A DNA stretch of 64,000 nucleotides from positions 47,952,211 to 48,016,210 of the forward strand of contig OX246742.1 in the NCBI GenBank assembly GCA_945910005.1, in the 5' to 3' direction. Position numbers and translations under genes: made by a program. Under the pieces are notes generated by a model that saw nothing but the letters and a program-made list of their open reading frames with translations, was not told where the DNA came from and searched no databases. Shown piece after piece: positions 1 through 64,000 of this stretch; position 1 is the first letter of the stretch, and every line of letters starts with the position of its first letter. This DNA is from Isoperla grammatica. Its lineage: Eukaryota; Arthropoda; Insecta; Plecoptera; Perlodidae.

Positions 1-632
1 AAATTCAGTAACAATCTTAAGTAGTTTATATAAGTTATATGATAATTACATTCTCTTACGATTAAAACATTATATTGTTATTCGTTATTGTAATTGCAGT
101 TAAAATTCTGCGTCTTTAGACTACCCACAAGTAATATTTTAGTTACTAGACCTAGTTTGACGATACTAACCTATTGACCTTTGACCGCCATTTTGTATGA
201 ATACCGTGAAAACAATGTGATAACAATAAGAACTATTCATTTTAACGTATTTATGAGTAAGCACGTTGATATAATGAATATTGGCCAATAAATCGAAGAA
301 AATTTAAAAAAATTACCCATTTTGAGGAAATTGACCTCGATTAAGATCAAAAAAGGCTAAATTGGTAATTTAATTTTTTTTAAGAAACATAATACATTTA
401 CCTTACTAAAAGTGTACGATTAAACTTGCAAACATTTTCATTATTTAATTAAAAATTATTAAAAAAATTACAAATTTGACCTTTGACCCTAGTTTTGACA
501 TAGAAAGCTGGATTTGCCAGAGGTATATCATAGTTTTTTGAAAAGTACTTGTCTCAAGCTTTCATTTGATATATGTCATCCTTTGACCCAAATTTTATAC
601 CGTCATTCTCGTTATGCAAAGGACTACTAGTG
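1..632. other. AT-rich non-coding DNA, no gene seen
   Basis: No coding exon is recognisable. The stretch is AT-rich and contains two copies of TGACCTTTGACC (175-186 and 477-488), which on the opposite strand is a direct repeat of the AGGTCA-type half-site with one spacer base (DR1, a known nuclear-receptor arrangement). A single half-site, TTTGACCC, follows near 582-592. They could be chance or part of an old dispersed repeat; no promoter is evident nearby. Confidence 0.4.
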
Positions 633-1014
633 CAGGGATGGCGAACCTTTTTTGGCTTGAGTGCCATTATTTACAAATTATTGAATTTACTCTGTCCAGG
701 CGGCCTAAAAGGGCCAGTCAAATTTTAAATGAAATTTTATTATAGCTTTTTGAATAATTATAATGATTGGCGGGGAACAAATTGCCAGTGTATCATTTTG
801 TGTGTGTGGGGGGGGGGGGGGGGGGGGGATTGAGTCTTAACAACCAGAAAAGGAAGGATTTGGGCCAAATCCCGCCGGAGGTGAAATTTTTAAACCCAAA
901 ATTTCCTAAATGCCTGGAAAATGCCTTCGAGTTGTGGTCAATTTGATCCTGATACAATATATTGCACACATTTCTGTGTGCCAGCCAGAAAGTGCCATTG
1001 GTTCGCCATCCCTG
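633..1014. mobile_element. Non-autonomous hAT-like element (MITE), 382 bp
   Basis: The ends form a terminal inverted repeat: CAGGGATGGCGAACC on the left and its reverse complement on the right. They are flanked by an imperfect 8-bp target duplication (tactagtg at 625-632, cactagtg at 1015-1022). An 8-bp duplication with CAGGG ends is typical of hAT transposons. No transposase is present. The interior has a run of 21 G at 808-828. The only open frame inside runs through the G tract and is not a gene. Confidence 0.8.
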
Positions 1015-1139
1015 CACTAGTGGGACCTCGATAAAGAATTATCATCGCATTGACTTACCTTTGTTCGAAAGTCTCCCTGGCTAAACGGAACCGTTCCTAG
1101 TTGAGTTGTTCCACCCTACAATCCGTTATCTGTGGTTCC

Positions 1140-1455
1140 ACCATTCAAACATATACCGGTCAAAATTAAAATAATAGTTTTACACATATAGAAATCGCAT
1201 AAAGAATGTAGTTTTAATTACTCGCACTGTTTTTTATGACACTTGGTATTGTAAACTTTTTAAGTTTCCGGCCAAAACGAAAGCGTTGAGAAATTAAATT
1301 ACACGGTAGGTACGTACTTGTTCTATCATTCAAATAAATACCAGTCAAAACTAAAATAATAGTTTAACACTTATAGAAATTGCACAAATAATGCAGTTTC
1401 AATCACTCGTTGTGTTTTTATGGCTTTTAGTATTGTAAAATGTTGGGTTTCCGCC
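1140..1455. repeat. Diverged tandem duplication, two copies about 180 bp apart
   Basis: Copy one (about 1140-1275) and copy two (about 1322-1455) share an ordered series of phrases: CATTCAAA, ATACC.GTCAAAA, AAAATAATAGTTT, ATAGAAAT.GCA, and a GTTTCCG.C end. They differ by many substitutions and small indels, so the duplication is old. The hAT-like element that follows inserted exactly at the GTTTCCGC end of copy two. The phrase CTACAATCCGTTATCTGTG just upstream (1117-1135) recurs near 6644-6662, so this belongs to a dispersed repeat family. Confidence 0.6.
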
Positions 1456-2856
1456 AGTGGTTAATTTGTAAGGAAAAAGGTGGGTATACGCATCATAGTT
1501 TCATGTTACAATGTGCACGTGATAAAAATTGATGTCTCGGTGGGAAATTTCCCCATCCCGCTTACCAATTCAGCTTCTGGGCTCGTAATCTAGAATTGGA
1601 TTTGGAGTTTTGGGTTGGATTTGATACAATTTTACTCGTCTTCAAAAGCCAATCGTTATTTTAATTGTCCTGTAAGTTTACCATTAAATTATTAAAAGCA
1701 GATACATATAATATAAAATATCAGTTATTGAAATAGTAACACAGTAATTTTATGTGTCAACTGGCAACAATTCATTTCCAAGAGGTACAACCTAACAAAA
1801 GCAGAAATGTTTATCCGTTGTATTTATTTTTATGACAAGACATCACTTCAAAACGCGTTTCAGACTGGGCGGACTGGGCAAAAAATCCAGGCCGGGCAAA
1901 ATTTTGGTCAGGCCAGGCACAGGGGGTTTGGGAGGCTGTGGCCCCCCAACAAACAGCGCCGCAGGTGAAATTTTTTAAATCAGGTTTTTAGAAGGCATTT
2001 GGTGCGTTTTAGAAAAAACATAGCAGGATGAATGCACTACCGAAATACTGTAGTTTTCGTTGGTTAAAAGTAGAAAAACACCAGAAAGAAGATTGGTGAG
2101 AATGAGATCAAGTTACACCGAAAACCAACGAATCTACAATGTAATTTAAACCTTGCAATATCGTGAAGGAAGGGGTGGGAGGGACTCGGGTTTAAAGAAA
2201 CTTAAATTTCAATGCGCGGCAACTTACCGCTGGCGCCAGGCAGTTTATGCCTGTTCCAGACGGACCAGTCCAAATTTGGGCCAAAACAGGCAGGCCACCG
2301 GGCATCTGCCCGGTTGCCCGGCGGGCCTGTCCGCCCCCGGGACCATAAAACATAATGCAGAGCCAAATTTTTAGGTTTAACAGGAGACCCTTTTAGTCTT
2401 AAAGAGGAATCGAACGTATATCCACAAACAGAGAAATTGAAACAAACATGTAAATCATATTTTGCGGATCGTGCCATTTCCCTCACAGCAGCCAGAGCGA
2501 CTGTACCGCCTTCGCGTTGCTAACCCTACTTGGCTGGTTGACGATCGAGGAACCTGCAGCCAATAACAATAGGAGATGATTATATTTATAAAGTACGGAA
2601 GTTGGTTTGGAAAAAACGTAAAACCAAGAGATAAGAGTTTTATTTAGAGTTATAGATATATTCAAGTAAATTTGAAATATAAGCATGTGAGGGTAAAATA
2701 CCCAATACAAATTATTTTGATTTTGTATATATGTTAGCCAAAATTTGAGTGTTGCGTATCTAATAATTCATGAAAAAAGGTGGGTATACTGCGTATACCC
2801 ACGAAAATAGGTGGGTATACTGCGTATACCCGCGCTCCATTACAAATTAAGCACTG
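1455..2856. mobile_element. Non-autonomous hAT-like element, 1402 bp
   Basis: The element starts CAGTGGTTAATTTGTAA and ends with the near-perfect reverse complement (TTACAAATTAAGCACTG). It is flanked by a perfect 8-bp target duplication, GTTTCCGC at 1447-1454 and 2857-2864. The subterminal motif AAGGTGGGTATAC is present near both ends and is repeated as short palindromes around 2776-2830. No transposase frame is visible; small frames at 2153-2486 are low-complexity. The middle (about 1861-2345) has GC-rich blocks containing CTGGGCGGACTGGGC and its approximate inverse, possibly a second element nested inside. Confidence 0.85.
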
Positions 2857-2864
2857 GTTTCCGC

Positions 2865-3559
2865 GTTTTTAATAGATTATTCGCACCGGCACATCTTCAT
2901 TGAGCAACTCCTTGGCGGCCATGTTTTAAGTTTGGAAAATTCAACATCGAGTAATCGAAACGACCTATACTAGAAAACCATGGATGATGCACACCGGTAG
3001 CCATCTTTTCGGCGGCCATGACACAAAAGTACTTGTTGCCTAATCCTGTTATTGCAGTACCTTCATAGAATGAAATACAATTTTAAGTGAAACTCAATTA
3101 TTATAAAACGAGAAACATACTGAGGGGACTTATTTTCCTGGTTTTTCCGTTTTTCGCGAAGAAATTAGAACGGGAAACCGCCAGTACCAGTAGTCCGACA
3201 AACTACAACAAACACAACAGTCGGTGGTTCGAGTTGTAAGCGGAACTCGCAAGGAACACCAAATTCGTTGGCGCAAGATTTGAATGAATGATTGAATAAA
3301 TTAATATTAATTAAATGAAATATGGAACACAGTGATCCACGTAATATTGATACAATTTGAAAAGGTGTCATAATTTGATTTATTAATTATTATTATCATG
3401 TAATATGTTTATCATAATTTTGTATTATTATTAAATTATTTATTTTCAATTTCAAGGTAATTTTCTCCTTCTTTTGACCATGCTTTTTATCAAGGTATTT
3501 TTATTGGTATTTAATTTTGTATACATAATGAGGAGTATTGTATAGTATAGTATATACTC
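2865..3559. other. Non-coding DNA, nothing recognised
   Basis: AT-rich sequence with no exon, RNA gene or element end that I can support. Short open frames here (for example 3165-3371 on the minus strand) have no recognisable domain. Confidence 0.4.
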
Positions 3560-3965
3560 CTTATCTCATCTTTGACATAATTATTACCTATGATATGACT
3601 CTCCATGATTTTAGACCCTAATGAAGTTGGTGAGATTGGACTATAATTCCCCATCTTCCTCTTCTCATCCCCTCTTATATATTGGCATTACCACAGCTTC
3701 TTTCCAGTTTTCGGCCACCACCCCTGTTTTGAGGGACTCCTCCATTATCACCTTTAGAAAACCCGCCACCTCTCCAATAGCCAGCTTCAGGAAGTCAGCA
3801 TCGATACCATCCCCACCAGATGCCTTCCCTTTCTTTAGATTTGTTACACTCTCGCGACCATCGGCAACTGAGATTTTGAGCGGTGGTTTGGCTTCCATCC
3901 CATCTGCGAAATTATCTCCGGCTGCAGGGGCTTCGTCCCGCGCCTCAGCAATATCACCCGCCTCG
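3560..3965 (-). pseudogene. LINE (non-LTR retrotransposon) reverse transcriptase fragment
   Basis: The minus strand from about 3898 to 3665 encodes a stretch with KGKASGGDGID (the LINE 'KAPGPDGI' motif) followed by ENWKEAVVMPIYKRG (the 'W..A.V.PI.KKG' motif) of a non-LTR reverse transcriptase. After a frame change near 3650-3665 the same strand continues with NYSPISPTS and SKIMES, matching the next conserved block (NYRPISLxS...K..E). The YADD catalytic block, endonuclease and both ends are missing. It is a decayed internal relic. A 133-aa plus-strand frame over the same bases is its shadow. Confidence 0.75.
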
Positions 3966-4389
3966 TTGCGAGTACAAACTGAACTATGCGAGTGGATTTG
4001 TGGAGGGATGATACATATTTAAACCAACTTTTTTCAACCCGTGTTGTTTACCTTTACCATAACCATCTATATTGAGTCTGGAATTGCCCAGTCTTATATC
4101 AAAAACGTTCCGACGCGACTGAGATGTCATATATTTATTTTAGGCCTTCCTAACCTTCCTCTTTCCTATTTTAATGTAGTATGGGGGGGGGGGGGGGGGC
4201 CTGATTTATGCCTTTTAATTTGTTAACTTTTGTTTTGTTTGTGTTTTAACTTGTTTTTGACTTGTTAGGGACCCATTGTCTCTAAGCAGATTTCCACGTA
4301 AGCCTCGAGGTTCATTGGCACTTTTTCCCCACTTATAAAATTATTTCTCTTAATTGCCATCCTTTGTCTTGGCCTGTAACCCTTCTCCT
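3966..4389. other. Non-coding DNA with a 17-base poly-G tract
   Basis: No gene is seen. A run of 17 G occupies 4183-4199. Further upstream parts of the LINE relic could extend into this stretch, but I cannot recognise them. Confidence 0.4.
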
Positions 4390-5575
4390 TAGTTCCTTCT
4401 CCCATCGCTCTGCAGTAAACAGGTGCGAACTATCTTCACCATTTACCGATCCTGGACTTTGTTTGTTCTTCCCTTCCTACCTCCTACACCCTCCTATCGA
4501 CCACCTACTGCCTCCCTCGATCTTCTAGACTTTTCGTTGCTTCCTTCTACCTCCTGTTTCCCCTTTTCTCTTCCATTTCTTTCCCACCTATCCCTCTCTC
4601 TCATCCTACTACGTCTTAGACCACTTTCTCCACATCCTAAATCCGGTGACCTCCTTCCCTCCCATACTTCCCCCTCTTCCTTTTCCCTATTCCCTACTCC
4701 ACTTCCATCAGCTCCTCCCATCCCGTCTGGGCCCGGGGAAGAATAGGACCAGAATGACTGCTCGTCTTAAGAGGTGACGAAAGGAGACCCTGTCCCTTCC
4801 CTCTCCTGTATCATTGAAGATTTCTCCTCCCAGTTGGCCCTGTCCTCCCTTGCTAAACTCCCCTTATGACGACCCCCGCGATGTGCAATGGATCTGCTTC
4901 GGACATGGAATGACGTTTTTTCATATTAATCTTCATATATCACCCATTCATCGTCTCGACTCGCCAAGGTTGCAAACATATGGGACGTAAACACCAAACA
5001 TCATCATCATCATCATCAGCTACTCCCCCTACTGACCCCCTTTCTTCACACCTTCCCCCCTCCCCCGCCCTCATAGTCCCTTTACTACTTTCCACAACTC
5101 CCGTCTCCAGTGCCGTCCTTAGTTCCCACCACTTCCCTTCTCCCATCCCTTTAGTCCCTTCCTATCTTCCTTTACCTCCTCCCTCCTGTCTTCCTTTCTT
5201 CCTACCATCTCCCCTCTCAATACTATTTCCGCTTCCTTCACCTTCTACCTCCTACCTCCTGTGGCCACCTTTCTTGCCTCATACCACCCTCTCTCTTGCT
5301 CCTAATCCACTCTCGATTTCCTATCCATCTTTTCCCTTCTCCCTTCCTCCCACTCTCTTCCCCACTTCCTCACCTCCCTCCTTTCCACCAACCCCCTTCA
5401 ACAAGTCCAATTTCCTCTTCCATCGCCTCCTGCATTTATCTGAGTCCTCGTTTCTTCCCACCCTCCCCCTTTTCTCTCTCCTCAAGTCCCTTATCATCGT
5501 TTCCCTCCCTCTACGGCCCTGTACGCCTCTCCGGCCACTGATAGTACTAGACTTAGTCTACCTTTGGTACTAGAT
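4390..5575. repeat. Pyrimidine-rich (C/T) low-complexity tract
   Basis: The plus strand is very rich in C and T, made of irregular TTCCTCC, CCTACC and CCCTTC words, in two blocks (about 4390-4730 and 5000-5545) separated by more ordinary sequence with a short CAT repeat (near 5001-5016). The long frames crossing it (for example 4980-5573) translate to Pro/Ser/Leu/Phe low-complexity and are not convincing genes. Such strand asymmetry can form triplex DNA or act as a transcription barrier; no function is shown here. Confidence 0.6.
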
Positions 5576-5867
5576 CACCCAGTTTCGTTTGTTTTACGTC
5601 AGTGCTATACGTGTAGCACTTTCTACAACTGATTTTCGGCTCTTGCAGTTAGTGTAGTGTAATTAAAAGGCGCCAAAGAAATATGTCAGTTCAAAGTAAG
5701 GAGATCACTAATAATGAAAAACGCATTCTATTTCCACCGATGGTAAAACCGTAGTACTTTCATAATAAATTAATGGATTTAAAATTGACAGTATATCTCG
5801 GGTTGCCATAAGTTGTGGTGGTAAAAAGAGGACATTTTAATTAAGTGGTATACTCAGGGATTGATGC
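5576..5867. other. Non-coding DNA, nothing recognised
   Basis: No exon or element end can be supported. The phrase AAAAAGAGGACAT near 5823-5835 also occurs near 6910-6922 beside CCGGACA motifs, so repeat-derived DNA may flank the minisatellite on both sides. Confidence 0.3.
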
Positions 5868-6640
5868 ATATAGTGGGTCAGGGAGGGGTGAAACCCATAA
5901 TAGGTATACAGGCTGATGTAGATAAGCTTGTAGTGGGCTAGTGAGAGAAATGTGTTTTTGTAGCCTGAGGTGATCCCAGCTCGCAGTGAAACCCATAATA
6001 GGTGTAAAGGCTGATGTAGATAAGCTTGTAGTGGGCTAGGGAGAGAAATGTGTTTTCGTAGCCTGAGGTGATCCCAGCTCGCAGTGAAACCCATAATAGG
6101 TGTACAGGTTGTAGTGGGCTAGGGAGAGAAATGTGTTTTCGTAGCCTGAGGTGAACGCAGCTCGCAGTGAAACCCATAATAGGTGTACAGGCTGATGTAG
6201 ATAAGCTTGTAGTGGGCTAGGGAGAGAAATGTGTTTTCGTAGCCCGAGGTGAACGCAGCTCGCAGTGAAACCCATAATAGGTGTACAGGCTGATATAGAT
6301 AAGCATGTAGTGGGCTAGGGAGAGAAATGTGTTTTCGTAGCCCGAGGTGAACGCAGCTCGCAGTGAAACCCATAATAGGTGTACAGGCTGATGTAGATAA
6401 GCTTGTAGTGGGCTAGGGAGAGAAATGTGTTTTCGTAGCCTGAGGTGAACGCAGCTCGCAGTGAAACCAAAGATTAGACAGTAGTGTCTAATCTTTGGTG
6501 AAACCCATGTGTAAAGCCTGTTGTAGACAAGCTTGTAGGTTGTAGTGGGCTAGTGAGAGAAATGTGTTTTTGTAGCCTGAGGTGATCGCAGCTCGCAGTG
6601 AAACCCATAATAGGTGTAAAGCCTGGTGTAGATAGGCTTG
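5868..6640. repeat. Minisatellite, about eight units of ~98 bp
   Basis: Each unit contains GTAGTGGGCTAG, GAGAGAAATGTGTTTT, CGTAGCCTGAGGTGA, CGCAGCTCGCAGTGAAACC and CATAATAGGTGTACAGG in the same order. GTAGTGGGCT begins at 5929, 6028, 6111, 6209, 6307, 6405 and 6542, giving steps of 99, 83, 98, 98, 98 and 137. The 83-bp step is an internal deletion and the 137-bp step carries a hairpin insertion. Open frames of 79-85 codons within it are read-through of the repeat, not genes. Whether it lies 5' of USP22 or in an intron before the first visible exon is unknown. Confidence 0.9.
6466..6499. repeat. Perfect 15-bp stem hairpin inserted in the minisatellite
   Basis: The arm ACCAAAGATTAGACA (6466-6480) is followed by four bases (GTAG) and then its exact reverse complement (6485-6499). 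The hairpin is found in only one unit of the array and accounts for most of that unit's extra length. Confidence 0.9.
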
Positions 6641-7005
6641 ATCCTACAATCCGTTATCTGTGCTTCCCCATATAGGCCTACATGTTTTAAAATTATTAGA
6701 ATCGTTTTTGTAGGTAGGGCTAGTGGGTAGGGGGGGGGGGGGGGCGGGGGGTTAAGCCTCAAAATTCCCTTCGGTATGCCACTGAAAATATGGTGAACAT
6801 GACACCTGCATTTTTCGTGAAAAAGACGCGATCCGGCCGAAGTGATACCAAAAACCCGGACATTTTATGCTTTTATTAAAAAGCCGCCCGGACGCATGAA
6901 GAGCATACGAAAAAGAGGACATGTCCTGGTCATTGGGTGTCCAATGTCCGGGTTTACCCGGACAAATGGCACATCATAACCTCAAAACGTAAGTAGGTCA
7001 GTGTA
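6641..7005. other. Non-coding DNA with a poly-G tract and CCGGACA motifs
   Basis: No gene is seen. A run of 15 G occupies 6730-6744. From about 6850 to 6975 the words CCCGGACA, GGACATGTCC and TGTCCGGG recur in both orientations, suggesting the end of a degenerate transposon; I could not find a matching second end. Confidence 0.35.
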
Positions 7006-7138
7006 AAGCGTAGTGTAACGTGTAGACAAAAAGTGTAAAACCAAGTGTAGAACTTTCAACTAATCAACTTAGAGCATATGCTCTAAGGTGTAGAAGCCTG
7101 CATACACTCACTTTTTACACGTTACACTACATAACGCT
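7006..7138. repeat. Short imperfect inverted repeat (MITE-like)
   Basis: GTAGTGTAACGTGTA and AAAAAGTG on the left (about 7009-7038) are matched in inverse by CACTTTTT-like sequence and TACACGTTACACTAC on the right (about 7110-7130). A palindrome, CTTAGAGCATATGCTCTAAG, lies between (7069-7088). No target duplication is evident. Confidence 0.5.
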
Positions 7139-7487
7139 AGTAAAGCAAACAAACAATGTCAGTATCTAGCCTACAGCTGTAGTTGCCACCTGGTCATCAT
7201 GGTAGCCAATCACTGCCAAGTTCACGAAGTTCAACTCAGCAGGGAAGAGATGACGTTCGAAGAGGGAGGGGTTAATGGCGAAATAAAAATTTAGGCTTTC
7301 AGCTTCAACATCCAGGGAAGCCGCATGAGGAAAACTGATCTGTGCAGTGCTCAATTTTGAAATGAATGATCATGGTTGCATTCACTTAAAAAATTTTAAA
7401 GCAGCGAAGGGAGTGCAGCCATATCGTTTACTTTACTCTTTCTTTGTAGCTCCTACAACGTCGGATGAAAAGAGACAAAGGATGGTA
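7139..7487. other. Non-coding DNA, nothing recognised
   Basis: No exon could be identified. I looked here for the expected USP22 N-terminal zinc-finger exon (Cys/His ligands, WKQNLRAIY-like block) on the plus strand and did not find one. Confidence 0.3.
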
Positions 7488-7960
7488 CGTAGGCCTAGGC
7501 CCTAGGCCTAGGCCAAAAATTTTTGTATCCACTTGTATCTCTTTTAGAAACCGAGAGATGCCGGTAAGCGGGTAGTACTGCCTAGGCCTACCTAGCCAGT
7601 CCAGGCTGAATGTAAAGTAGCGTAGGCCTAGGCCTAGGTCCATCTAGTGCCAGACCGGTGGTTAAATAATCAGGGGCTTGGGATGTCTATTTGTGTGCAA
7701 TCGACGTCTCGTAGCCTAGCTTGTCTAGGCCCAGCCTAGGCCTAGGCCTAGGAGGTTGCGTAAAATAAACACAAACTCGTACGATTTGCCACATTTTTAT
7801 TGAATTGTATGTCTTCTGGATTGCTTAGGAGGCGTAATTGTTAGTAGGCCTATTCTATGCTAGGCCTAGGCCTCCTATGCTTAGGCATTAGTATGCTTAT
7901 TTTGTAGGTTATGTGGCTTTTAAGCCTAGGCCTTGCCTACCTAGGCCTAGGCCTACATGT
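7488..7960. repeat. Clusters of AGGCCTAGGCCTA palindromic hexamers
   Basis: Runs of two to four overlapping AGGCCT/CCTAGG units occur at about 7491-7515, 7582-7592, 7622-7640, 7730-7752, 7860-7873, 7924-7932 and 7940-7955. The unit is self-complementary at each step. Single copies of GTAGGCCTA or AGGCCTA are scattered through the window (for example near 8537, 15640 and 37026), so the motif looks like a genome-wide favoured word with local expansion here. Confidence 0.7.
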
Positions 7961-8341
7961 TGGCAATGCCTACCGGTATTCGAAGTACATTGGCCCCCAG
8001 TTCTTGACAGGGACCTGTAGGCCTACCTTGTGTAAATTGGTCTAGGCCTAGAGTTGTAGCAATACTGTGCACGACAAAGTATTGGAACAGGTGGAACAGG
8101 TTGTCAAACAAAAAGAATGAAAACCATTGGAAGTGAAAATCTGTTACTATGGTAACAATCCAGCAGTTCAAACGCTGCTAAAATGCTATTCCCCATCATA
8201 CAAAACCTGCATGGTAGACCTAAGCTACAGTTCCGAGTTAAGTTCTCAAACAAAAAACTAACTTGGAACGTAAAGAAACACGTGCCTTTGAACTGTAAAC
8301 TAGTTACATAATATTTTCTAATACCTAGATCCTTATTTTAG

Positions 8342-8486
8342 ATGGTTGCCTCAAGATGTTACACTTGCCCTGATGAGATACCAGCGATCGGAAACCGGCT
8401 TCATTCATGTCTTCACTGTGTGTATTTTGGTTGTTACGATGGAGGCCACATACAAGAACATACGAAAGCCAAGAAACATTTTTTAG
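8342..8486 (+). CDS. USP22: USP22 exon (first visible): ZnF-UBP segment
   Basis: The exon follows a TTTTAG acceptor and ends TTTTTAG|GTTTGG, leaving phase 1. It encodes CYTC, then [13 protein letters not shown] and [11 protein letters not shown], the second half of a ubiquitin-binding zinc finger, and joins the next exon as KKHFLA|MDLEYG, in line with USP22. The ATG at the first base is probably not the true start: only 18 residues precede RLHSCL, whereas the family has about 75 and needs upstream Cys/His ligands. The missing exon is either left of the window or was not recognised. Confidence 0.9.
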
Positions 8487-11400
8487 GTTTGGATATGATA
8501 ATGTTTGGGTGCCTTGTCAGTTACCGTATTAATAGTAGGCCTAGTTACGTGTTTCCTGAGACAACGTTACTGATGCTTTTGTTATAGACGAGTGGGTTGT
8601 GGTTGTGGCCTACCAGTGAGCCCCTCTGTTTCAAATACCGATCGCTGATTGGCCACGAGTTCCTCTTCTATGATGAAAGTATCTTCTACTTAGTACTTCA
8701 GGTTGTTTCGGGACCAGTAGACCTAGCCTATACTAATAGTTGCCAATGCAAATAACAATTTACTAGTACCATACCCTAGCTAGAGTAATAGTACAATATT
8801 TCACTATGAGTTACTATTGGTGGTGGTTAGGTCTACTCTAACAATCTCTTAAATGTATAGTCCTAAACTATAAATAAAATCATTCAATGTATGCTAATTA
8901 TCTACATGTTTGCTACCTTATAAATCATTATATTAAGGTGCATTCACAATCTTTACTAGTACTATGGTTTAGTGATTAAGACCAAGAAAAACCTTAGTCA
9001 CAGCCAATCAGAGCGCAGTATTCTCCCTCCCAGCCAATGAAAGAAGCCTGTGGCCTGTGGCAGGCCAGATCAAGAAGCTAATTTGTATTGGATAGCGAGA
9101 AAAATGAATGGCTGAAAGGTCATCATTGCATAAGAGGAAAAAAAAAAAAAGTCTTAATCATTAAACCATAGTACTAGTAAAGATTGTGAATGCACCTTTA
9201 TCCACTTTCATAACTTATTTCCAATTCTATACTAGCAGTAGCACATAACCAAATCAAGGTGCCATTATGTTACCTACTTCTTCAACTCATCTCATCAACT
9301 CATCTCAACTCATCTCATCCCTCTCTCATTGCCAGTACTACATACTATCCTATTAGCTCAAGAATCAAGTCAAGATGAATAAGCTTTCAGCAATCCAACC
9401 TTGAAACATCACTCTCACTCACTCACTCACTCACTCAATGCTTAAAGCAACCAACTAGCTTGGCAGGACTGCGTGTGCCATAATAATCGTCATAATACTC
9501 ATTACAATCTCGTTTTGTTGACAGCGATGGATCTTGAATACGGGAACTTGCTCTGCTTCCAATGCAACGACTACGTCTATGACCGAGAACTCTTAGCGAT
9601 CGCCACGGTCAGCGGGAAGTCAAGAACGAAGACCTCGAACCAGGGCATATACAATTCGTGGCCGGAATTAGTTTGGGAATGTGATCTCCTTTCACAGCAT
9701 AAAATAAGAAGAAAAGTGGTCGAGAATACGACGATTGGCATGAGAGGACTGATTAATCTAGGAAACACTTGTTTTATGAATTGCATCGTACAAGCACTGA
9801 CGCACACTCCGTTACTTCGAGAATACTTCCTCGCCGACAGGCATCGATGCCAGTTTGACGGCCAACCCGGATGTTGCTTTGTGTGCGAGGTGTCCCGGCT
9901 CTTTCAAGAGGTAAGATATTTGGCCCATGAAGCCCTAATTCATAGTTGTTGGAAATTATGGCAAAAGTTATTTGGTGAGAAATGTCTGTAGCCAGTAGCT
10001 GCCTATTGAAGTAGTTAAGACGAAGCCTATTCCCCCCAGATGGCTAAGACTAAGAGTATACCTACACCAGCTTAGAGTGTTTAGAGCCCCTTGGGATTGG
10101 CAGTGGACAATATCGATAAATTGCGTCGTAAAACTAATAATGTAAGCAAACTAAGCCAAGCAAACTTTAAGTGGTAGTCTTTATTTGTTCCAAGGCCGAA
10201 TGTATCCCAACAGTGGTTTAGAATGCGTGGTTAAGCCTAGCTAACGTAGTACTTTTAAAAATAACCACATGTTGAGCGTGAACTACTATGTGGTAGAAAT
10301 TAGTTACTGTGGGCGACATTGGCGGTGCCTCGACCATGGCCGAGGGCAGAGACGTAGTGTAGTTGTTTGTGTGCAGTTCTACTCGGGGGACCGCGCCCCG
10401 CTGGCCCTCCACCGCCTGCTACACCTGATCTGGACGCACGCTCGCCACCTGGCTTGTAATGTAACTGTATGTTGTGCAGTTCTACTCGGGGGACCGCGCC
10501 CCGCTGGCCCTCCACCGCCTGCTACACCTGATCTGGACGCACGCTCGCCACCTGGCTTGTAATGTAACTGTATGTTGTGCAGTTCTACTCGGGGGACCGC
10601 GCCCCGCTGGCCCTCCACAGCCTGCTACACCTGATCTGGACGCACGCTCGCCACCTGGCTTGTAATGTAACTGTATGTTGTGCAGTTCTACTCGGGGGAC
10701 CGCGCCCCGCTGGCCCTCCACCGCCTGCTACACCTGATCTGTGCTATGTACTCCACTCGACATAGGCTTATACATGACCAATAGGACTAGTAGGACTAGT
10801 AGGACTAGGGCCTAGTAGGCCTAGGCGTAGACACAAGAAATAGAGCGACTTGCCATGCCCGTCACCTTTATTCAACTGAACGAACTCAGAGAGCCACAGC
10901 TGCTCACACTCTCGCTGCGCACCGCCTTCTAGGCACTTGCTGACTGCTCGACCAGTATAATGGGTATTACTAAGACTAAGACTAAGACCACAACACTCCT
11001 TCCCCTTTACAATGCACAAAATCTTGACAGGGTATTACAATGTACAGAAATAAATGCAATACAAAATACAATTGAATACAATCTTCATACGAAGTACAAT
11101 TTTCCTTAAGTAGTCGTATACACCACCACACAATTTTTATAAATCTAGCTTAACCGGCACCTTGCGATTTCTACCTGACCGTCTGATCTCAACAGGTTCA
11201 GCAGTGGCTGGACCTCCCGGTTGGGGTGTTGAGGCCACACAGTGGTTTCCATCACGTACAATTTCATGCTCTATCGGTGGAGGTGAGTGAGGTGGATACA
11301 CTGGATGGTGACTTTTACCATTACCACTTAACTTCATCAATGTCGGAAACATTGGAGCAGATTCTTTAAACTCTAAAGAAGGACCTGGCTCCAGTGCATC

Positions 11401-14400
11401 TGGCAACATGGTATGTCTGAGATGGTCTGCATGAACCAATCTAATGCGATCCTCAGTTAATACCAAGTAAGTCACTGCACTTACTTTCTGTTTTACAACT
11501 CCACGTTTCCATGTTTCTCCCTTTTTCTTTAACGGCCCCACAGATTTAACTAACACCTGTTCATCTACAAGAAAATTCTTTACATGTTTAGTTTGGGCAG
11601 ATCTATTCATGACATTCAAACTGTTTTTCTGAAGGGTCAGGCCTAGATTTGGTTTTATCAAATCCAGTTTTGTTCGTTGTTTACATTTTAGCATCACTTC
11701 AGATGGTGACATCTGAGTTACAGTATTTGGGGTATTTCGATAGCTAAACAGGAAATTTGCAATAAGGTTTGGAATACTCTTGCCATTTCCTTCAACATTT
11801 TTACCTGCACTAAGCTTACTGAAGGCTTGTTTCACTGTTTGGACTGCTCTTTCCGCAAGACCATTAGATGACGGATGGTACGGAGGACTATGCATAAGAT
11901 TAATGCCATTTGATGTACAAAAGTCGCTAAACTCCGCAGAATTGAAAGGAGGACCGTTATCAGTAACGATGGTCTCTGGCAAACCAAAAAGTGCAATTAT
12001 TCCCCTGATTTTACTGATTACGTTACTGGCAGTTGTGGATTTCATTTCCCAAACTTCGAGCCACTTGGAGTAACTGTCGATGAGGATCAGCAAAGTCGTA
12101 TTATTTACTTTCGCGAAGTCTAAATGAATACGCTGCCACTGCCTAACAGACGTGGGCCAATTGCATAAGGGACTCTTTTTTTCGGCAGGTCTCCTCAGCT
12201 GGCAGGTTTCACAAACTTGTACTTGATTCTCAATGTCGGCATCCAGACCCGGCCACCAGACATGGCTTCGTGCTAACATTTTCATGCGAACTATTCCCGG
12301 ATGGTGTTCATGCAACATTCCAAGTACATGCTCCCGTAAGGACTCGGGTATGATAACGCGGTTTCCCCATGTTATGCAATTCTCGTCTAAAGATAAATCA
12401 TGTCGACGGCTGTAATAGGGTTGTAATTGAGGATCGTTTACAATCATAGGCCACCCATTTTGAGTTAGCGCCCTAACACGCGACAAAATTGGATCACGGA
12501 AGGTTGCCTTTACGATATCTTTCACGGTACAGGGAGTTACCTGGAAGGAGTCATCACCGGACTCACAGATTTGCTTTACGGGCGAAAATGAATAACTGCG
12601 TTCTTCAACCTGAGTACTAGGTAAGGGTAATCTAGACATGGCATCTGCATTAGCCAACTCTTTTCCCTTACGGTATTCAATTTCATACTGATAAGCCGAT
12701 AAAAATATAGCCCATCTCTGTAACCTAGCTGCTGCGAGTGTGGGTATTCCCTTTTTGCTTCCTAGAATGGTTTTAAGGGGTAGATGATCTGTGACCAAAC
12801 GGAACTTATGACCATATAGAAATTTATGAAAACGTCGCACAGCAAAGATTATACCTAAGGCCTCCTTCTCTACCTGTGCATAACCTTGCTCTGTCTTGCT
12901 AAGAGTTGATGACGCAAACATGACTGGTCTTTCGACTCCGTCAATTACATGCGATAAGACAGCCCCTACTCCGTAACTGGATGCGTCGCTGGAAACTACC
13001 ATGGGTTTGGAGGGGTCGTATGGCACTAGCAGTTGATTTTGTAACAGCAAGCGTTTACTTGTCTCGAACGCCTCCTTGCATGATTGAGACCAATCCCATT
13101 TTTCTCCCTTTTCGAGTAATTTATGCAACGGCTTGATCCGCGAAGCAAGACTAGGTAAAAAACGATGATAAAAATTAAGCATACCTAAATAGGCCTGTAG
13201 CTGGGTTACATTTTCAGGTTCTGGAGCTCGTGCAATCGCATCCATTTTCTCAGTTGTAGGGTGTATACCATGCTGATCAATAACGTGACCTAGGTACTCA
13301 ACACTAGTCTGAAAAAACGTACACTTCGAGAGGTTAACCCGGAAACAATGCTCTTCCAGTCTTTTTAGAACCACTAACAGTGTATTCTTGTTATCCTCTA
13401 CCGTATCTCCTATGATAAGAACATCGTCGAGATAACAAAATACATTTGGAATGCCCTTTAATACCTCGTCTATAACAGATTGAAAAATTGCCGGAGCGCT
13501 CGTTATTCCATAAGGCAGTCGAGTGAATTGGAACAACCCCATGTGAGTGTTCACAGTTAATACATGCTGAGATTGTTGCGTGACCTTTAGCTGTTGGTAA
13601 GCATTTGATAAATCGAGGACTGAAAACACTTTACCATTTGCCACCGAGGCTAGAATGTCATCTATCCTTGGTAAAGGATAATGCTCGGTATCAATGCATC
13701 TATTAACCGTGACCTTATAGTCTACACAGAGTCTGATTTTACTCGACTTTTTTTTTGGCACAATTACAAGTGGTGAAGCCCATTGGCTCCTCTTCACAGG
13801 CTTTAATGTTCCAACTTCCACTAACCTTTCCAGTTCTTTCCTTACAAGTTCTTTCAGGGCGTATGGCACATTGTATGCTTTGTGAAAAATAGGAACAACA
13901 TTATCCTTCAAAACTATGTCTGCTTCAAAACCTTTTATAGCCGATGTGCCATCCTCACTGAACACCTGTGGAAATTTACCTTGCAATGACCTAACCTCAT
14001 TTGCTAAAGTTACACATTGAACAGATTTAACAAAGCGGTTCCCATCTGATAGATCATGTCTCCAATTTGGGAACAGTACATCTAACCAAGGCCTTCCCAA
14101 TAAAGGGGTAAAATCTCGTACATGAGCTACTATCAACGACAAACTATGAACACAGTTGTGGTTTCCCACCACTGGAACCTTGATTTGACCACGTATTTGT
14201 AGACGATCACCCAGCACTGACTTTAACTTTAATGCAGATGGCTCACAAGGAATGTCACTAAACATTTTCTGATACATTTCATCTGAAATAATAGATTTAG
14301 CCGAGCCACTATCCACTTCCATTTCTATTATTTTACTATTGACTGTAATTGGAACCAAGAGCGGCCCTTCCTTGACAGGAATAGAATTACTCACCCGCTC

Positions 14401-17400
14401 TTCCCCACTTGCATCGTTAATACTAAAAGTATGACTAGACTGCATAGGCTTCTTGTGATTCGAAGTATTTACCACTTTAATCTCAAATTCTTCATCACTG
14501 ATCTCAGAACTTTGAGACTGCTCGTCACTGACACTTGACGCACTTGACGCTATGTTTTTTACTTTTATACGGTCACACACTCGAGAGGTATGTCCCATCT
14601 TTTGACAAGAATAGCAACGCCAATCCTTTGCTGGACATGTAGCTTCAGAATGGAAACGACCACATCTACGACATTGTTGCCTCGACTTACTGGACTCTTG
14701 AGGCTTACTTGACTGAGACTTACTCGACGCAGACTCCTTTACATGTTCTTGCTTTGAGCGGTTATTTTCCCTCTTGTAGCGCTGACCTCGACTCTTCAGT
14801 ATTTTCTTGACTTCTTCCTGACTGGACCCACTTGGATGGAGTAGTTTGGAATGGCTCCTTGCTAATTCCAATCCGCGAGCAATTTTACACGCTTTCTCGA
14901 ATGACAGCTCATCCTCACAGTTTAACAATTGCCTTTGGGCCTCATCATCCTTGATGCCACAGACAAACCGATCTCGAAGGGCACGGTCAAGGTATGAGCC
15001 AAAATTACATGAGATAGCTAGACTCTTCAATTCGACTATGTAATTGTCTATGGACTCACCCTCTTTTTGGTTACGCTTCCCGAATTTAAAACATTATGCA
15101 ATGACGGACTTTGCAGGAGCAAAATGTTTCTTCAGGGCGGACACTAACACTGTGTAAGTTTTCCCTTGGGGGGTTTCTGGACTCAAAATTGACTTCAATA
15201 TAGTGTAGAGTTTAGCACCCATAAGTGTTACGAATATGGAAGCTCTTTTTACCTCAACCACCTCATTTGCTTTGAAGAATTCTTCAAGCCGTTCGGCGTA
15301 AGAATTGAAATCTTCGATTTGAGGATCAAACTCATCGACCTTACCGACGAAACCCATCTTGACTCAGGACGGAACACAGAACACGTGTAGACGGACAATA
15401 GTAGACAGACATTAGCAGGCTAGCTAGGCCTATATTCAAGATGTCACTCGACGCGACAACGCCCCCTTTTTCATACGCCTACCTTTTTGCGGACACTCAG
15501 ACTTCACGCCCGACAAAAAGCCATTTAAAAATGCCCAACGGGTTCTTGATACCTCGTCGCCAAGTTTGCTATGTACTCCACTCGACATAGGCTTATACAT
15601 GACCAATAGGACTAGTAGGACTAGTAGGACTAGGGCCTAGTAGGCCTAGGCGTAGACACAAGAAATAGAGCGACTTGCCATGCCCGTCACCTTTATTCAA
15701 CTGAACGAACTCAGAGAGCCACAGCTGCTCACACTCTCGCTGCGCACCGCCTTCTAGGCACTTGCTGACTGCTCGACCAGTATAATGGGTATTACTAAGA
15801 CTAAGACTAAGACCACAACAATCTGGACGCACGCTCGCCACCTGGCTTGTAATGTAACTGTATGTTGTGCAGTTCTACTCGGGGGACCGCGCCCCGCTGG
15901 CCCTCCACCGCCTGCTACACCTGATCTGGACGCACGCTCGCCACCTGGCTTGTAATGTAACTGTATGTTGTGCAGTTCTACTCGGGGGACCGCGCCCCGC
16001 TGGCCCTCCACCGCCTGCTACACCTGATCTGGACGCACGCTCGCCACCTGGCTTGTAATGTAACTGTATGTTGTGCAGTTCTACTCGGGGGACCGCGCCC
16101 CGCTGGCCCTCCACCGCCTGCTACACCTGATCTGGACGCACGCTCGCCACCTGGCTTGTAATGTAACTGTATGTTGTGCAGTTCTACTCGGGGGACCGCG
16201 CCCCGCTGGCCCTCCACCGCCTGCTACACCTGATCTGGACGCACGCTCGCCACCTGGCTTGTAATGTAACTTTGTGCAGTTCTACTCGGGGGACCGCGCC
16301 CCGCTGGCCCCTCCACCGCTGCTACACCTGATCTGGACGCACGCTCGCCACCTGGCTTGTAATGTAACTGTATGTTGTGCAGTTCTACTCGGGGGGACCG
16401 CGCCCCGCTGGCCCTCCACCCGCCCTGCTACACCTGATCTGGACCGCACGCTCGCCACCTGGCTTGTAATGTAACTGTATGTTGTGCAGTTCTACTCGGG
16501 GGACCGCGCCCCCGCTGGCCCTCCACCGCCTGCTACACCTGATCTGGACGCACGCTCGCCACCTGGCTTGTATGTAACTGTATGTTGTGCAGTTCTACTC
16601 GGGGACCGCGCCCGCTGGCCCTCCACCGCCTGCTACAACCTGATCTGGACGCACGCTCGCCACCTGGGCTTGTAATGTAACTGTATGTTGTGCAGTTCTA
16701 CTCGGGGGACCCGCGCCCCGCTGGCCCTCCACCGCCTGCTACACCTGATCTGGACGCACGCTCGCCACCTGGCTTGTAATGTAACTGTATGTTGTGCAGT
16801 TCTACTCGGGGGACCGCGCCCCGCTGGCCCTCCACCGCCTGCTACACCTGATCTGGACGCACGCTCGCCACCTGGCTTGTAATGTAACTGTATGTTGTGC
16901 AGTTCTACTCGGGGGACCGCGCCCCGCTGGCCCTCCACCGCCTGCTACACCTGATCTGGACGCACGCTCGCCACCTGGCTTGTAATGTAACTGTATGTTT
17001 TGCAGTTCTACTCGGGGGACCGCGCCCCGCTGGCCCTCCACCGCCTGCTACACCTGATCTGGACGCACGCTCGCCACCTGGCTTGTAATGTAACTGTATG
17101 TTGTGCAGTTCTACTCGGGGGACCGCGCCCCGCTGGCCCTCCACCGCCTGCTACACCTGATCTGGACGCACGCTCGCCACCTGGCTTGTAATGTAACTGT
17201 ATGTTGTGCAGTTCTACTCGGGGGACCGCGCCCCGCTGGCCCTCCACCGCCTGCTACACCTGATCTGGACACACGCTCGCCACCTGGCTTGTAATGTAAC
17301 TGTATGTTGTGCAGTTCTACTCGGGGGACCGCGCCCCGCTGGCCCTCCACCGCCTGCTACACCTGATCTGGACGCACGCTCGCCACCTGGCTTGTAATGT

Positions 17401-20400
17401 AACTGTATGTTGTGCAGTTCTACTGGGGGGACCGCGCCCCGCTGGCCCTCCACCGCCTGCTACACCTGATCTGGACGCACGCTCGCCACCTGGCTTGTAA
17501 TGTAACTGTATGTTGTGCAGTTCTACTCGGGGGACCGCGCCCCGCTGGCCCTCCACCGCCTGCTACACCTGATCTGGACGCACGCTCGCCACCTGGCTTG
17601 TAATGTAACTGTATGTTGTGCAGTTCTACTCGGGGGACCGCGCCCCGCTGGCCCTCCACCGCCTGCTACACCTGATCTGGACGCACGCTCGCCACCTGGC
17701 TTGTAATGTAACTGTATGTTGTGCAGTTCTACTCGGGGGACCGCGCCCCGCTGGCCCTCCACCGCCTGCTACACCTGATCTGGACGCACGCTCGCCACCT
17801 GGCTTGTAATGTAACTGTATGTTGTGCAGTTCTACTCGGGGGACCGCGCCCCGCTGGCCCTCCACCGCCTGCTACACCTGATCTGGACGCACGCTCGCCA
17901 CCTGGCTTGTAATGTAACTGTATGTTGTGCAGTTCTACTCGGGGGACCGCGCCCCGCTGGCCCTCCACCGCCTGCTACACCTGATCTGGACGCACGCTCG
18001 CCACCTGGCTTGTGATGTAACTGTATGTTGTGCAGTTCTACTCGGGGGACCGCGCCCCGCTGGCCCTCCACCGCCTGCTACACCTGATCTGGACGCACGC
18101 TCGCCACCTGGCTTGTAATGTAACTGTATGTTGTGCAGTTCTACTCGGGGGACCGCGCCCCGCTGGCCCTCCACAGCCTGCTACACCTGATCTGGACGCA
18201 CGCTCGCCACCTGGCTTGTAATGTAACTGTATGTTGTGCAGTTCTACTCGGGGGACCGCGCCCCGCTGGCCCTCCACCGCCTGCTACACCTGATCTGGAC
18301 GCACGCTCGCCACCTGGCTTGTGATGTAACTGTATGTTGTGCAGTTCTACTCGGGGGACCGCGCCCCGCTGGCCCTCCACCGCCTGCTACACCTGATCTG
18401 GACACACGCTCGCCACCTGGCTTGTAATGTAACTGTATGTTGTGCAGTTCTACTCGGGGGACCGTGCCCCGCTGGCCCTCCACCGCCTGCTACACCTGAT
18501 CTGGACGCACGCTCGCCACCTGGCTTGTAATGTAACTGTATGTTGTGCAGTTTACTCGGGGGACCGCGCCCCGCTGGCCCTCCACCGCCTGCTACACCTG
18601 ATCTGGACGCACGCTCGCCACCTGGCTTGTAATGTAACTGTATGTTGTGCAGTTCTACTCGGGGGACCGCGCCCCGCTGGCCCTCCACCGCCTGCTACAC
18701 CTGATCTGGACGCACGCTCGCCACCTGGCTTGTAATGTAACTGTATGTTGTGCAGTTCTACTCGGGGGACCGCGCCCCGCTGGCCCTCCACCGCCTGCTA
18801 CACCTGATCTGGACGCACGCTCGCCACCTGGCTTGTGATGTAACTGTATGTTGTGCAGTTCTACTCGGGGGACCGCGCCCCGCTGGCCCTCCACCGCCTG
18901 CTACACCTGATCTGGACGCACGCTCGCCACCTGGCTTGTGATGTAACTGTATGTTGTGCAGTTCTACTCGGGGGACCGCGCCCCGCTGGCCCTCCACCGC
19001 CTGCTACACCTGATCTGGACGCACGCTCGCCACCTGGCTTGTAATGTAACTGTATGTTGTGCAGTTCTACTCGGGGGACCGCGCCCCGCTGGCCCTCCAC
19101 CGCCTGCTACACCTGATCTGGACGCACGCTCGCCACCTGGCTTGTGATGTAACTGTATGTTGTGCAGTTCTACTCGGGGGACCGCGCCCCGCTGGCCCTC
19201 CACCGCCTGCTACACCTGATCTGGACGCACGCTCGCCACCTGGCCGGCTACGAGCAACAGGATGCGCACGAGTTCTTCATCGCGGCGTTGGACGTCCTGC
19301 ACAGACACTGCAAGGGGGCCAACGATGAGATGCCCGACATGGACAACCCTCACCACTGTAACTGCATCATCGACCAGATCTTCACGGGTGGGCTTCAGTC
19401 TGACGTCGTCTGCCAGGCTTGCAAGTGAGTCCATTGCCTGTATAACATGCTGGTCTGTAGCGCCCAAACAATCCATCTGACTGAAATATGCTGCGCTGCA
19501 TCCTTAATATCCATGCAAACAACTGACGTGAGTTAAATATCCACGCTACGTGTCTAGCGAAGAAAACAATAGGAAAGGATAAGAAAAATGTGGCCTTTCA
19601 ATACTTTTAAAAACACAATTTTCTGTTTGTATTTCCAAAGTGAAACATCAATACTGCACAGCTCTAATATTAGAGGAATTTCTATGATTTGTTCTAAAAC
19701 ATTTTGTAGTAGTTGTGTTCCAGTTAGCAGAAACGTAGCGTTGCGTCACTTTACGCTTGTTGTCGTGTGGTGTCCACAGTGGAGTGTCCACGACGATCGA
19801 CCCGTTCTGGGACATCTCTCTGGACCTGGGCGCCGCGCAGTTGGCCGGGGGGGGTTTACCCCTCGATCCCCTCAAACAGGCAGAGGCCCAGCCTGCGCCC
19901 ACCTCCCTCGTCGACTGTCTAGAGCGTTTCACACGCGCCGAACACCTTGGTTCCTCCGCCAAGATCAAGTGCAACAACTGCCAGAGCTACCAGGAGTCGA
20001 CCAAACAGTTGACCATGAAGAAATTACCCGTCGTCGCTAGTTTCCATTTGAAGCGTTTCGAGCATTCTAGTAGATTTCATAAAAAGATTTCTACGTTCGT
20101 GTCGTTCCCTGAACAGTTGGACATGACGCCGTTTATGTCGAGCAGAAGAAACCACGTGGGCGCTCTGAACGGGAAGATTGCTTCACGGGCGGCTTTCAGA
20201 CCCAACGGCAGCATGTCCGATAACAAGTAAGTTGAATACCCTGTGCTGTAGTTTAGTCTCTTGCGGCCATTTTCTATGCGTCTGATATTGTTGTGTACCA
20301 GGATTCACTGGTAGAGCAAGGAATCTAAAGATAAAGCTTGCGGGGAGCGCAACTCTTTATTCAAGTGAATTAGTACAACTGGGATCGATGCAATGTCTGA

Positions 20401-23400
20401 GGACGTTAGGATTTCAGGATGCGAAAAATAACTAGACTTGGTTCAAGCAACAATAAGGAACCGTATTTTAATTATTGAAACACTTAATTGTCCTAACCCT
20501 GGCAATGATGTGGCGACCCTGCTTAGGCTTTATACGTATGACTACACAATACCATCCCGTACCCGCACCACGTCAGCTGTACCTGGTCATTTCGTAGTCT
20601 GCCTGTCGACGGACATTGCCACGTTCGAGTCTCCAATGCAGCTTCCTCGACCCGCCGTCCTGCAGCTCTTCTACGCTGACCCTCGTAGCTATGACGTGCT
20701 CACTGGTGCCCGACCATCTTCCCTCGACACTCCGATCAGTTCGACCCCCGTTCAAGCCCCGTGCCCAACTTAAATACTCCCCCTGCTATCCCCTCTCTCT
20801 GGCATTTTCCCCAACACATGACGTATGTCACCAAACAATCCCAAGACCCAAAGCTATCAACAATCAACTTACAATCGTCTACAATCAAGCCTGGGCCTCC
20901 TGGACAACACCTGACACAGCAAAATAACCAAACTATTATTATGATTATTATGCATGTGTCGGTAATCAGATGTTATTGTAGTTGCCCAAGACTGATGGTG
21001 ACACAATAGCAACCTCAGCATTAACCTAATTGCGAGCAGTACAAACACAAAACAGAAAATGTTATGAGATTGCTTCATCATGTCTTGAATCAAATAGCGT
21101 AAATCACGTAATAAGAGAGAATTAATGTGACAAATGGACAAGTCCCACGCCGGACATTACATCCCCCCCTTTAACATCCAGCGCCCACGCTGGAGCCGTG
21201 ATTTATCGCAAACCAGAGAGAGAAAACAGTTACCTCAGTTGGGGATAAGACACAATAAACCAAAATAAAACCCCAGCAAAACCCCCACATCATTGCCATT
21301 AATACAAGTAAAAGTTGCCATACAAATTATGAAATAAAAAAAAAAATTACCACGGCACTTTAGAAAAAATACGCCACCATACACATTGAGTCTAACAATT
21401 CACAATTCAAGAATCATGGTGCGTTTACAAAAGTTATAATTCAAAATACAATACAAATCTTGTCTTCTTAAAAAAAAAACATACGGTTCCTCTTGACAAT
21501 GTTGACTCCGGAATCGAACAATCACTCGACCCAAAGTCTTTTCTCCTCCAACCCGTTGACGGCAGTCCCAACCACCCAAGTCAACAGATCGTCGGGTTGA
21601 ACACACAGATCAGCGATGTAAAACCAACTGGAACATAAAACAAAACACCAGCAGAATTGCATCCCGATACCGTAGTTCATCGGCTATACTACCAAGTTGC
21701 CAAAATGACACCGACCAACAGTAGGCAGGTTCCACTATAGTCGTCTTACGTAATACATAACAGCTGACATGAGAGAGCAACCCTGACCGCGCGACATAAT
21801 GTAAACAATAACAAATACGCGACAGACAAGAGCGCTCTGAGCAGCACAACAGAACATCGAATAATGACAACATACGTGAAACCAGGACCCTCCCCTGCTC
21901 ACTCACACACACAAATGCTCTATCACATCATAGAGGGACACGATGCCTAAAAAAAAACAGTAGAATCCACGCATCAAATGCTGATTCCATCCACTCGCCA
22001 CCAACAGAGACCAACACAAGCACAAACAATTCACGCGAGACTGTCGTCTTACAACACCCCGCCGTGGCGCTTGCTCGACTAAGACAACGAAATAATAAGC
22101 ATTTATGACCGCAATGGGACGCAGCCAACCATCACCAGAACTGACACATAAGAAAATGAGTTTGACCAAAGAAAACGACAAATCCACGTTGTTGACCAAA
22201 AGTCCAGTACACTCAATGCACACAAAGCCATCATCTGTGAAACTCAGCGCGATGCGGCCGCAAAGCAAAGAGAAACACCGGGAATGTCCATCAATCCCTA
22301 ATCCTAATAAAACCTAAAGGTAATTAAATAAAACTAATTATCCTCCCTCTTCCTCACAACTGCACGTGTGCACGCGCACAGAAAAGAGAAGAGAGGAGAC
22401 AACTACACCTATAATGTGACAAAGTCACGCCATAATGAACTAGACCTACACCTAACACTTCTATGGACATTCCCACCAGAGAAAGCTACCCCTGTGCATA
22501 CATCGAGCAACCAGACAACTGATCGAACAATCTGACCCGTCGCTCTAGGACAATACTGTCAACGTACCGCCGCACGATGAATATTTTCAGAATTTCAATA
22601 TTGAAATATTTTCCCCTGGCTTGTTCTTGCCAAACCAAGCCAAACCCTAACAAACAGTAGTGCCTGATTCAATCGTGCACAGAGTATACAGCTGCCGTGT
22701 CGGAGTGGATGCCGACTACGCGCGGACCTGGCTATATCGCAGTCGCATCATCAGCCAGCGGTCCAGCGTCCGCGCGCGGCACGACTAAGCTCGCGTCAGG
22801 CCTCGAACCAAAGACAATGCAACACAGGCCCAACCGAGCACTAGCCACCCCCCAAACCGACAATAACACCCCACAAGGATAAAAGTAGACCTCGTATCGT
22901 CCCGAGCCGCATAAAACGACTGCAATAAACTCAATGATTCCTGGCCGCCTGTAGCGACCAACCCGCCCGAGCTCACGAAATCCGAGCTACCAGGGCAGTC
23001 AAAATATTTAGCCCCCCCTTCACCCATTACGAAAGGGGCTACACAGTCAGCAACTCAGCAATCGTGTATCACTGACCGCGACGCACAACACATTTGCGTA
23101 ACAACACAATACTTCGCTACCAAGCTGCATGCACTTTACATCATACAACGTATTACAACAACGCCACGTGATTGCGCATAGAGCCAAATCCACGTATCAG
23201 CAGTAATAAAAAGAAACAACTATAAAGAAACAAAAAGACAAACAAGCAAAAATACCATACATACAAGAAACACATGTAACCATACAGTCATGAGAAAACC
23301 GCCTTACCACGCAACGAGGCTGTGTGACAACACGATAACAAAGAAGACACACTAGCCGTCACTTCCCTCCAACGAGGACAATCGCGACACCCATGAACTG

Positions 23401-26400
23401 CAAAAATCACAATCACACACCAGTTATACCACAAAACATAGAAAACACAAAACTATCCCCCACATCAGCTTCAATCCGGCCAAGGAAACCGCCATTCTTC
23501 CGGATCATACCAGGGCTTAAGCCGTGACACATGCACTGTCTCCTCTACCCATTTATTGTTGAGCTTTAACTTTATGCGGTAGTTCAAATCAGACAGTTTT
23601 TCAAGAATCTGAAACGGACCCAACCACCGATGCATAAACTTCTCGACTAGCCCAACCTTACGTAGAGGGAAAAACACCTTGACAAACTGTCCAACCTCAT
23701 AAGTCACGTGTCTTCGACCCTGGTCATAACCCGCCTTCTGCTTCGCCTGCTCGGTCCGAATCACCTCAAGCGTGGCTTCACGCGCATCCCTCAGCCGCTG
23801 CAATCGTGCCTCACTCTCCTCCCCAACCTGCAAATCGGGCTGAAGCCCCGCATCCATCGGAAGGGTGGGCTCACGACCATACACGAGATAGAAAGGAGTT
23901 CGTTTCGTCGTTGCTTGGATTGAAACGTTGTACGAAAATGTGCAAAGACGCACATATTCACACCAATTATCGTGACGTGAGTTCACGAAAAACGACAACA
24001 GGGTGCCCAACGTGTGATTAAATTTTTCGTCCAATCCATTCGTAGACGGCCGGTACGAGGTAGTATACAGCGAACGCACCCCTAACCCCCGGACAATTTC
24101 CGTGACCAAATTGCCCCGGAAAACACTGCCACGATCGCTCAAAATCATTCGAGGACATGAATGTTGACAAATAACATCCTCGATAATGAAAGTAGCGACG
24201 TCAACAGCACCCCCCGAAGGAATAGGTCGCGCCATAGCCCATTTCGTCGCATAGTCGGTAGCCGTGACGATGAATCGATGACCATGAACACTGCGTTTCA
24301 ACGGACCCAACAAATCTATACCAATCATGTCAAAGGGTGCGCCGACTGCAATAGGTTGTAACAACCCCGCGGGCTTCAAATTAGGGCCCTTCTTCCCTTG
24401 ACAATCGCCACAACTTTTGACATAACTGAGAACTTCCCGAGCCATGTTGTCCCAATAGTATCGCGAATGAAGCTTGCCATAGGTTTTCATATAGCCCAGG
24501 TGCCCCCCGCCAGCCGGACTATCATGGGCATCGTAGAGAAGCTCGACCTTCATACTGTCAGGCACAACAAGAAGCTTACTCGGTCCATTAGGAACGAAAT
24601 TCTTCCGATACAAAACTCCGTTCTCTAACACGTAACTTCTCGTTTGCCGACGTACTTTAGAAGTAGCAGCGTCAGGATCCGTCATAGCCGCAATCAGCTC
24701 GGCAAGGCGAACATCCCCCTGCTGCGCCCGGGCTATCTCATCTATGTGAACAGGAGTGGTCATAACCTCCATGTCGTCCTCAATATTCTCCGGCTCAGGA
24801 CCACCCTCAGGCAACAACCTACTCATGCAATCTGCATCAAGATGTAGCTTCCCCGACTTATATACAACTTCCATCTGGTGGTCCAGCAAGTAAATACTCC
24901 AGCGTGCCAATCGTCCCCCTCGCTCGCTGTTCTTCCGTAGGAAGCACAGTGCGCAGTGATCTGTTACTACCTGGAACGGACGTCCCCACAAAAAGTGACG
25001 AAAGTACTTTACCGCCCAGACAATAGCCAAACACTCCAGCTCTGTAACTCCATAGTTAACCTCCGCATTAGTTAACCTACGAGAGGCATAACCAATGGGA
25101 TGCCACTCGGAGTCAAACTGCTGCAAAATGACAGCCCCTAAACCCTCTCGCGAAGCATCCGTTCTCAACTGAGTGGGCGCCGTGTCTGAAAAATGTCTTA
25201 GGACCGGGGCGGAAAGAAGCTTGTCCTGCAATGTGCGAAACGCCCCCTCCTGCTCAGGACCCCAATGAAAACGTATGTCCTTCTTCGTCAAAGCCGTTAG
25301 GGGTGCACAAATCTGACTAAAATTCGGCACGAATTTCCTGTAAAACGAAGCCAAACCCACAAACGAACGAACCTGTTTTAATTTTGTAGGCACTGGAAAA
25401 TTCTTCACTGCACTAACCGTGTCGGGATTGGGACTCACCCCCTCAGCACTCACGATGTGACCGAGAATCTTTACCTCCTTGTAGCCGAAAGAACATTTCT
25501 CCGGGTTTAATGTCACATTCGCGCGCCGAAACCGCTGTAGAACCAATTCCAACTTCTCCAGATGATCATCGAACCCCCGACCCTTCACTAACACGTCATC
25601 GAGATAAACAATGCAATGAGAAAATTTCAACCCTCCTAAGATCTTGTCCATAGCGGCCTGGAAGAGAGCTGGGGCTGTAGAAATACCAAACGGTAGAACT
25701 TCAAATTTAAACAACCCCTCACAACAGGAGAAACTACATATTTCTTTAGCTCGTGGGGTTAGACCTAATTGCCAAAATCCACTCTGTAAGTCAAGGGTTG
25801 AAAACATACTACAGCCCTCCAAGCACGCGAGGAGATCGTCTGCATTAGCACTAGGATAACTATAGCCTTTGACCTTAAGATTGACCTTACGAAAATCAAC
25901 CACAAGACGTAACTTTCCGTTCTTCTTACGTACTAACACGATGGGACTGGACCACTCAGACGTGGAAGGAGAAATAACACCTGCCCTCAACATGTCCTGA
26001 ATATGTGTCTTAATAACCTCCCGTTCCCCTGGACTCACACGATACGGCTGCATGTGAACAGGAGTCGTTTACCCGGCGCCTCCACCAACTTTGTTGTGTA
26101 CCAGGATTCACTGGTAGAGCAAGGAATCTAAAGATAAAGCTTGCGGGGAGCGCAACTCTTTATTCAAGTGAATTAGTACAACTGGGATCGATGCAATGTC
26201 TGAGGACGTTAGGATTTCAGGATGCGAAAAATAACTAGACTTGGTTCAAGCAACAATAAGGAACCGTATTTTAATTATTGAAACACTTAATTGTCCTAAC
26301 CCTGGCAATGATGTGGCGACCCTGCTTAGGCTTTATACGTATGACTACACAATACCATCCCGTACCCGCACCACGTCAGCTGTACCTGGTCATTTCGTAG

Positions 26401-28641
26401 TCTGCCTGTCGACGGACATTGCCACGTTCGAGTCTCCAATGCAGCTTCCTCGACCCGCCGTCCTGCAGCTCTTCTACGCTGACCCTCGTAGCTATGACGT
26501 GCTCACTGGTGCCCGACCATCTTCCCTCGACACTCCGATCAGTTCGACCCCCGTTCAAGCCCCGTGCCCAACTTAAATACTCCCCCTGCTATCCCCTCTC
26601 TCTGGCATTTTCCCCAACACATGACGTATGTCACCAAACAATCCCAAGACCCAAAGCTATCAACAATCAACTTACAATCGTCTACAATCAAGCCTGGGCC
26701 TCCTGGACAACACCTGACACAGCAAAATAACCAAACTATTATTATGATTATTATGCATGTGTCGGTAATCAGATGTTATTGTAGTTGCCCAAGACTGATG
26801 GTGACACAATAGCAACCTCAGCATTAACCTAATTGCGAGCAGTACAAACTCAAAACAGAAAATGTTATGAGATTGCTTCATCATGTCTTGAATCAAATAG
26901 CGTAAATCACGTAATAAGAGAGAATTAATGTGACAAATGGACAAGTCCCACGCCGGACATTACAATATTTCTTTGCAAGTTTTTATGCTTGCAGTTCTAT
27001 TGCAAATTCTTCCTTAAATATAACATACCCATAGTTACATGATAAAACATCTAGTAGTCTACCATATTTCTCAAAGGATAGTTGAAAACTCAGAATAGGG
27101 TATATTGACATGGCCATACTAAAGGCCATAATGGCATGTGATTGGTAGTTCATTATTACATTAGGTTTGTTTCTTTGTCCAGCATAAAATTGTGGTGTAA
27201 GTTGGCGCTGTAAACAGGAACCACGCGACAGTGCAGGCTGTGCAAGCTACACTGCATAGATACAAAGAAACACATTTTTGCAAGCAGTGCAACACTTTCA
27301 AATTTAATAAAAATAAACGTGTTTTAAAAAACAAACCATGTAGTAGGCTTAGTGTACATTGTTGAGAACCATTCTAAATCACATTTAATGTATATTTTAT
27401 AATAAAAAATCAACAGTGAACGCTTCTTTCATCGTAATTACGTGACGATATTTAAACTTGGCGGCAACTTCCTTGCATTTCAATGCTCTTCCTGCTCGGG
27501 AGCTGGTGCTGCATATCCTGCATCGATGCAGCTACACTGGACAAAGAAACGACTAGCGGTGTAGCTGCATTGGGACAAAGAAACGCGAAAGTGCTACACT
27601 CCTTGCATAACTTACATGCAGAGAGTGCAGGACAAAGAAACGAAGCTATTGTTTCAGCTGGCATTGGAAGTTCAACTGTTCTCTAACTTTGGTTTGCTAT
27701 TAGTACTGAAAAGCAACATTGGCCTAAATAAACTCACTTCTTCTGGCCACTCTTTTGTTATTTACAATGGCACACATAGTCATTTCCATAAACTTTATCG
27801 GGGGATACGTGTTCATATTTCTCTGTTAACGATATTATTCGTTTTCTATTGACAGGATGTCAGCTTCATGAAACTAGAAATAGTACTATAGGTGGCCTCC
27901 AATATGGCCGATGTGACGTCACGTAAATACTCCCTGTTGACAATTGAAAATATTGGCGAGCTAAGAACGTAATGCAATTGTTTGACATCGATTTTTGTAG
28001 TTCGATGTCGATGTTAAAAATTTTACATCGATATGCAACCTTAATTGAAACAGACCACAATCTGGCCAAACACCATTGAAACCACAATGTTGGCATCATT
28101 TACATGGTTGGCTGGAGGAGTCAGTGGCCGACGAATACGTTCTAACCAACTGTCTACAGTTATTGTAGGTCTTCGCTTGGTTGCAGATACTCGCTGTTTG
28201 CTGTGATTAATCATCTAGGTTCGCTGGATGCCGGTCACTACACCGCATTCATCAGACAACAGAGGAACCACTGGTTTAAGTGTGATGATAGTCTCATTAA
28301 GAGGACCAACCTACAGGAGGTGCTGCGGAGCGAGGGGTGAGTCTCGGTCAAACTATTCCGGATCCACGAGAGGTCCACAAATTTTAAACAAATTTAGAAA
28401 AATTCGAAAGTTTCTAAAAATACTTAAAATTGTAAAAAATTTGAAAATTGAGTAAAATTTTAAAAATTTTAATTAAATTTTTTTTTTTGTAAAATATAAA
28501 GAATTAGAACAAAATTTTTCCAACAACCCAGGTTTGCGTGTCTCGTCAGCCTCGTTGCTCTGCACTGTGAAAGTAGATGTTTAATGTTACAGGTACCTTC
28601 TGTTCTACCACAAGGCTATTCTGGAGTACGAGCAAGAGTGA
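8342..28641 (+). CDS. USP22: USP22 / Nonstop orthologue: SAGA ubiquitin-specific protease (six exons visible)
   Basis: The product removes ubiquitin from histones H2B and H2A as the catalytic subunit of the SAGA deubiquitinase module in the nucleus. Exons 8342-8486, 9525-9910, 19168-19424, 19780-20226, 28187-28336 and 28593-28641 join with consistent phases into 477 codons ending in TGA; human USP22 has 525 residues. Order of domains: C-terminal part of a ZnF-UBP, then a USP domain with Cys box (NLGNTCFMN, Cys codon 9770-9772), QQDAHEF, zinc-finger pairs CQAC and CNNC, His box (GHYTAF, His codon 28236-28238), KCDDS and the C-terminal GYLLFYHK. About 50 N-terminal residues, including the first zinc ligands, are not found. 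Vertebrates also have USP27X and USP51, but a single invertebrate orthologue is expected. Two Gypsy elements and a splice-site minisatellite sit in its introns. Confidence 0.95.
8936..9197. mobile_element. PIF/Harbinger-like MITE, 262 bp
   Basis: The ends AGGTGCATTCACAATCTTT and inverse form a terminal inverted repeat of about 38 bp that continues through ACTAGTACTATGGTTTA. It is flanked by TTA on both sides (8933-8935 and 9198-9200), the 3-bp duplication typical of PIF/Harbinger. It lies in the intron between the first two visible USP22 exons. A second family member is at 37604-38399 with the same TTA flanks. Confidence 0.8.
9284..9438. repeat. Microsatellite-like CTCAT and ACTC repeats
   Basis: Irregular CATCTCAACT words occur at 9284-9322 and a clean (ACTC)n run at 9416-9438. 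They lie about 90 bp before the next USP22 exon, in intron. Confidence 0.7.
9525..9910 (+). CDS. USP22: USP22 exon: end of ZnF-UBP and catalytic cysteine box
   Basis: The exon begins after TTGACAG and ends TTTCAAGAG|GTAAGA in phase 0. It encodes [16 protein letters not shown] (last ZnF-UBP part), a variable linker, then [18 protein letters not shown] with the nucleophilic cysteine, [13 protein letters not shown], and CEVSRLFQE. The next codon must be TTC of an FYSG segment, which is exactly what the repeated acceptor in the following minisatellite offers. Confidence 0.95.
9911..10376 (+). other. USP22 intron, unique 5' part
   Basis: A GTAAGA donor opens the intron. No element or gene is seen before the minisatellite. 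The sequence ending at 10376 (GTTTGTGTGCAG) resembles, but is not identical to, the intronic part of the repeat unit, so it may preserve the left border of the original duplication. Confidence 0.6.
10737..10741. repeat. Target-site duplication of Gypsy-1 (left)
   Basis: ATCTG here is repeated at 15821-15825 immediately after the right LTR. The two copies restore one uninterrupted minisatellite unit when the element is removed in silico. Confidence 0.95.
10742..10995 (-). repeat. Gypsy-1 3' LTR
   Basis: In element orientation it starts TGTTGTGGTC and ends CATAGCA. It matches 15567-15820 over its whole 254 bp by eye. Confidence 0.93.
10996..11010 (-). promoter_or_regulatory. Gypsy-1 polypurine tract
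   Basis: Immediately before the 3' LTR the element strand reads AAAGGGGAAGGAG, the expected plus-strand primer of an LTR retrotransposon. Confidence 0.8.
11137..15357 (-). pseudogene. Gypsy-1 gag-pol polyprotein, one internal stop
   Basis: A single frame of 1407 codons runs from ATG at 15357 to a stop at 11137, broken only by TAA at 15094-15096. Gag N-terminus lies before the stop. After it, numbering from the next ATG at 15030: two CCHC knuckles (C120-C123-H127-C132 and C139-C142-H147-C152), aspartic protease DSGSAKS (about 240), reverse transcriptase with YLDD at 533-536, RNase H (DASSYGVGA, about 682), integrase zinc finger (HH...CC, about 906-943) and D971/D1024/E1060 catalytic triad. 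The frame is the same on both sides of the TAA, so this is a nonsense change inside gag, not a gag/pol frameshift site. With identical LTRs it is either a very recent lesion or an element mobilised in trans. Its closest kin appear to be invertebrate K02A2.6-like Gypsy elements. Confidence 0.93.
15540..15566 (-). other. Gypsy-1 putative primer-binding site
   Basis: In element orientation the 5' LTR end is followed, after a few bases, by TGGCGACGAGGTATCAAGAA, which begins TGG as expected for pairing with a tRNA CCA end. I do not assign the tRNA. Confidence 0.65.
15567..15820 (-). repeat. Gypsy-1 5' LTR
   Basis: Same 254-bp sequence as 10742-10995; it contains CCTAGTAGG and (ACTAGTAGG)n words. 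The target duplication ATCTG follows at 15821-15825. Confidence 0.93.
16270..16705 (+). repeat. Indel-rich segment of the USP22 minisatellite
   Basis: Units starting at 16280, 16383, 16490, 16593 and 16696 have several one-base gains and losses in G or C runs (for example CCCCTCCACCGCTGC, GGGGGGACCG, CCACCCGCCCTG, GGACCGCACG, CTGGGCTTG) and a 5-bp loss before 16275 (TAACTTTGTGCAG). Neighbouring units on both sides are nearly perfect. This looks like uncorrected long-read consensus error or a local assembly join rather than biological drift. Confidence 0.75.
19168..19424 (+). CDS. USP22: USP22 exon carrying the terminal minisatellite unit
   Basis: The exon starts at the last repeated acceptor (TGTGCAG|TTCTAC). 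Its first 77 bp are the repeat unit, then it continues as unique sequence to CAGGCTTGCAA|GTGAGT, phase 2. It encodes [59 protein letters not shown] sequence (here [19 protein letters not shown]) and CQAC of the fingers subdomain. Only this copy is followed by a genuine donor, so exon definition should favour it. Confidence 0.96.
19425..19779 (+). other. USP22 intron, 355 bp
   Basis: GTGAGT donor and TGTCCACAG acceptor. No repeat or gene is seen inside. Confidence 0.9.
19780..20226 (+). CDS. USP22: USP22 exon: fingers and palm of the USP domain
   Basis: Starts T|GGAGTGTCC (completing N, then [16 protein letters not shown]) and ends GATAACAA|GTAAGT in phase 2. It encodes [20 protein letters not shown], the zinc pair IKCNNC that partners CQAC of the previous exon, [22 protein letters not shown] and LDMTPFMSS, all in the order of human USP22. 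The segment between WDISLDL and SLVDCL and that after PFMSS differ most from human and are probably loops. Confidence 0.96.
20289..21161 (-). repeat. Gypsy-2 3' LTR
   Basis: Pairs with 26092-26964. Open frames of 60-111 codons inside (for example 20438-20773) recur identically in the other LTR and have no recognisable domain; they are not listed as genes. Confidence 0.93.
21162..23470 (-). other. Gypsy-2 long 3' untranslated stretch
   Basis: A polypurine tract (element strand AAAGGGGGGGA) abuts the 3' LTR at 21162-21172. The remaining 2.3 kb between it and the integrase stop has only short frames (for example minus strand 21903-22268, 121 codons, Leu/Val/Cys-rich) with no recognisable env, gag or accessory domain. 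Its length is unusual for a Gypsy element. Confidence 0.6.
23471..26053 (-). CDS. Gypsy-2 pol: reverse transcriptase, RNase H, integrase (860 aa)
   Basis: An intact 860-codon frame. Reverse transcriptase starts at once (PYRVSPGE, residues 3-10), with PFGIS (121-125) and the catalytic YLDD at 150-153. RNase H has [11 protein letters not shown] (298-308). Integrase has an H2C2 finger (H510, H518, C548, C551) and D580, D640 and E676 as a likely catalytic triad, then a C-terminal GPFQIL/RLKPW segment. The ATG at 26053 lies within what would normally be the protease-to-RT linker; TPVH is encoded just upstream in frame, so this is a remnant of a longer gag-pol. How it is translated now is unclear. 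Confidence 0.92.
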   Translation of the reverse strand: MQPYRVSPGEREVIKTHIQDMLRAGVISPSTSEWSSPIVLVRKKNGKLRLVVDFRKVNLKVKGYSYPSANADDLLACLEGCSMFSTLDLQSGFWQLGLTPRAKEICSFSCCEGLFKFEVLPFGISTAPALFQAAMDKILGGLKFSHCIVYLDDVLVKGRGFDDHLEKLELVLQRFRRANVTLNPEKCSFGYKEVKILGHIVSAEGVSPNPDTVSAVKNFPVPTKLKQVRSFVGLASFYRKFVPNFSQICAPLTALTKKDIRFHWGPEQEGAFRTLQDKLLSAPVLRHFSDTAPTQLRTDASREGLGAVILQQFDSEWHPIGYASRRLTNAEVNYGVTELECLAIVWAVKYFRHFLWGRPFQVVTDHCALCFLRKNSERGGRLARWSIYLLDHQMEVVYKSGKLHLDADCMSRLLPEGGPEPENIEDDMEVMTTPVHIDEIARAQQGDVRLAELIAAMTDPDAATSKVRRQTRSYVLENGVLYRKNFVPNGPSKLLVVPDSMKVELLYDAHDSPAGGGHLGYMKTYGKLHSRYYWDNMAREVLSYVKSCGDCQGKKGPNLKPAGLLQPIAVGAPFDMIGIDLLGPLKRSVHGHRFIVTATDYATKWAMARPIPSGGAVDVATFIIEDVICQHSCPRMILSDRGSVFRGNLVTEIVRGLGVRSLYTTSYRPSTNGLDEKFNHTLGTLLSFFVNSRHDNWCEYVRLCTFSYNVSIQATTKRTPFYLVYGREPTLPMDAGLQPDLQVGEESEARLQRLRDAREATLEVIRTEQAKQKAGYDQGRRHVTYEVGQFVKVFFPLRKVGLVEKFMHRWLGPFQILEKLSDLNYRIKLKLNNKWVEETVHVSRLKPWYDPEEWRFPWPD
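26054..26091 (-). other. Gypsy-2 primer-binding site fused to RT start (deletion junction)
   Basis: Element strand: after the 5' LTR comes AAGT and then TGGTGGAGGCGCCGGG, a TGG-starting primer-binding-type sequence, followed within about 20 bp by codons for TPVHMQPYR of the RT entry. Everything from leader to protease has been lost between the two. Confidence 0.75.
26092..26964 (-). repeat. Gypsy-2 5' LTR
   Basis: 873 bp, one visible difference from the 3' LTR copy (T at 26850 against A at 21047). Confidence 0.93.
26965..28186 (+). other. USP22 intron, right part
   Basis: No exon is seen. TTTGTTTCTTTGTCC (about 27166-27180) and GGACAAAGAAACG (27630-27642, also near 27538 and 27572) are inverted relatives and may mark a degenerate MITE with GCATCGATGC and TGCAG-rich interior. 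Around 27985-28035 ACATCGAT-type words occur in inverted order. The intron ends GGTTGCAG. Confidence 0.5.
28187..28336 (+). CDS. USP22: USP22 exon: catalytic histidine box
   Basis: Starts A|TACTCGCTG after GGTTGCAG (AA+A gives K, then [19 protein letters not shown]) and ends AGCGAGGG|GTGAGT, phase 2. It holds the general-base His in GHYTAF, WFKCDDS with the third catalytic residue region, and [10 protein letters not shown]. The acceptor was chosen at 28186 rather than the later CTAG at 28218, because only the former gives YSLFAV and keeps phase. Confidence 0.95.
28337..28592 (+). other. USP22 last intron, 256 bp, AT-rich
   Basis: GTGAGT donor, ATGTTACAG acceptor, and a strongly A/T-rich middle (28380-28500) of AAATTT words. 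Nothing else is seen. Confidence 0.85.
28593..28641 (+). CDS. USP22: USP22 terminal exon
   Basis: Encodes (G)[15 protein letters not shown] and TGA at 28639-28641. YLLFYHK is the last conserved strand of the USP fold; human USP22 ends a few residues later in the same way, so the C-terminus is complete. Confidence 0.95.
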
Positions 28642-31142
28642 GCCCAAGTGACCGCTCAGTATAGCCAGGATGAAACCCGAGCGCCGTATTCATATGTTTG
28701 TACATATTTATGCACGTAGCCCCGCAGAGTCTGCGCGCGGTTGGAACGGCCGGCTAGCGCGGACGCAATCAGGTGATTTAGAGTCGACGGTCTGACTTAC
28801 TTATTTCATTGGCTGTGAATGACGTTCTGCGCAATGGTTGGCTGTGTCGTTAGTCCCTGGTCAACTTGTGAGAACGTCAATGCGATACGTGTGTAGACCA
28901 TTGCGTCCGTTCGTTAGGCCCCGTAGTTGGGTGTTATGTAAACCTTGCTGTGTGATATCTGACCGAGTCAAGTAACGACATATTTGCCGCAGTTGTTTTC
29001 TTGGTTGCTGTAAAGTGTGAACCATTGGCCAAGCTATATATTATTTGGCCGAGCTAGCGTTGTCAGTATGTACTAACAGACCACCTGTTGGTTATACTGT
29101 ACAGGTCTACAGTGTTCACCAAGCTATGTAATATTTCCCGTGTCAGATAATTAGTAACCCATTGGTAATATTATAATATCGTTGTCAATATTACTGGTTA
29201 TATACATATAACATTTACTTAGCCATGTAATATTGGTCCAAGTCAAATACCTAACCCATTGCCTTGTCAACTCGTAGCAATTGTGGTCGACAGCAAACCC
29301 AGAGTTTAGTGGCACCTAATATTGGACCGTTGTCGGAGCAATTGGTTGGCTAACAAAAACAAAGGCACTTTTTTCCATTAGTCATTTAGTAATTTCAACT
29401 CTCAGCCTAGAATCTTATTTTATGGATTTACCAGTTTCTTTTTCTATAATTTTTGACAGTTTGATTTGTTTTATAAAGTATTTATTTAGACAATTTCATT
29501 TTATGTTTAGGCCTATTCCTTTTTTTTTTACATAAAAAGTGATAGAATTATGGAAATGTTCTTATTAAGTTGAGGTCATAAAAGTGGCAAAACAAGCCCA
29601 TGCTACCACAGGGGTAAGGCTCGTTTAAAGTTCCATGATCAAAGATTGTAAGAAAAGCTACATCTAAGGGAATCCCTTACTTGCTCGACTCGTAAGAGTT
29701 GGCTGGGACATAGACAAGTACACGTATTGTTGGTCGGATACTTTGCACTCTGTAGAGTTCAGCGTACTAAACTTGGTTAAGTTCTTACCAATAGTATTGC
29801 TGCGTTACACTTGTGTTCAGTAAGCCAACGAACATTGAGAGAAGATGGAGTGAAAGTTGCTCTCCATAGCAGCATCACTATGGTATTGCTATGGTATGGT
29901 ATCCGTGAGTCGCATCACCAAGGATGAATGTTACTTTTGACTTTCTTCCTTGACATTTTATTAACAAGTTCGCTTAGATACAAATGTAGTTTCATTGGTC
30001 TGCCGTAGTTCATTCACAAAGACTTGTTCCATTCATTAATAGTGAAATATTCCCTCTCTACTCAATCACCGACTTCGGGATGTCTGCAAACATTATGGTT
30101 GTAACTTGTAGGCATTCCGCAATGTCGAAACCCTAACGATGAGTCCAGAAGCTCTTGTACGCTTGCTGCGTAACAGTGAAGGTTTAGACGGGTCAGGTAT
30201 TTAGGGTCAACACTCCTGAATATATGTAAGAAGAAGAAGAAGAACTCTAGTGGGTTAATCTGCATAATGTAATGCAAAACTACGAGCCATCGGCTTGTGC
30301 TGCTCTGATGTATTATACGTAGTATTAAAACTGTTCATGGCCTATATCTGCTTTACAAGTTCACTATTAACCTTGTGTCTGAACTGGATTCGGATTAAAT
30401 ATGCCCAAACTCTGATAACATTAAAGGATTACTTCTAATATTAAGACTGTGTACAATGTATACGTACATGTAGGGGAATCTTCTCAAGGATGATATGCTA
30501 CATTGAAAAAATAGAATTCTCGTTGTTTTCTAATATTGTAAGATCTTGGTACGGTTCTTATTTTAAGTGCCCAAAATAATCGTTGCCTACTGATTCCAAT
30601 ATTATAAAAGGGAAAGTTTATAGAATATGCCAATCACTCAGATATGTGAGGCAGAGGTGCTAAATAGCGTGATTGTCTGTGCTGCTGTTGTATTAAAACT
30701 TGCTCTATTCTGTCACTACTAGAGATAGAATGCATATACACTACCTTGTCTATTTTTTATGGTCAATGTTGTGTAGCGTTCTTGAGATATGTATTACTTA
30801 AAAACGTTAGTTTTACATGGTTTAAATATCGACGTCCCCTTACAAAAAAAAAAAAATCAAGTCAATTATATATTTAGACAAAAGTGTATTTTTTTTTTTT
30901 TAGTCTGAGGAATAATCTTGTTGCATTTTTGTAAAACTATGTTTGGTTTATGAATGAGTTGATTGATTTGATTAGTTGGTGTTTAATGACATATTCGACG
31001 GCTAGGTCATATGACGTCGGGTTCGTAATGACAATGCAATCAGCATTAGTTGTGAAGATCTTTGTGATTTCGTAGAACACATACTGGATAACGAGATAAA
31101 ATACTAATGTATACCGACCCTGAAAGCAATTTATGAAATCGA
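28642..31142 (+). other. Probable USP22 3' UTR, then intergenic DNA
   Basis: No coding exon is recognisable. The start is the USP22 3' UTR; its end cannot be fixed. I see no AATAAA in this stretch that I would choose; the first ones noted further right are at 31398-31403, about 33815 and about 34675. Between 29020 and 29290 the words CCAAGCTAT, TAATATT and CCCATTG recur loosely. Confidence 0.45.
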
Positions 31143-31335
31143 TTGAATTATTATTACTATTATTTACAAGCAGATGTGGAGGAGAGGGGAGAGGAGTGGC
31201 CAGTGGTAGAGGATAGAGAAAGATGGTGGGAGGACAGGAAAAAGTGGAAAGAGTTGATGGAATGGCAAGAGAAATTCATTGACGAAGAGAATGAAGTTGA
31301 AGAAAATGATTTGTCGAGCTTGGCATGCTGATACT
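31143..31335 (+). pseudogene. Possible transposon coding remnant (low confidence)
   Basis: A 62-codon frame encodes a Glu/Trp/Lys-rich segment (DVEERGEEWPVVEDRERWW, DRKKWKEL). The wording resembles the C-terminal tail of some invertebrate LINE ORFs, but no catalytic motif is present, and an AT microsatellite follows directly. It may equally be a chance frame. Confidence 0.25.
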
Positions 31336-31409
31336 GGTTCCTGGGATGCCCAAGATCAATGTTGGGAACACCCCTTTACCCAACTAAATGATGTTGGAAT
31401 AAAGAGTAG

Positions 31410-31411
<2 letters not shown>

Positions 31412-31453
<42 letters not shown>
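31412..31453. repeat. (AT)21 microsatellite
   Basis: Uninterrupted AT dinucleotides, followed by GTACTATT and a short ATT run. Confidence 0.95.
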
Positions 31454-31457
<4 letters not shown>

Positions 31458-32145
31458 TATTTATTATTATTATTATTGAGTTAGATCTTGGGCAATCGCT
31501 CATATTAACTTAACACTTCCACTGTTTGTAGGTCTGCATTGGTTACTTATTATTTATTGTCAGCCTGCTTCTGAGTGTGTGTGATTGCATGCACTGTCCA
31601 GGAGCTAACGGAACAACTAACATTATTTGAGTTGTGGAGAAAGTATGCATTTAGAAACATTAAAACTAAAAGAAAAAACATGCAGTTAACATGTGACACT
31701 CATTTCAGCTTCTTCTCACATTTCTGAAAGTTTTTTATGCAACAATTATAGTATGCACTCTTGAAGTTGGCTACCTCAAATTGAAAACAAAGAAAAAATC
31801 ATTTGCAGTGACATGTTTCCTCCTTTCTATCTCCTAATGTATATCAAAACCACATTGTAGGAGAATGTCTGACTAAAACGTAATTTAATCTGGCAAAACC
31901 ATAAACCTCGTGTTATAAATAGTATTTCATTTGCAAACTTCTTACTTTGGTTAGAGTCACCTATAGATGTGTGTTTCATTATTTGCCTGGACAATTGGAT
32001 GTCACATGTTCTGTTCTATCATCGTTGCTGCACGAGAGCTCTTTGGTCACACTCACGCACACTCAAAGGCCGAGTCTGGCCATGCAAGAGTGTTATGTCA
32101 TTTTGCATATATGGTGTAGTATTTATTTGTATTATATTTATTGGT

Positions 32146-32410
32146 ATGGGGAGGCGTACAACAAACGACTACACTGCAGCGCTTTGAGCGTTCCGGCCAC
32201 TGAGAAGTGTCTGCAAGAATTCTCCGAAAACCCCTCTAGAAGGCAGTACACTAATAATTATTAGGAAAATGTACATAGATTCCAAAGAAGTCAAATAATT
32301 TTTCAGCGACTTAGAAATTCTTATTGTTGAAAGTTATGTGTATCCAATATTCAGTGACTGTTGGCCGGATCGCTCGCAACGCTCTCTGTGCACTTGTTAC
32401 GCCTCCCCAT
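32146..32410. mobile_element. MITE-like element with ATGGGGAGGCGTA ends (copy A), 265 bp
   Basis: The left end ATGGGGAGGCGTA is the exact inverse of the right end TACGCCTCCCCAT. The interior contains CACTGCAGCG, GTGTCTGCAAGAATTC, GAAAACCCC, AAGAAGTCAAATAA, GTTGAAAGTT and CGCTCGCAACGCTCT. The same ordered interior words and right end recur at 40664-40930 in a HEXD intron, so this is a dispersed family. No target duplication is clear. Confidence 0.75.
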
Positions 32411-33820
32411 TGTAAAGGATATGTTGATTCTATTTGCCTGTAATAACAGGATCCATGGTTGTGGGGATGGGTAGGCAAATGAATGTTATCAGCATTCTGT
32501 CCCAGCGTAACGTACATAATTGTAACTAGGGATACGATGCCCTGTGTTCTCGTTTGGGTACACCAATAACGGGCCAGACAGAGATATGTTACCTTGCACA
32601 TGAATCGTAGTGATTATCTTGAGTTTAAACTTGTTTCTTTGCCATAAAACTCAGTTAAATGAGAGGCAGGCCTCCTTTGCACGTTGATACGGAGCGTGCT
32701 TATGCAGTTGGCAGGCTACGGTCAACGTGATGCGTTAAGGGAAAGATTTTGTATTATCTATTACGTACGTAGTAGGTTGGTGAGTTTTGTTGTTCCTGTT
32801 TTTGTTGGATACGTTGAGTGGAATTATGGTTCTCGTCCTCTATTTTGAACTAGTTCTCTAACTTGCAACACGTTGCACGATTTCTAAATAGAAAATATGA
32901 AACGCCATCTACTTGTCGGATTGTGACAGTAGAAGAATAACTTGTATCCTTGCATGGTTCTTTATTCTTTTAGAACTTGTTGGCTGGTTCAGTGAATATC
33001 ACTGTCCTAATTCGTTACGTCGCTGGTCTTGTTAACTACTGTACTCGCAGTCTCAACCGACAATGAAAACAACGATGACAGTAATACCTACACTTTTCAA
33101 TGTCTTTCTTTGTACAAGATATGAAATATTCCCAATATTGGCACAATTCTTAGTATTATTATTATTAGTCTTGGCACGATTATGCATCTTAATCTACAAA
33201 CAAACATCTGTTGCATAGGTTTTAAATTGTACCGTCACTTGGTAAGCGATATGATTAGAAAGCTAGAAAGAACAACATTATTTATTTGCCTTGTCTGTTA
33301 TTGTGAAACAACGGCTGACATCCGAGAACTGTCAAGAAATTGTTTATGAGTTTATTTTTACTGACCTGCTATCATACTTATACGTAGTTGATATGGCACA
33401 ACTAGATCATAATATGAATATGATGTCAGCCTTTAGTTGCCTCTTATGACAGGCAGAGCTACCCTTGACTCAGCCGATCTTTCAGAAATCTCGTTATGTT
33501 ATTTACCAGTGCAGTCTTTAAAATATTCTAAATGATTTAAATAGTGATATATCAAATTATCGAACCATATCGAACTTGGATATCGAGTGACAGTGCTAAC
33601 GAATACTATTACTGATATGTAATTCATAATTCATACAAATCTTGAGTCCAACTACATAGTTACAAGCTCACAATAATGCCAATGCCCTCCTCATTTAGAA
33701 TATCTGTGTTAATGATAAACACAAGATGTTGAGTTGCGCAATTACGAATGATGAAGTTGAGCAATTACGAATCTAATTATTTTATTGTATGTAATGTAAT
33801 CTCAAAGGCTGATAATAAAA
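32411..33820. other. Intergenic DNA, nothing recognised
   Basis: AT-rich sequence without a supported gene, RNA or element end. Confidence 0.4.
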
Positions 33821-33842
33821 TGATGATGATGATGATGATGAT
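33821..33842. repeat. (TGA)7 microsatellite
   Basis: TGATGATGA repeats directly after GATAATAAAA. Confidence 0.9.
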
Positions 33843-33899
33843 TGCCTCAAAGACACGTAGAGCTCTGTCCGGGTCTGTGGTGCACTGCAGCCAAACAGG

Positions 33900-33915
33900 C
33901 CCCCCCCCCCCCCCC
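33900..33915. repeat. Poly-C tract of 16
   Basis: Sixteen C in a row, opposite in strand to the three poly-G tracts in the first 7 kb of the window. Confidence 0.9.
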
Positions 33916-34440
33916 TTTAGAAATGTTTCACTAGCAATTAAATTAAATTACTTTCAAAGTCGTTGCAAACCCCTCCCCCCATTGTTTTCGCCTTTAAATC
34001 ATTTCCTTATTTGCATCCCATAAATTCAGGCGATAAATAATGTTGACTCCTAACTTGACTTTCTTAGAAGCTCCCTGGGATGTTTGCAACATTTAAAAGT
34101 AAAAATGAGATGACTTATTCTGGAGAGTGTTCTCTTGGGCTATTTTTTCCTTTTCTTTGTTTTTATTATGATTGATGTATGTATGTATTCTTTTCATGGT
34201 GTACAAGAACATATGAATGTAATAATTGTCAATTGTACAATGTACAATTTACCATTAGGTGATCGTCTCTGACGACAACAAATCTGTATCTAATTTAAAT
34301 CTATTAGACTTGACTTTATAAGTTGTGTACATAACTCGATGATTTCAATGAAATTGACTGTATTATACTAGATGTTATAAATGGCTTATCATGTGTGTCT
34401 TGTAGTTTTACCTCATTCAAACTACTAAAAGAGCCATCCC
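33916..34440. other. Intergenic DNA, nothing recognised
   Basis: AT-rich; only short repeats such as ATTGTACAATGTACAATTT near 34231-34249. Confidence 0.35.
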
Positions 34441-34447
34441 TGCTAGG

Positions 34448-34540
34448 ATCTAGTGCTGCTGGGCAGACCGAATGCTTTAGTGGTCTACCCGGCAAGCAGA
34501 AGATCTGCGTTCGAGTCCCAGCCAGGATGGATTTTTTAAG
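34448..34540 (+). mobile_element. Candidate tRNA-derived SINE head
   Basis: GGGCAGACCGAATGCTTTAGTGG has an A-box-like TGCTTTAGTGG, and 45 bp later GCGTTCGAGTCCCAGCC has a good B-box (GTTCGAGTCC). The spacing suits a tRNA-related RNA polymerase III promoter. A cloverleaf is not intact (acceptor arms do not pair), so a SINE head fits better than a tRNA gene. The 3' end of the element was not located. Confidence 0.4.
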
Positions 34541-35059
34541 ACTGTCTTCCTACTCGTCACATTTCCCTGACTGGTGGCTTACCAAAAACCAACGTATTTT
34601 GAACTAGTAATGATGGATGGATTGCTTGTGTTGAAAAATAACCTCGTATGAGTTGAACTTTAGGGGTCCATAAAATAAAAACTGAAATATTAACCCCTTT
34701 TGTTCCATGTGTTCCATTTCATTTCGCGTTTGCATTCCTCTGTGTCGGGCAACTTCTGTTATTCGTGGCACAAATATATCACAATATTATGAAGAAAGAG
34801 TGATGTTTAAGAAGCAAGTTAGGAGGTTATGTCAGTTGATGGGTTTTGAGACGTGGTTCGACAGAGTAACATAGTTAACGCTATTGAGGTGATGCTAGTA
34901 CTCGCCTCAAAACCTATCAGTGTGACATTATCTTGAACACGGTTCTTCTAGGGTTTATTCAACTTAATTTTAGCACTAGTGTTGAGATTTTCTTACGACT
35001 TGAAAGGCCAGCAGATTTGCAAGCCTGGATTTCATCTTGATGAAAGAATAGGGTCAATG

Positions 35060-35210
35060 ATTGGCTGGTTGTGGTTGTAAAACACTATACGTAGCAAGAG
35101 TAATTCAGAAAGTCCCCTGTTCGATACGGGCAATCCTGACTGAAGGTTTTTCCAAGGTTTTCCTCAGTCACAAGGCCTAATGCTGGGATTGAGTCATGTG
35201 CCAGAATTCA
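35060..35210 (+). mobile_element. Candidate second SINE with conserved-core-like segment
   Basis: CCTGTTCGATACGGGC is B-box-like (GTTCGATAC). It is followed by TTTTTCCAAGGTTTTCCTCA and AATGCTGGGATTGAGT, phrases that resemble the conserved central core seen in several animal SINE superfamilies. The boundaries and the family are not assigned. Confidence 0.35.
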
Positions 35211-35844
35211 GCTGTTTAGTTTGCTCGATAAGCAGAAAATGTAGTCCCGCTTGATGCCCTGGCTTGTAGTGGGGCATCAACATGCCATTGGTGTCATTTC
35301 TGATTCTTCCTAGTCAAGCGACTGTACAAGGGTGGTCGCTGGCTGATAACCGAGCAGCTAGCTAGCCGAGGTAATTGAATGGATGCGATGATTAAAATCA
35401 AGAACTTATTATCGTAGATGGAAATTACGTGTTTGTTTTGTTCTTGTACTTTATGATAATTGCTAGATGTTATTTTGTGCATGTCACTTCCATCTGTCTC
35501 ATTATCACGTAATCAAGTATCATTATGTTGGCGTCTGTGTTCATGCCGTTAAACTTGCAGTCGATACCGATTTTGGGCGTTTGCCTGTCTGTCATAGATA
35601 AGCTGCTATTTTTGCTCTCTCTTTTGCATCCAGTTTGCTATGTGCTGCTATATCTAGAGGGCTCAAGCAGAACAGGGACACTTGGCAGAATCTGGCTGCT
35701 GAATTCTGGCATGTCTTGGATATTCTTTCCCACTATTCTTTCCTACTATTTTCCAACTATGTATTCCAAATACTGAATACCTAGTTAGTCGCCTGCAGAT
35801 TTGCTACGAAAAACTATCAATTATTCAAGTGGTGTTTCTAAATG

Positions 35845-36640
35845 TTGCATATGCATGATGGATCTGCAACACCACCTAAGGGGCTGCGGGAGCAGTGAGT
35901 GTATTGTCAGTTTTTTGAAAAACACACTGCGGCTGGCATATTTGGAACAAACTTTGACGGGGAACTGGCAGCCATCCACCTTGCACTAACCGAAGTAGGC
36001 AATATTAAGCCATCACAGCCAGTGGTGATCTTGGTACATTCAAGGGCAGCGCTTTAAGTCTTGATATCTCAAAGAGATACAGATTGTGAGATAACAGTAG
36101 CATGTAGGGAAAAGTACTACAAGCTCTACTACAAAGGCTGGCAAGTATGACTTCAATGGATCCCTAGTCATTGCTCAATAGTGGGAAATGAAAAAGTCGA
36201 CTACCTGCAAAGAAGGGAGCTAAATTGAAACAACCTGAAAAGGCAATCTCACTGCAGTCCATCAAATCTATAATCAATAACCAAGTCAGCTTAGAGTTAA
36301 AGAAACAGTACCAAGTAATTGCGCGAGGGAAAAGATGGGAGCCGCCTATAAGCAAGGAGAAAATGAACGCAAGGAACATTGATAAGGAAGAAAGGAGGGT
36401 ATACGTGGCAAATTTCCAGATGGACACCGGCCACGATTACCTTCAAGCCCATCTGCACAAAATAGGAGTGGTGGATACAAGTACATGCCCACTCTGCAAA
36501 GAACAAGGCCAGGACGCGGAACATCTTGCGACATGTGTATCCCTGACAGCAGAAAGGGATCTAATAGAAGGGCAAAATATAGCAAGAAGGAAATATGTGG
36601 AAAACCTTTATTGGGCAACTAGGCAGAGAATGGCATAAGT
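35845..36640 (+). pseudogene. LINE relic: RNase H domain and C-terminal zinc-finger tail
   Basis: The plus strand reads DGSATPP at about 35857, then FDGELAAIHLALTEV near 35950-35995 and WIPSHCSIVGNEKVDYL near 36155-36205, the three signature blocks of LINE RNase H. After a one-base loss near 36207 an open frame (36225-36638) encodes TGHDYLQAHLHKIGV and CPLCKEQGQDAEHL, the typical C-terminal CCHC-like tail. Frameshifts and an in-frame stop separate the blocks, so it is dead. It is a different region of a LINE from the minus-strand relic at 3560-3965 and need not belong to the same family. It ends about 320 bp upstream of the HEXD start. Confidence 0.85.
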
Positions 36641-36699
36641 TCTAACTCTGGGTGTTCGATAGAAGAAGAAGATATTCTGGGATAGAAATGTCCCCTTGG

Positions 36700-36957
36700 A
36701 ATTTTAAAACTGCTTTTATGAAATTCAATGTAATATCGACTTCTTGGCTTTTAAACATTTCGCGGCAAAACTAATTAAGCTCCTCCCCGAAAGGCGTAGT
36801 GCGTTGGTTTGGTATCTCTGCGCTGGCGTATGCGCATAGCGCATGTGGCGTCCTTCTTCGTCTTTTTGTAGAGGATCATGGCTGTTGCGTAAAATTATTT
36901 TAAACAATTCAAGTATTTTACGTAAGTAAAAGCAGTTGCTCTCGTAGCATTCGAAGA
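36700..36957 (+). promoter_or_regulatory. Candidate HEXD promoter and 5' UTR
   Basis: The only non-repetitive stretch upstream of the HEXD start. It contains GCGTATGCGCATAGCGCATG (36827-36846), similar to the NRF-1 palindrome (GCGCATGCGC) common in TATA-less animal promoters, about 110 bp before the ATG. No TATA box is obvious. The assignment rests on position and this motif only. Confidence 0.35.
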
Positions 36958-36986
36958 ATGGATACTATATCGATTGGTTCACATAG
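36958..36986 (+). CDS. HEXD: HEXD coding exon 1
   Basis: ATGGATACTATATCG in a good start context (GAAGAATGG), ending CACATAG|GTAAG in phase 2. It encodes MDTISIGSH and the first two bases of R. Joined to the next exon it reads SHRLVHLDLKG, matching the human start (a short N-terminus before RLVHLDLKG). Confidence 0.8.
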
Positions 36987-39900
36987 GTAAGCTGATGTTA
37001 ATGAATCAAATTATTAGGATTAGAGTAGGCCTAGATTCGGCTTGTGGAATTGTTCGTATCCCAGGCCCTCGTCCCTATGCATTTCCCACGGCCACGATTG
37101 GCGTCCAGGCCTAACGAACTATATTTACATTATTTTGCAGGCTAGTTCATTTAGACTTGAAGGGTTGCCCGCTTCATGTTTTGTACTTGGAGGAATTATT
37201 TCCATTATTTCGTGATTGGGGCGTTACGGGGCTGTTGGTAGAATGGGAAGACACGTTTCCGTACTCACATGAGTTGGCACTTCTCGGCTCAAGCGGGCCG
37301 ACGAGTCCTGCCGGCGCATATTCCGTAGAAGAAGCCCGCCTTCTGCTTCAACTAGCCGGAGATGCTGGTCTTATGGTTGTGCCTTTGGTGCAGACATTTG
37401 GACATCTCGAATTCGTACTGAAACATGACAAATGGAAACATTTGCGGGAAGTAGAGGCTTACCCGAGTTCCATGTGCCCATCGCATCCTGATGCTTTGCC
37501 ACTAGTTACGTCCATGATAAAACAGATTGTCGACTTTCATCCAGATATTCAATACTTACACATTGGTGCTGATGAGGTAGGCCTACTGCGTATTCACAAT
37601 TTAAGGTTCATTCACAATCTTTACTAGTACTAGGGATGTCAACGGATACCCGGGTACCCGTTACCCGCCCGGTACACACGGGTACGGTTCCAACTTTTCA
37701 ATACCCGTTACCCGGTACTACCCGTTCCCTTCTTCTGTTCAAAACGAAATTAATTCAACATTGCGATATTTCCCTACTGGCGTCTTTGAGCGAGCATACG
37801 AGCCGCTCTTTTCAATTTGCCGTCATTTAACTGGACCCCCCCCCCCCACCCCCCTCAACAGCGCCGCTGACGAATGAGACGTAAAGCCTAATTAGTATCA
37901 TCTTCTGTAGGGCCTATGGAAGAATGCTGCAGAACGGTTGCGAGTCCAAGGGAGCGCACCCGCCCGTCGTAGCTTTACCGCGATCATGTTCTCGTGTTCG
38001 AGCTCAACTATGACGTCATCGCTTTGACGCGGCCGACTACCGCCTACCGTAACGGAGACGCAAGCTTTGAAGCTTTGTTGTATACTTCCGCGATCGTTTT
38101 GCATCGAAGACAATGCAACCTGATACCGTTTAACAATATAATGTCTTTCCACAACTTTGCGAATCATTTGACACCCATGACGATAAAACGCGTATTTAGT
38201 ATTATTTACTACCCGGGTACAAATATTTCCGGGTATTGACATCCCTAACTAGTACTATGGTTTAATGATTAAGACTAAGACAAACCTTAGTCACAGCCAA
38301 TCAGAGCGCAGTATTCTCCCTCCCAGCCAATGAAAGAAGCCTACGTGGCTTAGTCTTAATCATTAAACCATAGTACTAGTAAAGATTGTGAATGCACCTT
38401 TAAGTTAGCCTCCCTATACTTAAAACAGCAGACCAACATAGGCTTTGGCAATACATAATTTGTCTTATCTCCAGATAGGCCTACTCTATACTCACACACC
38501 CTACCTAGGCCTAGGCAAAACATAGACTACGTATATCACACAAGTTTAAGGCGCTTGGGATGAAAGCGCCTTGCTTTCAATCAGTAGCCGAGTGAGGAAT
38601 CTGCTCCGTAGGCTATATCACGTCAATCTGAAGCGCCCTTATCTACACTGGCTGCGAATTCAGGCAATCACAACACAGGCCGTGCATCGCGGAGCCGCTT
38701 TGACGACTCGCTTGCCCAAGCGAGTTGGATTGCCGCCGCCTTGAGGTAAATTCGACGTGTAGGTCTATACCACACTCTGCAACCGATTGGAACCAAGGCG
38801 CCTTCATCCAACTTACGTGATATACGTAGTCATTTAATCATAGAATGCCCTAAGCTAGTCAGTGCCTTATTTGTAAAATTGATGTTTCTTAAGGCTGTTT
38901 CTCCTACTAGCCTAGTTGGAAGGAGTGCGGCCCTATACGAAACAGTCCTGCCAACCCCTCAGCTCCCCAAACTAGCAAACCTAGCATAGGAATGTGCAAC
39001 TACCATTAAAACCCCCGTTGGTAGGAGTGGCCCCTAATACATAACACTCCTGCAGCTGTTTTAACACTTGGGTAAGGAATGTGACAGCTCGGCAACCCCT
39101 ATTGGTAAAAGTGTGCCTTACTACAGAACACTGCTGCCAACCCCCCCCTGGAAATCAGTAGTAGTTTAGTCAGTCTGTAGTAGGCTGCACTCTGTTAGTG
39201 CTCTACAGTAAGTTGGACTGGTGCCCATAGGGTTGTCAAGCTGTCACATTCCTTACCCACATGTTAAAACAGCTGATTTCCAAGGGGGGCTGGCAGGAGT
39301 GTTTCGTAGTAGGAAACAAGTACTATTATAAATCCATGGTTAAACGGTATCAGGTTGCATTGTCTTTGATGCAAAACGGTCGCGGAAGTATTCAACAAAG
39401 CTTCAAAGCTTGCGTCTCCGCTACGGTAGGCGGTGTTCGGCCGCGTCAAAGCGATGACGTCATAGTCCGAGCTCGAACACGAGAACATGATTGCGGTAGG
39501 CTAAAGCTACGGCGGGCGGGTGCGCTCCCTCGGACTCGCAACCGTTCCGCAGCATTCTTCCATAGGCCTACAGAAGATGATCCTAATTGGGCTTTACGTC
39601 TTATTTTTATGCGACGATGACTAATCGAGGGTGGGGGGGGTGTCAAGTTAAATGCCGGCAAATTGAAAAGCGTGGCTCGTACGCTCGCACAAGAGGTCAG
39701 TAGGAAAATATCGCAATGTTGAATTGATTTAGTTTTTAACAGAAGAAGGGAACGGGTATTGAAAAGTTGGAACCGTACCCGTGTCTACCGGGCGGGTAAC
39801 GGGTACCCTTTGACATCCCTAGTTGGCAGGAGTGTTTTGTCAAAAAAAAGTTGGTGGATTTCCAAGGGGGGTTGGCAGGAGTGTTCTGTGTAGGGGCCAC

Positions 39901-42900
39901 TCCTACCAACAGGGGTTTTCATGGTAGTTGCACATTCCTGTGCTAGGTTTGCCCAGTGTGTGTGTGGGGGGGGGAGGGGGGGGGGGGGGGGGGAGGATGG
40001 CAGGAGCAGGACTGTTCAATATAGGGCCGCACTCCTTCCAACTAGGTTGGTAGGAGACACAGCCTTTAAGAAATCCCATAAAATGTGTAATTGGCAATCT
40101 TGTGTCCCAAAGCCTAAGCCCATGCACAGTAGTTGGCATCGGGATTGCAATTGCTATCTGTAAAAAGTGGAAAGTTGATTACCGTATATTTTTAAAATTT
40201 CCATGGTTGTAGGAAAAATTGCAAACCAGATCTTGCTTCGAAGACAGTTCAATTTTTTATTTTCAATTGTGATTTCTAATTCATATCAAACATTGTAGCC
40301 TAGATGCTTTGTCACACATTTACCTCTTGTTCTACAGGTATGGCATATGGGCCTGTGCCCAACATGCTCACAGCGAGTCAAGTGCCCCAAGGGGCGCTCG
40401 CGGCTGTTTCTCGAGCACATTGCCGCGGTAGCGCAGTTTGTACGCGACGCGTATCCGAACCTGGTTGTGGTCATGTGGGACGATATGCTTCGGCCCATGG
40501 ATGTGGGTACGCTCTTGGAATTCAACTTGGGACAGCTAGTTGAGCCAATGGTGAGTTTATCTCCCTTCTTCAATTTTTCTTATGTCATACTGTAATCTTT
40601 AATCGTAACTATTCTTATAAACTGGATGCTCGTGCACATGAAAAATGTTGTACTACAAAACTATGGGCTAAAATAAAACACTGCAGCGCTGGGAGTGCGG
40701 CCACCGAGCACTGCCTGCTAGAAGTCACCGAAAACCCCTTGAAGAAGCAGTAAACGATTTATCATTGGGTAAATAGTTACTAGTCAGTCCAAATGAAATG
40801 ATTCGTAAGAAGTCAAATAGTTTGATCAATGAATTAGACATTCTTATATTGTTGAAAGTTGTAGTGTATTAAATATTCAGTGACTTGGCCGGAGCGCTCG
40901 CAACGCTCTAGGCTGGCTACGCCTCCCCATTCTTACGTGCCTAGGTATGTCCCTGAACAACGTTTAGATGCTCTCTTCTATAGACAAGTGGTTCTTCTTT
41001 CATTGTAATGGCCTTGAATACTAGTTCATTTCGGCCAGTCTGGGTAGGCTTAGTGTTGTCTAGGTTGAGACAAATAACCTAGAAGATAAGGTACTATGTT
41101 CTTGCTCGGAGCTCGTTGAGCTTGAAGGATATGAGTAGAGGGCAGGCTCGGTAAGAGATGGTTGGACTCGGAACATGTTCTATTGTTCAGGTGTGGCACT
41201 ACGCGCCGGCAGAGTCCTTCTCGCTTGCGGAGGACGTCTGGGACCGATACTCGGCCGTGTTCCGCTCCGTGTGGGCGGCGACGGCGTTCAAGGGCGCAAC
41301 GGGCGGACGCCAGCTGGTCCCCGACGCCCGGCACCACGCTGGCAACCACGAGCGTTGGCTGCGCGTGCTGGACGTGCACGCTGGCAAGTTCCGGGCGTTC
41401 AGGGGCGTCGCCCTCACCGGCTGGTCCCGGTACGTTCAGAGCCTCGCCCGACGTCGGTCACGATGCTTTTAAATGCAAATTAGCCTATACTATGGTTCGT
41501 ATTCTCTGTCAACCTATCATACCAGTGCACGTGGTTGCTAATAATTTTGATATTTGTATTTATTGCCCTCTGTAAATCAATTTTTATAACTGATGAATAG
41601 GATAGACATTAAATAAATTAATAAAATAACAATCATCCATAAAACAAGTCCTAACACCCAAGATTTATGTTGGCATAGGCCTCGAATATGGGCCAAAGTC
41701 ATCTTTCTAATGTTTCAAGAAATCTCACATGTAGACTATATGCATGAAAATGCTAGTAAAGATACTACCCTACTACTAACTAATAATAATGTAAGCTTAC
41801 TTAATTCATTGAAGGATCGTTTCTAAAGCAGGCTTTTGTGGTTCTTTTCAAGCACCATTCAGAATCGGTTGTAAGGCTTCACGTGTAGGCGGTAGGCTTA
41901 AGGCGGGTGTTTCAACGCAACTGGTCGCTATGCGTCGTAAGGGTTGAGAAGAAGTCGGTCATATCTTTGACCATACTTTCGGGAGAATTACCCTCATAGT
42001 GACATGGACCTTGTCTTCTTTGTAGGTTAAAACTGTGTCTGAACTAAGTATGTCCTGTCCCCCAGCTACGACCACTACGCCGCGCTGTGTGAGCTACTGC
42101 CTGCCGCGCTGCCCAGCCTGTTGCTGTGCCTGCAAGTGTGTCTGAACTAAGTATGTCCTGTCCCCCAGCTACGACCACTACGCCGCGCTGTGTGAGCTAC
42201 TGCCTGCCGCGCTGCCCAGCCTGTTGCTGTGCCTGCAACTGTGTCTGAACTAAGTATGTCCTGTCCCCCAGCTACGACCACTACGCCGCGCTGTGTGAGC
42301 TACTGCCTGCCGCGCTGCCCAGCCTGTTGCTGTGCCTGCAACTGTGTCTGAACTAAGTATGTCCTGTCCCCCAGCTACGACCACTACGCCGCGCTGTGTG
42401 AGCTACTGCCTGCTGCACTGCCCAGCCTGTTGCTGTGCCTGCAACTGTGTCTGAACTAAGTATGTCCTGTCCCCCAGCTACCACCACTACGCCGCGCTGT
42501 GTGAGCTACTGCCTGTCACGCTGCCCAGCCTGTTGCTGTGCCTGCAACTGTGTCTGAACTAAGTATGTCCTGTCCCCCAGCTACGACCACTACGCCGCGC
42601 TGTGTGAGCTACTGCCTGCCGCGCTGCCCAGCCTGTTGCTGTGCCTGCAACTGTGTCTGAACTAAGTATGTCCTGTCCCCCAGCTACGACCACTACGCCG
42701 CGCTGTGTGAGCTACTGCCTGCCGCGCTGCCCAGCCTGTTGCTGTGCCTGCAAGTGTGGCTGAACTAAGTATGTCCTGTCCCCCAGCTACGACCACTACG
42801 CCGCGCTGTGTGAGCTACTGCCTGCCGCGCTGCCCAGCCTGTTGCTGTGCCTGCAACTGTGTCTGAACTAAGTATGTCCTGTCCCCCAGCTACGACCACT

Positions 42901-45900
42901 ACGCCGCGCTGTGTGAGCTACTGCCTGCCGCGCTGCCCAGCCTGTTGCTGTGCCTGCAACTGTGGCTGAACTAAGTATGTCCTGTCCCCCAGCTACGACC
43001 ACTACGCCGCGCTGTGTGAGCTACTGCCTGCCGCGCTGCCCAGCCTGTTGCTGTGCCTGCAACTGTGTCTGAACTAAGTATGTCCTGTCCCCCAGCTACG
43101 ACCACTACGCCGCGCTGTGTGAGCTACTGCCTGTCGCGCTGCCCAGCCTGTTGCTGTGCCTGCAACTGTGGCTGAACTAAGTATGTCCTGTCCCCCAGCT
43201 ACGACCACTACGCCGCGCTGTGTGAGCTACTGCCTGTCGCGCTGCCCAGCCTGTTGCTGTGCCTGCAACTGTGGCTGAACTAAGTATGTCCTGTCCCCCA
43301 GCTACGACCACTACGCCGCGCTGTGTGAGCTACTGCCTGCCGCGCTGCCCAGCCTGTTGCTGTGCCTGCAAGTGTGTCTGAACTAAGTATGTCCTGTCCC
43401 CCAGCTACGACCACTACGCCGCGCTGTGTGAGCTACTGCCTGTCGCGCTGCCCAGCCTGTTGCTGTGCCTGCAACTGTGGCTGAACTAAGTATGTCCTGT
43501 CCCCCAGCTACGACCACTACGCCGCGCTGTGTGAGCTACTGCCTGCCCAGCCTGTTGCTGTGCCTGCAAGTGTGTCTGAACTAAGTATGTCCTGTCCCCC
43601 AGCTACGACCACTACGCCGCGCTGTGTGAGCTACTGCCTGTCGCGCTGCCCAGCCTGTTGCTGTGCCTGCAACTGTGTCTGAACTAAGTATGTCCTGTCC
43701 CCCAGCTACGACCACTACGCCGCGCTGTGTGAGCTACTGCCTGCCGCGCTGCCCAGCCTGTTGCTGTGCCTGCAAGTGTGTCTGAACTAAGTATGTCCTG
43801 TCCCCCAGCTACGACCACTACGCCGCGCTGTGTGAGCTACTGCCTGCCGCGCTGCCCAGCCTGTTGCTGTGCCTGCAACTGTGTCTGAACTAAGTATGTC
43901 CTGTCCCCCAGCTACGACCACTACGCCGCGCTGTGTGAGCTACTGCCTGCCCAGCCTGTTGCTGTGCCTGCAACTGTGTCTGAACTAAGTATGTCCTGTC
44001 CCCCAGCTACGACCACTACGCCGCGCTGTGTGAGCTACTGCCTGCCGCGCTGCCCAGCCTGTTGCTGTGCCTGCAACTGTGTCTGAACTAAGTATGTCCT
44101 GTCCCCCAGCTACGACCACTACGCCGCGCTGTGTGAGCTACTGCCTGCCGCGCTGCCCAGCCTGTTGCTGTGCCTGCAAGTGTGTCTGAACTAAGTATGT
44201 CCTGTCCCCCAGCTACGACCACTACGCCGCGCTGTGTGAGCTACTGCCTGCCGCGCTGCCCAGCCTGTTGCTGTGCCTGCAAGTGTGTCTGAACTAAGTA
44301 TGTCCTGTCCCCCAGCTACGACCACTACGCCGCGCTGTGTGAGCTACTGCCTGCCGCGCTGCCCAGCCTGTTGCTGTGCCTGCAACTGTGTCTGAACTAA
44401 GTATGTCCTGTCCCCCAGCTACGACCACTACGCCGCGCTGTGTGAGCTACTGCCTGCCGCGCTGCCCAGCCTGTTGCTGTGCCTGCAACTGTGTCTGAAC
44501 TAAGTATGTCCTGTCCCCCAGCTACGACCACTACGCCGCGCTGTGTGAGCTACTGCCTGTCGCGCTGCCCAGCCTGTTGCTGTGCCTGCAACTGTGTCTG
44601 AACTAAGTATGTCCTGTCCCCCAGCTACGACCACTACGCCGCGCTGTGTGAGCTACTGCCTGCCGCGCTGCCCAGCCTGTTGCTGTGCCTGCAACTGTGT
44701 CTGAACTAAGTATGTCTGTCCCCCAGCTACGACCACTACGCCGCGCTGTGTGAGCTACTGCCTGCCCAGCCTGTTGCTGTGCCTGCAACTGTGTCTGAAC
44801 TAAGTATGTCCTGTCCCCCAGCTACGACCACTACGCCGCGCTGTGTGAGCTACTGCCTGCCGCGCTGCCCAGCCTGTTGCTGTGCCTGCAACTGTGTCTG
44901 AACTAAGTATGTCCTGTCCCCCAGCTACGACCACTACGCCGCGCTGTGTGAGCTACTGCCTGCCGCGCTGCCCAGCCTGTTGCTGTGCCTGCAAGTGTGT
45001 CTGAACTAAGTATGTCCTGTCCCCCAGCTACGACCACTACGCCACGCTGTGTGAGCTACTGCCTGCCGCGCTGCCCAGCCTGTTGCTGTGCCTGCAACTG
45101 TGTCTGAACTAAGTATGTCCTGTCCCCCAGCTACGACCACTACGCCGCGCTGTGTGAGCTACTGCCTGCCGCGCTGCCCAGCCTGTTGCTGTGCCTGCAA
45201 CTGTGTCTGAACTAAGTATGTCCTGTCCCCCAGCTACGACCACTACGCCGCGCTGTGTGAGCTACTGCCTGCCGCGCTGCCCAGCCTGTTGCTGTGCCTG
45301 CAACTGTGTCTGAACTAAGTATGTCCTGTCCCCCAGCTACGACCACTACGCCGCGCTGTGTGAGCTACTGCCTGCCGCGCTGCCCAGCCTGTTGCTGTGC
45401 CTGCAACTGTGTCTGAACTAAGTATGTCCTGTCCCCCAGCTACGACCACTACGCCGCGCTGTGTGAGCTACTGCCTGCCCAGCCTGTTGCTGTGCCTGCA
45501 AGTGTGTCTGAACTAAGTATGTCCTGTCCCCCAGCTACGACCACTACGCCGCGCTGTGTGAGCTACTGCCTGCCCAGCCTGTTGCTGTGCCTGCAACTGT
45601 GTCTGAACTAAGTATGTCCTGTCCCCCAGCTACGACCACTACGCCGCGCTGTGTGAGCTACTGCCTGCCGCGCTGCCCAGCCTGTTGCTGTGCCTGCAAC
45701 TGTGGCTGAACTAAGTATGTCCTGTCCCCCAGCTACGACCACTACGCCGCGCTGTGTGAGCTACTGCCTGCCGCGCTGCCCAGCCTGTTGCTGTGCCTGC
45801 AACTGTGTCTGAACTAAGTATGTCCTGTCCCCCAGCTACGACCACTACGCCGCGCTGTGTGAGCTACTGCCTGCCGCGCTGCCCAGCCTGTTGCTGTGCC

Positions 45901-48900
45901 TGCAACTGTGTCTGAACTAAGTATGTCCTGTCCCCCAGCTACGACCACTACGCCGCGCTGTGTGAGCTACTGCCTGTCACGCTGCCCAGCCTGTTGCTGT
46001 GCCTGCAACTGTGTCTGAACTAAGTATGTCCTGTCCCCCAGCTACGACCACTACGCCGCGCTGTGTGAGCTACTGCCTGTCACGCTGCCCAGCCTGTTGC
46101 TGTGCCTGCAACTGTGTCTGAACTAAGTATGTCCTGTCCCCCAGCTACGACCACTACGCCGCGCTGTGTGAGCTACTGCCTGCCGCGCTGCCCAGCCTGT
46201 TGCTGTGCCTGCAACTGTGTCTGAACTAAGTATGTCCTGTCCCCCAGCTACGACCACTACGCCGCGCTGTGTGAGCTACTGCCTGCCGCGCTGCCCAGCC
46301 TGTTGCTGTGCCTGCAACTGTGTCTGAACTAAGTATGTCCTGTCCCCCAGCTACGACCACTACGCCGCGCTGTGTGAGCTACTGCCTGTCGCGCTGCCCA
46401 GCCTGTTGCTGTGCCTGCAACTGTGGCTGAACTAAGTATGTCCTGTCCCCCAGCTACGACCACTACGCCGCGCTGTGTGAGCTACTGCCTGCCGCGCTGC
46501 CCAGCCTGTTGCTGTGCCTGCAACTGTGTCTGAACTAAGTATGTCCTGTCCCCCAGCTACGACCACTACGCCGCGCTGTGTGAGCTACTGCCTGCCGCGC
46601 TGCCCAGCCTGTTGCTGTGCCTGCAACTGTGTCTGAACTAAGTATGTCCTGTCCCCCAGCTACGACCACTACGCCGCGCTGTGTGAGCTACTGCCTGCCG
46701 CGCTGCCCAGCCTGTTGCTGTGCCTGCAACTGTGTCTGAACTAAGTATGTCCTGTCCCCCAGCTACGACCACTACGCCGCGCTGTGTGAGCTACTGCCTG
46801 CCGCGCTGCCCAGCCTGTTGCTGTGCCTGCAAGTGTGTCTGAACTAAGTATGTCCTGTCCCCCAGCTACGACCACTACGCCGCGCTGTGTGAGCTACTGC
46901 CTGCCGCGCTGCCCAGCCTGTTGCTGTGCCTGCAACTGTGTCTGAACTAAGTATGTCCTGTCCCCCAGCTACGACCACTACGCCGCGCTGTGTGAGCTAC
47001 TGCCTGCCGCGCTGCCCAGCCTGTTGCTGTGCCTGCAAGTGTGTCTGAACTAAGTATGTCCTGTCCCCCAGCTACGACCACTACGCCGCGCTGTGTGAGC
47101 TACTGCCTGTCGCGCTGCCCAGCCTGTTGCTGTGCCTGCAACTGTGTCTGAACTAAGTATGTCCTGTCCCCCAGCTACGACCACTACGCCGCGCTGTGTG
47201 AGCTACTGCCTGTCGCGCTGCCCAGCCTGTTGCTGTGCCTGCAACTGTGTCTGAACTAAGTATGTCCTGTCCCCCAGCTACGACCACTACGCCGCGCTGT
47301 GTGAGCTACTGCCTGTCGCGCTGCCCAGCCTGTTGCTGTGCCTGCAACTGTGTCTGAACTAAGTATGTCCTGTCCCCCAGCTACGACCACTACGCCGCGC
47401 TGTGTGAGCTACTGCCTGCCGCGCTGCCCAGCCTGTTGCTGTGCCTGCAACTGTGTCTGAACTAAGTATGTCCTGTCCCCCAGCTACGACCACTACGCCA
47501 CGCTGTGTGAGCTACTGCCTGCCGCGCTGCCCAGCCTGTTGCTGTGCCTGCAACTGTGTCTGAACTAAGTATGTCCTGTCCCCCAGCTACGACCACTACG
47601 CCGCGCTGTGTGAGCTACTGCCTGCCCAGCCTGTTGCTGTGCCTGCAAGTGTGTCTGAACTAAGTATGTCCTGTCCCCCAGCTACGACCACTACGCCGCG
47701 CTGTGTGAGCTACTGCCTGCCGCGCTGCCCAGCCTGTTGCTGTGCCTGCAACTGTGTCTGAACTAAGTATGTCCTGTCCCCCAGCTACGACCACTACGCC
47801 GCGCTGTGTGAGCTACTGCCTGCCCAGCCTGTTGCTGTGCCTGCAACTGTGTCTGAACTAAGTATGTCCTGTCCCCCAGCTACGACCACTACGCCGCGCT
47901 GTGTGAGCTACTGCCTGCCGCGCTGCCCAGCCTGTTGCTGTGCCTGCAACTGTGGCTGAACTAAGTATGTCCTGTCCCCCAGCTACGACCACTACGCCGC
48001 GCTGTGTGAGCTACTGCCTGCCGCGCTGCCCAGCCTGTTGCTGTGCCTGCAACTGTGGCTGAACTAAGTATGTCCTGTCCCCCAGCTACGACCACTACGC
48101 CGCGCTGTGTGAGCTACTGCCTGCCGCGCTGCCCAGCCTGTTGCTGTGCCTGCAACTGTGTCTGAACTAAGTATGTCCTGTCCCCCAGCTACGACCACTA
48201 CGCCGCGCTGTGTGAGCTACTGCCTGCCGCGCTGCCCAGCCTGTTGCTGTGCCTGCAACTGTGTCTGAACTAAGTATGTCCTGTCCCCCAGCTACGACCA
48301 CTACGCCGCGCTGTGTGAGCTACTGCCTGTCGCGCTGCCCAGCCTGTTGCTGTGCCTGCAACTGTGTCTGAACTAAGTATGTCCTGTCCCCCAGCTACGA
48401 CCACTACGCCGCGCTGTGTGAGCTACTGCCTGCCGCGCTGCCCAGCCTGTTGCTGTGCCTGCAACTGTGTCTGAACTAAGTATGTCCTGTCCCCCAGCTA
48501 CGACCACTACGCCACGCTGTGTGAGCTACTGCCTGCCGCGCTGCCCAGCCTGTTGCTGTGCCTGCAACTGTGTCTGAACTAAGTATGTCCTGTCCCCCAG
48601 CTACGACCACTACGCCGCGCTGTGTGAGCTACTGCCTGTCGCGCTGCCCAGCCTGTTGCTGTGCCTGCAAGTGTGTCTGAACTAAGTATGTCCTGTCCCC
48701 CAGCTACGACCACTACGCCGCGCTGTGTGAGCTACTGCCTGCCGCGCTGCCCAGCCTGTTGCTGTGCCTGCAACTGTGTCTGAACTAAGTATGTCCTGTC
48801 CCCCAGCTACGACCACTACGCCGCGCTGTGTGAGCTACTGCCTGCCCAGCCTGTTGCTGTGCCTGCAACTGTGTCTGAACTAAGTATGTCTGTCCCCCAG

Positions 48901-51900
48901 CTACGACCACTACGCCGCGCTGTGTGAGCTACTGCCTGCCCAGCCTGTTGCTGTGCCTGCAACTGTGTCTGAACTAAGTATGTCCTGTCCCCCAGCTACG
49001 ACCACTACGCCGCGCTGTGTGAGCTACTGCCTGCCGCGCTGCCCAGCCTGTTGCTGTGCCTGCAACTGTGTCTGAACTAAGTATGTCCTGTCCCCCAGCT
49101 ACGACCACTACGCCGCGCTGTGTGAGCTACTGCCTGCCGCGCTGCCCAGCCTGTTGCTGTGCCTGCAACTGTGTCTGAACTAAGTATGTCCTGTCCCCCA
49201 GCTACGACCACTACGCCGCGCTGTGTGAGCTACTGCCTGCCGCGCTGCCCAGCCTGTTGCTGTGCCTGCAACTGTGTCTGAACTAAGTATGTCCTGTCCC
49301 CCAGCTACGACCACTACGCCGCGCTGTGTGAGCTACTGCCTGTCGCGCTGCCCAGCCTGTTGCTGTGCCTGCAAGTGTGTCTGAACTAAGTATGTCCTGT
49401 CCCCCAGCTACGACCACTACGCCGCGCTGTGTGAGCTACTGCCTGCCCAGCCTGTTGCTGTGCCTGCAACTGTGTCTGAACTAAGTATGTCCTGTCCCCC
49501 AGCTACGACCACTACGCCGCGCTGTGTGAGCTACTGCCTGCCGCGCTGCCCAGCCTGTTGCTGTGCCTGCAACTGTGTCTGAACTAAGTATGTCCTGTCC
49601 CCCAGCTACGACCACTACGCCGCGCTGTGTGAGCTACTGCCTGCCGCGCTGCCCAGCCTGTTGCTGTGCCTGCAACTGTGTCTGAACTAAGTATGTCCTG
49701 TCCCCCAGCTACGACCACTACGCCGCGCTGTGTGAGCTACTGCCTGCCCAGCCTGTTGCTGTGCCTGCAACTGTGTCTGAACTAAGTATGTCCTGTCCCC
49801 CAGCTACGACCACTACGCCGCGCTGTGTGAGCTACTGCCTGCCGCGCTGCCCAGCCTGTTGCTGTGCCTGCAAGTGTGTCTGAACTAAGTATGTCCTGTC
49901 CCCCAGCTACGACCACTACGCCGCGCTGTGTGAGCTACTGCCTGCCGCGCTGCCCAGCCTGTTGCTGTGCCTGCAACTGTGTCTGAACTAAGTATGTCCT
50001 GTCCCCCAGCTACGACCACTACGCCGCGCTGTGTGAGCTACTGCCTGTCGCGCTGCCCAGCCTGTTGCTGTGCCTGCAACTGTGTCTGAACTAAGTATGT
50101 CCTGTCCCCCAGCTACGACCACTACGCCGCGCTGTGTGAGCTACTGCCTGCCGCGCTGCCCAGCCTGTTGCTGTGCCTGCAACTGTGTCTGAACTAAGTA
50201 TGTCCTGTCCCCCAGCTACGACCACTACGCCGCGCTGTGTGAGCTACTGCCTGCTGCGCTGCCCAGCCTGTTGCTGTGCCTGCAACTGTGTCTGAACTAA
50301 GTATGTCCTGTCCCCCAGCTACGACCACTACGCCGCGCTGTGTGAGCTACTGCCTGCCGCGCTGCCCAGCCTGTTGCTGTGCAAACAACTGTGTCTGAAC
50401 TAAGTATGTCCTGTCCCCCAGCTACGACCACTACGCCGCGCTGTGTGAGCTACTGCCTGCCGCGCTGCCCAGCCTGTTGCTGTGCCTGCAACTGTGTCTG
50501 AACTAAGTATGTCCTGTCCCCCAGCTACGACCACTACGCCGCGCTGTGTGAGCTACTGCCTGCCGCGCTGCCCAGCCTGTTGCTGTGCCTGCAACTGTGT
50601 CTGAACTAAGTATGTCCTGTCCCCCAGCTACGACCACTACGCCGCGCTGTGTGAGCTACTGCCTGCCGCGCTGCCCAGCCTGTTGCTGTGCCTGCAACTG
50701 TGTCTGAACTAAGTATGTCCTGTCCCCCAGCTACGACCACTACGCCGCGCTGTGTGAGCTACTGCCTGCCGCGCTGCCCAGCCTGTTGCTGTGCCTGCAA
50801 CTGTGTCTGAACTAAGTATGTCCTGTCCCCCAGCTACGACCACTACGCCGCGCTGTGTGAGCTACTGCCTGCCGCGCTGCCCAGCCTGTTGCTGTGCCTG
50901 CAACTGTGTCTGAACTAAGTATGTCCTGTCCCCCAGCTACGACCACTACGCCGCGCTGTGTGAGCTACTGCCTGCCGCGCTGCCCAGCCTGTTGCTGTGC
51001 CTGCAACTGTGTCTGAACTAAGTATGTCCTGTCCCCCAGCTACGACCACTACGCCGCGCTGTGTGAGCTACTGCCTGCCGCGCTGCCCAGCCTGTTGCTG
51101 TGCCTGCAACTGTGGCTGAACTAAGTATGTCCTGTCCCCCAGCTACGACCACTACGCCGCGCTGTGTGAGCTACTGCCTGCCGCGCTGCCCAGCCTGTTG
51201 CTGTGCCTGCAAGTGTGTCTGAACTAAGTATGTCCTGTCCCCCAGCTACGACCACTACGCCGCGCTGTGTGAGCTACTGCCTGCCGCGCTGCCCAGCCTG
51301 TTGCTGTGCCTGCAACTGTGTCTGAACTAAGTATGTCCTGTCCCCCAGCTACGACCACTACGCCGCGCTGTGTGAGCTACTGCCTGTCGCGCTGCCCAGC
51401 CTGTTGCTGTGCCTGCAACTGTGTCTGAACTAAGTATGTCCTGTCCCCCAGCTACGACCACTACGCCGCGCTGTGTGAGCTACTGCCTGTCGCGCTGCCC
51501 AGCCTGTTGCTGTGCCTGCAACTGTGGCTGAACTAAGTATGTCCTGTCCCCCAGCTACGACCACTACGCCGCGCTGTGTGAGCTACTGCCTGCCCAGCCT
51601 GTTGCTGTGCCTGCAACTGTGTCTGAACTAAGTATGTCCTGTCCCCCAGCTACGACCACTACGCCGCGCTGTGTGAGCTACTGCCTGCCGCGCTGCCCAG
51701 CCTGTTGCTGTGCCTGCAAGTGTGTCTGAACTAAGTATGTCCTGTCCCCCAGCTACGACCACTACGCCGCGCTGTGTGAGCTACTGCCTGTCGCGCTGCC
51801 CAGCCTGTTGCTGTGCCTGCAAGTGTGTCTGAACTAAGTATGTCCTGTCCCCCAGCTACGACCACTACGCCGCGCTGTGTGAGCTACTGCCTGCCGCGCT

Positions 51901-54900
51901 GCCCAGCCTGTTGCTGTGCCTGCAACTGTGTCTGAACTAAGTATGTCCTGTCCCCCAGCTACGACCACTACGCCGCGCTGTGTGAGCTACTGCCTGCCGC
52001 GCTGCCCAGCCTGTTGCTGTGCCTGCAACTGTGTCTGAACTAAGTATGTCCTGTCCCCCAGCTACGACCACTACGCCGCGCTGTGTGAGCTACTGCCTGT
52101 CGCGCTGCCCAGCCTGTTGCTGTGCCTGCAACTGTGTCTGAACTAAGTATGTCCTGTCCCCCAGCTACGACCACTACGCCGCGCTGTGTGAGCTACTGCC
52201 TGCCGCGCTGCCCAGCCTGTTGCTGTGCCTGCAACTGTGTCTGAACTAAGTATGTCCTGTCCCCCAGCTACGACCACTACGCCGCGCTGTGTGAGCTACT
52301 GCCTGCCGCGCTGCCCAGCCTGTTGCTGTGCCTGCAACTGTGTCTGAACTAAGTATGTCCTGTCCCCCAGCTACGACCACTACGCCGCGCTGTGTGAGCT
52401 ACTGCCTGCCCAGCCTGTTGCTGTGCCTGCAACTGTGTCTGAACTAAGTATGTCCTGTCCCCCAGCTACGACCACTACGCCGCGCTGTGTGAGCTACTGC
52501 CTGCCCAGCCTGTTGCTGTGCCTGCAAGTGTGTCTGAACTAAGTATGTCCTGTCCCCCAGCTACGACCACTACGCCGCGCTGTGTGAGCTACTGCCTGCC
52601 GCGCTGCCCAGCCTGTTGCTGTGCCTGCAAGTGTGTCTGAACTAAGTATGTCCTGTCCCCCAGCTACGACCACTACGCCGCGCTGTGTGAGCTACTGCCT
52701 GCCGCGCTGCCCAGCCTGTTGCTGTGCCTGCAACTGTGTCTGAACTAAGTATGTCCTGTCCCCCAGCTACGACCACTACGCCGCGCTGTGTGAGCTACTG
52801 CCTGCCGCGCTGCCCAGCCTGTTGCTGTGCCTGCAACTGTGTCTGAACTAAGTATGTCCTGTCCCCCAGCTACGACCACTACGCCGCGCTGTGTGAGCTA
52901 CTGCCTGCCGCGCTGCCCAGCCTGTTGCTGTGCCTGCAACTGTGTCTGAACTAAGTATGTCCTGTCCCCCAGCTACGACCACTACGCCGCGCTGTGTGAG
53001 CTACTGCCTGCTGCGCTGCCCAGCCTGTTGCTGTGCCTGCAACTGTGTCTGAACTAAGTATGTCCTGTCCCCCAGCTACGACCACTACGCCACGCTGTGT
53101 GAGCTACTGCCTGCCGCGCTGCCCAGCCTGTTGCTGTGCCTGCAAGTGTGTCTGAACTAAGTATGTCCTGTCCCCCAGCTACGACCACTACGCCGCGCTG
53201 TGTGAGCTACTGCCTGTCGCGCTGCCCAGCCTGTTGCTGTGCCTGCAACTGTGTCTGAACTAAGTATGTCCTGTCCCCCAGCTACGACCACTACGCCGCG
53301 CTGTGTGAGCTACTGCCTGCCGCGCTGCCCAGCCTGTTGCTGTGCCTGCAAGTGTGTCTGAACTAAGTATGTCCTGTCCCCCAGCTACGACCACTACGCC
53401 GCGCTGTGTGAGCTACTGCCTGCCCAGCCTGTTGCTGTGCCTGCAACTGTGTCTGAACTAAGTATGTCCTGTCCCCCAGCTACGACCACTACGCCGCGCT
53501 GTGTGAGCTACTGCCTGCCGCGCTGCCCAGCCTGTTGCTGTGCCTGCAAGTGTGTCTGAACTAAGTATGTCCTGTCCCCCAGCTACGACCACTACGCCGC
53601 GCTGTGTGAGCTACTGCCTGCCCAGCCTGTTGCTGTGCCTGCAACTGTGTCTGAACTAAGTATGTCCTGTCCCCCAGCTACGACCACTACGCCGCGCTGT
53701 GTGAGCTACTGCCTGCCGCGCTGCCCAGCCTGTTGCTGTGCCTGCAACTGTGTCTGAACTAAGTATGTCCTGTCCCCCAGCTACCACCACTACGCCGCGC
53801 TGTGTGAGCTACTGCCTGCCGCGCTGCCCAGCCTGTTGCTGTGCCTGCAACTGTGTCTGAACTAAGTATGTCCTGTCCCCCAGCTACGACCACTACGCCG
53901 CGCTGTGTGAGCTACTGCCTGCCCAGCCTGTTGCTGTGCCTGCAACTGTGTCTGAACTAAGTATGTCCTGTCCCCCAGCTACGACCACTACGCCGCGCTG
54001 TGTGAGCTACTGCCTGTCGCGCTGCCCAGCCTGTTGCTGTGCCTGCAACTGTGTCTGAACTAAGTATGTCCTGTCCCCCAGCTACGACCACTACGCCGCG
54101 CTGTGTGAGCTACTGCCTGCCGCGCTGCCCAGCCTGTTGCTGTGCCTGCAACTGTGTCTGAACTAAGTATGTCCTGTCCCCCAGCTACGACCACTACGCC
54201 GCGCTGTGTGAGCTACTGCCTGCCCAGCCTGTTGCTGTGCCTGCAACTGTGTCTGAACTAAGTATGTCCTGTCCCCCAGCTACGACCACTACGCCGCGCT
54301 GTGTGAGCTACTGCCTGCCGCGCTGCCCAGCCTGTTGCTGTGCCTGCAACTGTGTCTGAACTAAGTATGTCCTGTCCCCCAGCTACGACCACTACGCCGC
54401 GCTGTGTGAGCTACTGCCTGCCGCGCTGCCCAGCCTGTTGCTGTGCCTGCAACTGTGTCTGAACTAAGTATGTCCTGTCCCCCAGCTACGACCACTACGC
54501 CGCGCTGTGTGAGCTACTGCCTGCCGCGCTGCCCAGCCTGTTGCTGTGCCTGCAACTGTGTCTGAACTAAGTATGTCCTGTCCCCCAGCTACGACCACTA
54601 CGCCGCGCTGTGTGAGCTACTGCCTGCCGCGCTGCCCAGCCTGTTGCTGTGCCTGCAACTGTGTCTGAACTAAGTATGTCCTGTCCCCCAGCTACGACCA
54701 CTACGCCGCGCTGTGTGAGCTACTGCCTGCCGCGCTGCCCAGCCTGTTGCTGTGCCTGCAACTGTGTCTGAACTAAGTATGTCCTGTCCCCCAGCTACGA
54801 CCACTACGCCGCGCTGTGTGAGCTACTGCCTGCCCAGCCTGTTGCTGTGCCTGCAACTGTGTCTGAACTAAGTATGTCCTGTCCCCCAGCTACGACCACT

Positions 54901-57900
54901 ACGCCGCGCTGTGTGAGCTACTGCCTGCCGCGCTGCCCAGCCTGTTGCTGTGCCTGCAACTGTGTCTGAACTAAGTATGTCCTGTCCCCCAGCTACGACC
55001 ACTACGCCGCGCTGTGTGAGCTACTGCCTGCCGCGCTGCCCAGCCTGTTGCTGTGCCTGCAACTGTGTCTGAACTAAGTATGTCCTGTCCCCCAGCTACG
55101 ACCACTACGCCGCGCTGTGTGAGCTACTGCCTGCCGCGCTGCCCAGCCTGTTGCTGTGCCTGCAACTGTGTCTGAACTAAGTATGTCTGTCCCCCAGCTA
55201 CGACCACTACGCCGCGCTGTGTGAGCTACTGCCTGCCGCGCTGCCCAGCCTGTTGCTGTGCCTGCAACTGTGTCTGAACTAAGTATGTCCTGTCCCCCAG
55301 CTACGACCACTACGCCGCGCTGTGTGAGCTACTGCCTGCCGCGCTGCCCAGCCTGTTGCTGTGCCTGCAACTGTGTCTGAACTAAGTATGTCCTGTCCCC
55401 CAGCTACGACCACTACGCCGCGCTGTGTGAGCTACTGCCTGCCCAGCCTGTTGCTGTGCCTGCAACTGTGTCTGAACTAAGTATGTCCTGTCCCCCAGCT
55501 ACGACCACTACGCCGCGCTGTGTGAGCTACTGCCTGCCGCGCTGCCCAGCCTGTTGCTGTGCCTGCAACTGTGTCTGAACTAAGTATGTCCTGTCCCCCA
55601 GCTACGACCACTACGCCGCGCTGTGTGAGCTACTGCCTGCCGCGCTGCCCAGCCTGTTGCTGTGCCTGCAACTGTGTCTGAACTAAGTATGTCCTGTCCC
55701 CCAGCTACGACCACTACGCCGCGCTGTGTGAGCTACTGCCTGCCGCGCTGCCCAGCCTGTTGCTGTGCCTGCAACTGTGTCTGAACTAAGTATGTCCTGT
55801 CCCCCAGCTACGACCACTACGCCGCGCTGTGTGAGCTACTGCCTGCCGCGCTGCCCAGCCTGTTGCTGTGCCTGCAACTGTGTCTGAACTAAGTTTGTCC
55901 TGTCCCCCAGCTACGACCACTACGCCGCGCTGTGTGAGCTACTGCCTGCCGCGCTGCCCAGCCTGTTGCTGTGCCTGCAACTGTGTCTGAACTAAGTATG
56001 TCCTGTCCCCCAGCTACGACCACTACGCCGCGCTGTGTGAGCTACTGCCTGCTGCGCTGCCCAGCCTGTTGCTGTGCCTGCAACTGTGTCTGAACTAAGT
56101 ATGTCCTGTCCCCCAGCTACGACCACTACGCCACGCTGTGTGAGCTACTGCCTGCCGCGCTGCCCAGCCTGTTGCTGTGCCTGCAAGTGTGTCTGAACTA
56201 AGTATGTCTGTCCCCCAGCTACGACCACTACGCCACGCTGTGTGAGCTACTGCCTGCTGCGCTGCCCAGCCTGTTGCTGTGCCTGCAAGTGTGTCTGAAC
56301 TAAGTATGTCCTGTCCCCCAGCTACGACCACTACGCCGCGCTGTGTGAGCTACTGCCTGTCGCGCTGCCCAGCCTGTTGCTGTGCCTGCAACTGTGTCTG
56401 AACTAAGTATGTCCTGTCCCCCAGCTACGACCACTACGCCGCGCTGTGTGAGCTACTGCCTGCCCAGCCTGTTGCTGTGCCTGCAAGTGTGTCTGAACTA
56501 AGTATGTCCTGTCCCCCAGCTACGACCACTACGCCGCGCTGTGTGAGCTACTGCCTGTCGCGCTGCCCAGCCTGTTGCTGTGCCTGCAAGTGTGTCTGAA
56601 CTAAGTATGTCCTGTCCCCCAGCTACGACCACTACGCCGCGCTGTGTGAGCTACTGCCTGCCGCGCTGCCCAGCCTGTTGCTGTGCCTGCAACTGTGTCT
56701 GAACTAAGTATGTCCTGTCCCCCAGCTACGACCACTACGCCGCGCTGTGTGAGCTACTGCCTGCCGCGCTGCCCAGCCTGTTGCTGTGCCTGCAACTGTG
56801 TCTGAACTAAGTATGTCCTGTCCCCCAGCTACGACCACTACGCCGCGCTGTGTGAGCTACTGCCTGCCGCGCTGCCCAGCCTGTTGCTGTGCCTGCAACT
56901 GTGTCTGAACTAAGTATGTCCTGTCCCCCAGCTACGACCACTACGCCGCGCTGTGTGAGCTACTGCCTGCCGCGCTGCCCAGCCTGTTGCTGTGCCTGCA
57001 AGTGTGTCTGAACTAAGTATGTCCTGTCCCCCAGCTACGACCACTACGCCGCGCTGTGTGAGCTACTGCCTGCCGCGCTGCCCAGCCTGTTGCTGTGCCT
57101 GCAACTGTGTCTGAACTAAGTATGTCCTGTCCCCCAGCTACGACCACTACGCCGCGCTGTGTGAGCTACTGCCTGCCGCGCTGCCCAGCCTGTTGCTGTG
57201 CCTGCAACTGTGTCTGAACTAAGTATGTCCTGTCCCCCAGCTACGACCACTACGCCGCGCTGTGTGAGCTACTGCCTGCCCAGCCTGTTGCTGTGCCTGC
57301 AACTGTGTCTGAACTAAGTATGTCCTGTCCCCCAGCTACGACCACTACGCCGCGCTGTGTGAGCTACTGCCTGCCGCGCTGCCCAGCCTGTTGCTGTGCC
57401 TGCAAGTGTGTCTGAACTAAGTATGTCCTGTCCCCCAGCTACGACCACTACGCCACGCTGTGTGAGCTACTGCCTGCCGCGCTGCCCAGCCTGTTGCTGT
57501 GCCTGCAACTGTGTCTGAACTAAGTATGTCCTGTCCCCCAGCTACGACCACTACGCCGCGCTGTGTGAGCTACTGCCTGCCGCGCTGCCCAGCCTGTTGC
57601 TGTGCCTGCAACTGTGTCTGAACTAAGTATGTCCTGTCCCCCAGCTACGACCACTACGCCGCGCTGTGTGAGCTACTGCCTGCCGCGCTGCCCAGCCTGT
57701 TGCTGTGCCTGCAACTGTGTCTGAACTAAGTATGTCCTGTCCCCCAGCTACGACCACTACGCCGCGCTGTGTGAGCTACTGCCTGCCGCGCTGCCCAGCC
57801 TGTTGCTGTGCCTGCAACTGTGTCTGAACTAAGTATGTCCTGTCCCCCAGCTACGACCACTACGCCGCGCTGTGTGAGCTACTGCCTGCCCAGCCTGTTG

Positions 57901-60900
57901 CTGTGCCTGCAACTGTGTCTGAACTAAGTATGTCCTGTCCCCCAGCTACGACCACTACGCCGCGCTGTGTGAGCTACTGCCTGCCGCGCTGCCCAGCCTG
58001 TTGCTGTGCCTGCAAGTGTGTCTGAACTAAGTATGTCCTGTCCCCCAGCTACGACCACTACGCCACGCTGTGTGAGCTACTGCCTGCCGCGCTGCCCAGC
58101 CTGTTGCTGTGCCTGCAACTGTGTCTGAACTAAGTATGTCCTGTCCCCCAGCTACGACCACTACGCCGCGCTGTGTGAGCTACTGCCTGCCGCGCTGCCC
58201 AGCCTGTTGCTGTGCCTGCAACTGTGTCTGAACTAAGTATGTCCTGTCCCCCAGCTACGACCACTACGCCGCGCTGTGTGAGCTACTGCCTGCCGCGCTG
58301 CCCAGCCTGTTGCTGTGCCTGCAACTGTGTCTGAACTAAGTATGTCCTGTCCCCCAGCTACGACCACTACGCCGCGCTGTGTGAGCTACTGCCTGCCGCG
58401 CTGCCCAGCCTGTTGCTGTGCCTGCAACTGTGGCTGAACTAAGTATGTCCTGTCCCCCAGCTACGACCACTACGCCGCGCTGTGTGAGCTACTGCCTGCC
58501 CAGCCTGTTGCTGTGCCTGCAACTGTGTCTGAACTAAGTATGTCCTGTCCCCCAGCTACGACCACTACGCCGCGCTGTGTGAGCTACTGCCTGCCGCGCT
58601 GCCCAGCCTGTTGCTGTGCCTGCAACTGTGTCTGAACTAAGTATGTCCTGTCCCCCAGCTACGACCACTACGCCGCGCTGTGTGAGCTACTGCCTGCCGC
58701 GCTGCCCAGCCTGTTGCTGTGCCTGCAACTGTGTCTGAACTAAGTATGTCCTGTCCCCCAGCTACGACCACTACGCCGCGCTGTGTGAGCTACTGCCTGC
58801 CGCGCTGCCCAGCCTGTTGCTGTGCCTGCAACTGTGTCTGAACTAAGTATGTCCTGTCCCCCAGCTACCACCACTACGCCGCGCTGTGTGAGCTACTGCC
58901 TGCCGCGCTGCCCAGCCTGTTGCTGTGCCTGCAACTGTGTCTGAACTAAGTATGTCCTGTCCCCCAGCTACGACCACTACGCCGCGCTGTGTGAGCTACT
59001 GCCTGCCGCGCTGCCCAGCCTGTTGCTGTGCCTGCAACTGTGTCTGAACTAAGTATGTCCTGTCCCCCAGCTACGACCACTACGCCGCGCTGTGTGAGCT
59101 ACTGCCTGCCGCGCTGCCCAGCCTGTTGCTGTGCCTGCAACTGTGTCTGAACTAAGTATGTCCTGTCCCCCAGCTACGACCACTACGCCGCGCTGTGTGA
59201 GCTACTGCCTGCCGCGCTGCCCAGCCTGTTGCTGTGCCTGCAACTGTGTCTGAACTAAGTATGTCCTGTCCCCCAGCTACGACCACTACGCCGCGCTGTG
59301 TGAGCTACTGCCTGCCGCGCTGCCCAGCCTGTTGCTGTGCCTGCAACTGTGTCTGAACTAAGTATGTCCTGTCCCCCAGCTACGACCACTACGCCGCGCT
59401 GTGTGAGCTACTGCCTGCCGCGCTGCCCAGCCTGTTGCTGTGCCTGCAACTGTGTCTGAACTAAGTATGTCCTGTCCCCCAGCTACGACCACTACGCCGC
59501 GCTGTGTGAGCTACTGCCTGCCCAGCCTGTTGCTGTGCCTGCAACTGTGTCTGAACTAAGTATGTCCTGTCCCCCAGCTACGACCACTACGCCGCGCTGT
59601 GTGAGCTACTGCCTGCCGCGCTGCCCAGCCTGTTGCTGTGCCTGCAACTGTGTCTGAACTAAGTATGTCCTGTCCCCCAGCTACGACCACTACGCCGCGC
59701 TGTGTGAGCTACTGCCTGTCGCGCTGCCCAGCCTGTTGCTGTGCCTGCAACTGTGTCTGAACTAAGTATGTCCTGTCCCCCAGCTACGACCACTACGCCG
59801 CGCTGTGTGAGCTACTGCCTGCCGCGCTGCCCAGCCTGTTGCTGTGCCTGCAACTGTGTCTGAACTAAGTATGTCCTGTCCCCCAGCTACGACCACTACG
59901 CCGCGCTGTGTGAGCTACTGCCTGCCGCGCTGCCCAGCCTGTTGCTGTGCCTGCAACTGTGTCTGAACTAAGTATGTCCTGTCCCCCAGCTACGACCACT
60001 ACGCCGCGCTGTGTGAGCTACTGCCTGCCGCGCTGCCCAGCCTGTTGCTGTGCCTGCAACTGTGTCTGAACTAAGTATGTCCTGTCCCCCAGCTACGACC
60101 ACTACGCCGCGCTGTGTGAGCTACTGCCTGTCGCGCTGCCCAGCCTGTTGCTGTGCCTGCAACTGTGTCTGAACTAAGTATGTCCTGTCCCCCAGCTACG
60201 ACCACTACGCCGCGCTGTGTGAGCTACTGCCTGCCGCGCTGCCCAGCCTGTTGCTGTGCCTGCAACTGTGTCTGAACTAAGTATGTCCTGTCCCCCAGCT
60301 ACGACCACTACGCCGCGCTGTGTGAGCTACTGCCTGCCGCGCTGCCCAGCCTGTTGCTGTGCCTGCAACTGTGTCTGAACTAAGTATGTCCTGTCCCCCA
60401 GCTACGACCACTACGCCGCGCTGTGTGAGCTACTGCCTGCCGCGCTGCCCAGCCTGTTGCTGTGCCTGCAACTGTGTCTGAACTAAGTATGTCCTGTCCC
60501 CCAGCTACCACCACTACGCCGCGCTGTGTGAGCTACTGCCTGCCGCGCTGCCCAGCCTGTTGCTGTGCCTGCAAGTGTGTCTGAACTAAGTATGTCCTGT
60601 CCCCCAGCTACGACCACTACGCCGCGCTGTGTGAGCTACTGCCTGCCGCGCTGCCCAGCCTGTTGCTGTGCCTGCAACTGTGTCTGAACTAAGTATGTCT
60701 GTCCCCCAGCTACGACCACTACGCCGCGCTGTGTGAGCTACTGCCTGCCCAGCCTGTTGCTGTGCCTGCAACTGTGTCTGAACTAAGTATGTCCTGTCCC
60801 CCAGCTACGACCACTACGCCGCGCTGTGTGAGCTACTGCCTGTCGCGCTGCCCAGCCTGTTGCTGTGCCTGCAACTGTGTCTGAACTAAGTATGTCCTGT

Positions 60901-63900
60901 CCCCCAGCTACGACCACTACGCCGCGCTGTGTGAGCTACTGCCTGCCGCGCTGCCCAGCCTGTTGCTGTGCCTGCAACTGTGTCTGAACTAAGTATGTCC
61001 TGTCCCCCAGCTACGACCACTACGCCGCGCTGTGTGAGCTACTGCCTGCCGCGCTGCCCAGCCTGTTGCTGTGCCTGCAACTGTGTCTGAACTAAGTATG
61101 TCCTGTCCCCCAGCTACGACCACTACGCCGCGCTGTGTGAGCTACTGCCTGTCGCGCTGCCCAGCCTGTTGCTGTGCCTGCAACTGTGTCTGAACTAAGT
61201 ATGTCCTGTCCCCCAGCTACGACCACTACGCCGCGCTGTGTGAGCTACTGCCTGCCGCGCTGCCCAGCCTGTTGCTGTGCCTGCAACTGTGTCTGAACTA
61301 AGTATGTCCTGTCCCCCAGCTACGACCACTACGCCGCGCTGTGTGAGCTACTGCCTGCCGCGCTGCCCAGCCTGTTGCTGTGCCTGCAACTGTGTCTGAA
61401 CTAAGTATGTCCTGTCCCCCAGCTACGACCACTACGCCGCGCTGTGTGAGCTACTGCCTGCCGCGCTGCCCAGCCTGTTGCTGTGCCTGCAACTGTGTCT
61501 GAACTAAGTATGTCCTGTCCCCCAGCTACCACCACTACGCCGCGCTGTGTGAGCTACTGCCTGCCGCGCTGCCCAGCCTGTTGCTGTGCCTGCAACTGTG
61601 TCTGAACTAAGTATGTCCTGTCCCCCAGCTACGACCACTACGCCGCGCTGTGTGAGCTACTGCCTGCCGCGCTGCCCAGCCTGTTGCTGTGCCTGCAACT
61701 GTGTCTGAACTAAGTATGTCCTGTCCCCCAGCTACGACCACTACGCCGCGCTGTGTGAGCTACTGCCTGCCGCGCTGCCCAGCCTGTTGCTGTGCCTGCA
61801 ACTGTGTCTGAACTAAGTATGTCCTGTCCCCCAGCTACGACCACTACGCCGCGCTGTGTGAGCTACTGCCTGCCGCGCTGCCCAGCCTGTTGCTGTGCCT
61901 GCAACTGTGTCTGAACTAAGTATGTCCTGTCCCCCAGCTACGACCACTACGCCGCGCTGTGTGAGCTACTGCCTGCCGCGCTGCCCAGCCTGTTGCTGTG
62001 CCTGCAACTGTGTCTGAACTAAGTATGTCCTGTCCCCCAGCTACGACCACTACGCCGCGCTGTGTGAGCTACTGCCTGCCCAGCCTGTTGCTGTGCCTGC
62101 AACTGTGGCTGAACTAAGTATGTCCTGTCCCCCAGCTACGACCACTACGCCGCGCTGTGTGAGCTACTGCCTGCCGCGCTGCCCAGCCTGTTGCTGTGCC
62201 TGCAACTGTGTCTGAACTAAGTATGTCCTGTCCCCCAGCTACGACCACTACGCCGCGCTGTGTGAGCTACTGCCTGCCGCGCTGCCCAGCCTGTTGCTGT
62301 GCCTGCAACTGTGTCTGAACTAAGTATGTCCTGTCCCCCAGCTACGACCACTACGCCGCGCTGTGTGAGCTACTGCCTGCCGCGCTGCCCAGCCTGTTGC
62401 TGTGCCTGCAACTGTGGCTGAACTAAGTATGTCCTGTCCCCCAGCTACGACCACTACGCCGCGCTGTGTGAGCTACTGCCTGCCGCGCTGCCCAGCCTGT
62501 TGCTGTGCCTGCAACTGTGTCTGAACTAAGTATGTCCTGTCCCCCAGCTACGACCACTACGCCGCGCTGTGTGAGCTACTGCCTGCCGCGCTGCCCAGCC
62601 TGTTGCTGTGCCTGCAACTGTGTCTGAACTAAGTATGTCCTGTCCCCCAGCTACGACCACTACGCCGCGCTGTGTGAGCTACTGCCTGCCGCACTGCCCA
62701 GCCTGTTGCTGTGCCTGCAACTGTGGCTGAACTAAGTATGTCCTGTCCCCCAGCTACGACCACTACGCCGCGCTGTGTGAGCTACTGCCTGCCCAGCCTG
62801 TTGCTGTGCCTGCAACTGTGTCTGAACTAAGTATGTCCTGTCCCCCAGCTACGACCACTACGCCGCGCTGTGTGAGCTACTGCCTGCCGCGCTGCCCAGC
62901 CTGTTGCTGTGCCTGCAACTGTGTCTGAACTAAGTATGTCCTGTCCCCCAGCTACGACCACTACGCCGCGCTGTGTGAGCTACTGCCTGCCGCGCTGCCC
63001 AGCCTGTTGCTGTGCCTGCAACTGTGTCTGAACTAAGTATGTCCTGTCCCCCAGCTACGACCACTACGCCGCGCTGTGTGAGCTACTGCCTGCCGCGCTG
63101 CCCAGCCTGTTGCTGTGCCTGCAACTGTGTCTGAACTAAGTATGTCCTGTCCCCCAGCTACGACCACTACGCCGCGCTGTGTGAGCTACTGCCTGCCCAG
63201 CCTGTTGCTGTGCCTGCAACTGTGTCTGAACTAAGTATGTCCTGTCCCCCAGCTACGACCACTACGCCGCGCTGTGTGAGCTACTGCCTGCCCAGCCTGT
63301 TGCTGTGCCTGCAACTGTGTCTGAACTAAGTATGTCCTGTCCCCCAGCTACGACCACTACGCCGCGCTGTGTGAGCTACTGCCTGCCGCGCTGCCCAGCC
63401 TGTTGCTGTGCCTGCAACTGTGTCTGAACTAAGTATGTCCTGTCCCCCAGCTACGACCACTACGCCGCGCTGTGTGAGCTACTGCCTGCCGCGCTGCCCA
63501 GCCTGTTGCTGTGCCTGCAAGTGTGTCTGAACTAAGTATGTCCTGTCCCCCAGCTACGACCACTACGCCGCGCTGTGTGAGCTACTGCCTGCCGCGCTGC
63601 CCAGCCTGTTACTGTGCCTGCAACTGTGTCTGAACTAAGTATGTCCTGTCCCCCAGCTACGACCACTACGCCGCGCTGTGTGAGCTACTGCCTGCCGCGC
63701 TGCCCAGCCTGTTGCTGTGCCTGCAACTGTGTCTGAACTAAGTATGTCCTGTCCCCCAGCTACGACCACTACGCCGCGCTGTGTGAGCTACTGCCTGCCG
63801 CGCTGCCCAGCCTGTTGCTGTGCCTGCAACTGTGTCTGAACTAAGTATGTCCTGTCCCCCAGCTACGACCACTACGCCGCGCTGTGTGAGCTACTGCCTG

Positions 63901-64000
63901 CCGCGCTGCCCAGCCTGTTGCTGTGCCTGCAACTGTGTCTGAACTAAGTATGTCCTGTCCCCCAGCTACGACCACTACGCCGCGCTGTGTGAGCTACTGC
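36958..64000 (+). CDS. HEXD: Hexosaminidase D orthologue, GH20 (partial, runs off the window)
   Basis: HEXD removes terminal beta-N-acetylhexosamine; the mammalian enzyme is nucleocytoplasmic, and no signal peptide is seen here either. Exons 36958-36986, 37141-37576, 40338-40550 and 41191-41429 join with consistent phases to 305 codons plus two bases, then enter an exon beginning C|TACGACCAC whose start is repeated about 215 times to the window edge. Recognisable blocks match human HEXDC in order: RLVHLDLKG, FPLFRDWG, PLVQTFGH, HLREVEAYP, YLHIGADEV (catalytic Asp154-Glu155), VMWDDMLR, LVEPM, AFKGATGG, TGWSRYDHYAALCELLP. The C-terminal third (human 486 residues) must lie right of the window. 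The final exon is not seen, so whether the gene is intact cannot be judged. Confidence 0.93.
37141..37576 (+). CDS. HEXD: HEXD coding exon 2: GH20 barrel first half and catalytic pair
   Basis: After TATTTTGCAG the exon begins G|CTAGTTCAT and ends GCTGATGAG|GTAGGC in phase 0. It covers LVHLDLKG, LVEWEDTFPY, VPLVQTFGHLEFVLKH, REVEAYP and LHIGADE. The Asp-Glu pair at the very end is the GH20 polarising/acid-base dyad. A Harbinger-like MITE begins only 27 bp after the donor. Confidence 0.95.
37604..38399. mobile_element. PIF/Harbinger-like MITE interrupted by a hAT-like element
   Basis: Ends AGGTTCATTCACAATCTTT and inverse AAAGATTGTGAATGCACCT, flanked by TTA (37601-37603; 38400-38402) like the copy at 8936-9197. 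Its left ACTAGTAC was the target of the 617-bp element at 37631-38247. Without that insertion the MITE is about 171 bp and lacks an interior segment of the other copy. It lies in HEXD intron 2. Confidence 0.85.
37631..38247. mobile_element. Non-autonomous hAT-like element, 617 bp
   Basis: Ends TAGGGATGTCAA and inverse TTGACATCCCTA with a perfect 8-bp target duplication, ACTAGTAC (37623-37630; 38248-38255). Subterminal CCCGGGTACCCG and TACCCGGGTA repeats lie at either end. No transposase. A truncated, inverted relative is at 39339-39821. Confidence 0.9.
38525..38831. mobile_element. MITE-like element with GACTACGTATATCAC ends, 307 bp
   Basis: Left GACTACGTATATCAC...CAAGTT...GGCGC, right GGCGCC...AACTT...GTGATATACGTAGTC: an interrupted terminal inverted repeat of about 45 bp in HEXD intron 2. 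No convincing target duplication. Confidence 0.7.
38885..40073. mobile_element. Fold-back element with long inverted arms, 1189 bp
   Basis: Left arm TTTCTTAAGGCTGTTTCTCC and following words (CCTAGTTGGAAGGAGTGCGG, AATGTGCAACTACCAT) reappear in inverse order and orientation at the right end (CCGCACTCCTTCCAACTAGG, AGGAGACACAGCCTTTAAG). Inner repeats of GGCAGGAGTGTT and AAAACAGCTG also pair across the centre. A truncated hAT-like copy (39339-39821) sits inside, and a long G-rich tract occupies 39966-39993. No coding capacity. Confidence 0.8.
39339..39821. mobile_element. Truncated inverted hAT-like copy nested in the fold-back element
   Basis: GTTAAACGGTATCAGGTTGC, ATGACGTCATAGTC and GTAACGGGTACC are the reverse complement of the 37631-38247 element. 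It keeps one terminal repeat (TTGACATCCCTA at 39810-39821) and has lost the other, being replaced by unrelated sequence left of 39339. Confidence 0.8.
40074..40337 (+). other. HEXD intron 2, right end
   Basis: Unique-looking sequence ending in a TTGTTCTACAG acceptor. No element is seen. Confidence 0.5.
40338..40550 (+). CDS. HEXD: HEXD coding exon 3
   Basis: Starts GTATGGCAT (V completing GADEV, then WHMG) and ends GAGCCAATG|GTGAGT, 71 codons, phase 0 at both ends. It encodes LFLEHIAAVAQFVRD and NLVVVMWDDMLRPMD, with the GH20 VWDDM strand, and QLVEPM. Other frames over the same bases are open but do not match the family. Confidence 0.93.
40551..41190 (+). other. HEXD intron 3 containing MITE-like copy B
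   Basis: Between the GTGAGT donor and TTGTTCAG acceptor lies a second copy (about 40664-40930) of the family at 32146-32410: CACTGCAGCG, GAAAACCCC, GTTGAAAGTT, CGCTCGCAACGCTCT and the right end TACGCCTCCCCAT are shared. The left terminal repeat is not preserved. Confidence 0.75.
41191..41429 (+). CDS. HEXD: HEXD coding exon 4
   Basis: Starts GTGTGGCACTAC and ends TGGTCCCG|GTACGT in phase 2. It encodes VWHYAPAESF, WAATAFKGATGG, HHAGNHERW and FRGVALTGWS plus two bases of R. Unlike the AT-rich introns it is GC-rich. Joined to C|TACGACCAC it gives GWSRYDHYAALCELLP, as in human GWQRYDHYSVLCELLP. Confidence 0.95.
41430..42030 (+). other. HEXD intron 4, unique 5' part
   Basis: GTACGT donor followed by about 600 bp of AT-rich sequence with no recognised element. 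The first minisatellite unit begins at AACTGTGTCTGAAC, 42031. Confidence 0.7.
42031..64000 (+). repeat. About 215-copy minisatellite of HEXD 3' splice site plus exon start (22 kb, open-ended)
   Basis: The main unit is 103 bp: 35 bp of intron end (AACTGTGTCTGAACTAAG, then TATGTCCTGTCCCCCAG) plus 68 bp of exon (CTACGACCAC to CTGTGCCTGC). The first exon-like start is 42066, the next 42169. Every unit offers a branch-point-like CTGAAC/ACTAAG, a pyrimidine tract and CAG. Variants: 95-bp units lacking 8 bp (GCCGCGCTGCC to GCC), 102-bp units with TATGTCTGTC, and point variants CTGTCGCG, CAAGTGTG, TGTGGCTG, GCCACGCTG and CTACCACC. Read from the HEXD frame, each unit runs into TAA inside CTGAACTAAG. 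The array reaches the window end without a terminal exon. Frames of 61-78 codons inside are repeat read-through. Confidence 0.97.
57241..58460 (+). repeat. Higher-order duplication (2 x 610 bp) inside the HEXD minisatellite
   Basis: Six units from 57241 (95-bp unit, CAAGTGTG unit, GCCACGCTG unit, three standard units) are repeated in the same order from 57851; a further 95-bp unit starts at 58461. The block length equals 95 + 5x103. The second block's last unit differs by one base (TGTGGCTG). This indicates block duplication by unequal exchange or conversion. Confidence 0.85.

Follow-up and report, generated by a model that had tools for sequence, protein, structure and literature searches.

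We examined a window of 64,000 bp of the Isoperla grammatica genome (contig OX246742.1, positions 47,952,211 to 48,016,210, forward strand) in one haplotype. The window holds two neighbouring genes, which kept the names USP22 and HEXD given in a preliminary description: the first showed a USP/UCH domain and matches to insect USP22, the second a GH20 hexosaminidase domain and matches to insect HEXD, and the protein matches of both loci led to polyneopteran insects, so that a lancelet source for the window was rejected. Tandem Repeats Finder reported a period of 103 bp at 10370–10741 and 15821–19244 in USP22 and at 42031–64000 in HEXD; together with the unit counts, this confirmed that both genes carry arrays of 103-bp units spanning a splice acceptor. 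The two consensus units were unrelated when compared by eye, as had been described.

The exon of USP22 that precedes the array intron (9525..9910, plus strand; tblastn with the insect USP22 protein P0121 and reading frame) ends in SRLFQE. The array follows on the plus strand in two blocks. The left block (10370..10741) comprises three full units and part of a unit interrupted by an LTR retroelement, and the right block (15821..19244) comprises 32 full units with a partial unit at either end; the last copy runs into the remaining exon (19168..19424, plus strand; tblastn and reading frame), with its acceptor just before 19168. The retroelement lies on the minus strand (10742..15820; LTRs at 10742–10995 and 15567–15820), contains a long open frame at 11137–15093 on that strand and is accompanied by a 5-bp target duplication, ATCTG. 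Its LTRs are identical at 254 of 255 compared bases, the mismatch being the first base of the target duplication. The two blocks are a single array divided by a young LTR retroelement, with 37 copies of 103 bp, of which 35 are full units (commonest type, 16/35). The earlier division of the unit into 26 bp of intron and 77 bp of exon fits to within 1–2 bases. The leftmost intron stretch is unlike the inner units. Six consecutive units (16182–16799) are rich in small indels and resemble an unpolished patch.

In HEXD, the exon preceding the array intron (41191..41429, plus strand; tblastn and reading frame) ends in GWS + CG. The array begins at 42031 on the plus strand, passes the window end at 64000 and continues to window coordinate 72084 (C12:48024294), with its last acceptor at window coordinates 72004/72005, beyond the window. 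The size of 22 kb first given for it was too small: the whole array measures 30,054 bp and has 295 units, 41 of them of 95 bp. The 215 full units in the window comprise 181 of 103 bp, 29 of 95 bp, 4 of 102 bp and 1 of 94 bp. The units span the acceptor as described, but the exact split into 35 bp of intron and 68 bp of exon did not stand: since a 12-bp imperfect repeat is common to intron and exon, the split is ambiguous, with 23–35 bp of intron and 68–80 bp of exon. The intron copy of this repeat, AACTGTGTCTGA, lies at 42031..42042 (plus strand), and the exon copy, AAGTGTGGCTGA, at the right array end, outside the window. The array edges carry these two parental forms, and at both variable sites of the repeat both bases are present inside the array.

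Exon-border arrays in the sampled genome

We sampled 264 kb (263,790 bp) around the window and 36 kinase loci elsewhere in the genome. USP22, HEXD and ten further arrays had units spanning a splice border. These 12 exon-border arrays are distributed over 8 genes; 8 of them span an acceptor and 4 a donor. Their main unit lengths were 46, 58, 76, 85, 92, 99, 103, 103, 115, 144, 150 and 155 bp. One donor array was found 47 kb past the window end, and the other donor arrays elsewhere in the genome. LLGL carried arrays at several borders of one gene, and similar border arrays in other genes had merely 2–10 copies. For LLGL-92 and the SDR gene the border was placed by eye. Three repeats were excluded from the 12: an array of 28-bp units (C12:47882375) that has a donor-like GTAAG but no coding evidence, a 79-bp array (C12:48115620) truncated at the edge of the examined stretch, and a 16-bp repeat directly after an exon in locus L054. 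The first two were counted among the 28 arrays used as denominator below, and the third was not.

Within the 263,790 bp, 9 of 28 arrays were located at exon borders. After removal of USP22 and HEXD-103 the enrichment persisted (7 of 26), with P = 4.8e-4 for an assumed 150 borders and 2.6e-3 for an assumed 200. The sampled kinase exons had arrays at 2 of at most 72 borders (95% interval 0.3–10%).

The preliminary description had judged a shared mechanism likelier than chance as the source of the common period; the USP22 and the HEXD array could both be products of a process that advances in fixed steps of about 103 bp, or of a duplication preferring acceptors. The two genes are adjacent and identical in main period, and under a log-normal model an exact tie between two arrays named in advance has a probability of only 0.008. 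The tie was spotted after the fact, however, and a tie somewhere among the 12 arrays has a probability of 0.40 when the log-normal is fitted to the other ten lengths. Those ten arrays range from 46 to 155 bp with none at 103 bp, four of them are at donors, and the HEXD array itself includes the 95-bp units (41/295). The ratio of 8 acceptor to 4 donor arrays gave no support for a preference for acceptors (two-sided P = 0.39), and the remark that the donor side is never duplicated holds for USP22 and HEXD but fails in the sample. Spread unit lengths and donor arrays, the two observations named beforehand as speaking against a shared step, were thus both made within the sampled 264 kb and 36 loci. 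On this sample, the common 103-bp unit is best read as a coincidence, and we regard a fixed step or an acceptor-preferring duplication as extremely unlikely.

Probable origin and tolerance of the arrays

We consider it probable (roughly 0.8) that the arrays are minisatellites of the mirage type, arising by tandem duplication across an exon border, growing by expansion and tolerated through the exon-adjacent copy, with a coincidental match at 103 bp. A segment of about 50–150 bp, comprising a splice site and the end of the exon next to it, would have been duplicated in tandem, and the duplicate would then have expanded into an array; we infer these events from the arrays seen. In HEXD, the initial duplication most probably linked the intronic and the exonic copy of the 12-bp imperfect repeat, an event that we infer from the repeat sequence observed. 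Such edge homology is not a general route: of 11 tested arrays, only 4 had edges more similar than every control, and these four include the 28-bp array lacking coding evidence and another in low-complexity sequence. SMURF-46 gave P = 0.035 and SMURF-155 P = 0.10, and no edge similarity relative to controls was found at USP22, LLGL-92, LLGL-150, HEXD-85 or the SDR array (P 0.47–1.0). Templating from spliced mRNA was rejected because the units contain intron sequence.

The arrays would be tolerated because the copy adjoining the remaining exon still gives a normal exon border. In an acceptor array this would be the last acceptor, in a donor array the first donor, and all remaining copies would behave as intron. 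The reading frames agree with the earlier proposal that an array survives through one usable exon-adjacent copy: the last acceptor gives the expected conserved protein in both USP22 and HEXD, and the first acceptor leads to a stop after 61 residues (USP22) or 28 residues (HEXD). In the SDR array each unit holds only about 9 bp of intron, so that a good acceptor may be missing from the last copy.

The AG was intact in all 215 full HEXD units of the window and in all 35 full USP22 units, as could be expected if the arrays were retained for a function, e.g. as a splicing switch tuning expression through competing acceptors. Only 19 of the 103 HEXD positions are variable, however, so that an intact AG is expected without selection. 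The arrays were moreover seen in genes unrelated to one another and at both kinds of splice site, and they resemble the product of a general mutational process; retention for function is decidedly improbable.

Relation to known minisatellites

The lancelet Adh gene, with Canestro 2002 as its original paper, had been named as a precedent. That precedent was confirmed in the passages compared (PMC3087553), where splicing is reported, from RT-PCR, to be undisturbed by the arrays. These lancelet (Branchiostoma) "mirage" minisatellites are described for Adh3, the globins BflGb6 and BflGb9, PGBD5 and troponin C (PMC3087553, PMC3902484). According to those passages, they share with the stonefly arrays tandem units that span the intron-exon border at acceptors and donors, broadly spread unit lengths (10–72, 60, 108, 150–160 and 157 bp), splice signals in many units and an intact exon-adjacent copy. 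The stonefly arrays differ in their insect host, in their size, which reaches 295 units or 30 kb (3–6 units in lancelet BflGb6 haplotypes), and in the occupation of several borders in one gene (LLGL). The HEXD variants are near-random in order, and the lancelet-mirage passages compared contain no such study.

The part of PMC4974935 that we compared also describes a tandem duplication that crosses the border between intron and exon and puts the splice signals of the parent sequence to use again; there, a single duplication gives a new intron, whereas the stonefly arrays have many copies and no sign that a new exon has formed between introns. Units of tens of bp, partial edge copies and variant units are likewise known from ordinary GC-rich minisatellites, but the stonefly arrays are centred on exon borders, with a splice site in each unit. 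We found no border-spanning arrays in insects or stoneflies among the literature matches listed. The kind of array is known, as mirage minisatellites, and what is new is the insect host, the apparent abundance, the scale and the near-random HEXD variants in linkage equilibrium.

Within the literature compared, splice-border minisatellites were previously a lancelet matter. Hundreds of near-identical acceptors per gene would, if true, be natural experiments on splice-site choice: in one species it becomes testable whether the spliceosome picks the first or the exon-defined site among hundreds, and how often genes tolerate border-crossing tandem duplications and new introns can start from them. 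Array-bearing borders may defeat gene prediction and the mapping of short reads.

Unit variation and possible turnover in HEXD

The internal exon copies of HEXD carry amino-acid changes and, in 30 of 215 units, an 8-bp deletion, as expected of untranslated copies. The unit variants follow a near-random order along the array and show linkage equilibrium down to a distance of 5 bp, which suggests short-tract exchange between units. A scrambled consensus could in principle give such an order if the arrays were largely assembly artefacts; typical HiFi reads are shorter than a 30-kb array of near-identical units, and the indel-rich USP22 units point the same way. Against this, unique flanks were found on both sides of the arrays, one array contains an insertion with a target-site duplication, other genes have comparable arrays of 2–10 copies, and the assembly is reported, in the part of its description compared, as HiFi with QV 55 (PMC13033136). 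We consider an artefact very unlikely, and the copy number of the long arrays uncertain.

The longest repeated block in HEXD comprises 7 units, which is at chance level (P = 0.13), and the neighbour excess is 0.022. Large block duplication as the mode of recent expansion was rejected: simulated exchanges of blocks with a mean size of 10–30 units leave repeated blocks of about 20–30 units after 20 events, in a search for repeated blocks limited to 30 units. About 20 recent small-block events (mean 3 units) are compatible with the values observed: when simulated, they gave 0.029 for the neighbour excess and 8 units for the longest block. Only tentatively do we extend the mirage-type origin to a genome-wide, possibly ongoing tandem amplification of exon borders, perhaps at a few percent, combined with a turnover of HEXD through exchange of very short tracts, under which its units would resemble a freely recombining population. 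At the two transversion sites of HEXD, recurrent mutation is an unlikely alternative to exchange; it is possible for the 8-bp deletion, which sits between TGCC repeats.

Tandem arrays at the USP22 and HEXD acceptors

We identified the two genes by Pfam and PDB comparisons, USP22 by its USP/UCH domain and HEXD as hexosaminidase D; the top matches of both were insect orthologues, and the protein matches agreed with a polyneopteran insect. As the preliminary description had stated, both acceptor-spanning arrays have a period of 103 bp according to the tandem-repeat finder (TRF), at 10370-10741 and 15821-19244 in USP22 and at 42031-64000 in HEXD. The two USP22 blocks are a single array broken by an LTR retroelement, which is flanked at both ends by the target duplication ATCTG and whose LTRs are identical at 254 out of 255 compared bases (the odd base is the first of the target duplication). 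The near-identical LTRs and the ATCTG on both sides point to a recent insertion into a pre-existing array. The commonest unit type accounted for 16 of the 35 full USP22 units. Nearly all small indels of this array fell in six successive units (16182-16799), which resemble a low-quality consensus patch, and a seventh indel-bearing unit was found further on. A second retroelement (20432-26960) lies in a USP22 intron; segments are repeated at its ends, and its minus strand has a long open frame (23471-26068). Upstream of USP22 there is a third array away from any recognised exon (5888-6606; 98-bp units and an 83-bp variant), with diverged copies running beyond its TRF end at 6468.

The HEXD array had been described as 22 kb long; flanking sequence extends it to window coordinate 72084, with a total of 30,054 bp and 295 units, a copy number that is uncertain. 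The 215 full units in the window comprised 181 of 103 bp, 29 of 95 bp, 4 of 102 bp and 1 of 94 bp, and over all 295 units the 103-bp and 95-bp lengths were represented by 246 and 41 units, respectively. At the right edge the exon goes on as CTGCAAGTGTGGCTGACGGGAAGC, and at the left edge the intron sequence is AACTGTGTCTGAACTAAG. The two edges have a 12-bp repeat in common, whose copies differ at two sites; within the array both bases are present at each of these sites, in all four combinations. Inside those 12 bp it is not possible to say where intron ends and exon begins in the unit, and the proposed 35 bp of intron plus 68 bp of exon holds as one among several admissible splits.

Several HEXD unit variants at CpG sites (unit positions 17, 40, 41 and 43; 42031-64000) were C-to-T or G-to-A changes, as germline methylation would leave. 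A HEXD intron also contains large imperfect inverted repeats (37652-39808; arms of 61-131 bp, 80-97% complementary) resembling foldback or MITE-type elements, and smaller inverted repeats are common to this region and 8932-9201. Finally, the USP22 and HEXD locus tags are consecutive in the wasp Eretmocerus hayati (QAD02_006137, QAD02_006138), so this neighbourhood (7362-74693, window coordinates) may be old in insects.

Border arrays in the neighbourhood and at kinase loci

We surveyed 263,790 bp of contig C12, including the window at C12:47952211-48016210, for arrays with units of at least 25 bp and a TRF score of at least 150, and found 28 (29 merged rows, both USP22 blocks counting as one). 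Nine of the 28 spanned exon borders, some of them placed by eye: three in LLGL (units of 92, 150 and 99/116 bp), one in USP22 (103 bp), two in HEXD (103/95 and 85/70 bp), two in SMURF (155 bp, at a donor, and 46 bp) and one in an SDR gene (76 bp) that we take to be DCXR-like. Under random placement with an assumed 150 borders of 100 bp each, this enrichment had P = 1.6e-5; without USP22-103 and HEXD-103 (7/26) it had P = 4.8e-4, or 2.6e-3 with 200 borders. The GC-richness of exons may by itself favour arrays. The SDR array is an exact double copy (C12:48092962-48093116), and with only ~9 bp of intron per unit it is perhaps a very young duplication with a weak second acceptor. A 6.7-kb array of 80-bp units and multiples lies 19 kb upstream of the window (C12:47926294-47932949).

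The I. grammatica assembly searched comprised 874,298,753 bp in 603 contigs, one haplotype (ipIsoGram3.1 was published as 874.6 Mb in 682 scaffolds; PMC13033136). A kinase-domain search gave at least 139 matches (126 of 679 candidates scored), from which 36 loci were taken by rule: every third of rows 13-70 (20) and of rows 14-47 (12), and rows 50, 53, 59 and 62 (4); row 56, which belongs to the gene already represented by row 58, was skipped. In this small sample, 3 of the 36 loci (95% interval 2-22%) had a border array, every one at a donor: GSK3 (115 bp), CDK11 (144 bp, at a neighbouring exon on the locus edge, 1.9 copies visible) and a Fused/STK36-like kinase (58 bp), presumably Fused/STK36 itself. 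For the kinase-hit exons, arrays were present at 2 of at most 72 borders (0.3-10%).

The preliminary description had judged a common mechanism likelier than chance for the shared 103 bp and had seen only the acceptor side duplicated in these two genes. Main units of the 12 pooled border arrays (local and kinase loci) ranged from 46 to 155 bp with no peak near 103 bp, and an exact tie anywhere among 12 such lengths has a probability of 0.40 (0.008 between two named arrays). Nor was a preference for acceptors supported in this sample: acceptor arrays numbered 8 vs 4 at donors (P = 0.39).

Predicted splicing and lancelet precedents

Read from the first acceptor, USP22 and HEXD reach a stop after 61 and 28 residues, respectively, whereas both give the conserved protein from the last acceptor. 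The main unit length was not a multiple of three in 9 of the 12 arrays (exceptions: 99, 144 and 150). The spliceosome would use the copy adjoining the rest of the exon and remove the remaining copies as intron, which is plausible in this insect; this usage was reported from RT-PCR for lancelet genes (PMC3087553). Among the inner copies of the HEXD exon, an 8-bp deletion was present in 30 of 215 units and amino-acid changes were also seen, as expected for untranslated copies. The AG is intact in all full units, which is weakly informative because only 19 of the 103 HEXD unit positions vary.

The amphioxus Adh precedent named in the preliminary description is indeed in print, as the lancelet Adh3 border minisatellite (PMC3087553), with units of 10-72 bp; others were described in globin genes, at both borders and with units of 150-160 and 157 bp, in PGBD5, with units of 60 and 108 bp, and in troponin C (PMC3087553, PMC3902484). 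The stonefly arrays are of the same kind as those reported there, with their splicing predicted from DNA. No insect case was among the matches listed in our literature search, in which subscription papers were thinly covered. New relative to the lancelet cases are the insect host, the apparently common occurrence, the array size and the shuffling of HEXD units.

Birth and turnover of the arrays

Similarity between array edges was compared with controls in 11 arrays (GSK3 and CDK11 left out). The edges were set by TRF and take in partial copies, which makes this comparison less than fully independent. Edge similarity exceeded all controls in four arrays: HEXD-103, the Fused-like kinase, LLGL-99 (low-complexity sequence) and a 28-bp array without coding evidence. 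SMURF-46 and SMURF-155 gave P = 0.035 and P = 0.10, respectively, and nothing stood out at USP22, LLGL-92, LLGL-150, HEXD-85 and the SDR array. Short homology thus appears to be one route to array birth and no general rule.

Variants in the HEXD array were shuffled. Across 294 units, none of the 26 testable variant pairs was associated at P < 0.1 (power being low for rare variants), and two sites 5 bp apart had an odds ratio of 1.00. One of the 24 neighbour tests gave P = 0.015 and the others P > 0.05, while one variant was more frequent in the first half of the array (24 vs 13). Identity between units at lag 1 had P = 0.11, none of the lags to 150 was outstanding (P = 0.40) and the longest repeated block was at chance level (P = 0.13). 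In simulations, large-block duplication left long repeated blocks and single-unit duplication raised neighbour similarity (0.044 after 20 events vs 0.022 observed); about 20 small-block events may be compatible with the observed array. Short-tract exchange or template switching among distant units would yield such shuffling, and recurrent mutation or consensus artefacts may also lie behind it. In USP22, all five carriers of one variant fell within the last 12 of the 35 units (P = 0.002), so the near-random unit order of HEXD is not general.
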